The notes under the pieces are model-generated. The model made no database searches, was not told the DNA's origin, and was given only the letters and a program-made list of their open reading frames with translations. A stretch of 64,000 bases of DNA from Loxodes magnus (taxonomy: Eukaryota; Ciliophora; Karyorelictea; Loxodida; Loxodidae). Positions 1-64,000 of this stretch are shown in pieces. The stretch is from assembly GCA_946699065.1 (NCBI GenBank), contig CAMPDV010000195.1, forward strand, positions 248,001 to 312,000, read 5' to 3'. How positions within the stretch are numbered: the first letter of the stretch is position 1; every line of letters starts with the position of its first letter. Made by a program: the position numbers and the translations under genes.

Positions 1-1566
1 ATTGCACTCTTAACAGTAAGGAATCACTTAATTACAAGGTTCACAAATTTAATCTTAATTTAAATCTTATTCACTTGCAGGGCATTGAATGTCACATTTC
101 TTATCGATTCATCTTAATTTATAAGGATTAAAACAAGAGAAGCATTAAGAAGTATTGCAGATTTGACAATTATTTGAAAATAATGAACAGGTCAGGCATT
201 AATCTTTGTTACTATTTAAATAAAAACCAGGAGAACATAGAGAACACTTTAATCCATCTTCTGTACATTACTAGCAATTTTAAATAGCTTCATTACAACT
301 TAAGCAAATTCTATAATTATCTTTGTCTTATTCAGTTTCTGGACAGTTAGCTGAGCATTTGTTTATATCATATTCTAACTTATAAGGAGAAGTACACTCT
401 ATGCATGGATTTCCTCCAGTGGAACATGTTTTACAATTATTTATTGTGCAGGCATAACATTTTAAGTCAACTCCAATATAGAATCCATCACTACATTTTT
501 TGCAAGTTAATCCATCAGAAGCGCATTCTAAACAGTTAGTTAAAGTTTAGTTGCATGGTTCACATTTTCTATCTCCATTTGAGTCTTAATGAGTAAAAGG
601 ACAGGTGTCTTAGCAAGAATTCTAATAAAGATATGTCTTAGAACATTAAGTACAAGTAATTGCATCAGTGCAAGCTGAACAGTCAGATATAACTGAACAT
701 GAAGAACATGTATTTCCTAAGATAAAATATCCAGTTTCACACAATGTGCAAACTGTTCCAAGAATATTGCATTAAAGACAATTGGTAAGAACTAAATTAC
801 ATAATTAACATTTAAAGTCATTGTCTTTATCTTATGTTGTGTTTAGACAAGTATCTTAGCATGTCCCATCCAAATTCAAATACTTGTTACTTAGACAGCT
901 TTAGCAAGTTGTGAGTGTTGAATCATAGCATTATCCATTTAAACAACCATTTGAACATAAATAGGAATTATAGAGAGCTACAAATTCTTGTTCGGTTAAT
1001 TATTTATTATTAGTCCAAAATCTTAAATCATAAATACTACAATTAAATATTGTATTTTGAGTTGAACCAATTGTAATATAAGAATTAGTAGTAAACGTAA
1101 ATTATTTGTAGCTAATGTTATTAGTGGGAATAAAAATTTTACTAGTGGAAGATTTTATAAAACTGTAGGTCAGATTGTAATTAGCTTGTTAAACTAAAAT
1201 TAATGTTCAACTATTATAAATTTTTACTAAAGAAGTCAAACTTAAATTGAAATCAGCTCTATAAAATTTTGTAATTTCATAGCTACTATAAATTAAAAAT
1301 TAAATATCCATGTAAGAGCTTTCGTTTTACAAAGTAAAGGCTGTTTAAAATATTGTCCCGCTTTAGACGCTTTAGAATGAAAATTTAAATCACCCTGTTA
1401 CAGCTCAGCCAGTTTGTGAGTTTATTGAAGGATCGTAATTAAGCTAAGAAAATTATTCTTTTTGTGTATTTTACCCTTATACAGTAATTGGAATGCTTGG
1501 ATTTGTAAGTTATAAGTATTGAGAAAAAACTTAATAAAGCTGTAAAATCAGGAACGCTAGTCACAT
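1..1566 (-). CDS. Cys-rich LamG-like surface protein A, N-terminal part (runs off left edge)
   Basis: Partial gene of 522 codons, open from an ATG at 1566 to the left edge when TAA/TAG are Gln and TGA is Trp. It begins with a signal peptide (MWLAFLILQLYQVFSQ), in which codon 2 is TGA. A LamG/concanavalin-like beta-sandwich follows (about residues 20-190, with GWAVTGWF, NSWTLILVQQ and RFWTNN). After that come Cys-rich CxxC repeats of the furin / growth-factor-receptor type (about 195 onward, such as CSNGC, CSSCS, CKKCSDGFY). Paralogues B and C share the whole order and most residues, so the start and frame are firm. The expected role is an extracellular ectodomain anchored by a C-terminal membrane region that lies outside the window. 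It is head-to-head with B, 10.4 kb apart, and shares its leader sequence. The ligand is unknown. Confidence 0.88.
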
Positions 1567-1592
1567 TTTTTATAAATAAAAGTGAAATTAAA
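1567..1592 (-). promoter_or_regulatory. Conserved 5' leader of gene A
   Basis: The bases directly before the ATG of A match those before the ATG of B (11997-12022) almost exactly, including a TATTTATAAAAA stretch touching the start codon. Further upstream the two sequences diverge quickly. This fits a short leader or core promoter with transcription starting very near the ATG. The function is inferred from conservation only. Confidence 0.4.
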
Positions 1593-4500
1593 CTTAATTT
1601 AGTTTAGTTTTAAACTTAAAAATTTCAATTTATTAAAATGCTTTAATTATATTATTAGTAGAAGGATTAATATTTGATAAAGCTTATATTTTAAGGAAAT
1701 TTGGATATTGGTTCTTAAAAGACGGATTAAATTTTGTAAAGAAATATACAACTTTTTAAATTTTAGTAAAAGCTTAAATATAATCTTATGAAATGGAATT
1801 ATTTTTATTTTTCACTTTCTTCTTTAGTAAAAGCATTCAATTTTAAAGGCATAATAATCAAGTTAAGCATTTCTTACTATTTTCCGTTAAATTAAGAATA
1901 ATTTTAGGAATTAAATATTTCTCAAAGTTCCTATTTTTCATGATAAAAATGATTTAATTAAGAAAAATAAATTTCCTTTGAGGAGATACATATAAAATTA
2001 AGATTTTAATAAAAGAAATTAATTTTTTAGCATTAAAGCACTAGAGAAAACATAAAAGAAGGAAGTGGAAGTTCTTATTTTCATCTTTTTAAAAATAAAG
2101 ATAGTAATACAAAAGTGAGATATTTTAGAATACTTCATTGATCTATATTCAATTATTAAAGAGAGATTTGTAACTATGGAATTTTCCTTATACTTATTTA
2201 AACTCTCTTATAATCTTCTTTGATATTAAATTTAAAATAATTTAAAAAGTTAATAAATTTAAAAATCTAAAATAAAAATATTTAAGAAACTAGTTTATTG
2301 AGAAAATTAGAGAGCATTAATATAATTAAAACAAGGAAAGATGAATAATAAAAAAATAAATAACAATTATTATAAATTTTCCTTCTTTCTAGTAAAAAAG
2401 AAATAGATAGATATATTTATTAATTTTAAATCTATAAAATACAAAAAAAGCTAGAAAAATTTTGAGATAAAAAATCAAAGCAAATCATTCTAAATAACTA
2501 TTCAGAATGAATTCAGATAAAATGCACGAACAATTTTATTTTATTTATAAATTTTAAAATTATATATAATGGATTTCAGAACTAATAAACCAAAATCCAG
2601 AAATTCATTTGGGAATAAATTAATAGAATACACAATAAAAATTTCTAAAAATTATTTGTACTTCTTAAATAATTATTAGAAACTTTAAGAATAATTGTTG
2701 AATTTATTTCACAAAACAAAATTCGTCTTTGAGTAAATTGAGCTTACATTTTTTAGGATTAAATGTAAGCATACAATTAGAAAATAATAGAAATCTGGAA
2801 GATTAAATCAGGATAGAAAGAAATATCTAGAATATTAAAAAAAAATTACGTAAATTAGAAAATATTTAAATAGTAAAAGCATTTTGAATGATATTTAAAG
2901 AAAATTACCCGTTTTCTCCTAAAAGAATTATAAAAATTTATTTAAAAGACAAGCCTCCTTTTGTAAACTTTTAAGTTTATCTTCATTTTTTAGATTTACA
3001 CTTAATATTAAATTTATTAATTTAAAGATTTATTATGAATTTCCTTTGATAAACAGCATGAATGGATTTTTACAATTTTAAATAAAACATAAAGTTTAGA
3101 TTAAATAATAAAATCTTACAATAAATTTGTTTTATTTATTTAAAAATAAGAATATTAGGTATATAGATCTAAGCTAATTATTAATATAATAACCATTTTA
3201 AAATTATTTCTGGTTATATTAAGTATTCTAACTTTAGTTTTATTAATACTTTGAGTATAAATTTCAGAAGAGATAAGCTTTTTTCATTATTATGCTATTA
3301 TTTTTAAAGAACTTATAAAATAATTGTATATTAAAAATAGGAATAAAAAAATTTTAACTTTGATATTTTATCCTAGATTTAATTTAAGATTGATATTAAA
3401 ATAACTATCTTTAGAAATTCTAGTTAGTCATTGCTAAAAGGAAAATTAAATAGTAAACATTTAAAATTAAATCTATATTATTTTTTATTTCACTCTCAAG
3501 GAATCAACTTACTTAATAAAAGATATTTAGATTTATTTGAATATGATTTAGGTAATATCAGCGAATTGGATATATAGTATGATTTTCCAAATTGTTTATT
3601 TATTATTTTATTCTCATTCATTTTTAAACAATTTCAAAGTATTATCACAAAATATCCTCTTTCATTCTCTTTGAATTATTAAATATTAATTCTTAATTTT
3701 TTTAAAATTTTATCGAAAAAATATTTTTTGTCTTTATTTTATAATTTATTTTATAATTATTTAAATTTAAAATAATTTATACTATAATATTGTTCTAATA
3801 TAAGTTTTAAAAACATTAATTTAACTCAAATAAATTAAATTAAAACATCTTTATACTTTTAAGTTGCTTTTTCTCTAAATTCGACTATGAAAATTTATAT
3901 TTGTATTTTCATTTGTTTTGATTATAAACTTTTAGATTTTATTTATAATTTGAATATTAGGCTTAGAGTTGATTTATTTTCAATCTGGAACTATTAATTA
4001 ATAAGTTTACATTTATTTTTAATTGTATGAAAATAGATAAATTTCATTATAAGAGTTGCTTTTAATTTGATTATCTATGACTTTCTTAATTGAAATTTTA
4101 GTAGCATGATCAAATAATTAATTTAAATTGCTATTAGTTTTGAATTTTATATACAAAATGTTGAGAAATTCTTTAATTATGTTTATAATAAATATAAATA
4201 AAATTATAGCAGCTTAATAATCTACAAGTAGTTACTACTAAAATAGATATTCTTATTTGTCTATTATTCACAATGTTTATTATTAATTATAATTGTTTAG
4301 TTACATTTTTTTATAACTAAACTAAAATTTCTTAAAATCTCAATTTTAAAAATCCTTGTACTTTTTATTTCTATAAATACCCTGAAAAAAACTAAAAATA
4401 AACAAAATTCTTCTTTCTTAAAATCTTAAATCTAAATCTAGCTTCATGTATATCTTAAAAAGAAGTCTTTTTATTTCTAAGAAAGATTCAGACAAAAAAA

Positions 4501-6723
4501 TTTATTTCGTAAAAGAAAAGCTCAAAGTTCTAAATTGCTTCTATTTAAAGGATTTAGATTTATACATGCTATTTATTAAGACTAAAGAAATAAACTAAAT
4601 TTATAATTTAAGTTTATTATATTATATTAATTTATTTAAAATTTAAAACAACTATTATAATGAAATCAAACTGATTTCTTTATTTTGTTCCTTAGCAAAA
4701 ATTACTCTTCATGAGATATATCTCATATGAATTGTTAAACTATCTAAACTTATAAAGATACTTATGCATTACAAGTATTATATTTTAAGATTTAAAAATT
4801 AAATTTTATTTTAACTATTTTTATCATGCTAATAAAAACAATATTTTTCATCTAAAATCATAAAAATTATTCAATTCTATGAACATGTCAAAGTTGAACT
4901 TAATATTTTTCTAGTATTTCAGCAAAGAAAAATTTTATTCTCATTTTGGAAAATAAAAATATAAAGTTTTATATACTAAAAGAAACTAAATTATTTTATT
5001 TAAGTTTAAAAATTTTAAAATGTTTGAAATTATTATTTAATATATTTCTATTTTATCTAATTTAATTAGTTAAAATTTAAAAATAGATATATATAAGATA
5101 AGATTAAATTTAATAAAACTAATGATATTGATATTTTAATTCTTTCCAAATATTAAGTCATTTATTTAGATAGCTATCAAAGATAAAGCTATATTAAATA
5201 GTTTTTCGTTGGGCTATATTTGTGTTCTCTAAAATTCTACTTTAATAAAATTAAATAAATTATAAAAAATTATTTCATGAGGTTTTAAAAGGCAACTTAA
5301 AAAGATAATAGTTACTATTTATAAAAAATAATAGATATAAATTTAACTAAGAAAGATAATAATTAATACTTATTTATCAGCCTATTTATTGATTCTAGAT
5401 TCTTTATTCATAATAATACATTTTAAGTTAGTCTAAGATTTCTAGTAATTATTTCATATGATTAAATTAATAAAGGCTATTATTTTTTATTTACTATTTT
5501 ATTAGATAGAGAAATAATTAACTTTTATTTCCATAAATAGTGCTATCAAAAAATTAAAGAAGCTGTTTAATAATTAAAATCATCAAAATTCTAGCAAGAC
5601 TTAATATCCCTATGTATGCAAAAAAACCACTATCATAGTAAAAACTATATAAGATGGATAAAATCAAAATTAATTAAAAATTTAATTATATACTTTATTA
5701 TAAGTTTATTTATTAAATCAAATAAACAGAAGATAAAGCTTAAAATGAAGGAATAAACCAAATAAAAAATTAAAATAGTTATATTTAAGTTTACTTAAAT
5801 CACCTGTATACTTTATAAAATAAAAAGAAGTCTATTGTATTGAATAAAGCTATACTCAAATATAAAATTAATAATTATATAGTGATAGCTACAAATGTAT
5901 AGATATTATTATTCTTATCAATTGTTTAAATTAAGTGGATATTTCTTAACTAAATTAAGAAGAAATTAATAACTTTAAGCTTTTCAAATTTTGTTAGAAA
6001 TTAAATTAAGAAAAAAAACTTAACTTAAAACAATGTAAAAGCTTAACTTAACTCTAACTTTTAAAGATTATTATTTATTTTTAGAGAAACTTTGTTGTAA
6101 TTTTAACGATTTGCACCTGGCAAGTAATTTAAACTTTTACTCTTTTAAATATATTTTAGGTTAAGATATTTTTAAAATAGATATATCTATTTATCTAAGT
6201 AATTTTAGATATTTTAATTCTTTTTCAAGAGTCTAAAAATTAAATTTATAGGAGGATCATAATCTCTAATTTATTATTTAAATATATCTTTCTAAGTATT
6301 TATTAAAACCTAGTTAGATCAAATATTTTATTAAAGAACTTAACCTATTGCTAGTAAAATTTACACAACTATATAAGCGCATTCCCATATACTCTCGTAA
6401 GGTTTTAGAATAAAATTTACTTATTTTAGATATTTCTATTTAGAATAAATCACACAGAAATATACCTAATAACTATTAACTTAGACAAAATAAAAAATAG
6501 TTATACAATTAAATTAGATAGATAAGTAATTTAATTTTTACTTAAATGAATCATAATTAGACTAATGCTAGACTATAAAATTTTTTCCTAAATTATTATT
6601 AAAACATTTACTCTTTATTAATCTTCTATGATCCAACTTAATTAATTTAATTTCTAAAGTCAAAAAAATATTCCAAATAGCTTTAATAATTGAAATCATT
6701 TTAAAAAATTATTTATATTTTTC
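1567..6723. other. AT-rich intergenic DNA between gene A and the two-module repeat
   Basis: About 5.2 kb of very AT-rich sequence with no long frame under the TGA-Trp/stop code that resembles a protein. I saw no RNA gene or obvious repeat in it. The first 30 bases or so next to gene A belong to the leader shared with gene B. Confidence 0.5.
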
Positions 6724-7238
6724 TTTAAAACCGCCATAGTTGTTCGAAGGTGAACAACAAGGTCATCTTCATCAGAGGTTGGGGAAGTTAAGTACCCATA
6801 ATCGACTTTATGTCTTCCTCTGCTTTGGTTTGGCCTCGAGACATAAGATTCTTAGACCTTCGACGTTGGCTTGACTTGGTTTCGTTTATTTTTAATACTG
6901 GAACAAAAAAGAAATAATATTGCGAGCTTCATCAGAGGTGGGGAATTTAAGTACCCATAATTGACACATGTCGTCCTCTGCTTTGGTGATGCAATGAGAC
7001 ATATTCCTGCCATGTCCTTGGACCTCCAGCAAGTATTAAAGATTACGAGTATTCTAAAATTATATCAGTATTGAACATTTTTATCAGTACTGAATAATTA
7101 TACCAGTATTAAACAAGGTCTACCAGTATCTGATAATTTTATCAGTAAGAAACATTCTTGTCAGTATGAAACATTTTTTTTAAAGAGCTGCGCACCAACG
7201 AGAGTGCTACGCGCTCTATAATCAAATTTATTTATTTA
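6724..7238. mobile_element. Two-module GC-rich repeat element, copy 1
   Basis: A 515-bp block, far richer in GC than its surroundings, repeated almost unchanged at 52777-53319. In order it holds: AAAACCGCC, a perfect hairpin GTTGTTC/GAACAAC (6739-6758), two related modules of about 110 bp starting near 6768 and 6928, a run of TATCAGTATTGAACA-like short repeats (about 7066-7175), and a terminal imperfect GC-rich hairpin (about 7184-7216). Each module has TTCATCAGAGGT, GGGGAA, TTAAGTACCCATAAT and CCTCTGCTTTGGT, and CAGAGG can pair with CCTCTG. It carries no ORF, so it is a non-autonomous mobile element or a dispersed structured RNA gene. I could not see a clear target-site duplication. Confidence 0.7.
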
Positions 7239-9519
7239 TTTATGTGCTTTATAATATAAGAATTAAGCTATAAAAAGCACCTGCTTTTGATTTACATTTA
7301 TTTAAGATTTTTGTCTATTATATTTTTTTATTAGTTAATTTCCTGAATATTAATTTATCAGAAAGCTACTAAAATATAATTATTAAATCCACACAACTTT
7401 AATTAATGAAATTAATAAATAGCAAATATATCTAAATTTTAATTATTAGATGTAAGCTAAAACTAAAAAGATATGATAGATGGTATAAAATGAGTAATCA
7501 ATTAAAAAATAAATAGCATTCCTGTTTGCTTTTAAATTTATTTAAATTAGATATATTAATCTAAAATTAATTAAGTTATGTTAATAGAAATTATTAATAA
7601 TTACCTTAAAATTATTTGTTTAATAGAAATCTTCCTTCTCTCATAGTTAATTATTAGTCTAATAAACTCAAGCAAATAAAAGTAATAGAAAATTTAGCAT
7701 TTTTAAAATTCTATTATGAATGCTTTAAATTATTTATTAAATCACAAACCATAATAAATTTAATTTTATTGCTGGAATAATGCATATAGCTTTTAAGTTA
7801 GACTGCTTATAAGTATAAAATTTTAGTTAAATAAAAATGATAAAGTTAGAAGATTAGATAGATAAGTATATTAAATTTCTAAAGAAATTTTATTTAAAGT
7901 TATTATTTATTTAGTAAGCTAAAAATGAAAATGATCTTTTACATTTGCTTATTAATTGATCTGCTTTTTAAATTTTAAAACTTTTAATTGAAGCAGAGTG
8001 AACATACTTCTATTAAAATAAAACTTGAAATTAATTCTTAAATTTCGAAAATCTATCAATAAGAAAATTAAAAATAATATGATCTAGAAATGCTATATAT
8101 CTTTACCTTCATATAATCCTATATGAAAAGCAAGATAATATCAATCCTCTAAGTAAAAAAGTGTAAATTAAAGTAGTAGAAAACATTAAAAAATATCTAG
8201 AATTTATTAATAACAAAAATAAATAAAATTAAAAAAAGAAAGGTAAATAAGTAAAATAATAGAATAATTAGACAAAAAGAATTGTTAATGATTAAATAAA
8301 TAATTTAAGAAACATTTCGAAAGTGTTGCTGATTTATATTTATTAAGAATATTTATGAAAAAGAGACAATTTTAAAATTTAATATATCTTAGAGAGTTTT
8401 TAATATTTTAGATTAGAGTTAATTAAAATTATCTAAAATTTAGCTTTAAATAGTGAATTTAATCTCATGCTAGTAGATATTATATAAGGAAAACATTAAT
8501 TTTCAATTTCTTAAAATAAATATTGTAAATAGATTTTCTTGCTTCTTTTGTAGATAAGATGAAGAACTTGCTTTGACTAAAATTTTATTATGCTTTATTA
8601 AGATAATGCTAATACAAATTCAAATTTAATTATTTATTTTCACTTAGGTGGAAAAAATAGTTTTATTATATAAAAATAGATAATTGCAATTTTCTTTAGT
8701 AATTAATGTAATTTTTTAAATAAATTCTATCCATTTGAATTAAGTGTAATTCCATTTAAATTTTAGGGATAGTCATTTACAATTTTAGATTAAACAATTA
8801 TGCTTATCTTCATGTATCTCAAGTCTAAAATGCTAAATCAATTACGACTTAAAATAAAAAAAATAATCTTTTGTTTTTACTATTTATAATAATTGTTTGA
8901 TATATTTTTAACTTTCAAATTAATATTAAGGAAATGTAGAAAATTAAGTGAGATTTGGTTCAATTAAATTTATATAAATTCTGTATCTTTATAACTAATA
9001 AATAAATCTATTAATATCTTTCTTCTATTTTATTATATTCTCTTTCTATTTTGAAGATTTAAATATCAAACATTTTATTTTCCTTTATATCATTGAATAG
9101 CCTCTTGATTTATTAATAATTGTTAAGAACATCAAATTAATTTTTTACAATAAAGGAATATTAAAAATGTCAACACGATTTAGGGTTAAAAATATTTAAT
9201 TTTTAGCTTCTAGCAAAATAATACACTAGCTTTATTAAATTTATCTTATATTACTATTTAGAAATTATATACAATTCATATTAATATATCTTATTAAATG
9301 TTGGTATCAACTAAACAAATTAAAAATATAAAGTCTAGTTTATTTTTGAAATTGTAGCATTTGTTCAATTTAAGAAATTAAAAACAGATATAAAGAGGTA
9401 AATTTATATTATAAATTAAAAATAGCATAATTAATACTTAAAATTAAAGAATCTTTGATTATATTAAGAAATTAATAGTTTAATTTAAAATATCTAAGCA
9501 GATTTTATTTTGTTTAGTG

Positions 9520-9537
9520 ATTATTATTATTATTATT
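9520..9537. repeat. (ATT)n microsatellite
   Basis: Six consecutive ATT units in noncoding AT-rich DNA. It has no evident function. Confidence 0.7.
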
Positions 9538-11996
9538 TACTTTAAGATATAAATGTAGATGTCTATCTACTTAAATACTTAAGTGAAATTTAAATTATTT
9601 ATTTCATGCACCTTTTAAAGTTAATTTATAGAAAAAAATTAAATAATCATTTTAAAGATGATAATCATAGAAAAAAATTATCCTTTATGAAGTTGTCTTT
9701 CTTAATAATTTAGAGATAGAAAATAGAAAACATTAAGATAGTTAATTATCAACCAAAATTTTAAGTATCTACTAGTAGATTATATGTTGGTATTAGTTGA
9801 TTTAGCACTCTTAAAAATATTTTAATTATGTTCTTGTTGATATAATTATTTTCTAAATAAGTTTAGAGCTTTTATCATATTTTTAAATTTTAAATTTTAA
9901 AATTTGATTTCCTAATTTAAAAAGGTTAAATATATCAAATCAAATGTAGGATTGCTGATTTATTACATTTATCACGAATTTTAAAATAAGCAGGAAGGAA
10001 ATAAATTAGTAGATATGATTTGATATGCAAGCGATTACATTTTGAAGAATTATTAGATTAAAATCTAACAAATAATTAGAAGTTTACATTTAAAAAATAA
10101 AATAGCTAACAATAAAACCATATTTAGCAACCATAAATAGATAATAAAACTAAATAAAAACTGGAGTTCAAAACAATAATTTCTATTAAAACTAATAAAA
10201 AATGTTGTGCTTTAACTTTTAGTGTAGAATGATATTGCTATAATAAAGTTATAATAATAAAAAATTAATAATAAAAGCTAATAAAATATAATAATTTAAT
10301 AAAAAGTTTAAATTTAGATAGAATATTTTTTAGTAATAATTAAAATTATACATTAAATGTAAATTAAAATTTTAAAAATTAAAACCATTTTAAAATTTGA
10401 AATTATATACTCTATAAAATATGAAACAAATTAAAAATTTAATTAGTGAGATATGCTTATTTTATTATGCTTTTTTTTTATTAAAGGAGAAAACATTAAT
10501 CGTATAAAGTTGCTTATTAAAGGCTTGTTTATAGTAAAATATTTTATTAATAATTGTGAAATGAATTATGAGATTTAAATTTGATTACAATAAAATTAAA
10601 ATAAATAAATTTGTTAAGTTAAAAGTTTTTCCTAAATTTTATTTTTGAATTTTTTGTCAGTTTTATAGAATTTAATTAATTTTTATTTTCTTAAGAAATT
10701 ATTTTATTTCTTAAAAGTTTATTCAATATAATAATTTAAATCTATTTTTGATTTTGCTTTTCAACCTTCTTCCAATCATTTTTGCAGATTGATTCAGTAA
10801 AATAACTTTATGATTATTTTTCTCATGCAAAATTTTATTATTTTGGCTTCATAGATTTTAGTTTTCCTTCTTATTTTATTAATTTAAATAAGTTACGCAA
10901 CTTAAATTTAAGTATTTTTTATTTTATTTTATTTTATTAATTTAATCTTATAAAGCTACCTAAATATATATCTCTGAAGCCAATGCACAATTTTCTATTT
11001 TTTCAAAATTTGTCTAAATTAAAAAATAAAATAAAGATAAATAATTTTAATTATAACTTAATCATCTAAGGATTTTATTTATTTAAAATGTTTAGTTTTT
11101 TTTATTTTCAAGCAGATACTTTGTAAATAAGGTTTTTGGAATTTTAAAATTTCTAATATTTATCTGCTTTTTTTAGTAAGATTAGGAATATTTAAAAATA
11201 GTCTAAGTGGTTTTAGTTATGATTCATTTTTCCTAGTTCTGTTATTATTATATTTATTTCTTAGTTAATTGTTTCTTAAAATATTTCTTTCTTCTTGAAG
11301 TTGTTTACCAATATAAATATCTAAAACTTACATGAAAAAAAAGATATAAAGAAAGACAATATAGATTAAGTAATAATCAATGAATAGAAAGTCCTATCGA
11401 TTATATTTATTAAACAGCAGAATCAAGCTTCTTTTTTTATGCAGCCACTTTTATTTAATATTAGATTAAAGAAAAAGATTGATATACTCTTTTAGAGATG
11501 ACTTAGGTCATATATCTATATTTAAGCAAATCTAATAAACTTAAAAATTTTACTAAATACCTTCTTAATCAATTTAGATTATCTTAATTATTAATTCCTA
11601 TCTACATAATTGAATAAATTCAGAAGCTAATTATATAAAATTAGCTATTATCTTAAAAAATATATAAGCAAGGATATTAATTAATTTTTCATTAAGTTGA
11701 ATACTTGCTACAAGAGAATAAGATATTTAATTATAATCATTGTTTAAGTATAGGATAATACTTAAAATAGAAATAAGCTATTAACAAGCCTTTTGCTTTA
11801 CTAAATTGTATCTTAAGCTTTAAATTTACTCATGTAAATACTTTAAATTTATAATTTTAAAAAAGAAATCTAAATTTTTAAGTGCAAAGCTCTATATAAG
11901 TTTCTAATTAAAATATTTTTAAAAAGATAATCCATAAGATTATTAATACAGTCAGAAAATTTAATAAATAGAAATAATAATAACTTAAAAATTTAA

Positions 11997-12022
11997 TTTA
12001 ATTTCACTTTTATTTATAAAAA
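11997..12022 (+). promoter_or_regulatory. Conserved 5' leader of gene B
   Basis: This matches the leader of paralogue A (1567-1592 on the other strand) almost base for base, with TATTTATAAAAA directly before ATG. The flanks beyond it do not align. It is a candidate core promoter or 5' UTR; the role is inferred. Confidence 0.4.
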
Positions 12023-15000
12023 ATGTGACTAGCGTTCCTGGTTTTGCAGTTTTATTAAGTTTATACTCAATTCTTATAACTTACAAATCCAAACACTCCA
12101 ATAACTATATAAGGATAAAATACACAGAAAATATTATTTTTTTAGCTTAATTACGATCCTTCTATCGACTCACAAACTGGCTGAGCTATAACAGGGTGAT
12201 TTTAATTTTAATTCTAAGGTGGGCCAATATTTTAAACAGCATTTACTTTATAAAATGAAAGCTCCTACATGGATATTTAGTTTTAAATTTATAATAGTTA
12301 TGAAATTATAAAATTTTATAGTGCTGATTTCAATTTGGGTTTGACATCTTTTTACAAAATTTATAATAGTTGAATATTAATTTTAGTTTAACAAGCTAAT
12401 TACAATCTAACCTACGGCTTTAAAAAATTTTCCATTAGTAAAATTTTTACTCCGACTAATAGCATTAGCTACAAATAATTTTTATTTACTCCTAACTCTT
12501 ATATTACAATTGGTTCAACTCAAAATACAATATTTAATTGTAGTATTTATGATTTAAGATTTTGGACTAATAATAAATAATTCACTGAACAAGAATTTTT
12601 GGCTTTCTTTGATTCCTATTTATGTTCAAATGGCTGCTTAAATGGATAATGTTATAATTCAGCACTATAAACTTGTCGAGTTTGTCCAAATAACTAGTTT
12701 TTGAATTTGGATAAAACATGCTAAGATACTTGTTTAAATATAACATAAGATAAAGACAATGACTATATTTGCCAATTATGTAACTTAGTTCTCAACAATT
12801 GCCTTTAATGTAATTCTCTTGGAACAGTTTGCACTTTATGTGAAATTGGATATTTTATCTCAGGAAATACATGTTCTTCATGTTCAGTTATATCTGACTG
12901 TTCAGCTTGCATAAACGCGACTACTTGTACTTAATGTGCTAATAAATATCTTTATTAGAATTCTTGCTATGACACCTGTCCTGTTACTCATTAAGACTCA
13001 AATAAAGATCGAAAATGTGAACCCTGTAACTAAACTTTAACTAACTGTTTAGAATGCACTTCTGATGGATTAACTTGCAAAAAATGTAGTGATGGATTCT
13101 ATATTGGAGTTGACTAAAAATGTATTGCTTGTTAAGGGATAAATGAAGATTGTGTTAAGTGCTTAGATCAAAATACCTGTACAGCATGTAAAAATAATAA
13201 AAAATTATATAAAAATAATTGTATTGAAATATGCCCTTAGACAGAATATTATGATTGAGTTAATAAGATTTGCTTATCTTGCGAATAGAAAATATCTAAT
13301 TGTTCATAATGCTTAGAGGATGGAAGTAAATGCTTGGTATGCATTGATTAATTTAATAGAACAGAAAATTTTACATGCGAGTAAATTTAAAATGAAGAGG
13401 AAAAAGAAGAAAGAATACCTGAAGAAGAAAATATACCTGAAGAAGAAAATATACCTGAAGAAGAAAGCATACCTGAAGAAGAAAATATACCCGAAGAAGA
13501 AAATATACCTGAAGAAGAAAGCATGCCTGAAGAAGAAAATATACCCGAAGAAGAAAATATACCTGAAGAAGAAAGCATGCCTGAAGAAGAAAATATACCC
13601 GAAGAAGAAAATATACCCGAAGAAGAAAGCATACCTGAAGAAGAAAATATACCCGAAGAAGAAAATATACCCGAAGAAGAAAGCATACCTGAAGAAGAAA
13701 ATATACCCGAAGAAGAAAGCATACCTGAAGAAGAAAATATACCCGAAGAAGAAAATATACCCGAAGAAGAAAGCATACCTGAAGAAGAAAATATACCCGA
13801 AGAAGAAAATATACCCGAAGAAGAAAGCATACCCGAAGAAGAAAATTTATAAGAAAATAAGTAGAAAACATAAGATTAAGAACTGAATATTGATAGTTAT
13901 AGCATATCCAATCACATTAAATTATTTATCTAATCAACTTAGCAAGCAGAATAATCGGCTATACTAGCAGGAATATGTTCAGCTGCTACTACAAGTTTAG
14001 CTTTTTCTCAATAAAGATCAATTGGAAACTGGTTTACGTTTATGATTGCAACTGAGTTTTTCTATTCAAACGCATATATTTAAGTAAAAAGAACCGATAT
14101 TCTAAATGCTTACTACTATCAATAAAGTCAAAGCTTTATTAATAAAATATAAGACAAAATAAACTTTGAATCACAAATTAGTTAAGTCCATAAATTTAAT
14201 TTACGATAATTAGGATATGAAAGTTACATTTTTTCAGCTAACTCTTTCATTTTCAATATGTTGATATTATCAGTACTGTTTTTAGATATTCTTCTTCTTA
14301 TGATTTAAAAATTTAGCAATATAGCTTGGCTGTGAAAGTTAAGAAGCAAATATTTCCATTACAGGCTGCCTTTAACACTTTATCTACTATTTAGTCTGTA
14401 AATTGGATATTCCTCCATCCTTCAAATTAGCAATCCTAACTTTTAAACCACTTTCGCCTCATTTAACTTCCTAGTCTCGTGAATAGTTTTAGTAAGTTTT
14501 ATAATTTTAGATTTTATAAGTTTTAGTTATTTTTCGTTTACTTTTCGTTTTAAAGAATTACTTCTAACTAAAGAATTAAATTAATAATGAAGACATCTAA
14601 TAAAAATAGAAGATAGAAGATCTAACAACTAAATACTTTCCTGTATTCGATGAACTGAAAAGTGAAAGGAAATCTTTAATTTTCTATCCTTTATTCCTAT
14701 TAAGAAGAATTCTGCTATCTGTAATCTTAATAGGTTTATAGGAGCATGTAATGGCTTAGATAGTTCTTTGTTTGCTAATAAGTTTATTTTAACTTATTTA
14801 CGTAGTTATATGCAAACCTTTCAAGTTCAGATTACTAAACATAGTTCATGCCTTTTAAGAGTTATGACTCTGCACTTTGTACTCTTTTAATTTTTACTTC
14901 CATTAACTCAGTAAAGAAAAAGAAGAAAGAAATTAATTAAACTCAGACTAAGCATATCGTTTAGGAAGTGCTATAGTTTTAATTTCAAGCATTATAACAG

Positions 15001-15626
15001 CTATTGGAATAGTAATGTGCATAATAGCAATGATAAAGGATATTATCACATAAATCAAAGAAAAGAAAAAATAAAAAGAACTAGAAAAATTAAAGAAATA
15101 AGCTTAGCTATAAAATTAAATTTAACTAAATAGTAACTAAGATTAAGATAATAAAAATACAAGTAAATTAGATAATAGGGACACTTTCATTGCTGAATTA
15201 CCTAATATAGATAACTCCATCATTTTATAAATGTCAAGTTCAAGGAAATTAGTTAGCAATGTAATAAATGAAAATTAGTATGAAGAATCGATATTTTAAA
15301 AAAGAGACTCTAATATTAATAGCTAAAATTAAGAGAAAAAAAACAATAAAAAGAGTAAAAAATTGAAGGAGAAAAACAAGAATAAAAAGAAAATTTAAAA
15401 CACTCCAAAGAATAAAGTTCTAGACAATAATTGACTAAAATGATTAATATCTGCTACTGATTAATAATTTATATGGAGTGTAACCCATTAAACATAATAA
15501 TCTGATATGATTCAAAAACCTTAAGCATAGTAGAATAAGAAAAAGCAAGCAAAAAAGAGTAGAATGCATAAGAAAAAGGAAAATAAGAGAGATGTGGAAG
15601 AGGAGATAAAAGTTGAAGATGCTTGA
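12023..15626 (+). pseudogene. Cys-rich LamG-like surface protein B, full length with one frameshift
   Basis: This paralogue of C spans 3604 nt, one base more than a multiple of three. Domains: signal peptide (MWLAFLVLQFYQVYTQ, TGA at codon 2), LamG-like region (about 20-190, GWAITGWF, NSWILILVQQ, RFWTNN), Cys-rich repeats (about 195-455), a 24-unit acidic I/M-P-E-E-E-N/S repeat (464-607), a polytopic membrane region, and a Lys/Gln-rich cytoplasmic tail ending EEEIKVEDA then TGA. Near 14504-14507 a run of T is one base longer than in C. Reading on in the other frame restores homology to C right to the shared C-terminus, so the only visible break is this one base. It may be a recent pseudogene, a programmed shift or an assembly error. 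Relative to C it lacks 371 codons of Cys-rich repeats. Confidence 0.85.
13415..13846 (+). repeat. In-frame 18-bp minisatellite, 24 units, inside gene B
   Basis: Twenty-four 18-bp units encode I/M-P-E-E-E-N or -S. They mostly form a 54-bp higher-order pattern N-N-S, with one N-S pair and a final N. Unit-to-unit changes are mainly CCT/CCC and ATA/ATG. It sits between the Cys-rich ectodomain and the membrane region, giving a 144-residue acidic stalk. Paralogue C has only a short acidic linker here (EEKEENIEEGKNLEEN), so the array grew in B. The other frames of this array look like long ORFs but are only reflections of the repeat. Confidence 0.95.
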
Positions 15627-17028
15627 TAAATTAATTAGGATATATTAAATTTAAATTTTAAATTATTCATAATAATAATTATTTTTATGTGCAACACCCA
15701 CATCAAATAAAATTAGCTAGTTCATAAGAGTGATGGAGAGACTTATAGAAAAAATTAGAAAAGCAATATAAAAATGAAAAATTCATAAAATGAGCAAAGC
15801 TTATCATCTAGATAAAATAGATAAATTAATTGAAGAGAAAATTAAATTTATTAAGAGAGCTTTAATAATCTCAATTATAAAATATTTTTCTGAATATTAG
15901 ATTTTATTTTTCTAAACTTTCTTAGGTATTAAAGTTTTAAATCTAAAGACAATTAAAAATGTAATCTTTGCTTGCATGAATTGAAGAAAATTAATTTTAA
16001 AGATGTAAAGCAATAAGAAAATTTATTTTTATATAAAAATATACCAAAACCAAGTTTATCTCAAAATGTTTTTTTTAGCTATTAAAATCTAAAAAGGATT
16101 GCTTTAAGAAGATATAATTATAAAAATTCGTAGAAAATATCTTCTTCTTTAATAATCAAATTATTATTTTATAAATCTAAATATCTTAATAATTTTTTAT
16201 ATTTTTCATTATAACTAAATTCCTCCTTGATCTATTCATTTTTTTCGTGAGTTTTTCAAGTTTAACTATTGATATCACTTCTATTTTACAAGTATTTCTG
16301 TTGAATTTTTCAATTTAAACTAGAATTTATTTATTTAATTCTATTTTCAGTGAAATTTATCTTATAATTTATTAGCAACTAGAGACTGAAATTTTAGTTG
16401 ACTTTTTTGTTTTATTAGCCTTTATTTCTAAGCTAAAGTGCTTATTCATTAATATAAGTTTTTATTATGAATATATTTTAGAATTTTTGATAAAATTTGA
16501 ATCTATTTATTTGGTGGATACTTTAATTTAGATTATAGCTTTCTTTTATTTAGTGCTTTTTTAAGAGTATATGATATATTATTATCTAGATAAAATTAAA
16601 ATATCCCAATATGTATACTTCTAGTTATAAAGATGCATTCCTTTTTCATATTAGTGGCAAAATTTTAATTTAAATAATATTAATTTAGAAAATATAAAAA
16701 TTTAGTAAAATAAATTTTATTTTTCTATATTTTAATATATTTATTTTTATTATTACATTAGTTTAATATTTTAGTGTTAAGTTTTATTATATTTTTTATT
16801 TTTCTCGTTTATAGGAGTCATCTCGTATTTTAAAGATTATTACTATCATTTTTTGTTATATCTTTTAAATTTACTTTCTAATAAGAGGATTTAAAATCTA
16901 TAAAATTAAATTTTTCCTTATATCAATATTTTTTAGAGTATTTTAAGTTATAATATGTCTCTTTATTTAGTGAATAAGTTTAAAATAAACTCTAATTATC
17001 TTAATAATGATACCAATTAATTTAGTTT
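15627..17028. other. AT-rich DNA downstream of gene B
   Basis: About 1.4 kb without a supported gene. A short open stretch starting ATG at 15687 runs about 70 codons under the TGA-Trp reading, but the equivalent DNA after gene C does not conserve it. I do not call it a gene. Confidence 0.45.
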
Positions 17029-17043
17029 ATTAAGAGAATTATA
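17029..17043. repeat. Left 15-bp target-site duplication
   Basis: ATTAAGAGAATTATA, repeated exactly at 17357-17371 on the other side of a GC-rich insert. The bases outside the two copies differ. This is typical of a target-site duplication made on insertion. Confidence 0.75.
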
Positions 17044-17356
17044 ATAATTGAAAAGATGGTGGGAGCTGAGAATGACCTTCGTGACTAAACTTTCTGGTTT
17101 TATGGCTAGGAACAAGTTCTTTTCCTGTTGCTGAGAAAGTCCCTGATCAGAGTCATTTTCTGAAGGGAACGCTGTCTTTGAGATTATCAGCTCTTGGTAG
17201 GGGCTTGAAGCCTGGCTGCTCATAACAATGGAGCTCCCTAGCAGCTGTGCCTGGAGCACAACAGGATATCCCCGTTATTCCTTAAAAAGAGAGCGTCTGG
17301 TCGTACAATCGGAAAGGAGTTTCCGGTCAAAAAACTTTTTTAGTTGAAATTAATTA
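17044..17356. mobile_element. 313-bp GC-rich insert flanked by a perfect 15-bp direct repeat
   Basis: This block has roughly balanced base composition in its core (about 17050-17335), against very AT-rich flanks. Exact 15-bp duplications on both sides indicate a copy inserted as a unit. A 15-bp duplication fits LINE-type target-primed insertion of a SINE or a truncated element better than most DNA transposons. I do not recognise tRNA-type A and B boxes. On the minus strand two frames are mostly open and use CAG/CAA for Gln, unlike the host genes, so it could be a fragment of a foreign or mobile coding sequence. The family is not identified. Confidence 0.65.
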
Positions 17357-17371
17357 ATTAAGAGAATTATA
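17357..17371. repeat. Right 15-bp target-site duplication
   Basis: An exact second copy of ATTAAGAGAATTATA, directly after the GC-rich insert. Confidence 0.75.
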
Positions 17372-19460
17372 TTCTATTTAATTGTTTTCATTTAAAAAAT
17401 TATAATATCAGATTATTCTTAAAAGCTACTTAATTACTTTTTAACTTTCTCACTCTTAATACAATGTTACTTAAATCTCAGAGATTAATAATTTAAATTA
17501 TTACCTCATCTTCAGTTATTTAATTTCGACTTTGATTTGTAGAATGAAGGCTATTTAAGGCTAAATATTTAGACACAGATAGTTTTAATTTAACATCAAT
17601 TGAAAACTCGATTTATGTCTTTTATGTTAAATTTTTTTTTTCAGATTATAGTTAACAAAGATCTTAATATCTCTTTCTTATATATTTAGTAATTTTAATT
17701 TAATTAGCTCATACTGTTGAAGGATATGCCAATCTTTAAAATTCTCGTTTAAATTAAGCTTTGAATAAATTAAAAATTTAGGCTTAGAATTTATTTTTAA
17801 TGTTGCTTTATTTTTTAATCTTTTTTATAGGAGTAGGCAAAGGAATTATCTTCAATTTGCTGACTTTTACTCTTTTTCTTTGTAGATAAACTATGTCTAA
17901 CAATATATCTAATAAACTTATATAAATATATATCTATTTACCTGCTAGTATAAGAAATAAAGAGTATCCTAAATATTTAGAGAGATATCTATTTATTAGA
18001 TTTATCATTCATATATATAAATAGCTTTGCTTTATGGTTTATCTAGTTTTATAGAAAGATGCTAAGCTTATTTTAGAAATTCCTGACATAAAGTATTTTA
18101 AGATTTTAAAGGGTTTATCAATTATTATCTCTTTCTCTTTATAGTTTATATTATAAAGATATAAACTAGTAAAACTTTAATAAATTATTAATAGCAAGCG
18201 TGATGTTTGATATAGCAAGCTATAGATGAAATATACAAAATAAAGGTTTTAATTATTTAGAATAAATAAACTTATTAATATCTAAACTTTTATATAAATT
18301 CAACAAGAAAAGGCAATAACTATTTAGACCAAGTCTTAGAAGATTTATAGTAACTTGCTGTGATAAAAAATTAAAATTAAAGAAATTTATTTGTTAGACT
18401 TATCAAAAGTTGTATAAACTGCTTACTTATCACTTAATGAAAATAATTTCATATAACTTAAATTTTTTTAATATTGATAGAAGGAATCAAATGAGAAAAA
18501 CGTTAATTTAATTAAATTAATATCTAGTTTAATAAATTATTAGGGATATTAATAAATTATATACCTATGCAAATTAATTATAAAGGATATATAGCATTAT
18601 AAGTAACTAATAGATAGCTTAATTTAGAAAAATATTCAAGTTTGAGACTAGATTTTCTTATTTCAAATATGTTGAAAACTAAAGCTTATTTAAGTACAAT
18701 AAGCTAGATTAAGATAACTATTTAATTTAAAATTTCTATAGGAGAAATTTTTATTTTCCTCTTGCTTTTCTTCTTTCTGTTAATTCTGGTTTAGATAATT
18801 TTAAGAGTTTTTATTATAGCTTAATTATTATACTTTTATACTTATATGCATAAGCTATTTAACTATGCTTATTTTAGATAGAAATTTATTATACTATTTA
18901 TGAAACTATTATTATTAAATTAATAATAAATCTTTAGAAAACTCTAAATTTATCTTATATTACTAGGTAATATAAGCATAAGAAAGTAGTCAGATATTAG
19001 TATATGATTATGCATTTCTAAGTAATATTAAGAAGCTATTATATGTATATGGATAAATCTTAATAAACAAATTTGTAAAGCGAGAAAAATCAATTAAGTA
19101 AGCCTGCATCTTGATATTTTTGCTTCGATTTTATTTATTTTTAGGTATATTTGGAATTTATTTATCAAAAAGGGATAAAAATTTTAAGGAATTAAAAAGG
19201 AAGGAAAATTTAAATTAATAGAGATATAAAAAATTATTTAAAAGCACATCAAAATACTAAGAGCCTCGATATCTTAATGATTTAAATGGATTATAATTAT
19301 AGAGTTTTTTTAACATTCCTAAGATTAAGACTAGATAAATAGCTCTTTACCTCCATTAAGAAATTTGCCAACATTTAAATTAAGCAGTTTAGCTAATAGA
19401 AGATAGGTTTTTAGTTTAATTTAAATTATTTAAAATTTAACTATAATTAAAAACGTTAAA
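17372..19460. other. AT-rich DNA between the insert and the zinc-finger copy 1
   Basis: About 2.1 kb of AT-rich sequence. I see no gene, RNA or repeat that I can support. Confidence 0.5.
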
Positions 19461-20368
19461 ATGAATGATCGAGCTCAGTCTATCTTCTTACTCTTTTTAT
19501 TCAAGGGTGCTGAGTATATAGAAGACCGCTTTCTTATGGATAGATTAAGCCTCTTTAGAACAATCTAATCGCTGAAGTTTAATTAACTTAAATTTGTATA
19601 AAAAATTAAGCAAATGATGATATAGGATAGTATTAAGCTAAGTACAAGTGAACTTTCTGATAAATATGGAATACCTCTAAGAGCTATTTCTGATATAATT
19701 AAGAACTAAGAAATTTGCACCTTCTAGTTGGAAAATTCAGATCTAAAACCTTAGATCTAGTAAATCTAGCAAAATTATTAAAAAGAAACACCAAAAAATT
19801 AAAGGCTTTCTTTTTTAAGCGAATAGATAGCGGTCAATAATAAAGATACTAAACATTAAATAAATCTAGATAATTAATCCATGAAAGAATTATCTCATAT
19901 TTAATTAAAGGCAGAATTTGATGAGGCTAGTCAAAGAACTAAAAAAAGTTAAACGAATTTGTAAGAAATATTTTGACAATCAATCAAAAGCCAGAAATTC
20001 CTTAAAATGAACGTTAAGAATAAGGCAAATTATTGTCATTTAATTGCATTACATTCAATAATCAAAAGACTCCTTAAGACAAAAACTAAAATTCCCAAAA
20101 AAAGAAAAAAATAAAGGTTCAAAGTCATAATAAAATAAATAGAATTTAGCAAAGCTTTGATACAAACCATAATGGAGATTATATATGCAAACAATGCTAA
20201 AAAATTTACACTTAATAGCATTTGTCAACTTTGAAGAATAAATAAATTTTGTATAATCATTTTTACAATAAGCATGCCTAGAAGATTGAATGTAATTAAT
20301 GTAATTTGACTTTTAAGAAGCTTAAAATCCTCGATCAGCACTTCATCAAAGCTCATTGTTAGTAATGA
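19461..20368 (+). pseudogene. HTH-like plus C2H2 zinc-finger protein, copy 1 (frameshifted)
   Basis: This paralogue of the intact gene at 38959-39777 runs from MNDRAQSIFLLFLFKGAEY to a TGA at 20366. The N-terminal part keeps the helix-turn-helix-like stretch (LSTSELSDKYGIPLRAISDII). Near 19939-19945 the sequence ACTAAAAAAAG stands where copy 2 has ACCTAAAAAAAG, one base short. Everything beyond is in the next frame, where it closely matches copy 2: the Lys-rich linker, the first finger (CKQCQKIYTQQ) and the second (CNQCNLTFKKLKILDQHF then H). The total length of 908 nt is one short of a multiple of three. It is probably a recent pseudogene, unless the deletion is an assembly error in the A-run. 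Confidence 0.78.
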
Positions 20369-23300
20369 ATAAAATATTTAATTAATTATAATTCATATTT
20401 TTATGGTATTTCCTCTTTAACTATTTTCCTTTTTACTCTTCTCTTTTTTCCTTTCTGTTATATAACAAGAAAATTATTTTTTACATCTTAAACTTAATTT
20501 AAATTAATTTGAAAATCATTTTTGTCTTTAATTTTTAATTTAAGGATTCTTTTCTTTTTGATTAAGTATTATCCAATGCATATTTGAATATAATATAATT
20601 TTATATTATTTGAAGTTATTACAAGTATTAAGAATCTCATTTCTAAACTTAGTACCATACAAGCTTTTGAGATGTTTTCTTTTTTGAACACTTAATGTGA
20701 TAATTGCACAAAGTAACTAGATAGAAAAGATTCTCATAAGATAAAGATAGCTAGTTTACTATTAGTTATCCTTTATTACAGTATAATAAGATTATTTCTT
20801 CTTAGTTGAGATATCTATTAATATTCTTGGAGAATGAAAGAGTAAATATAAAAAATAGACATTAATAAATAAATATTTATCCCATATTTATCTAATTGTT
20901 TAAAAAATGAGAATACATAGCAAGCAATAGTTCATATATGTATAAATTTCAATAAATTATTTAAATTCATTTATAATTTTATTTTCTTAGTTTTTAGGCT
21001 TTAATTACAAGAATTGTTAGATTAAATCTTTTATTATTATTAGTTAATGAGCTAATAAAGCGACTCAGTCCAACTATATCAATCATTCATTTTTAGATAT
21101 AAATAAAATAAAATTTCTAAAGTTAGAAGTTTGCAATTATTTATCTAAGGAATCGTAAGTGATATAAATGAAAATTGTAAAGAATTAGAGTAGATATTCA
21201 AGAAATTATAAATAGTTTATCTAGTAATAGAAAATTATTTATACTCTAGTTAATAAACTTTTGAAAATAGAACTATTATATTTTAAATAAAAAAGATAGA
21301 AACTAAGCTTGTTCATGCTTTGATAAAGAAAAAGTAAGGAGATGTAATTAACTGGAGCATTCTTCTTCAAAAATTAACTATGATATAGCTTTTAATTAAT
21401 TAAGGCTCATCAAAATAAATCTATTTATTTCTTTAAAAGCTATAAATAAATATTAGTTATAAAAGTCTAACATGATCACATAAATAAAAACAATTTTTTC
21501 TGGTTTATTCCTTTCATTTATAACGAAATATAAATAGGTTTCATGCTTATTTCTTAAATTAAATGTTTTTAAAGTTATAAAACAGGTCCAGAAAAATAAA
21601 ATCAGACTGCTTAAATTTTAAAATAGCTCGTTCTTATCCCAATTTTCCTACCTTTTTGGCTAATTTCCTTTTTCCTTTTTAGCATTTTTATTAATACATA
21701 TAATAATTAATTGGGTAACGATAGAACTATTAACTTAACCTGTTCATACAACTCAAAGCTATTATAACTTAATTAAATTTCTGAATTATATTTAAAATTA
21801 AAGCATATAGCAAGCAAAATAAAATAATAACTCTAGTTAAAAGATAATAAGCAAGATTTTAATTTAATAGGTGCTAAGTTGATGTTTGAAGCTCTTTTAT
21901 TTTGTAGAAATAATATAATAATTAAAAATTAAATAATAGAATAAACTTATATATAGCTACTTCAATTTAATTTAAATAATAATACTTGTTATATTAATGC
22001 TAAATGAGTATATAACTTTGAAATTATACATTTTTCATATTCATTAAAATGCTTATAGTTGGATAAGATATTTTCATAAAATATTAGACAAAATAAAAAT
22101 GAAATAGAATCTATTATTTTTAAATACAGAAGCAACTTAAATAAAAATAATTATCTATTAATCTGTGCTTTTTATTTTATCTATCCAATGCTTTAAAATT
22201 ATTTTTCTTAGAATTAAAACTTGTAATTCCAATTATTTTCAGGTTATCTATGAAAGAAGACTTAAAACAATCAAAGAAGATGTATCATTTAAATAATGAG
22301 AAAATAATAATTTAATTTGTATCTTAATAGCCTCAATTTATATTTAAGCTTGATCTAATTAACTATAGAACTTTTATTTAATATCTATCTATTTGTTATA
22401 ATTAATTTAATATAAATCTATTATTTAAGAAGCTGGGTAGACTTTAACTATTAATAAATTATAATATTAGAGTTTATAAAAGATATTAGCTTTAATCTCT
22501 TTCTTAAAATTGATGTATTAAGATAGTTTAAATTAAAATAGTTAACTTTATAAAACTAGCATGTATTGGATTATATTACCAAACTATTAACCTTAAAATA
22601 AATTAATTTAGAGATAATTTAAACAATTACCAATTAAATTCTTTTTTTGGCAAGTAAAATTTTTATCTTTGCATGTTCTAGTTCTCCCAACGCGGCTGAT
22701 GTCTATATTATATATATAGTAATAAATAAACCTTGTTGAATATGAATCTTATTACTAGTTATTAAATTACCTCTTATTTTAAATAACAAGCTACTATATG
22801 GATTTAAAACCTAATGTTTCATAATAATATATTTACATTTATATATTTGAATGAGTTTATATGATTTATTGCATGCTTATAGAAATTTATTTAGTTAAAG
22901 AATAAAAATATATTTAGATATTATTTTTAACTTTTATACTCTATATATTTCTTATAGTTGGATACCTATAATTGTTTTATGTATATATTTCAGAAATTTA
23001 GTTTTAGAGATATTATGCTAGAATTTATTTGAGAATGTTCCTTTATTTTGTAAGCTTTATAAAATTTATTATAATATATTGCCTTTAATAAAGCATCTGG
23101 CTTTTAAAGAAGCTTAATAATTAGATAAACTTAAATTAAATTAACTTATGATATAAAAATGTTTGTTTTATAATAAATAGCTAACTTTATCATCAAGATA
23201 AAATAAGCGAAAGGAAGATAATATTCAATTAATTTAAAATTAAATTAGATCTTAATCTCACTAATACTTATAACTTCTAAACCCTTTCATATTATAATAA

Positions 23301-26255
23301 TTAAAGCATAATAAGCTTAATTAGATAATTCTAACTATTTATAATTATTAATTTCAATTATAAATAATTAGATATTTAATAGTACTTCATTTATTTTCTT
23401 TCATTTATATTAAAAATGTTTAATTAGCTTTATCTTTAATAATTATCTGATAAAATACTTTTTTTACTATTCCAACAAATAACTAAATGAGAGAAATTTA
23501 ATTTTTACTAGATTTGGAACTGTTCAATAATGAACTAAAAGTTAAGGAAGTAAATGAAATTTAGATAAAAGCTTCCTATTATTTATTTTCTAGGATGATA
23601 AAATTATTAATGTTTTAGCAAATAATCATCATAATGCTAAAAGTCTGATATTTTAATTTTAGCACTAGAGTATAAAATTATCCAAACAATACCATTAAAT
23701 TTATAATTAACTAATTGTAATACAAATGGAATGATTAAAAGTTAAGCCTTAGATTTAATCTCAAATAAAAGGAAAAATATATTAAAGTTATTAAATTCTA
23801 AAGGAAAATTGTATTAAATTAAAATAATTCTAAATTAAAGCAAGTTAAGAACTATTTTAAAATTATATATATTAATATTTAAAAAATATTATAAAAAGAG
23901 TCTAAGAAACTCTTGTTATTGGATTATCTTTATTCATATACTATGCAACTAAGTAATTATTGTCTAATTTATTTAAAAAAAACTACTTTAAAATCATGGT
24001 ATGATAAATTAGAATCTCATTTTTAGTCATTGCAAATGAAAACCCTTTTTTTTAAGCATCAATTTTAAAAAATTAATTAGTAAAAGATAAAATATTATTT
24101 TATTTGCAAGACTAAGCAAGTGTATAATATAAAGGAGAAAGATTTATATGATAGGAATATAGTTTCATTTTTTTCTCTTAAAGGATTTTGTCTTGCATTA
24201 TTAGATATTAGACTTTTATTAATATAATTTAATAATTTTTGAAATTATGTGCTTATTAAGATAAATTTTCTATATCAAGTTTTCTTTATTTCTCTACAAT
24301 ACTAAAATTTTTATTTATATCTCTTGATGTGTAAATTAAAAAAAATCTATTTGGGATATTTGGTCTTAAAAATTTATTATAAAACTAAGTTACCTAAGAA
24401 ACTTAGTATTTGATAAATTAATTTCTACAATATCCATTTAATTCCAAACTTTGTTTCCAAAAAATAAAATTCCACAAAGAATAAATTAATGAATTTAATT
24501 ATGTATGTTTTACTTATATCACTAATACTTATAAGTTTATTTATTCTTGGGATATTATTAACTAAAATTTAAATAGTTAATATTTTATTTTCCCTCATAC
24601 AAATAAAAAGAACTACAACTAATATTGTAATCATTATTGCTTATAGCTATTTTTTATTTACATTGCAAATTTTTATAAATCTTAAACATCATGAACGCTT
24701 AAATTTAAGCAAAGATATTATATTTTAATATTTATCAAAAGTTTAAGTTTTTAAGACTAAGTCTCTAAATAAGCATAATAGTTTAAGTATAAAATGCTTA
24801 AAGGTAATCTAAATAGAAAATGATTGAATTATATTAATATTTATAGGAAATATTTAAACCACAGGCACTTTTAAATTAATTTTGAAATAATTCAAAGTAT
24901 AAATAAAAATAATAGAGGTATCTTAATGTTCTAAGGTATTTAATAAATTAAAAATTCTAACTAAAGTTGACTTCAACCATATTTGACTTTATATAAAATA
25001 AATATAAATCTTTTTTTAGAGGATTTCATTTAGAAATTCCCCAAAATTTTTCTAAAAAAAATTATTCTTTTCAGTCATTTGTATGTTTTAATTTAAGTTT
25101 TCTCTCTTTCTCAAAAATAATTTTACATGAGCAATAATTAAATTAAGCATTACCTTAAATGAATTAATAGTTTGTTATACATTGCATGCTTTTTTCTATT
25201 AGAACATAAATAGAAGAATTTCAATTATGTTTAATAGTTTGGTAAAAATAATACTTATAACTTTTCTCATTGCGTCTTGGTATATTTTCCATATTTCTTA
25301 TGAAAATTTCAAATAATTTTAGAACCTTTAGCATACTTTATATATCTTAAGCTCCTTTATATTTTAAATTTAGCAAATTATTAGCAAATTCTTTTTACGA
25401 TTTCATTAGCAGACAAATAGCACTAAAAATAATTTTGCTGATATTTTGTTTCTTATTTTTTCCTATTTTAGATTTATCTCTTGATGCTATTGCTTAATTA
25501 TATTCCAAAATTAAATTTTTCTATCATATAAATTAATAAACTTTAATGCCAATACAAATATCTTTAGCTCTTATTAAATGAAATATAATCCAATTTTCCA
25601 ATTCCTTTATCTATTTAATTTAGTTTTATATCACTAGATAAATATAGCTAGAATAATTAAAAGGTATATTAAATTGCAAGATATAAGATAAAGCTTAGTT
25701 AAATATTTATATTCTACAAGCTATCAAAATGTTTCATTTAGCTTTATATTTTGTTTCTCATTAAACTAATTTTAATTTCTAAATTGCTTTGCTTATAAAA
25801 TTATCCAAGTAGATAAATCAAAAGCTTCAAAGAGAAAAGCTGAATATTTGTTTTAGCAATGCTTAGATGTAATATATTATAATCAGCTTGAATAGAATAA
25901 TTTATAGTAAGATACAATTTATTTATAATTAATAACTTAAGAAGGTATAAGAAAGAGATAATATAATAAGAGGCACAAATAAAATATTTTTATAACTTAT
26001 TTATACTATTTCACTCAACTCTGTTTACAAATATATTTTTTATTACTTGATGTATAGATGTAAAAACCACATTTTTAGCTAATTGTAGATAATTTGGCAT
26101 AATAATGTATATCTCTATCAATTTAGAACTTAATCATTAAGAAAATATATTAAATTTGGTTTTATTTGAAAGATTTCTAGATATATGGAATTAGAGATCC
26201 AAGACTCTTTAATTTTTCTGACTTAAGAGATATTTCCTTTGTATTTTAGAGAAAA
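20369..26255. other. Long AT-rich intergenic region
   Basis: About 5.9 kb with no recognisable gene. The first few tens of bases after the finger gene still resemble the flank of copy 2 (TTAATTAATTATAAT against TTAATTAATTGTAAT), which supports segmental duplication. Otherwise nothing stands out. Confidence 0.5.
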
Positions 26256-29200
26256 ATTAATTAAAATAATACCTTTTAATTTGTATAATTAACTAAAAAT
26301 ATATAGTCATTTATCCATTTTCTCTTTTCTAAATTATTAAAAATAATTGAATAAAGCATTATTAACATTTGTTTATTAGCCTTATAAGTATTAAATAATC
26401 AACTTATTAGTCCATATCTTAATTTATTATTAAGGAGAATAAAAGCTTAAAAAATATTAACAACTGGCAACTATAATTAAATAAGTAGCTTATCTTTAAT
26501 TAGTTAGAGCATAGGCTATATTAATTTTTTTATGTCGAAGGAAATTAAAGATTTAGAAAATCATAGTAATAAACTTTAAAAGCTTAATCTGGTTTTTTGT
26601 TTATTAGAGTTTTAGATTTACCAAATATACTAAAAATGGATTAAAGCCTCTAATTATAGGAATATTTCTTTATTCATCTTATAAAATTTCTTACATTATT
26701 TCAATTTATAAACTTAAATTAGATTATCTAAGTCAAGCATTTTAAACTTTAGTCTAATATTTTATAATATGAAAGGTGTATAAATGTAGTTAGATAATTA
26801 TATACTAAAAGATTTATTAAGAGCCTAGTTAATTTTAATTAATGATTAAATGAAATTATATATTAAGTCAAGTAATAAGCATTTCACTCCTTGCTTTTAT
26901 TTTTCATTTTCTCAATTTTTTCTCCTTTCTCTCTAAATGTAGTTAACAAATCGCTTTAGTCTCCGTCTTCATAAAATTAGAAACTTTGCACTGTATTTCC
27001 CTGATCATTATCACTTTTTTATCCTTCATAATGATCATAAAACGCTCATTTTGCTTTAGGTCACTTTGTTTATGAAGTTAATTTGTTGGTTTAGATTTTA
27101 TTCTTTAGATTTTAAAGTTATTTCTAAATAATTTCTTTATTTTCTTAATATAAGATATTTGGCTCTTTTTCTTTTTCTTTTTCTTCTTGTTCTTGTTCTT
27201 GTTCTTGCTTTAAATTTTATTTTTAAATTTATTATTAGTCAGTTATATCTTCCACTATTAATATGCTTTCCTGGTTTGAAATATTATAATGTTTTTACAA
27301 GCTCTGGTTTAAACTTACTTCTTTTATTGACTCTCTATGCTTTTTCATAATCATTTCGCTTTCTCCGAATAAAATCGAAGCTTCATTGAAATTTCATCAG
27401 TTAGATTAAATTGATGAAATCCTGTAACTTCAGTATTATTATTAAGAGAGAAAACGATTATAAGCTACTTGTTTATACAGCTCCTTCAAGCATGTTCCAT
27501 ATAAGAGAGTCCATTCTAATTATTTGAGCATTTGAATAATATCTTGCTGTTAGAATACTAACTTTAGTTTCTTACTATGTTTGTTTTCTTAATCCAAATC
27601 ATAGAATTCCTAATTTGCTTCTTATTGTTTTTTCTTCTTATTATGAACTATCATTTTGCTTATCTTTTTCCTAAGCTTGTCAAAAGTGCCTTAATCCTTC
27701 TTAGCTAATTACTCTTCTTTCTTTTCCCATTTAGTAACTATCTCATTCAACTTTATGAATTTCTTAAAGTGACATAAGCGAAAATAAAATCTCATAGAAT
27801 TGGTAAATGTCTAGTATCCATATTCTGTGAAGATATAATGAAACCATACTACTAAGAAATACCCATTTATCACTATCAGCAGCACAAACAAGGCTAAATC
27901 TAGTAATTTATAACTTTCTCCTGATTCAAAGTAAATTCCTATGAACAATATGGAAATCGAAATTCCTAGGTAATTCATTTCTAAACTATTAAGCTCTTTT
28001 TTAATATAAGGCTGATATCTCATCTATAGGTATATACAGGAAAGCATTACTATGATTAGACACCAAAACTGGAATATGATAGTAGATTTTTATAGGAAGA
28101 TAAATATTAAGGTGATTATAAACTTCTAGTACATCTTTATAAACTCTCAGAAATAAAACTTATCTTTATACCCTATTGTTAGGAAACCAAACTAGGACTT
28201 TATTAGAGTTGAACTTATTAAGTTTCTTTTCTTATAAAGGTATAAAATAACTATAAAAGGAACAAATACTCCATATAGTAATAAGCCTGGTAATGCAAGA
28301 AATAGAACGAATTTTCGATGACGATCTTTCCAGCATTCTATTTCAGTATAAGCGTTTAGCACTGCATAGTCTGGGGAAATTTAGTAGCAACTAAAGGAAC
28401 TAAAGATAGCCATAATTAAGTTAGTGTATATTTAGAAGAAAGCAACACTCATGATAGTAATAAAAATAGATTTGATGAATTTCTTTCTTCTAATGATTGA
28501 ATATAGTAGAATAGAAGTAAATGCTATTATTAAAATAACTATTGGCAATCCCATATTGCTCATTACTTTGTTGTAATATTAGTTCTCATTTTACTAGTAC
28601 ATGCAATCCAGTTTAAAAATAGATGCTGTAGCTGCTTAGTATTATTGATTTATCTAAAATATTTCATTGAAGAAGTCGGGTCATTCAAACTTGAAACTCT
28701 ATATTAGATTAGAGAATTACATGTAATTGGAGAATATTTTGAAATATACTCCGTAGTAAGATTCTTATTCGTATGCTGATTTTAAAGTTTATACTACTAT
28801 ATAAAATATAAAAGCACCAAATAATACTAACACTATCGAAGATACGATTATGGTCGTTTTTTTACTCATACATCTCTAGCATTCGTTCAGTCCATTTTTT
28901 TATCAGCCTTACTCACAAACATCACATAAAACTCCTTGATAACCTTCTTTACAGTTTCCTTGTCAATTTACTGTCTGCAACATATTTTCTCTTTACTAAG
29001 GGTTGGTTATTTTGAAGTATTAATTTTAAAAGCTGCTGTTTAAAAATGTACCCAAGCAAGCCTTATGCTTTGGACATTTGTGTATTGTCTCTGATTTAAA
29101 GTTTAATCTTCAATAGCCTTCTTTAGGCGCTATTAAATCACCGCCATAGCACATTGCTCCTTACATGCATTCCTTACAAGATTTATCACTTTAATTTAAA

Positions 29201-31637
29201 GAATATTAGCCAAATATACAGCTTTAACATTAAGTATCGTCTATCAATATTTGGCCTTAAAGGCACTTATCAATGTTTAATGATATTGTTAGTTTGTTTT
29301 CCATATTCTTGTCTAGTGCCAGATCTCCTTTTTCAAAAGAATTTGTTTCTAATTAAATATGAACTTGCTTTCCAGGGTTAGCTTTGACAATTATGTCTTT
29401 AATATTAAAAACTCCTAACTCTGAAAATACCCTTGTCTTGCCAGACAAATCAGCGTCTTCAGAAAAAATAGAAACGATAGAAGTATTGTCAGTTTTAACT
29501 ATCTATCCAAAAATATCTGTTATATATAAAACATTCTCAGGAACAGGATAGCCAGGTAATTAAGATGCTAAGCTTCTATCAATAGAATTATTATTACAAT
29601 GATCAAAAACATCACTGACTGAAATATTACTTAATTTAAATGCAAATGAGGCTACATTATTTCCATAGTAAGCTGAGTTATTTTTGAACAGTTTGCATAC
29701 TAAAAGGCTATCTAATTCAGGTATAAATGTAGGGATTGTTCCTTAGAATGAAATAGCTCCGCCTTCGCTTATTACGCTCATTACTTTGTTGTTAAAGAAA
29801 GAATTATCTTAAAAGTAGTAGCTGCAAAGTAAACCCTTATCACATGTTACTTTTAATGCTCCTCCCTTAGAAATTTGACTGCCTTCTCCTTTTACTTGGT
29901 TATTTTGAAACAAGTTATTTCAGAAAGTTATGTTAGCATTTTGACAAAATCCTGCTCCTCCATGCTAAAATGCGATATTATCTTAGAAAATATTGTCTTT
30001 AATCAAGTAATTGTATTATAAATCATCGTTTATAATAGAGAAGCATGAACCTATCTAAGCTTATTAATGCGAGCAAATACAATTAGAAATATTGATCTAA
30101 GAATTTAAAGAATAGATTGCAGAGCTGTAGGTTTAGCTACTGATACCGTTAGTAATTTTTGTGTAGTTTAAGTTTATAAAACTTTCTTTGAAGGCTAATG
30201 CAGTACTAATGAAGTTGTCTATTTTGCAATTTTCCATGTACATTTATGATTTTTCCATGTAGATAATCGAACCATAAATTTTAGAAATACTTTTGAGAAA
30301 AGAAGTTCTATAAATCTTTAAATTGGATTAAATAGCGTAAATCGCACCTTATTATGAGAACATTCCTTCGATTGAAACAGAATCTAAATATAGGTTAGTT
30401 TTAGTAAGATGCAAAGAACTTCCTTAATCTCCGCTGCCGTTTATAAATTGACTCCTATAAATTTTTAAAGTTGAATTGAGATCACTTAAAATGAATACTC
30501 CTTGGTATGCTTACTAATTTTAGAAGAGTGAATCCTCTATAGAAATTATAGAACTTCAAACCATAATTCCAGAAGTCAATGAACTTACTTAGTTTTTATA
30601 TATCTAAGTGCTTTTTAGAATTAGCTGGCTTTAATAAACGAATATAGTTGAAGTTTGTCCTGTATTTTCATAAATTTCGGTATTTTTTATTTCACTTGCC
30701 TTTTGAGATTTAGCTGTCCATAAACTAAGGATACCCATTGAGGTAGCATGGTTGTTGAAAATAAGCGATTTTGAAACTACGAATTAAGAATTCTGCACAT
30801 ATAAAAAGGTTCCTTCTTCTGCTTTATTATTGGTAAAATTTGAATATTCAGTTCTAAATGTACTACTTAGCTGCAAGAATCCTATTCCTCCGATTTCTTT
30901 TGCTACATTGTCTGAACATTCAATTCAGTTTATTTATATATTTGATTATGAAAGGTGAAAGATAACTCCTTCTCTTGCATAATTTTAGCTGAATTTAGAG
31001 TTAGAAACTGTTATATTAGATTGATCAGCTTTAATTACTGCTCCTATGTTAGCTATATTTTCAGTTCCTTGTATATCATCAATTTCAGCTTTGACTTGCT
31101 AAAATAAGAAGATAGCTCCTTTAAAAGCGTAATTATGCTTGAAGATGCAATTTTGAATTTATATTTTATCTTAGCTAGCATCAATAGCACCTCCTTAACT
31201 TGATGCCCTATTATTACGAAATATGCTTTTATATATTTAATAAATTGAAACTTATGACTGTATAGAACCCCCATTAAGGGCTTCATTGTTCTAAAAAGTA
31301 GTATTTTATATTATTCCTTATGCGTATTATAGCACTAAAATAGATCCTTTAGGAGCTGTATTGTTCACTACAAAGCAGTCTAGCAGACTAAAGTTTCTAT
31401 TGGAAATTTTTATTAAAATTCCATCAGAAATGTTGTTTCTTAGCAGTTAAGTGTCTAACACTTCCAAATTAGTGTTTTTAGTATCTATAAGTCCTTATTT
31501 AGCTTAGTTCTCTATAAATTAGTTTTGCTTAATAGTCATCATCTTTATTTCTAGAGTTTGAATTACTTGGCTGGCTTAATTAAATAAGAAAGAACATCTT
31601 TATAAGCTTAATAAGTCTGATATTACTAGATAGAAAG
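26256..31637. repeat. Left arm of a 5.4-kb near-identical inverted repeat
   Basis: This is the reverse complement of 58619-64000. Paired coordinates add to 90256 at almost every point checked, so there are very few indels. It covers the 3' two-thirds of the giant surface gene and several hundred bases of downstream noncoding DNA. Differences are scattered single bases plus small indels. Identity drops abruptly at 31637/58619, although the gene continues. The spacer between arms is about 27 kb. Confidence 0.92.
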
Positions 31638-34200
31638 TATTTCCATATACCGAAGTGTTATTTTAGAACGTAAGTGAATCCAAATAAGCATTTGTGTTCA
31701 TTAAAACAAAAATGGATCCTGAAAATGCTTGGTTCTATATTAAGTCATTTTTATACAAGTATAATGAAACTTAGGATAAATACATTACGGCACCATCACT
31801 AGCTTAACTCTACCTAAACTAAGTATTTTAAATTATAACGTTCCCTTGTTATGAAATTATACTTCCACCGTCATTATCTGCTGAATTATCAATAATTCTG
31901 CTATCTAGAATAGTAATTTCAGTATCAGAAAGATACAGGCAAGCTCCATACTTCGCTTTGCTTTTCTGAGCATTCAAATTCTGAATTTAAATTCTGCTTT
32001 ATTCTGAGTATATAAGCCCTCCACTTACTTATGCAATGTTATTGTTACTTTTGATATTTGATAATGAAATCTCAGATTGAACACTGTAAATGAAAGTACC
32101 TTTAAAAGCAATATTATTTTCAACGTTTAAGTTAGAGATTTATGCTTTTAAAAAATCGACGAATATTGTTCCATATCTGGTTACAATATTTTGCTTTATT
32201 GTCAAATTGTTGAGATTAAAACTTTAAACTTTAAAATAAAAAACACTTCCTGAAACTGCTTTGCTTAGAGTGAACTAACTGTCTGCAATTCAAGATTATA
32301 TTCCTAAATTCTGGGAAATTAAATAAAAAACTCCTCCATTTTAATTAGCTTCATTTTCTAAGAACTCGCTATTCTGCAAAATGTTCAGATAAGATTATTA
32401 TAAGCAAGCAAACCCACCATTCTCTCCAAGCGCTTTATTCTTATAAGCTGTAATATTGTTGATTTTTTCAATTATCGAATTCTATAAATACATTGCTCCG
32501 CCACTAAATGAAGTAGCAATATTCTCAATAAAGCTACAATCTTCAATTAATTTAATTTCTGAGTTTAAAAGACTAATAGCGCCTCCATATTTTTATGCTT
32601 TATTTCTTATGAACAAATCCTTTGACATATAATTCACTTTTGAGTCTTCCAGATACTAAGCGGCGCCAAAATCCAATGCATAGTTTTAAACATAGGTATT
32701 ATTTAAACTTATTTCGATATAAGAAAAATCATAGAAAGCTAAAACGCCTCCTATTTTGGCAGTATTGTTATAATAGTAATTATTCTGCATCAAGTTAATG
32801 GTTAAATTTGCCGCACAGAAAAAGCCTCCTTATTCTGTTAAAGCATAATTACCAGTAGCTTAATTATCCACTATCTAATTTATTCACGAGTTTGCCATAA
32901 ATAATGCTCCTCCGTAGTATTGTGTAACGAAGTTTTATCTAAAGGTATTTTCTTAAATTGAGGTTATATTCGAATAAAATGCGAAAACTGCCCCTCCAAA
33001 TCATTAAGCATGATTCTAGATAAACTAACTCCCTTTAATTTAATTAATCTGAGAATAAAAAGAATATATACCGCCTCCTTATTCTTCTACGCTATTTTAT
33101 ATGAAAGTGCAGTTAGTAATATAGTAGCAGTAAGAGAAATCTAATAAAATAATTCCTAATTTATACGCAAAGTTTTAATCAAAGGTACATCCTTCAAAAC
33201 TGCTTTTGGAGTTTTTTAAATTAAAAGATGATCAATAAGCTTAGTTTTCACGGAAGTAGGTATTTTTCATATAAGTTTCTGAGTTTTTTGAGTATATTGT
33301 AGCTCCATTTTATCCTTAATTCAGGTAAAATGTTCCATTTTACATCAGTAAGTAAGTATTAATTAAATAGAAGGGGGCCTGACTAGCTACATTCTCTAGA
33401 ATGTATGTATCCTCCATGACTATATTACATTTTGTTGCATAAATTACTCCAGAGCTTTAATAAAATTTAGACTTTTTAACGCTAACTTAAGAATTTACTA
33501 TTTTCAAAAAGAATCCATAATCAGAAGTCTTGCTATTTAAGACTGTTAAGTTATAGGTTTAGAAAAGGCTTTAGTCAACACTGAGATAAAAGCCAAACTT
33601 CAAAATAAAATTTTTTATAGTTGTATCGTACATTTTTAGAACAGCACCGCTGGATTTAATAAGTGAAAGAGCTTAGAATTATCCGCAATCTATTTAATTG
33701 CAAGTGGATCCACTTTACATCTACTCACCGCTAATTATGATATTTCTTATGACTAGAGTATCATTCTATTATAAATATATCTAAGTTTATGGTTTTTATA
33801 TAAATAGAGTGGTTTAGTTTAATTTCTAAAGACACATAGACTTGTTTGTAGTTTCATCTATACATTCAAAATTCAAGATTGTTATATTTTTAGGTCCCTT
33901 TTTAGCCGCTCCTCCTCGCAGAATATCACAAGCTATTTTGCAGGTAGGACATATTAAGCAATCTACACTGTGATTATGAGGAGAAATAAAGACTTCATAT
34001 TAATTTCCTTCAACCAAGCTATAAAGAGCGCTTTAAACGGAATTAAATGGTTCACTTAAAGAACCATTGAACTTATTGATTTTAAGAGTGGCAATAACTG
34101 AAGGTGTTGTTACGTAAACCTAAATAGCCTAGAAACTAAGTATGAAAAAAAGCTATATAACTAAAAACTGTAATAGCAGCACAGAACTGACTTTTTTCAT
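26884..34200 (-). CDS. Giant beta-helix, GYW-module, multi-pass surface protein, copy 1
   Basis: A single frame of 2439 codons from ATG (34198-34200) to TGA (26884-26886), with TAA/TAG as Gln and internal TGA as Trp. It has a signal peptide (residues 1-32, MKKVSSVLLLQFLVIQLFF). An ectodomain of about 1600 residues follows, made of repeated GGA-I/F...N-A turns like pectin-lyase / polymorphic-outer-membrane parallel beta-helices. Then comes a Cys-rich segment with GYWT, CKEGYQGVLCDVCEQGW and CQRC (about 1650-1777), about seven hydrophobic segments (from about 1780), and a charged tail with a QEQEQ/KEKEK run. Ciliates have many such large surface membrane proteins; the substrate or ligand is unknown. 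Its length equals copy 2 exactly. The 5' half is diverged from copy 2, and the 3' half is nearly identical. Confidence 0.9.
27394..27399 (-). other. Tandem in-frame TGA TGA read as Trp-Trp (copy 1)
   Basis: Two consecutive in-frame TGA codons about 170 codons before the proposed terminator. The frame stays protein-like beyond them (ESEMIMKKHRESIKEV, later TKWPKAKWAFYDPYEG), and an in-frame 6-bp length difference between copies lies downstream. Both points argue that these TGAs are read through. Confidence 0.6.
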
Positions 34201-35442
34201 ATTTTAATTACTTTTAACTAAAATTATTCTCTTAAAAAATCATTTTAGATATATAGAGCTATCATATACAGTTGCTATAAAATAAAAATAAAAAGGCTAC
34301 TCATTTATTTTAGCATTTATAACTTCACTATTATCTCCCACTTAATTCTTTATATTCATAATTTTATTTTCTACTATTTAACTCTAAATCTTAAATCTGG
34401 AAGCTATTTTTTCATTATTATTAATTTTCTACGAAGGTTTAATATAGTAAATAGAGTAGATCTTTTATAATTACAACTAAAGATCATTAAAGCTTTAATT
34501 TATCTATGGTAATTTAATTTATAATTGCTATGAAAGTGATGCAGATGATTGAATATATGGTGTCTTAAAGTCTTAAACTAATAATATTTTTTCATATTTT
34601 TTATGCCTTTTTTCTTATCTTAAAATTTAAAGCTTAGACAAGCTTTAATCCTTCTCTGAAGCTTTTACAGCATTATTAGACTAATGCTTTTATATAAATT
34701 CTGATTTCTATTTTATAGGTTACTATGTCAAATCATTAGAGTTTATCTTTCATTAACTGCATAGATTTGCTTAAAATTTTCTGATTTAAGCAAAAAGGGA
34801 GAAATGAAATGAAGATTTGCTAAAAGCAATTATACAGATCTAAACATAAAAATAGACTAAATTTATTTCTTTCTATTCAACTAAATTTAAATTCTCTTAA
34901 TATCTTATAATATACGGAAAGAATACCAGAAAGTTCTTAATCTCTAAAATTATTAATAACTTAAATTAATAAATTAGAAGGGAGAAAAGTGAAAGATTGC
35001 TATATAATGCAAGCTTAGAAATAAATGTTTCTAACTATCTTTTAAAGAAAAATTAGATAAGCTTTTTAATTATTAATACATAGTCAAAGGAACTAAATTT
35101 TAGGCTTTTAGAGTAGATCCAAAAATGTAGATAAGATTAAAGACATATATTCTATCTGGTAAATAGCCATAATGCGGGTAAATGATTGTAGTTATAAATA
35201 AACTAAAAATATTAATTTAAACTATAAAATACTCTTTAAACTTTTTGATTAAGCTTAATTGATAAAGTATACCCCATGAAAATCTAGTTTTATTAAGTCA
35301 CAATGTGAATTTTCTAGCTATCCTAACTAAAAAAAATATTCTAAACAAGAAAAAATTAAAGTTTAATTATCATTAGATAAATTACATCTTAAACTAACAA
35401 TCATATTCCTTTCATAGTTAATAACTATAAACCTAAAATTTT
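34201..35442. other. AT-rich DNA between the giant gene and the Gag-like gene
   Basis: About 1.2 kb containing the upstream region of the leftward giant gene. I could not see a conserved promoter, because the corresponding upstream region of copy 2 does not align. No gene found. Confidence 0.45.
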
Positions 35443-36486
35443 ATGAAAGTAATATATCTCCTTTATTTAGTCTAATTCGTGGAAAAACATTAAAATTAAA
35501 AGCATAATAAGAATTAATTTATTAAGTAAGTCTCAATTAAAAATATTTCAGAATTTAAACCAGAATTTTTCGCTATAAGAAAACTGAAGTTAACAACATC
35601 TTAGGCTCGAAAAGGGCGTCTAAAAGGTAACCCACCTTTGAAGAGAAACCTAGAAAATCTGTAAAAATATAATGCACCCGGAAGTCTCAAATTAAACCAC
35701 AAAATAGTAAATAAACTATGATTAGCTTATAAAAGTGATCTTAATCTCCAGGAAGAGGTAAAAAAATTGAAGAAAGATAATAAGATACTGATGGAAAAAC
35801 TTGAAATTGCCGACGAAATAGAATCAAGACTCATTACTTAAGAGAGAAATATTTAACAAGACCAGAACAGCTAATCATAAAACCAACAATAGAAGCAGAA
35901 AGAGCTAGATAACAAGATAGAAAAATAGAAGAGAATTAGCAAAAATTATAGTATTAAATGGAACTAAGAGAATAAAGTGATGATTCAAAGATAATTGAAG
36001 GAGAAAAACTCAAGATTTAAACCTAAAAGATGTTACTACTGCAAAACTCAAACGCATCTCTGGAAAAGATGCTAGAAAATTTAAAGTTTTAAATAAGAAT
36101 ACTGAAACTAGTAAAAGAAGTTGGAAACAAAAAGAAGTGACAACAACAACTAAAAATATCAAGAGAAAGATTATATTATAATAAATTTGGAGATATTACT
36201 AAGAAAAAAGATATCCAGAATTATCTAGGCGAAAGAAGAATTCAAGAACCACATACATGGCAAGGAGAATAATTGTAGAGATTTGCTATTTTATATTTAC
36301 CTCTAGGGTAGTCTAGAGGTTGGCGGTAAAAAGGTTAAAATACCTCCAAGAAAATAAAACAATTAATTTATTATTTTTAATTATCAAGTAAAATTTTAAC
36401 TGTTGGATTTTAGCATGCTGTATAGTTATGTTAAGGAATCAACTCAAGAATTAAAGAAAAAGAAAATTAGAAAAAAAAAGCCTTGA
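35443..36486 (+). CDS. Gag-like CCHC zinc-knuckle protein with coiled coil
   Basis: A frame of 348 codons ending in TGA, with TAA/TAG as Gln and two internal TGA as Trp. A basic N-terminal part (ARKGRLKGNPPLKRNLEN) leads to a heptad-rich Lys/Glu coiled coil (about 105-190, VKKLKKDNKILMEKLEIADE), then a Gln/Lys-rich stretch. A single zinc knuckle follows, CYYCKTQTHLWKRC, with the CX2CX4HX4C spacing typical of retroelement Gag and LINE ORF1 proteins. The middle (about 35600-36360) is richer in GC than its flanks, while the first 40 codons and the last 40 are as AT-rich as intergenic DNA, so both ends are uncertain. No reverse transcriptase or LTR is seen beside it. It is either a solitary or domesticated Gag or a remnant of an element; a cellular RNA-binding protein is also possible. 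Confidence 0.65.
36300..36319. other. Perfect 7-bp inverted repeat near the end of the Gag-like frame
   Basis: CCTCTAG, a six-base loop, then CTAGAGG, followed by GTTGGCGG. This is unusually GC-rich for the window and lies close to where the GC-rich element ends. It could be part of an element terminus or RNA structure. Confidence 0.4.
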
Positions 36487-38958
36487 GTATTTTAACTAAA
36501 ATGATATAAAACTGATAAAAATAGTTAAAATATTTAGGAAAATACAAATTGTAACAGATTAGAAAAATAAAAAGTGATAAATAATGAATCAACTCTACAT
36601 TTGGAAATTAAGTTATAGTGCAATTATCAAATACAAAGTGATTGATTAATTAGAATTTTACATAGAATATTTTTAGAAATTAAGTTGTTTTAAATAGAAT
36701 TTATTTTTATATAGAAGAGAAATAAGATGATTATTTAGCTGAGAAGGAATAGAAGGGAAAATAATGTAAAATAAATAATTAGAGACAAAAACATAATAAA
36801 ATAAAGATGTAAACTTGATAGAATTTTATCTAATTAGCTGTTTTATTCATTCCTTAGAAATAATTAGATTAAAAATTCTCCATATAAACTAAATTATAAA
36901 AAGAAGAATAGAAAGGTAGAAAAGAGTAAAATGCTTAGTAAAAATAATCAGAGAGAAAAGAAAACAAATAATATAAATAAGAAGAAGCTTTATACAATTC
37001 TTGTAGTTCACAATAAACATTTTTTTCTAAAGTTATTAATTATTTTGCTCTAATTAAATAAATTATCGAAAATATTCTAAATTTTTAAGTTAAATTAATT
37101 AAAAAATAACCAAATAATCATTTTATTTCCCTTGAAGATTATGTCAAATCAAAACATTTGGTTATTTAATTGGCTATTCAAATATAAAACTAAAAGCTTA
37201 ATTAAAATTGTAAATTGATTCTTCACTTCTTAGTTTTTATGCTTGTTAAAAATAATTAAGTTTTTAAGCCAATCTAAACTTTTTTCTTTGATAATCTAAT
37301 TAAAAAATTCATAAAAATTTTAAAAATAATTTCGTCAATTGAAAGATAGGAATTTTCTATAGATTCAACTTTAAATTAGGAAAATTTATCTTCATTTTAA
37401 TTTGGCTACTGAAATAAAAAATAGCTGACTTAATAAAATATCTACTTGTAATTCTCTTATATTTATTTAGCTTTCAGTTTATGAAGGTACATCATTCAAA
37501 AAATTTAGTTCTATTTTATTTTCCTAATTTTTTTCAAGTTATTTAGAATTTTTATTTTTGTTCTTATAAGATAAAAACAGGATTAAAGTTTTTAATTTAA
37601 TCCATAAATAGATAGATAAATATTACATTATTAATTTACAATAATTAATTAAAATGAAATAAAAAGCCATATACTATTTCAAAGCTTTTGATAAAAACTA
37701 AAATATAAAGAATTTAAAAATCACTTAGAAACAAAATTAAAAGCTAAAATTAAGAGAAAATTATTTTAATTTTAGATAGTTATTGCGACTCTAAAAATAA
37801 TAAAAATTAAATTAGCTTTTATCTTATCTAAGAATTTGTTTATTTTAAATAATAATTAAAATTCCTAAGAAACTATAAGTATATTAGTACATATGAAAAA
37901 ATACTAAATTATATACCTTTGGCATTTAAAACATAAGTATTATTAATATAAATTATACTAAAATCGCTATGTATAAAGCTTTTTCTTCTATTTCAATTTT
38001 TTATTATTTTTAAGATTTATCTTAAGGTATAAACTTGGTTTCTTTTTTCATTATCCAAATTTTGCTTATGCTAGTTACCCTAGACATTAGATTTTATTTT
38101 CTATAAATTTATTTTTTTATTATTATTTTTTTTACTGCAAAGAAACCAAATTTATTACCAACCTAGCATCACTAAAAGGAGTGATCCATTTGCTGTGTTC
38201 ATTTATTTTATACTAAAGTTTAAGATTAAATTATTGAATTTAATAAGTTATAATTATTTTTATTTATATAAGCAGATTAAGTTAATAGTTCTACCCAATT
38301 AATTATTAAGAGATATAAAAAATGTTTAAAAACGTAAAAGGAAATTAGATATTTAAAGTAGGTAGTTATTGAAAGTGTGAGTTATGTATCCTAATTAATT
38401 TTTCTCAACTTTTAATTTCTTTATTTTTTAAAACAAACTACAATTATAAAAGGAGTCTAGATTAATTAAAGCTATATAAAGTTAATTTTTTAAGAGGCAG
38501 AATACTCTTGTTAATACCATCTAATTATTAATAATTATTTAACAGCGAGAATATTCAAAATATAAATCCTTTATGTTTTATGGTTATTGCTTTAACTCCT
38601 AAAACTTTCTATTTAGAGTATAAAGAAATTTCCTATCATATGATAAACCTTATAACAAGCTTTTTATCTACTATAAATCTTTACACTCCATTTTTAATTC
38701 CTTGGAAGATTTAATTAAACTTCTAGTTTGTGTAAAGCTTAGTTTTAGATATAGATTGGATAAGACCCATATGAAAAAGAAAAGAATGCTTAAAATAAGA
38801 ATTAAAGATAAAAATTAGAAAATAAACCAAAAATAAGTTGGAGTAATGAAAAATCAAATTTCTATCTAGGTAACTGAAGCAGAAAAGAGAAATACAAGAA
38901 GGAAATTAATAAAGATAAAAAAACTATCAAAATATATTACAATTAATTAAAATTTGGT
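36487..38958. other. AT-rich DNA between the Gag-like gene and zinc-finger copy 2
   Basis: About 2.5 kb. It holds a small inverted repeat ATCACT/AGTGAT near 38167-38184 but no supportable gene. I looked for reverse transcriptase or integrase motifs after the Gag-like frame and saw none. Confidence 0.45.
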
Positions 38959-39777
38959 TCATTCCTAAGGGTGAGCATTGTTATAGTGCTTATTGAGAAT
39001 TTTAAGCTTCTTAAAAGTCAAATTACACTGAACACATTTAAATTTCTAACTGTGCTTTTTGTAAATATGATTATACATAACTTGCTTATTCTTTAGAGTT
39101 GACAGTCGCTATTAAGTGTATATCTTTTAGCATTATTTGCATATATAGTCGCCATTATGGTTTATATCGAAGCTCTGTTAAATTCTATTCAATTTATTAT
39201 GACTTTAAACCTTAATTTGCTTCTTTTTTTGTGATTTTTACTTTTTGTCTTAAGGAATCTCTTGATCATTAAATGTACTGGAAGTAAAAGGCACTAGTTT
39301 GCATTACTCTAACTGTTCATTTTTAGGAATTTCAGGATTTTTACTGATTGTTAAAATATTTCTTACAAATTAATTTAGCTTTTTTTAGGTTATTTGATTA
39401 AACTCTTCGGGTTCTGTCTTCAATTATTAATTAGATAAATCTCTCGAGGATTCATTTTCATTCTTTGGTATAATAAGGTTAATCTCCGGCTTTTTATCGG
39501 AGTTTTCTTAATTGGAAGTGAAGATTTCTTATTCCTTAATTATATCAGGAATAATTCTTAAAGGAATTCCATACTTTTCAGAAAGCTCATTTAAACTTAG
39601 CTTAGTACTATCCAATATCATCATTTGTCTAATCCTTTATACAAACTTAAGTTGATTTAATTTAAGCGAATAAACAGTTCTAAAAAGACTTTCATTATTC
39701 ATAAGAAAACGATTTTCTATATACTCAGCTCCCTTAAATAAAGAGAATAAAAAGATAGATTCAACTTGATCATTCAT
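38959..39777 (-). CDS. HTH-like plus C2H2 zinc-finger protein, copy 2 (intact)
   Basis: This intact gene encodes 272 aa from ATG (39775-39777) to TGA (38959-38961). The N-terminal block (FKGAEYIENRF, LNQLKFVQRIRQMM) leads to a helix-turn-helix-like segment at about 66-85 (LSLNELSEKYGIPLRIIPDI). A Lys/Gln-rich linker follows (about 175-200), then two finger-like units: CKQC followed after about 21 residues by H...H, and the classic CVQCNLTFKKLKILNKHYNNAH (CX2CX12HX4H). It is probably a nuclear DNA-binding protein; the target is unknown. Tail-swapped fingers and HTH domains also occur in transposon-derived proteins, so a domesticated transposase relative cannot be excluded. The paralogue at 19461-20368 has a one-base deletion. 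The frame is colinear throughout, using TAA and TAG heavily as Gln. Confidence 0.85.
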
Positions 39778-42700
39778 TTTAATTTTTGATATATTTTAGG
39801 TTTTAAACTAATTTAATTATACATAACAATTAATTTCTATTAACACATCTTTCAAAATTAAAATTATAGGTATATTTATTAATTTTTTTTAAGAGATACT
39901 TTTCACTTTTTATTCTTATAAATGTATATTCCATCTAAAACTATTGCATCTACATCGATAGTGAAGTTTGTATTTTTTTGGTATATAACAAATATACTTT
40001 TAGACTTATATGAATTTAAGATTTTCTCCTCCTTTTAAGAATTAACTAGAAATAATTCTAAAATAGATAATAGAAATAAAATATGTCAATTTAGAGACTA
40101 AATTAAACGTTTTCTCTTATTACAAATTCACAACTTTTCCATTAAACTTTAGAAGGAGTTGTTGGCAAGCTATTTTGGAATTCTTTCTAATATAATTAAA
40201 ACTTATTCAATTAGATTCTAGATCTGTGTAATTAAACTAATTTCATTTTTATTACCAACTAGATAATAAAGACCATTTAGTCCAAAATTCTTAAACTAAT
40301 AAATACTAGTTAATTAAGCTAGAGATATGCTTTCCTCATTTAACTCCTGCTAGTATAAATAAAGAATTTTGAGTTATTTTACCTGATTTTGATTAAATTT
40401 TAAGTGAAAGAAGTTTACATGATTAGAGAAAACTTAACTTTATTTAAATATAGTTCTAAACTTTTTCTTCTAGAAAAATCAATAAAATATTCTAAACTGT
40501 CTAAAATGATATTGTACTGTTTCTATTAATTATACAAAAGCTTAGGATTCTATCAATGTTTTTTATTAATAATCTATATAAATATTTATACATTTCATCT
40601 ATAATTAGCTATATAAATCCATGTGCTTCTTTTATATACTTTATTATTAGTTTTATTATTTTATTTATTTATAAAATAAATTCTTTTATAAGAAGCTAAA
40701 TCTAGTTTATAAGCAAAGCCAATATTTAAATAGTTTATGACTGAAAAACCTAAAAGAAGTTTAATGCCTTTCTGTGAAAATTAGAAAGCCATGAGCATCT
40801 GTTTTTTGAACTTTTAGACAAATGAATGTTAAATCTATTAAATTTATATCATTTTAAAAAATTATTTCTACCTTTATTTTCTTTAATTAATCAAGCAAAA
40901 AGAAATATATAAGCCAAAATTTAGTGAAGTTATTTTGTTAGTTATAGTAGTTAGCGGATAAATAGAATATATAAAAGCTACCTAATTAATAATAATTTCT
41001 GTGCATATTCTATAAAGATAAAAAAGAAATATAACTAAAATAAAATATAAAGCTAAAATTTAAATTTATATTAAAGGTAACTTGAAACAAGTAACTGTAA
41101 GATAGGTATAATCATCAATATTATGTTCTTATAAACTACCTTCGTAATCATACAACTAAAGTGTTACTAATTTCTTTATTTCTTATAATTTAAATGACTG
41201 TAATCTTTAAAAAAAGGAAACTATAAACTAAATCATCGATTTATATAAAAAGTAGGATATCTAAATTCAAATTTACTAAGGTTTAAAATAGTAATTCTCT
41301 CTAAAATCAAACAGAGATTAAGCAAATGAAAAAGTAATAATATCTTAAATTATAAATCTATTAAATTTGACTAAAGTTTTAAATATAAGGGAGATAAAGT
41401 TATTTAATAACTTCTTTACGAAAAAAATATAAAATGCTGAATCTAAAATAATTAATAAGTTAAGCATTCTCTAAATAAGTTAAAAACTTAAAGGTATTTA
41501 TAATTAAGATATTCATAAATTTTTCCTTTGATTATAGGGGTAGGATCTATAAATTAAAGGGAATTGTAAGGTTTGAAAGAAAAAATAATTATAAGACAAA
41601 AAGAAATAGCCAGGATCTTTAGATTTCTAAAATAGAGAGATAAATATTCACCAAGATAACAAAAACATGAGTATAATAACCTTTTAAAATGTGTGGCGAT
41701 TGCTAAGGATGAGAACAATAATAAGATAATAATAATGAAAATTAACACTAATACACTCATTTAATCTAATAAAGAGAATAATTATATTCATAAAAACAAA
41801 AATAGAAATTTGCTTATCTTTAAATTTTTTAACTTTAATGAGTATATTATAAATTAAAGATTGGTCACTAACACTAAAATATGATTGCATCTTTATAGCT
41901 AGAAATATACATAGTTGGTTAAATAAAATAAATCTTAATAATAATCATAAAATCTTCTATAAGCAACACAAAAATTAAATACTAAATTTAAAATATCAAG
42001 TAAAGGAATATATAACTATACTCTTAAAAATTCTAATTTATAATAAAAGGTTTATATTTATAAATAAGCACTAGAACTTATAAACCATTAGGCTTCATAA
42101 AATAATAATTAAAAAATTTCCTAATAAATCAGAAGATAATCTTCAATAGAGTAATAGCTTAAATTAAAAAAAAACATCAAAGATGCTTGCAAAATAGAGG
42201 TGATATCCATAGCTTTATTTAAAAAAGACAAAGAAAGGGTAAAAATAAAATATATACAGATATTAATTATATAAAGGATAAAAAATCATGCTATGAATAG
42301 TTTTGAAAATAATAAATTAATAATTAAAGAAGAAGATAACACCTAGAAATGTTTATAATTTATCTTCATAAAGCAATCCATTAATTATCTAATAGCTAAA
42401 ATAAATTATCTTTAGAATAGCCTAGATTTTTATTAATAACTTGTATTAAAAGCATTTTCTTTTTATTCTGAATTATTTCAATTTAATATTTTCCTCGTTG
42501 TTTAACCAAGAAAAGTTAGCAATTGTACATTTTTAAAATTTTTCGAATTAAAGCTTTAATACCTTTGAATGTTTAGGAAAAAAGATTTAATATCTAAGAA
42601 AAAATTCTTTGAGTTTATTCAAATTTCTCCTAGTTTGCTTAATCTTTTCTATAAAGAATTTTTTCTTTCTTTTTCGAACTCATTAATTTTAATAATTGTT

Positions 42701-42864
42701 TGTACATTTATTTTGTATATATGTTTTTTCTAATTTTAATTTTTCTAAGACATGCTATTACTCATATAAATTGTTTTCATTTATTATATCAAATAAAGCA
42801 CATAATGAATGATAATTAAAATTAATAACTTTCAATTATAATTTAAAATATTCAAAATCAATTA
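39778..42864. other. AT-rich DNA between zinc-finger copy 2 and gene C
   Basis: About 3.1 kb. It occupies the position that mirrors the 3.8 kb between gene B and finger copy 1. I see no gene. Two overlapping hydrophobic frames on the minus strand around 41554-41890 look like chance AT-rich frames. Confidence 0.5.
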
Positions 42865-45800
42865 TCAAGCCTCTTCAACTTTTATCTCTTCTTCTACATC
42901 TTTCTTAATTCCCTTTTCCTTTTCCTTTTGCTTAGCTCTTTTTCTTTATTGTCTTTCTTTTGCTAGTTAATCTAAAGATTTTCAAATTGAATCCGGCCAT
43001 TATGCTTAATGTGTTACACCCTAAATAAATTCTTAGTCAGTTGCAGATATTAATTGCTTTAAATAATTATTGTCTAAGATCTTTATTTTTGGAGAATTTT
43101 AAATTTTCTTTGTTTTCTTATTTTTCTTTTACAAATTTTTACTTTTTTTATTATCTTTTTTCTATTCGATTTAGAAATTAGGACTAGCGTCTTCTTTCTA
43201 AAGCATGACTTCTTTGTTCTAATTTTAATTTATAGCAACTAACTACCTTTAACTCGACATTTATAAAATGATAGAGTGATCTGAATTAGGTTATTCAGCA
43301 ATGAAGGTATCTCTACTATCTAGTTTACTTGTATTTTAATTTTCTTAGCCTTGGCAGCTAATTGGTATAGGGTAATTTTATAACTAAGCTATTTTATTTT
43401 ATTTTTTTATTTCTTTTTGTTTTTTCTTTTCTTTGATTTACTATATAATATCCTTTATCATTGCTATTATGCACATTACTATTCCAATAGTTGTTATAGT
43501 ACTTGAAATTAAGACTATTGTTCTTCCTAAACGATATGCTTAGTCTGAATTTACAGAGTTTAAGTTTCTAGTTACTTGCTCTTTGCTAAGCTAGTAAAAG
43601 TAGAAATTAAAAGAATACAAAATGGAGAGTCATGTCTCTTATAAGGCGTGAATTATGTTAAGTGATTTAAACTTAAAAGGTCTACATTTGAGAATGTAAG
43701 CAAGTTAAGATAAACTTATTACTAAGCACAGAACTATCTAAGCCATTGCGTATTCCTATAAGCCTATTAAGATGATAGATAGCAAAACTCTTCTAAGCAG
43801 AAATAAAGGATAGAAAATTAAAGCTTTTCTTTCACTTTTCAGTTCATCGAATATAGAAAAGTATTTAGTTGTAAGTTCTTCTAGTTTCTATTTTTATTAG
43901 GTGTCTCCAGTATTAATTTAGTTCTTTATTTAGAAATAGCTCTTTATAACAAAAAGCAAACGAAAAAGTACTAAAACTTATAAGATCTAAATTATAAAAC
44001 TTACTAAAGCTATTCCCGATGCTAAGACATTGAAAGAGGTGAAAGCGGTTTAAAAGTTGGGATTGTAAATTTGGAGAATGGAGGAATATCCAATTTACAA
44101 ACTAAAGAACAGATAAACTGTTAAAGGTAGCCTATAATGGAAATACTTTTTTCTTAAGCTTTTTAGCCAAATGGTCTTACAAAGTTTTTATTAAATAAGT
44201 AGAAGAATATCTACAAACAGTACTGATAAAATAAACATGTTGAATATAAAAGAGTTAGCTGAAAAAATGTAGCTTTCGTATCCTAATTGTCGTAAATTAA
44301 ATTTATGAATTTAACTAATTTATGATTCAAAGTTTATTTTGTCTTACATTTTATTAATAAAACTTTGACTTTATTGATAGTAATAAGCATTTAGAATATC
44401 AGGCCTTTCCACTTAAATATAGGCATTCGAATAGAAATACTCAGTTGCGATCATAAAAGTAAACCAATTTCCAATTTAATTTGACTGAGAAAAAACCAAA
44501 TTTGTAGTGGTAGCTAAACATATTCCTGCTAGTATAGCCGATTATTCTGCTTGTTAAGTTGATTAGATAAATAATTTAATGTGATTGGATATGCTATAAC
44601 TATCAATATTTAATTCTTAATCTTAAGTATTTGTCTAATTTTCTTCTAAATTTTTTCCTTCTTCTATATTTTCTTCTTTTTCCTCTTCATTTTATATCTT
44701 CTCACATGTAAAATTTTCTGTTCTATTAAATTAATAAAAGCATACCAAGCATTTACTTCCATCCTCTGAACATTATGAACAATTAGATATTTTCTATTCG
44801 CAAGATAAGCAAATCTTATTAATTCAGTCATAATATTCTGTCTAAGAGCATATTTCAATGCAATTATTATTATATAGCTTTTTATTATTTTTACATACTG
44901 TACAGGTATTTAGATCTAAGCACTTAACACAATCTTCATTTATTTCTCAACAAGAAATACATTTTTAGTTCTATAAAAAGAATCCTTCTTTACATTCTAA
45001 GCATTACACTAATTACTAATCGCATTTATTACAATTTTCTATTTCTAAATCACAGCCCTAACAAATATTATCTTAGTCATAATCTTATTCACTTTCATCA
45101 CATAAGGAAGTACATTTATTTTAAGAAAGCTTCAATTTATTACACTTTAAGCAAACATTTTACTATATGCAGCCAATACAATTTACATCTATCTAAGAGC
45201 ACGAAGAACAGCTATTATTGAATGGAGTTTGATTACCAAAACATTAATCACATACAAGTTAATTATTTTCTACATGACATTTCTCACAATTTTCTATTTC
45301 ATAACTACAAGTTTAGCATTCATTATCTTTATCTAAGTCTTATTCAGTATCTGGACAGAAATTTACACATTATTTTTAAGAAATTATTTTACTACAAAAC
45401 TAGCAATTAAAAGAAGAGTCATAAAAATAATGTTTAGAGCAGCTATCAACACATTAGTTATCTTATAACTTTTTAGGATTCAAACAGCTTAAGCAAGTCT
45501 TTCCATCTTATGAACAAGTAGAACAAAACTAAATACTTTCTTAACATTATTTACATTAAGAATTTTAATAAATCCAATAACCAGTTTCGCAAAGAGAGCA
45601 AGATTATACTTATTAATTACACTCTTTACAGTGAGGAATCCCTTAATTACAAGGTTCACAAATTTAATCTTAGTTTAAATCTTACTCACTTGCAGGACAC
45701 CGAATGTCACATTTCATATCGATTCATCTTAATTTATAAGGATTAAAACAAGAGATACATTAAGAAGTGTTACAATTTTGGCAATTATTTGAAAATGCTG

Positions 45801-47172
45801 AGCAGGTCAGACATTAATCTTTGTTATTATTTAAATAAAAACCAGAAAAACATAGAGAACACTTTAATCCATCTTCTGTACATTACTAGCAATTTAAAAT
45901 GGCATCATTACAACTTAAGCATTTTCTATTGCTATCTTTGTCTTATTCAGTTACTGGACAGTTAGCTGAACATTTGCTTATATCATATTCTAACTTATAA
46001 GGAAAAATACACTCACTACAAGAGTTTCCTCTAGTGGAACATGTTTTACAATTATTTATTACGCAAGCATAACATTTTTAGTCAACTCCAATATAGAATC
46101 CATCACTACATTTATTGCAAGTTAATCCATCAGAAGTGCATTCTAAGCAATTAATTAAAGCTTAATTACAGAGTTCACATTTTCGATCTTTATTTGAGTC
46201 TTAATGAGTAACAGGACAGGTGTTTTAGCAAGAATTCTAATAAAGATATTTATTAGCACATTAAGTACAAATAATTGCATCAATGCAAGCTGAACAGTCA
46301 GATATAACTGAACATGAAGAACATGTATTTCCTAAGATAAAATATCCAGTTTCACACAATGTGCAAACTGTTCCAAGAATATTGCATTAAAGACAATTGG
46401 TAAGAACTAAATTACATAATTAACATTTAAAGTCATTGTCTTTATCTTATGTTGTGTTTAGACAAGTATCTTAGCATGTCCCATCCAAATTCAAATACTT
46501 GTTACTTAGACAGCTTTAGCAAGTTGCGAGTGTTGAATTATAGCATTATCCATTAGCACAGCCATTCGAACATAAATATGAATTAAAAAGAGTTACAAAA
46601 TCGCTTACAGTGAATTATTTATTATTTGTCCAAAATCTTATATCGAATATACTACATCTAAATTATTTATTTTTAGATGAACCAATAGTAATATATGAAC
46701 TTTAAGTAAACGGAAAATATTTGTAGCTAGCAGCGATTGCTGAAATAAAAAATAAATTTGTAGATGGTCCAATAAAACTGAAAGTCAGGTTATTATTTGC
46801 TTGTTGGAGCAAAATCAATGTTCAAGTATTACGAATTTTAAAAAAAGATTACCTTTGTAATTAGAAATTTTTATTATAAATTTAAGTATGTTCAAAGTTG
46901 GAATAAACTTAAAACTGACATTCCGTGTATTCATTTTAATCTTGCAAAGCAAGCGCTACTTAATGAAAATTATCATCAAAGGTTAAAAACTTAAATCACC
47001 CTGTTATAGCTCAGACAGATTGTGAATTGAGCGAAGGATTGTAATTGAACTAAGAAAATGATTTATTTTGTTATTCATTGTCTAAGATAGTTATTGGAGG
47101 GCTTGAATTTGTAATTTATAAGTATTAAGAGCAAACTTATTAAATCTACAAAGCAAGAAAGACTAGTCACAT
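42865..47172 (-). CDS. Cys-rich LamG-like polytopic surface protein C (intact, 1435 aa)
   Basis: The complete family reference: 1436 codons, ATG (47170-47172) to TGA (42865-42867), TGA followed at once by TAA as in B. It has a signal peptide (MWLVFLALQIQQVCSQ, TGA at codon 2). The LamG-like domain (about 20-190) carries VWAITGWFKF, NTWTLILLQQ and RFWTNN. Cys-rich CxxC repeats follow (about 195-825), then a short acidic linker and several hydrophobic segments (about 870-1240, such as FIFNMFILSVLFVDILLL and IVLISSTITTIGIVMCIIAM). A long Lys/Gln cytoplasmic tail has GVTHQAQWPDSIWKSLDQL and ends EEEIKVEEA. This is a plasma-membrane receptor- or antigen-like protein by architecture; the ligand is unknown. 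TGA-encoded Trp at matching sites in A and B supports the frame. It has 371 more Cys-repeat codons than B. Confidence 0.92.
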
Positions 47173-50100
47173 CTTTTTAAATTAAGGGGAAATTAAGCTT
47201 GAATTAGTAAAAAACAAAATGAATGGAATATTATTTCATAAAAGGTTTTATTTAAGACTTTTATATGCAATGCCATTATAATAATTTAGATATGCTATTA
47301 AGAATCGAAGTTTCAGTATACATTGTGAGAAAACTAAAACTTAAAGTACAATTTAATTTTCCATCTAGCTTTATTATAGAAATGTTTTCATTCAAGTGTT
47401 GATGCTATAATAATTAATAATTTTCATTAATACCTTCTACTTATATATTAAATGTTTAGCTTAAATGGTATAATAATTAAGTTATATTTCCATATATTTT
47501 TAGTTAAATAGCTCATTATCGATTATTAAACTCTTATCTATTTTAATTTTTTTAGATAAGAATCTCTTAGCAAAGATAATCTAAATCACATTTAAAAGGT
47601 ACTTAGTAATAATTATTTTTCTAACTAGATATTTTTAAATTTGAATGGATCTATAGCACTTAAGACATCTCAAAAAAAGAAATATCAAGCTTGATTTTCT
47701 AGAATTTTTCAAAAAATAATAGTGAATGAATAAAGGCAAGATAAGTTTAATGCTTTATTTTTCAGTTTAATACGCATATATCTAGGATCTGTGTTTCAAA
47801 GATTACTCATTAATATATTTTATTATCTTTTTTTATTTATTTTACCATTAAAACTTTTAGACACTTATAAAGGTAAAAAATTCCAAGAAGCAAATGAGAT
47901 AAATTTTAAGAATTAACTACTTAGTGAATAAGATAATGCAAATAACAAGAGTAAGAAAAGATAAATCTCAATGAGAGTTATTAGCAGTATTTTAAGAGTT
48001 TCTCTTCTTCAAATAAAAAAGCCTAGATAGATATAGTGGAGATATGAAATTTCTTAAATGAAATTCCTAAAAATTGGTTAATGATCAAAGAATTAGTATT
48101 TCAAATGAAAAATCTTATATGATTAAGTTATTAGATTGGATTTAAATTGTTCTTCCTAAAACGTTCTAATTCTATAGAAAATTTTTTAAAGCAATATGAA
48201 TTGTTGCTCTTTGACTCTGGATTACATAGTTCAAGACTCAGAAGTCTTCACATTATTAATTAAATACAGCAAAAAATTTACAAAATTAGATTTGAAGATA
48301 TAATATGATGTTATAAAATTCACAAGCAAACTTGATGCATAAAATCGTAATTAAGGAAAATTATTGCATGAGATATTTTGCAAAATCAATTTACAAAATT
48401 ATAGAAATAAAGCAAAAAGTAAAAATAAAAAAGATTGTAATAATTTATAAAAATACCGAATTATAAGAAAAAACAGGCTTCTTGTAAAGAAAAAAGTCTT
48501 TATAATTTTTAAGCATTTCATTTAAAAAATAAGTTCAATCTATCTATAAAAAGAAGGAAAGATTGGTAAAATAAGCTTATATAAAAGTAGCACTTAATAT
48601 TAGAGGTTTTATAAATATCAATTTTCAATTTTTTAGTTTTTATATGATTTATAACTAGAGTGTTAATCTAAGAAAGATGTTTTAAAATAAAATTGTATAA
48701 AGATATCTCCCCCTTATATTAAAGATAAACATTAATTAATTAAAAGGGAACATTTCTTCAAATTATTTTGAAAATTATGAAATAAAAATGTTGCTAGAAT
48801 ATACTTATCAAAACCTTAAAAAATGATTAGAGTTTATATTAAGTGTTCGTGCTTTTTATAGTTATTACCTTTACTTAGTGAAATAATATTATATGTTTGG
48901 ATATCGTTTTTAAAGATAACTACCAGATAATGTACTAAAGTTGTGAATTGTTTTGCAATAAGTTAATTAATAGATTTTCTAGGTTTAGCCCTGATAAAAT
49001 ATCAAAGTTATTATTCACTTAAAATTAAAAATTAATTTAGTGTTTTTTTAAGTAATTAATAAATCAGATTGATATTAAAAGGAAAAATTAATTTTAATAT
49101 TATAATCTTAGAAGCTGAATAAAGCATGTTTAAATAGTTGAAGAATGCTAGTAATTTTTAATTTATTAGTTATATAAATCATAAAATTGTATTAAGTTTA
49201 ATTTAGTAAAATATATCCTTTTTTCTATAATTCTTTAACAAATTTGCTTAAAAGGTTATAACCCTTACAAGCAAATTGAGATGAGATATTATAAAAAATT
49301 ACGATTTATTATTAAATATTTGTTATAAAGATGTAATTGATATAGCTTTTAAGACAATAGATATATTAAATTTAAAAATTCTTTAATCTAAAACTGTAAT
49401 CTTCTATCACTTATTTGAAATGGAATTAAGCTAAATGTAAAAATTAAACTTTATTTAATAAATTTGCGTAATTAATTTCTAGAAACCTTCTAATATCCCA
49501 TTTTTTATCATTTAAGTCTGATTTATTCTAATTAAATCTATTTTTTAATATGAACTTTATTTTTTTCAACATTATGCATCTACTAATTTACGCTTAAGAT
49601 TATGATAAAAAATAAGCACAACAATTTTTAATTTAAACCTAACCCAAAATACTCATCACTCTCCAAAAGGGTTTAAATTTTAAATTTGCATCTTTATCCT
49701 CAACTATCTTCAATAAATATAATTATTAGCCCTCTAAACTATTTCTTTTTTTTAATTTATTTATCTAAACCATTTATATAAGCCTTATATCAAATCTTTT
49801 TGTATAACTATTTTATTATTTTTCTATATTTTTCCTTTTTATTTATCTAAAGTTTTAGAATAAGGAGTATCTAACCTTTTAGAAATATAAATTATTTTAG
49901 CTACAGAAATTAAATATTTTTAGGGATTATGAATTAGTACAATTTTCAAAAATACAAAACTTTCAATAGCTTTTACCTTTCTACATTCCGGTAGAATAAC
50001 AACTTATATAGCAAGAAGGAATACTTCTAGTAAATAAATAATTTAAAAGCTACTATTTATTAATATCTATTATATAGCTTTTGCTTTGTTTTAGAATAAT

Positions 50101-50964
50101 TAATCTAATGTCTAAATTATTTTAAATTAAAACAGCAGTGATAGTTAATTTTTAATTTATTACTTGTTCTATCTCTTCTATAATATCCTGCTAGTTCTTA
50201 CTTGTTTGTAGCCAATAAATATACTTAGATTTATTTGCAATTTATGTATAATTCTTTATTTTAATTTGCTTGGCATTGATAATAGAATTTTTTATAGAAG
50301 CATTAAAAGTTTCTATAGTGATGTTTAAATTGCTTAAAAGAGAAAACAAGCAGGTATGAAATACATTCAAAAGTATAAATCAAAAGCTTATTTAATTTAA
50401 TCTTTTCACTTGAAATTGAATTTATTAAGCTGGAGAATAAAGAGATGATTGAAAGTTAATATATTTATACTTCTTAATAACTAAATTACTAGAATCATGA
50501 TAGTTTAACTGATATTTACCTAAAGCCTAATCAGTTTGTGTATTATCTAAGCTGACTTATTAAAAGCTAATATTTTAAAAGGAATCATATGTGATTTTTA
50601 TTAAATAGAGCTATCTAGCATAATTAGATTTTACTCTTAATATCTTATGAAAGTTCTTATTTTAATTAGTTTAGGAATTATTACAATAAGCACTAACTTA
50701 GATATTTTGAAATAATTTAATCTTTTATTTTATTAAAGCAAGAGATTAAGATATTTATATAATTTATATTGTAAACTTTAATATAGGATAAAGCAAACTA
50801 GATTAAATTGCTTAGATATATAAAGCATAAATTAAATTTAAGGGAATTACAATAGAATTAATTAATAGATGAAAATCTATAAAATCTAACTAAATTTTCA
50901 TTGTAATAGCAATATAAATCCCATTAATTATAGAACTAAGATAAACTTTACAATTTTTCTAGCT
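47173..50964. other. AT-rich DNA upstream of gene C
   Basis: About 3.8 kb without a gene. The leader of C (TTTAAAAAG before ATG) is only loosely like those of A and B. Confidence 0.5.
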
Positions 50965-51165
50965 TGACAAATTTCTGTCCAGAAGGGTTAAATTCTGAGA
51001 CTATCTGGTGTAGGGGAACTTCACTTGCATCCTTGGTTTCTCTTCCGAGGTTGGCATTACATCAGCATGAGTTATTTTCTGCTGTCTCTTTGTCTCCTCA
51101 TACTGATATCGGATTCCAGGCTTTTACTTCTTAGGAGCTACAAAGAAGCCTTTCTCGAGGTTTAT
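50965..51165. other. GC-richer island, possible coding fragment on minus strand
   Basis: About 200 bp of near-balanced composition directly beside the decayed giant gene. On the minus strand one frame is open across it, giving VAPKKQKPGIRYQYEETKRQ and a further 35 or so residues with only two TAA/TAG codons. The peptide looks like real protein in composition, but I do not recognise a family. It is likely a fragment of an inserted element or of another gene. I saw no target-site duplication. Confidence 0.4.
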
Positions 51166-51179
51166 ATATTAATTTTTTT

Positions 51180-53735
51180 TGTTTGAATAGACTAAATAAG
51201 CTACAAATAAATGCAAGAATAGAAGCTAAATAAAAACTTCTTTACTAGCTTTATTATTTCAAGTATAAGCATAAGAAATGTTAGCTTCTTATTAATCAAA
51301 TTACAAATCTCATAAATTTACTTTCTGCTTCATAAAATACCTGACAATTCCATATAAGACTTAGTTAGAGGAGAAAGAATTTTTATGTATTTCTAATTTA
51401 TTTTTGTATAAATTCGAATAAACAGCTAAAATTTCTCCTTATCTAAATGCTATATTTTTAGTAAAATGCTATTCTTAAGTTAAGTCAAATTAGAGTTTTA
51501 ATAAAATAAAAACCCTCCATTTCATGCTAAAGCTTAGTATCTTTGAGCAACTATTATTTTACTAGAAGTAATTTAAGATAAATATGCATATACTTCGCTA
51601 CCATAACTTACTTTATTATCTCCAAATTAACAATTATCAACAAGGTTTATTATGCTAATGCTAGTAAAATAACTCTACCATAATCTAATGCTTTATTTGA
51701 TAGAAATTAGTTGCTAGTTATGAAATAAGAAATAGAGTTCTATAAATATAAACAGCCTCCTTATGAAGCTATATTAAAGCTTAAACACTTGTTTTACATA
51801 ATTTAAATCTCTGATTATCTAATTAATGCTATAATTCCTCTAAACTAACTGGCTGAGTTATAACTAAAGGAATTAGAAAAAATGCTAGTGGCATTGGAAA
51901 TCTCTAAATTTAAAAATCCTCCTTATTTTGCTAAGGCTTTATTACTTCTAGCTGTATTATTTTAAATCAATCTTATAATTTAATTTTAACCATAAATTGA
52001 GTCTCTTTCTTTAGCAATGTTTTCAATAAAAGCACAATTTTCAATAAGAAAAATGGAAGAATAGAAGATTCAGATGGCACAATCTCAAGTATATGCTTTG
52101 TTATGTATAAACAAATTGCTTATAATCAGTTCAGCTTTTGAGTATGTAAAAATATCAAAGCATCCTGCTCCTTATCCTGTTATATTTTAGTAAAAATGTT
52201 TCCTTCAATTTGCTAAATCTCAGAGGATCAAGTAGTACCAAAAATTCCTCCTTTAATAGTAGAAAGTTTTGATAAAACTAATTATCTTTTAAATAATATA
52301 TAACAGATCCCTATAATAAAAGAAATTCCCCACGCTATAAAGCACTATTCATTTTACTTTATATGCTAGAAACTTTAAAACTACGGAATTTGATAATAGT
52401 TAAGCTCCTCCTGTGTCTGACAGACTTTTGAAAAAGCAATCTCTAATTTACTAGATATAAGTGGAAAAAAATTATAAGGCACCTCTATATTGTTGTGCTT
52501 CATTTTGAGTAATCTGGTTTTCTGTTATTAAGCTTACATTCTAAAACCATAAATTAATATCTGCTCCTGTTAATTAGTAGTATTTAGAGTAAAGGTATTA
52601 TTACTTACTTCAACAAAATTAGAGCATAATGCATAAATAGCACCTCCTTCTCAAAAAGTACCATTATCTGCTTAGTTCTATATAAAAGAGCATTTTAATA
52701 TTTAAAAAAATGTAGAATATTATATAGAAATAGCTTCTCCTTATACTGTAGAGTTCTTTATTAATATATTATATTTTTTAAAACCGCCATAGTTGTTCGA
52801 AGGTGAACAACAAGGTCATCTTCATCAGAGGTTGAGGAAGTTAAGTACCCATAATCGACTTTATGTCTTCCTCTGCTTTGGTTTGGCCTCGAGATATAGG
52901 ATTCTTAGACCTTCGACACTGGCTTAATTTGGATTTAATTCTGGAACGAAAAAGAAATTACATTGCGAGCTTCATCAGAGGTGGAGAATTTAAGTACCCA
53001 TAATTGACACATGTCGTCCTCTGCTTTGGTGATGCAACGAGACACAATCCTGCATGTCCTTGGACCTCCAGCAAGTATTAAAGATTACGAGTATTCTAAA
53101 ATTATATCAGTATTGAACATTTTTATCAGTACTGAATAATTATACCAGTATTGAACAAGGTTTATCAGTACTGAATAATTATACCAGTATTGAACAAGGT
53201 TTATCAGTATCTGATAATTTTATCAGTAACAAACATTCTTATCAGTATGAAACATTTTTTTTAAAGAGCTGCGCACCAACGAGAGTGCTACGCGCTCTAT
53301 AATCAAATTTATTTATTTAATTAATTAACTGCGAAAATTATATTTATTTAAGCCTTCTTAGCATAAAGTACTCCTCCTAAGTCTCCTATTTTACTTTATA
53401 TAAACTTAACTATTTTAAATAATGTCTATAGAAGTATCTTATACGCAAAAGGAACCCTCTTTATAAGCTAAGTAAGAATAAATTTACATCTAAAAACATT
53501 TATTTTTGAATGGTCATAATATAAAGCACTTCCAAAATATTAACCTCTATTTTTTAAAAAGTAGCTATCAAACAAATATAGAAATGAGCTATATGAAAAT
53601 ATGACTCCACCAAACTAACCTTAGTTGCCTGTAAATTATGAATTTTGTATTTATAAGAAAGAGTCAATAGAAATTACAACTGCTTCAATTAATTATTTAA
53701 AGTTAATAAAATTACTCCTTGGAAGTTTCCTCTAG
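51180..53735 (-). pseudogene. Decayed giant beta-helix surface gene fragment, interrupted by the repeat element
   Basis: On the minus strand, family turns of the giant surface proteins are recognisable: GNQGQFGGVIFSYS, RGQYFGSALYYDHS, IGDLGGVLYAKK, FWEGGAIYALCSN, QYRGALQFFST and AKQGGFLNLEIS. They lie in more than one frame, so there are several frameshifts, and there is no start, GYW module or membrane region. Copy 2 of the two-module repeat lies inside it at 52777-53319, separating IGDLGGVLYAKK from the next block. It represents a third, degraded member of the family, between gene C and the intact copy 2. Exact ends are uncertain. Confidence 0.75.
52777..53319. mobile_element. Two-module GC-rich repeat element, copy 2
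   Basis: The same orientation and order as 6724-7238: AAAACCGCC, the GTTGTTC/GAACAAC hairpin, two CAGAGG...CCTCTG modules (from about 52821 and 52971), TATCAGTA-type short repeats, then the GC-rich terminal hairpin and ATCAAATTTATTTATTTA. Differences from copy 1 are scattered substitutions, a spacing of 150 instead of 160 bp between modules, and one extra unit of about 39 bp in the short-repeat tract. It lies inside a decayed protein-coding gene, which supports mobility. The ends are set by where the two copies stop matching. Confidence 0.75.
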
Positions 53736-53905
53736 GGATTCACTCCTTTGGAAATTCTGTCTTAGGGTATGGTCGAAATGATGCCCCAAAAAAACCTAAT
53801 CTTTTGGCATTTTTCAACCGTTACCCAATGCCTCCAGTTCTTTCCTCTTGGCTCCTGCAAAGATTCTTGCTCCGTTCGATTGTACTATTTAACATTTTTA
53901 TCTTT
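53736..53905. other. GC-richer island at the upstream edge of the decayed giant gene
   Basis: About 170 bp of richer composition. Minus-strand frames are partly open (RTEQESLQEPRGKNWRHWV and EKCQKIRFFWGIIS) and abut the first recognisable family turn. The family is not recognised. It may be another insertion fragment. Confidence 0.35.
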
Positions 53906-56049
53906 TTCCATAGAAATTTTATATCCAATTTATTTGAACTTGACAATTTCTTGCCTAATTTAATTCTATCTTAATTTTTCTTCATTTAAGCTTTTTCACT
54001 TATATTTTTATTTATAACTAAGTTAGCAAAATCTAAATAAGGGTGAAAAGAAAATTAATAATTTAGTAATGAAGATATTTAAATGAGTTTCAAAAACTAA
54101 TTTTATTGTATTAATGTAGATAATAAATTTTGGAATGAAAGAGAAATGTTTATTGATTTGAATTATTTAATTTTTAGTTTATTTTCCTTTCAGTCACTTT
54201 AATATTTTTGGTTTGAAATTAGTTTTCTTAATTAATCTGCATTAATTATATAATCCCTTTTTAATTAATTCTTAAATCACTTTAGATATTCTAAATTTGT
54301 ATTTAACTCTATTTAATATGGTTTAAGTTTCTTCTATTTTAGGATTACTTATCTTCTATATTTTAGTAGGATATTTAAATGTTTATAGATAAGCATGCCT
54401 AATTTAAATTAAATGAGTCTTATCTAATTTAAAGTAAAACTTAGTGTTTATGGCATCTTTTTTATTTTATCTTTAATAATCAATTATTTATAATAAATGA
54501 AGCTAGCTTTATTACTTATATCTTAATAATAAATGAATCCTTCTTCATAATTTGGCGCTCTTTTTAAATCTCTCTTCTATTATAAAACTTAGATAGTTGA
54601 TTAATTAGTATATTTATAATAGTTTCCTAATCTAAATTAAGGTATAAGGATATAAATGCTAATGTATTAAATTAGTTATTTCCCCAAGCAAGACACTTTG
54701 TATGTAATAGAATTATAATTAATCCTCTTAGCATTTTCTTCAATGTTTATCTTTCATTTGTAAATAATAATATAAAATATCACTATCATTTATCTTAATT
54801 TCCCATGCTTATTAATGTTAATAATTTGATAAACTGGTTTCTGTATATTTAGGCATGTATCTAAAGTATTCCTTATAAAATAGCTATTAATTAGTTTATG
54901 TATAGTAAGTTTATATTAATAAGCTAGATTTATTCTAAAACTATTTATTTTATAAAGCATAATCAATTCTAGAAGTAGCTTCTTTAGATATTATCTTTAA
55001 TTTCTAAACTAAGTAAACTTCTAAAAACTTAAATATTTAGTAAAGCTACTAAAAATTAAGATATTAGCATGATGTCTTTAAGCTTATCCTATCAAAACAG
55101 AAATAAAAGTCTTCTATAATTGAAGATAGTAATGCTTATATAGCTAATATACTATAAAAGAGATATAAGATCTAACAAGAAAGGAATTAAAGCAAGCTAA
55201 AACTAATTAATTTAATCTAAACTAATAAATATAGCAAAAGCTATAACTATTAAAATAAACATTACATTCATATTTAAAACTAAGATAAAATACTCAAATA
55301 TGTACATGGTTTAGTTTATTCTAAAACTAACTAGGAAAATATAATGTTTATTAACCTACCAAAGTACCATGTTATTAATATGTTAATAAGAAAGAAGAAA
55401 TTAGAAGAAATGTTTAGGGCTAAAGCTAATAACTATTTAATAGCTTTATTTAGTTAGGAACAAATCCTTTTCTTTATTAAAGAGAATATGTAAAATTGTG
55501 TTAGGATTGCTATAAAAATATATGAAGTTAAATAATAAAATAAAGCTTTAACTTTATGTATATTTGTCTTGAAGATTCTAATAAATAAATTAAATAAACT
55601 GGTAAGTTAAATATAAGAAGACTTTTAAAAATAGACGATAAAGCTTCTATTCTAATAACTTAAGAAAATTTAAATATATTAATCAAAAATAATAAAACTA
55701 AAGAATAAAATTTAAGTTATTTTCTGCTTTTAAATTAATAGAAAATGATCAGATAGTTAAAAATATTAAAGTATTAAATCATGATGCTAAAATATGAAAA
55801 AGAATAACAATAAAGAGTTTATCTGATTTATGCTATTATCTAACTGAAATATTTCATATATTTAGGCAAAAAATAAATGTATTATTTAAGGAATATTAAT
55901 GCTTGTGTTAATGATTCCATTAGAATATATGAATATAAACAAATATAAAAATAATAAATTAAAATTTAACTTTATGCCTATTTGTCTTTATCTCTCTAAT
56001 GCTTATATCAAATAAACTTTAAATCATTTATTTACTAAGGAAATTAAAT
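53906..56049. other. AT-rich DNA upstream of giant gene copy 2
   Basis: About 2.1 kb without a gene. A loosely repeated segment of about 50 bases, including TTTAACTTTATG and TATTTGTCTT, occurs near 55520-55570 and again at about 55935-55992, the second about 60-110 bases before the ATG of the giant gene. It may be a duplicated upstream element. Confidence 0.4.
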
Positions 56050-59000
56050 ATGACGAGAGCAATAAGTTCATCTTTGTTACTTTTGTCGATTTTATACTCT
56101 ATTTCTAAGCTTGGATGCTAAGCTATTAATGTGTATATTACAATACCTTAAATCACAAGCTTGCTATCGCTTACTAATCTTAATGGATCTTTAGAATAAC
56201 CATTCAATTCTTTTTCAAATGCGCTCCTTAGTTTGACCGAAGGAGTTTATTATGAAGTTTTCGTTTCTCCTCATTAACATAAAGTAGATTGCTTAGTATG
56301 TTCAAAATGTACCTCTTTATGTGAAATTCTTAGAGGAGGGATAGCCAAAAAAGCACCTAAAAATATAACAATTTAGCCATTTAGCTGCAAAGACGATATA
56401 TCAAACAAAACTATGTGTCTAGACAAATAAAACTAAACTACCTTATATATTCAGAAAGTACAGCTTTAGATATACCTTCAATAGTATGACTTTCTAAGTT
56501 TAAAGAATCTAATAATAAGTGGAGAATAGATAAACAATGGAGCTACATGTAACTAAATAGACTGCACTTTATTTTAAAGCAATATACTTATAAGATCCTC
56601 CAGTGCTATGATATCAATAAATAATACAACTATTAAAAACTTTTACCTAAAGTAGAATTCCTTACTTTATGGTGATAGGAGTGTTATAGAAATTTATAAC
56701 TCATCATTTTAAAAAAGCAACACTTCTGATTCAGGAGCTTCCTTAATATTGAGTAACTCTCAAATTACTATTTAAAATGGCAAATTCATCCAAAACGGAG
56801 GGGGTGTTATAAAAGCTTCTGTATGTAATATAACTATAAATGAAATTTTGATTTCAGAAAGTTACTCTCCAGCAGGAAACTTTTATTAATATAAATCTTA
56901 TGTAGATTTACAAAATGGTACCTTTTATCGAAACTAGGGACTTAGTGGAGCACGCTTAAACATATTATACTCTGAACTCCATGTAGTAAAATCCAATTTT
57001 TATGAAAATTCAGGACTTCAAGGAGCAGTTATGTATTCTAGATATTCCAATTCCAGCTTTTAAGATTGCGTTGCAGATTCAAACTCAGCTGTAAAAGGTG
57101 GAGCCTTTTTCTTAATCTTTACCTTTAATGATTATATCTCTAATTGCACTTTTAGAAATAACTAGGCTGAAGAGTCTGGAGGTGTAATTTTTAGCTGGTT
57201 TTCCGAAATGAACGTAGTAAACAAGAGCAAGTTTATTGCGAATAAGGCTAAGATATTTGGAGGAGCTATTTCTTTGTTTCAGACAAATATAAATTTTATA
57301 GATTATAACTTGTTTGATTATAACCAAGCTGAATAATAATGGGGAGGGGCCATTTTTATAGTTAACGCTTTTATAAAGTCATTATCTGATAATATAGTAT
57401 AGAGTAACATAGTTTTCTCAACAGACGGTGGGTTTTTCTATTCAATAAATGTCACAATTAGAGTACTACAAAATAACTTCTTCTTTAACAACTCAGCTAA
57501 GAATGGAGGGGGCATCAGTATTTTCTCAAAATCTGTAGTAGAAATAGTCTTTAATAATACCTTCGATTCTAATTTGGCTTAAAATTGAGGAGCAGCCTTT
57601 TATTCTGAAAACTCAAAAGTACTCTAAATAACAAAAAATACATTTATAAGAAACTAGGCTTAATGATATGGGGGAGCTTTAGCTTTCATTAGTTCAGAAA
57701 CCAGCTTAATTGAGGATTGTGTGTTCATTTAAAACGCAGTAGTTTACTTCAGCGGAGGGGCTTTGTATTTATAGAATTCGATAGTAGAAAAAATCAATAA
57801 TATTACAGCTTAGAGCAATTAAGCACTTGGAGAAAACGGAGGGTTTGCATGCTTCTAGTAGTCTTATCTTGACGTTTTACAGAGCAGTCAATTTCTGAGA
57901 AATGAAGCAAAGTAAAAAGGAGGGGCACTTTTTCTAGTATCCCAAGACAAAAGAAAATAAGCTTATATAATAGAATGCTCCTTTATTCTCAACCAAGCTG
58001 ATTCAGGAAGTGTTTTTTATTTCTAGGGTTAAAGCTTTAATCTCAACAACTTGATAATAAAGTAAAATAAGGCTATTAAATACGGAACAGTATACATAGA
58101 CTTTTTATAGGCTTATTTATCTGATATAGACGTTTAAGATAATGCAGCATATAAAGGTGCGTTTATTTATAGTGTTCAATCTACTTGGTCATTCGAAAAT
58201 ATCAATAGTATCAATAATGTTGCAGAAGTAAGTGGAGGAGTAATATACTCAGAATAGAGCAAAATCTAAGTTAAGAATTTAGTTGCATAGAAAAGCCTAG
58301 CTAGATATGGAGGTTGCTTTTATCTTTCTGATACTGAAATTACAATTTTAGACAGTAGTCTTTAAAATAACGAAGCAGTTATTAACGGAGGAAACATAAA
58401 TGCCTAGCAAGGAAAAATTACTATTAGAAACACTGTATTTAGGTAGAATTCTGCTAGTGATGGCGTTGCAATGTACTTATCCTAAGTTTCAATAAACTTA
58501 TCTCAAAGTGACTTTATCAGTAATAAAGCTATTTCAGGATCTATTTTATTTTTAATGAACTCAAATGCTAGCCTAGACTTGACTAACTTCCATAACAATA
58601 CTTCAATAAATGGAAATGCTTTCTATCTAGTAATATCAGACTTATTAAGCTTATAAAGATGTTCTTTCTTATTTAATTAAGCCAGCCAAGTAATTCAAAC
58701 TCTAGAAATAAAGATGATGACTATTAAGCAAAACTAATTTATAGAGAACTAAGCTAAATAAGGACTTATAGATACTAAAAACACTAATTTGGAAGTGTTA
58801 GACACTTAACTGCTAAGAAACAACATTTCTGATGGAATTTTAATAAAAATTTCCAATAGAAACTTTAGTCTGCTAGACTGCTTTGTAGTGAACAATACAG
58901 CTCCTAAAGGATCTATTTTAGTGCTATAATACGCATAAGGTATAATATAAAATACTACTTTTGAGAACAATGAAGCCCTAAATGGGGGTTCTATACAGTC

Positions 59001-62000
59001 ATAAGTTTCAATTTATTAAATATATAAATGCGTATTTCGTAATAATAGGGCATCAAGTTAAGGAGGTGCTATTGAAGCTAGCTAAGATAAAATATAAATT
59101 TAAAGTTGCATCTTCGAGCATAATTACGCTTTTAAAGGAGCTATCTTCTTATTTCAGCAAGTAAAAGCTGAAATTGATGATATACAAGGAACTGAAAATA
59201 TAGCTAACATAGGAGGAGTGATTAAAGCTGATCAATCTAATATAACAGTTTCTAACTCTAAATTCAGCTAAAATTATGCAAGAGAAGGAGTTATCTTTCA
59301 CCTTTCATAATCAAATATATAAATATACTGAATTGAATGTTCAGACAATGTAGCAAAGGGAAACGGAGGAATTGCATTAATGCAACTAAACAGTACATTT
59401 AGAACTGAATATTCAAATTTTACCAATAATAAAGCAGAAGAAGGAACCTTTTTATATGTGCAGAATTCTTAATTCGTAGTTTCAAAATCGCTTATTTTCA
59501 ACAACTATGCTACCTCCATGGGTATCCTTAGTTTATGGACAGCTAAAACTCAAAAGGCAAGTGAAATTAAAAATACCGAAATATATGAAAATACAGGACA
59601 AACTTCAACTATATTCGTTTATTAAAGCCAGCTAATTCTAAAAAGCACTTAGATATATAAAAACTAAGTAAGTTCATTGACTTCTGGAATTATGGTTTGA
59701 AGCTCTATAATTTCTATAGAGGATTCACTCTTCTAAAATTAGTAAGCATACCAAGGAGTATTCATTTTAAGTGATCTCAATTCAACTTTAAAAATTTATA
59801 GGAGTCAATTTATAAACGGCAGCGGAGATTAAGGAAGTTCTTTGCATCTTACTAAAACTAACCTGTATTTAGATTCTGTTTCATTCGAAGGAATGTTCTC
59901 ATAATAAGGTGCGATTTACGCTATTTAATCAAACTTATCAGTTTATAGAACTTCTTTTCTCAAAAGCATTTCTAAAATTTATGGTTCGATTATCTACATG
60001 GAAAAATCATAAATTTACATGGAAAATTGCAAAATAGACAACTTCATTAGTACTGCATTAGCTTTCAAAGAAAGTTTTATAAACTTAAACTACACAAAAA
60101 TTACTAACGGTTTCAGTAGCTAAACCTACAGCTCTGCAATCTATTCTTTAAATTCTTAGATCAATATTTCTAATTGTATTTGCTCGCATTAATAAGCTTA
60201 GATAGGTTCATGCTTCTCTATTATAAACGATGATTTATAATACAATTACTTGATTAAAGACAATATTTTCTAAGATAATATCGCATTTTAGCATGGAGGA
60301 GCAGGATTTTGTCAAAATGCTAACATAACTTTCTGAAATAACTTGTTTCAAAATAACCAAGTAAAAGGAGAAGGCAGTCAAATTTCTAAGGGAGGAGCAT
60401 TAAAAGTAACATGTGATAAGGGTTTACTTTGCAGCTACTACTTTTAAGATAATTCTTTCTTTAACAACAAAGTAATGAGCGTAATAAGCGAAGGCGGAGC
60501 TATTTCATTCTAAGGAACAATCCCTACATTTATACCTGAATTAGATAGCCTTTTAGTATGCAAACTGTTTAAAAATAACTCAGCTTACTATGGAAGTAAT
60601 GTAGCCTCATTTGCCTTTAAATTAAGTAATATTTCAGTCAGTGATGTGTTTGATCATTGTAATAATAATTCTATTGATAGAAGCTTAGCATCTTAATTAC
60701 CTGGCTATCCTGTTCCTGAGAATGCTTTATATATAACAGATATTTTTGGATAGATAGTTAAAACTGACAATACTTCAATTGCTTCTATTTTTTCTGAAGA
60801 CGCTGATTTGTCTGGCAAGACAAGAGTATTTTCAGAGTTAGGAGTTTTTAATATTAAAGACATAATTGTTAAAGCTAACCCTGGAAAGCAAGTTCATATT
60901 TAATTAGAAACAAATTCTTTTGAAAAAGGAGATCTGGCACTAGACAAGAATATGGAAAACAAACTAACAATATCATTAAACATTGATAAGTGCCTCTAAG
61001 GCCAAATATTGATAGACGATACTTAATGTCAAAGTTGTATATTTGGCTAATATTCTTTAAATTAAAGTGATAAATCTTGTAAGGAATGCATGTAAGGAGC
61101 AATGTGCTATGGCGGTGATTTAATAGCGCCTAAAGAAGGCTATTGAACATTAAACTTTAAATCAGAGACAATACACAAATGTCCAAAGCATAAGGCTAGC
61201 TTGGGTACATTTTTAAACAGCAGCTTTTAAAATTAATACTTCAAAATAACCAACCCTTAGTAAAGAGAAAATATGTTGCAGACAGTAAATTGACAAGGAA
61301 ACTGTAAAGAAGGTTATCAAGGAGTTTTATGTGATGTTTGTGAGTAAGGCTGATAAAAAAATGGACTGAACGAATGCTAGAGATGTATGAGTAAAAAAAC
61401 GACCATAATCGTATCTTCGATAGTGTTAGTATTATTTGGTGCTTTTATATTTTATATAGTAGTATAAACTTTAAAATCAGCATACGAATAAGAATCTTAC
61501 TACGGAGTATATTTCAAAATATTCTCCAATTACATGTAATTCTCTAATCTAATATAGAGTTTCAAGTTTTAATGACCCGACTTCTTCAATGAAATATTTT
61601 AGATAAATCAATAATACTAAGCAGCTACAGCATCTATTTTTAAACTGGATTGCATGTACTAGTAAAATGAGAACTAATATTACAACAAAGTAATGAGCAA
61701 TATGGGATTGCCAATAGTTATTTTAATAATAGCATTTACTTCTATTCTACTATATTCAATCATTAGAAGAAAGAAATTCATCAAATCTATTTTTATTACT
61801 ACAATGAGTGTTACTTTCTTCTAAATATACACTAACTTAATTATGGTTATCTTTAGTTCCTTTAGTTGCTACTAAATTTCCTCAGACTATGCAGTGCTAA
61901 ACGCTTATACTGAAATAGAATGCTGGAAAGGTCGTCATCGAAAGTTTGTTATATTTCTTGCGTTACCAGGTTTATTACTATATGGAATATTTGTTCCTTT

Positions 62001-63366
62001 TATAGTTATTTTATACCTTTATAAGAAAAGAAACTTAATAAGTTCAACTCTAATAAAGTCTTAGTTTGGTTTCCTAACAATAGGGTATAAAGATAAGTTT
62101 TATTTCTGAGAGTTTATAAAGATGTACTAGAAGTTTATAATCACCTTAATATTTATCTTCCTATAAAAATCTACTATCATATTCCAGTTTTGGTGTCTAA
62201 TCATAGTAATGCTTTCCTGTATATACCTATAGATGAGATATCAGCCTTATATTAAAAAAGAGCTTAATAGTTTAGAAATGAATTACCTAGGAATTTCGAT
62301 TTCCATATTGTTCATAGGAATTTACTTTGAATCAGGAGAAAGTTATAAATTACTAGATTTAGCCTTGTTTGTGCTGCTGATAGTGATAAATGGGTATTTC
62401 TTAGTAGTATGGTTTCATTATATCTTCACAGAATATGGATACTAGACATTTACCAATTCTATGAGATTTTATTTTCGCTTATGTCACTTTAAGAAATTCA
62501 TAAAGTTGAATGAGATAGTTACTAAATGGGAAAAGAAAGAAGAGTAATTAGCTAAGAAGGATTAAGGCACTTTTGACAAGCTTAGGAAAAAGATAAGCAA
62601 AATGATAGTTCATAATAAGAAGAAAAAACAATAAGAAGCAAATTAGGAATTCTATGATTTGGATTAAGAAAACAAACATAGTAAGAAGCTAAAGTTAGTA
62701 TTCTAGCAGCAAGATATTATTCAAATGCTCAAATAATTAGAATGGACTCTCTTATATGGAACATGCTTGAAGGAGCTGTATAAACAAGTAGCTTATAATC
62801 GTTTTCTCTCTTAATAATAATACTGAAGTTACAGGATTTCATCAATTTAATCTAACTGATGAAATTTCAATGAAGCTTCGATTTTATTCGGAGAAAGCGA
62901 AATGATTATGAAAAAGCATAGAGAGTCAATAAAAGAAGTAAGTTTAAACCAGAGCTTGTAAAAACATTATAATATTTCAAACCAGGAAAGCATATTAATA
63001 GTGGAAGATATAACTGACTAATAATAAATTTAAAAATAAAATTTAAAGCAAGAACAAGAACAAGAACAAGAAGAAAAAGAAAAAGAGCCAAATATCTTAT
63101 ATTAAGAAAATAAAGAAATTATTTAGAAATAACTTTAAAATCTAAAAAATAAAATCTAAACCAACAAATTAACTTCATAAACAAAGTGACCTAAAGCTAA
63201 ATGAGCATTTTATGATCCTTATGAAGGATAAAAAAGTGATAATGAACAGAGAAATACAATCCAAAGTTTCTAATTTTACGAAGACGGAGACTAAAGCGAT
63301 TTGTTAACTACATTTAGAGAGGAGGGAGAAAAAATTGAGAAAAAGAAAAATAAAAGTAAGGAGTGA
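56050..63366 (+). CDS. Giant beta-helix, GYW-module, multi-pass surface protein, copy 2
   Basis: This frame runs 2439 codons from ATG to TGA (63364-63366). An N-terminal hydrophobic segment (SSLLLLSILYSISKLGC) serves as signal. The ectodomain has many beta-helix turns (GGAISLFQ, WGGAIFIV, GGGISIFS, GGALFLVS). A Cys-rich module (about 1650-1777) has EGYWTLNF, NWQGNCKEGYQG and CDVCEQGWQKNG, where GYW, NW and GW use TGA. Hydrophobic segments follow: IIVSSIVLVLFGAFIFYIVV, GLPIVILIIAFTSILLYSII, FLALPGLLLYGIFVPFIVIL, YLGISISILFIGIYF and ALFVLLIVINGYFLVVWF, among others. The charged tail contains QEQEQ and TKWPKAKW. It is a type of large ciliate surface protein with unknown ligand. It has no introns and no frameshift. 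It shares a near-identical 3' part with copy 1 and a diverged 5' part. Confidence 0.9.
62857..62862 (+). other. Tandem in-frame TGA TGA read as Trp-Trp (copy 2)
   Basis: Two adjacent TGA codons in the frame of the giant gene (codons 2270-2271). Downstream codons keep protein character to the proposed terminator 167 codons later. If these were the real stop, the protein would end just after the seventh membrane segment and a short tail, so this is the main uncertainty about the C-terminus. Confidence 0.6.
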
Positions 63367-64000
63367 AATGTCTATTATTTGACTTAATATATAATTTCAT
63401 TTAATCATTAGTTAAAAGTATCTTAGCTCTTAATAAATCTTTTAGTATATAATTATCTAACTACATTTATATACCTTTCATATTATAAAATATTAGACTA
63501 AAATTTAAAATGCTTGACTTAGATAATCTAATTTAAGTTTATAAATTGAAATAATGTAAGAAATTTTATAAGATGAATAAAGAAACATCCCTATAATTAG
63601 AAGCTTTAATCCATTTTTAGTATATTTGCTAAATCTAAAACTCTAATAAACAAAAAACCAGATTAAGCTTTTAAAGTTTATTGCTATGATTTTCTAAATC
63701 TTTAATTTCCTTCGACATAAAAATTAATATAGCCTATGCTCTAACTAATTAAAGATAAGCTACTTATTTAATTATAGTTGCCAGTTGTCAAAATTTTTTA
63801 AGCTTTTATTCTCCTTAATAATAACTAAGATATGGACTAATAAGTTGTTTACTTAATACTTATAAGGCTAATAAACAAATGTCAAAAATGCTTTATCCAA
63901 TTATTTTTAATGATTTAGAAAATAGAAAAAAGAAAAAAGGATAAATGGATATATATTTTTAGTTAATTGTCCAAAATTAAAAGGTATTATTTAAATAAAT
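63367..64000. other. Noncoding DNA after giant gene copy 2
   Basis: AT-rich sequence with no gene. It lies wholly inside the right inverted arm and matches the DNA after copy 1 at slightly lower identity than the coding part. Confidence 0.55.

Follow-up and report, generated by a model that had tools for sequence, protein, structure and literature searches.

The 64,000 bases analysed here (the window; bases 248001-312000 of contig 195 of the genome that was searched, whose assembly totals 705,730,643 bases over 7843 contigs) are, with a probability of about 0.97, macronuclear DNA of Loxodes magnus that is read under NCBI translation table 27. Under this code, UAA and UAG would be translated as glutamine, and UGA would be translated as tryptophan inside genes and would serve as the sole stop at their 3' ends. 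The original prediction had assigned TGA to tryptophan and stop and TAA and TAG to glutamine (table 27), and this assignment is backed by columns of aligned paralogues, by actin and eRF1 genes and by gene ends. The sense assignments of table 27, TGA at the verified gene ends and the drop in GC content after four gene ends in the window were all established here. The analysis represents an independent confirmation, from raw genome sequence, of a code that assigns a single codon to an amino acid as well as to termination, and it adds to this known code the details of genes that begin with ATG TGA, TAA in the GGQ motif of eRF1, arrays of tRNA-Trp genes together with one gene with a 5-bp anticodon stem, and tRNA-Sec genes.

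The window is AT-rich, with a GC content of 0.168-0.307 in 2-kb steps, and no stop-to-stop frame of at least 200 codons was found in its 64 kb under the standard code. When a start codon was required, the standard code gave just two frames of at least 150 codons within the 64 kb and, therefore, the window could pass for non-coding or pseudogene DNA, a risk that applies to such windows in general. The longest stop-to-stop frame was 634 codons when TGA was the sole stop and 216 codons when TAA and TAG were the sole stops. The predicted frames of 522, 1436, 2439 and 2439 codons proved to be exact for the genes A, C, G1 and G2, respectively (Table 1), the first length being clipped by the window edge. 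These frames had been described as open only under the present reading, and they are indeed full of in-frame TAA, TAG and TGA codons; as evidence by itself, however, their openness carries no weight, because every frame is left unclosed when all three codons are sense. Frame length being uninformative, the test must rest on comparison. Coding-signal models outlined the five genes (G1, G2, A, B and C) as the largest coding-like regions, together with eight smaller segments, which is an outline and no test with respect to A, C, G1 and G2, because the models were trained on these same genes. A tRNA scan and an Rfam scan of the window gave no matches, and a Pfam search with 18 frame-stretches from six other regions (one strand each) and with the later part of B gave sub-cut-off matches only. 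Duplicated copies were abundant across the region. An interspersed repeat of ~550 bp, with ~80-87% identity and variable 19/39-bp units, was observed at window positions 6713-7242 and 52769-53323, and the same repeat was also present upstream of an eRF1 gene (L042:1-606).

Table 1. Genes, verified stop codons and tryptophan columns in the window (positions are those of the window).
Feature	Position	Strand	Details
A, cysteine-rich surface-type protein gene	1..1566	-	522 codons in window; runs past window edge
B, relative of A and C	12023..15626	+	ends TGA TAA
C, relative of A and B	42865..47172	-	1436 codons including stop; ends TGA TAA
G1, giant repeat/membrane protein gene	56050..63366	+	2439 codons including stop
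G2, inverted paralogue of G1	26884..34200	-	2439 codons including stop; 81.5% amino acid identity to G1
Stop TGA of G1	63364..63366	+	GC 0.294 in gene, 0.167 in next 150 nt
Stop TGA of G2	26884..26886	-	GC 0.289 in gene, 0.180 in next 150 nt
Stop TGA of C	42865..42867	-	GC 0.269 in gene, 0.147 in next 150 nt
Stop TGA of B	15624..15626	+	GC 0.244 (part after frame change), 0.135 in next 150 nt
Sense TGA (Trp) in G1	61144..61146	+	column of 12 TGA and 3 TGG in 15 rows
Sense TGA (Trp) in G1	61291..61293	+	column of 9 TGA and 6 TGG in 15 rows
Sense TGA (Trp) in G1	61351..61353	+	column of 12 TGA and 3 TGG in 15 rows
Sense TGA (Trp) in G1	61573..61575	+	column of 9 TGA and 6 TGG in 15 rows
TGG in G1	61924..61926	+	column of 8 TGA and 7 TGG in 15 rows
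Sense TGA (Trp) in G1	62107..62109	+	column of 13 TGA and 2 TGG in 15 rows

The tryptophan meaning of TGA was supported by homologue alignments, in which the decisive exchange between TGA and TGG came from paralogues outside the window and none from within it. The C-terminal part of G1 gave 55 matches in the whole genome, including G1 and G2, with printed identities of 43-92%; stop codons seem to have been scored as mismatches in this search, because G1 matched itself at just 92%. An alignment of 15 rows was composed of G1 and stretches of 14 other matches (13 at 43-51% and one at 70%). Six of its columns held exclusively TGA or TGG, with 63 TGA and 27 TGG among the 90 cells; a seventh held 7 TGA, 1 TGG and 7 tyrosine codons, and six more had a lone TGA amid mostly non-tryptophan residues. 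The differences among the 15 rows numbered 11397, 6492 and 19088 at codon positions 1, 2 and 3, respectively, and this excess at the third position indicates that the frame is under selection and that the genes are not dead. In a separate observation, WD40 arrays consisting of long runs of near-identical 126-bp repeats were found at eight loci (L001-L008, G000:C1503); in the four loci printed, TGA was located at GHAD-W-V and RT-W-IGH, and KVWD was encoded with TGG save for one TGA at the end of an array.

Within the window, G1 and G2 encode what look like large membrane proteins rich in repeats, their Pfam matches (DUF7630, DUF7631 and Chlam_PMP) all being sub-cut-off. G1 contains 15 sense TGA, 9 TGG, 108 TAA and 37 TAG codons (145 for TAA and TAG together), and G2 contains 17 sense TGA and 6 TGG codons. 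Over 2426 aligned codons, the two genes differed 289, 251 and 461 times at codon positions 1, 2 and 3, respectively, with the highest number at position 3, and TAA and TAG were exchanged with CAA and CAG. Mixed TGA/TGG columns were absent from the alignment of G1 with G2, which had 13 columns of TGA in both and 6 columns of TGG in both, and six TGA cells stood opposite TTT (two), TAT, CAA, ATA and AAA. The residue preferred for TGA was also evaluated by the score of a G1 stretch against DUF7630, which was highest with tryptophan (25.3 bits), followed by Y (24.5), F (24.3), L (20.1), S (19.0), G (18.7), R (18.0) and C (14.0). This residue test is weak, because none of the scores reached the curated cut-off of 27 and because the score with TAA and TAG as tyrosine (25.8) was slightly higher than that with glutamine. 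The pair forms part of an inverted duplicate of ~6.5 kb (26256-32715 on the reverse strand and 57541-64000 on the forward strand; 93.3% DNA identity), which spans most of G1 and G2 and continues past the stop, and the 5' piece matches at just 69%, as if after partial gene conversion.

The surface-type genes A, B and C are cysteine-rich and all open with ATG TGA, which places TGA at the second codon, provided that this ATG is the start. Within the window, A contains 5 TGA codons and 1 TGG, with a sub-cut-off match to Pfam VSP; C contains 9 sense TGA and 5 TGG codons and gave no Pfam match; and B gave a sub-cut-off match to a low-complexity model. No exchange of TGA with TGG was found in the A/C, A/B and B/C alignments. 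Among the motifs that had been put forward as conserved tryptophan sites in these genes, YDW was recovered in B and C, whereas A has TAA at that site, which lies beyond the window, and the GW ahead of TGW turned out to be VW in C. The homology between B and C switches frame near position 14510, at a T-run that is one base longer in B. This extra T in a short T-run (14500-14520 of B, compared with C near 43990) could reflect an error in sequencing or recent decay of the gene. B also carries an 18-bp tandem repeat at window positions 13404-13846 that encodes a EEENIPEEESIPEEE-type acidic stretch, which is much shorter in C and A.

Genes with well-characterized protein counterparts were compared at the same codons. 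Among three actin genes read, the first has four TGG codons and no TGA; the single TGA of the second (L091, codon 80) is opposite tryptophan of PDB actin; and the third, which is divergent (L092), has TGA at codons 79 and 340 opposite tryptophan and at codons 41 and 46 opposite T and G, respectively, so that three of the five TGA codons overall are opposite tryptophan in PDB actins. Searching the genome with an actin C-terminus pattern yielded 55 matches, compared with 2 chance matches for the backward pattern used as a control. The next codon was TGA in 54 of the 55 and TAA in the remaining one, which is without actin sequence upstream. These 54 TGA-ended termini (G000:C266, C711, C707 and others) represent five distinct sequences, with 3 read upstream, indicating that actin is multi-copy or over-assembled. 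Two complete and slightly differing eRF1 genes (L042 and L043) are located ~35 kb apart on C196. The former encodes 436 amino acids (E 7e-159 to PDB 4d5n), and its aligned codons stood opposite glutamine of 4d5n in 7 of 13 cases for TAA, 2 of 6 for TAG and 2 of 7 for CAA. The glutamine codon of GGQ is TAA in both eRF1 copies, and the NIKS region reads GRAQNIKS compared with GTASNIKS in 4d5n.

With regard to gene ends, it had been predicted that six complete frames end in TGA; four such ends could be verified, namely those of G1, G2 and C and, past its frame change, that of B. The last sense TGA was 54, 54, 39 and 61 codons upstream of the stop in G1, G2, C and B, respectively, that is, at least 39 codons at all four window ends, and the last TAA or TAG was 24, 24, 27 and 31 codons upstream (the values for B being those of the part after the frame change). 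The differences between G1 and G2 at codon positions 1, 2 and 3 were 3, 2 and 8 ahead of the stop and 6, 6 and 3 beyond it, the codon rhythm being lost past the stop in these small numbers. Five close paralogues share the KSKE-TGA end of G1 and G2, and the GC content after it is ~0.17-0.19 in G1 and these five; the count leaves out five distant paralogue stretches, the ends of which were not placeable. TGA was the stop at every verified end, in a sample that is small and partly made up of near-identical copies. These ends bear on a Condylostoma-type code (table 28), in which each of the three codons has a sense meaning and can also end translation close to the poly(A) tail. Such a code has identical sense meanings, and the TAA that adjoins the TGA at the ends of B and C would be a second stop codon; nevertheless, all of the verified ends have TGA (G1, G2, B, C, the five close paralogues, the two eRF1 copies and 54 of the 55 actin matches), and the eRF1 gene L042 has a sense TAA, opposite glutamine, just 14 codons ahead of its stop. 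Table 27 thus provides the better fit because of the TGA ends and this late sense TAA, and we consider table 28 very unlikely.

The glutamine meaning of TAA and TAG was evaluated in the paralogue alignment by masking TAA, TAG and TGA. As a result, tryptophan accounted for 270 of the 397 pairs with TGA, a log2 enrichment of 6.87, and the top enrichment of TAA and TAG was that of glutamine, with log2 values of 3.55 and 3.70, respectively; when standard codons were masked as a control, the right residue was obtained for 57 of 59. These values bear on the suggestion that the DNA belongs to another eukaryote with a similar code. All three codons are reported to be read in Amoebophrya sp. ex Karlodinium veneficum, with UAR as glutamine and UGA as tryptophan, and in Blastocrithidia, with UAR as glutamate and UGA as tryptophan, according to PMC12005148 and PMC12153298. 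However, the enrichment of glutamate (1.58 for TAA and 1.25 for TAG) is well below that of glutamine, and the fall in GC content from 0.24-0.29 in genes to 0.135-0.18 downstream is like that from 33.5% to 18.6% described for Loxodes in PMC11441545, which makes such an origin extremely improbable. Finally, the view that these are pseudogenes or a decayed repeat family, with in-frame stops arising as ordinary mutations in dead genes that follow the standard code or table 6, could appeal to the one-base frame change of B relative to C and to the duplicated copies that fill the region, but it has next to no probability in light of the third-position excess of paralogue differences, the six columns of exclusively TGA or TGG and the TGA and TAA codons at conserved tryptophan and glutamine residues of actin and eRF1. 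Table 6, table 28, the Blastocrithidia code and pseudogenes were all rejected.

Turning to the tRNAs that could serve the table 27 code, a tRNA-Trp pattern gave 392 matches in the genome, and the 100 matches listed were located on C67 (48), C148 (51) and C110 (1), all with the anticodon CCA. The tRNA-Trp(CCA) copies read on C67, arranged in units of ~187 bp, show 27A.43C and a 4-bp anticodon stem; in two copies read on C148 the pair is 27U.43C and likewise open; and the gene on C110 has a 5-bp anticodon stem (positions 27 and 43 in standard tRNA numbering). A genome-wide pattern search for tRNA-Trp(UCA), based on the body of both CCA classes, gave no matches, and a differently built gene would escape this pattern. 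The RF00005 model gave 63 matches in the genome, but this search was of no help for tryptophan, because the 30 matches examined all hold tRNA-Lys, some of them beside tRNA-Ala. For tRNA-Sec, 3 of 52 matches to the Rfam model were above the cut-off (73.9, 70.5 and 63.5 versus 47 bits) and the other 49 were below it; in control genomes, low matches were obtained in 14 of 14 and matches above the cut-off in 5. ARAGORN identified tRNA-Sec(tca) in both of the loci examined (L094 on C30 and L095 on C6). As a side observation, tRNA-Sec(UCA) genes are thus present in a genome in which UGA is already tryptophan and stop. It might be suggested that UGA has three meanings (tryptophan, stop and selenocysteine) and that its decoding as tryptophan depends on dosage, in which case the amplified tandem tRNA-Trp(CCA) genes with the 4-bp stem would read UGA, the separate 5-bp gene would be kept for UGG, and UGA would be favoured in expanded surface-protein families; we regard this extended scheme as unlikely.

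The observation and its interpretation both hold, and earlier publications already cover this code, its organism and the tRNA mechanism that is likely behind it. In PMC11441545, table 27 is reported to be used by karyorelicts including Loxodes, the macronuclear assembly of L. magnus is given as 706 Mbp, coding UGA and UAA are depleted ~20 codons ahead of stops in Loxodes, and the GC content of its coding sequences is higher than that of its 3'-UTRs. The present results share with that account TGA as both tryptophan and sole stop, the depletion of coding UGA and UAA shortly ahead of stops and coding sequences more GC-rich than the 3' flank, and no differences from that account were found. Condylostoma magnum, as described in PMC4967479, has in common with L. 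magnus that all 64 codons are sense and that ends are set by context; UAA and UAG are stops there too, whereas they were found at no verified L. magnus end. UGA as tryptophan, stop and selenocysteine is reported for both Condylostoma and Parduczia in PMC4967479. Parduczia sp. shares with L. magnus UAA and UAG as glutamine and UGA as tryptophan and stop, its UGA being selenocysteine as well; that account is based on a transcriptome, whereas in L. magnus it is the genome that was analysed, in which tRNA-Sec genes are present. With respect to tRNA-Trp(CCA), a 4-bp anticodon stem is described for Blastocrithidia and Condylostoma, with Loxodes named too, in PMC13092985. In those genes, as in the L. 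magnus copies, the anticodon stem has its top pair open, the pair being A.C or U.C in L. magnus and 26C.42U in that paper. Unlike the system described in PMC13092985, L. magnus carries tandem tRNA-Trp arrays together with one 5-bp gene.
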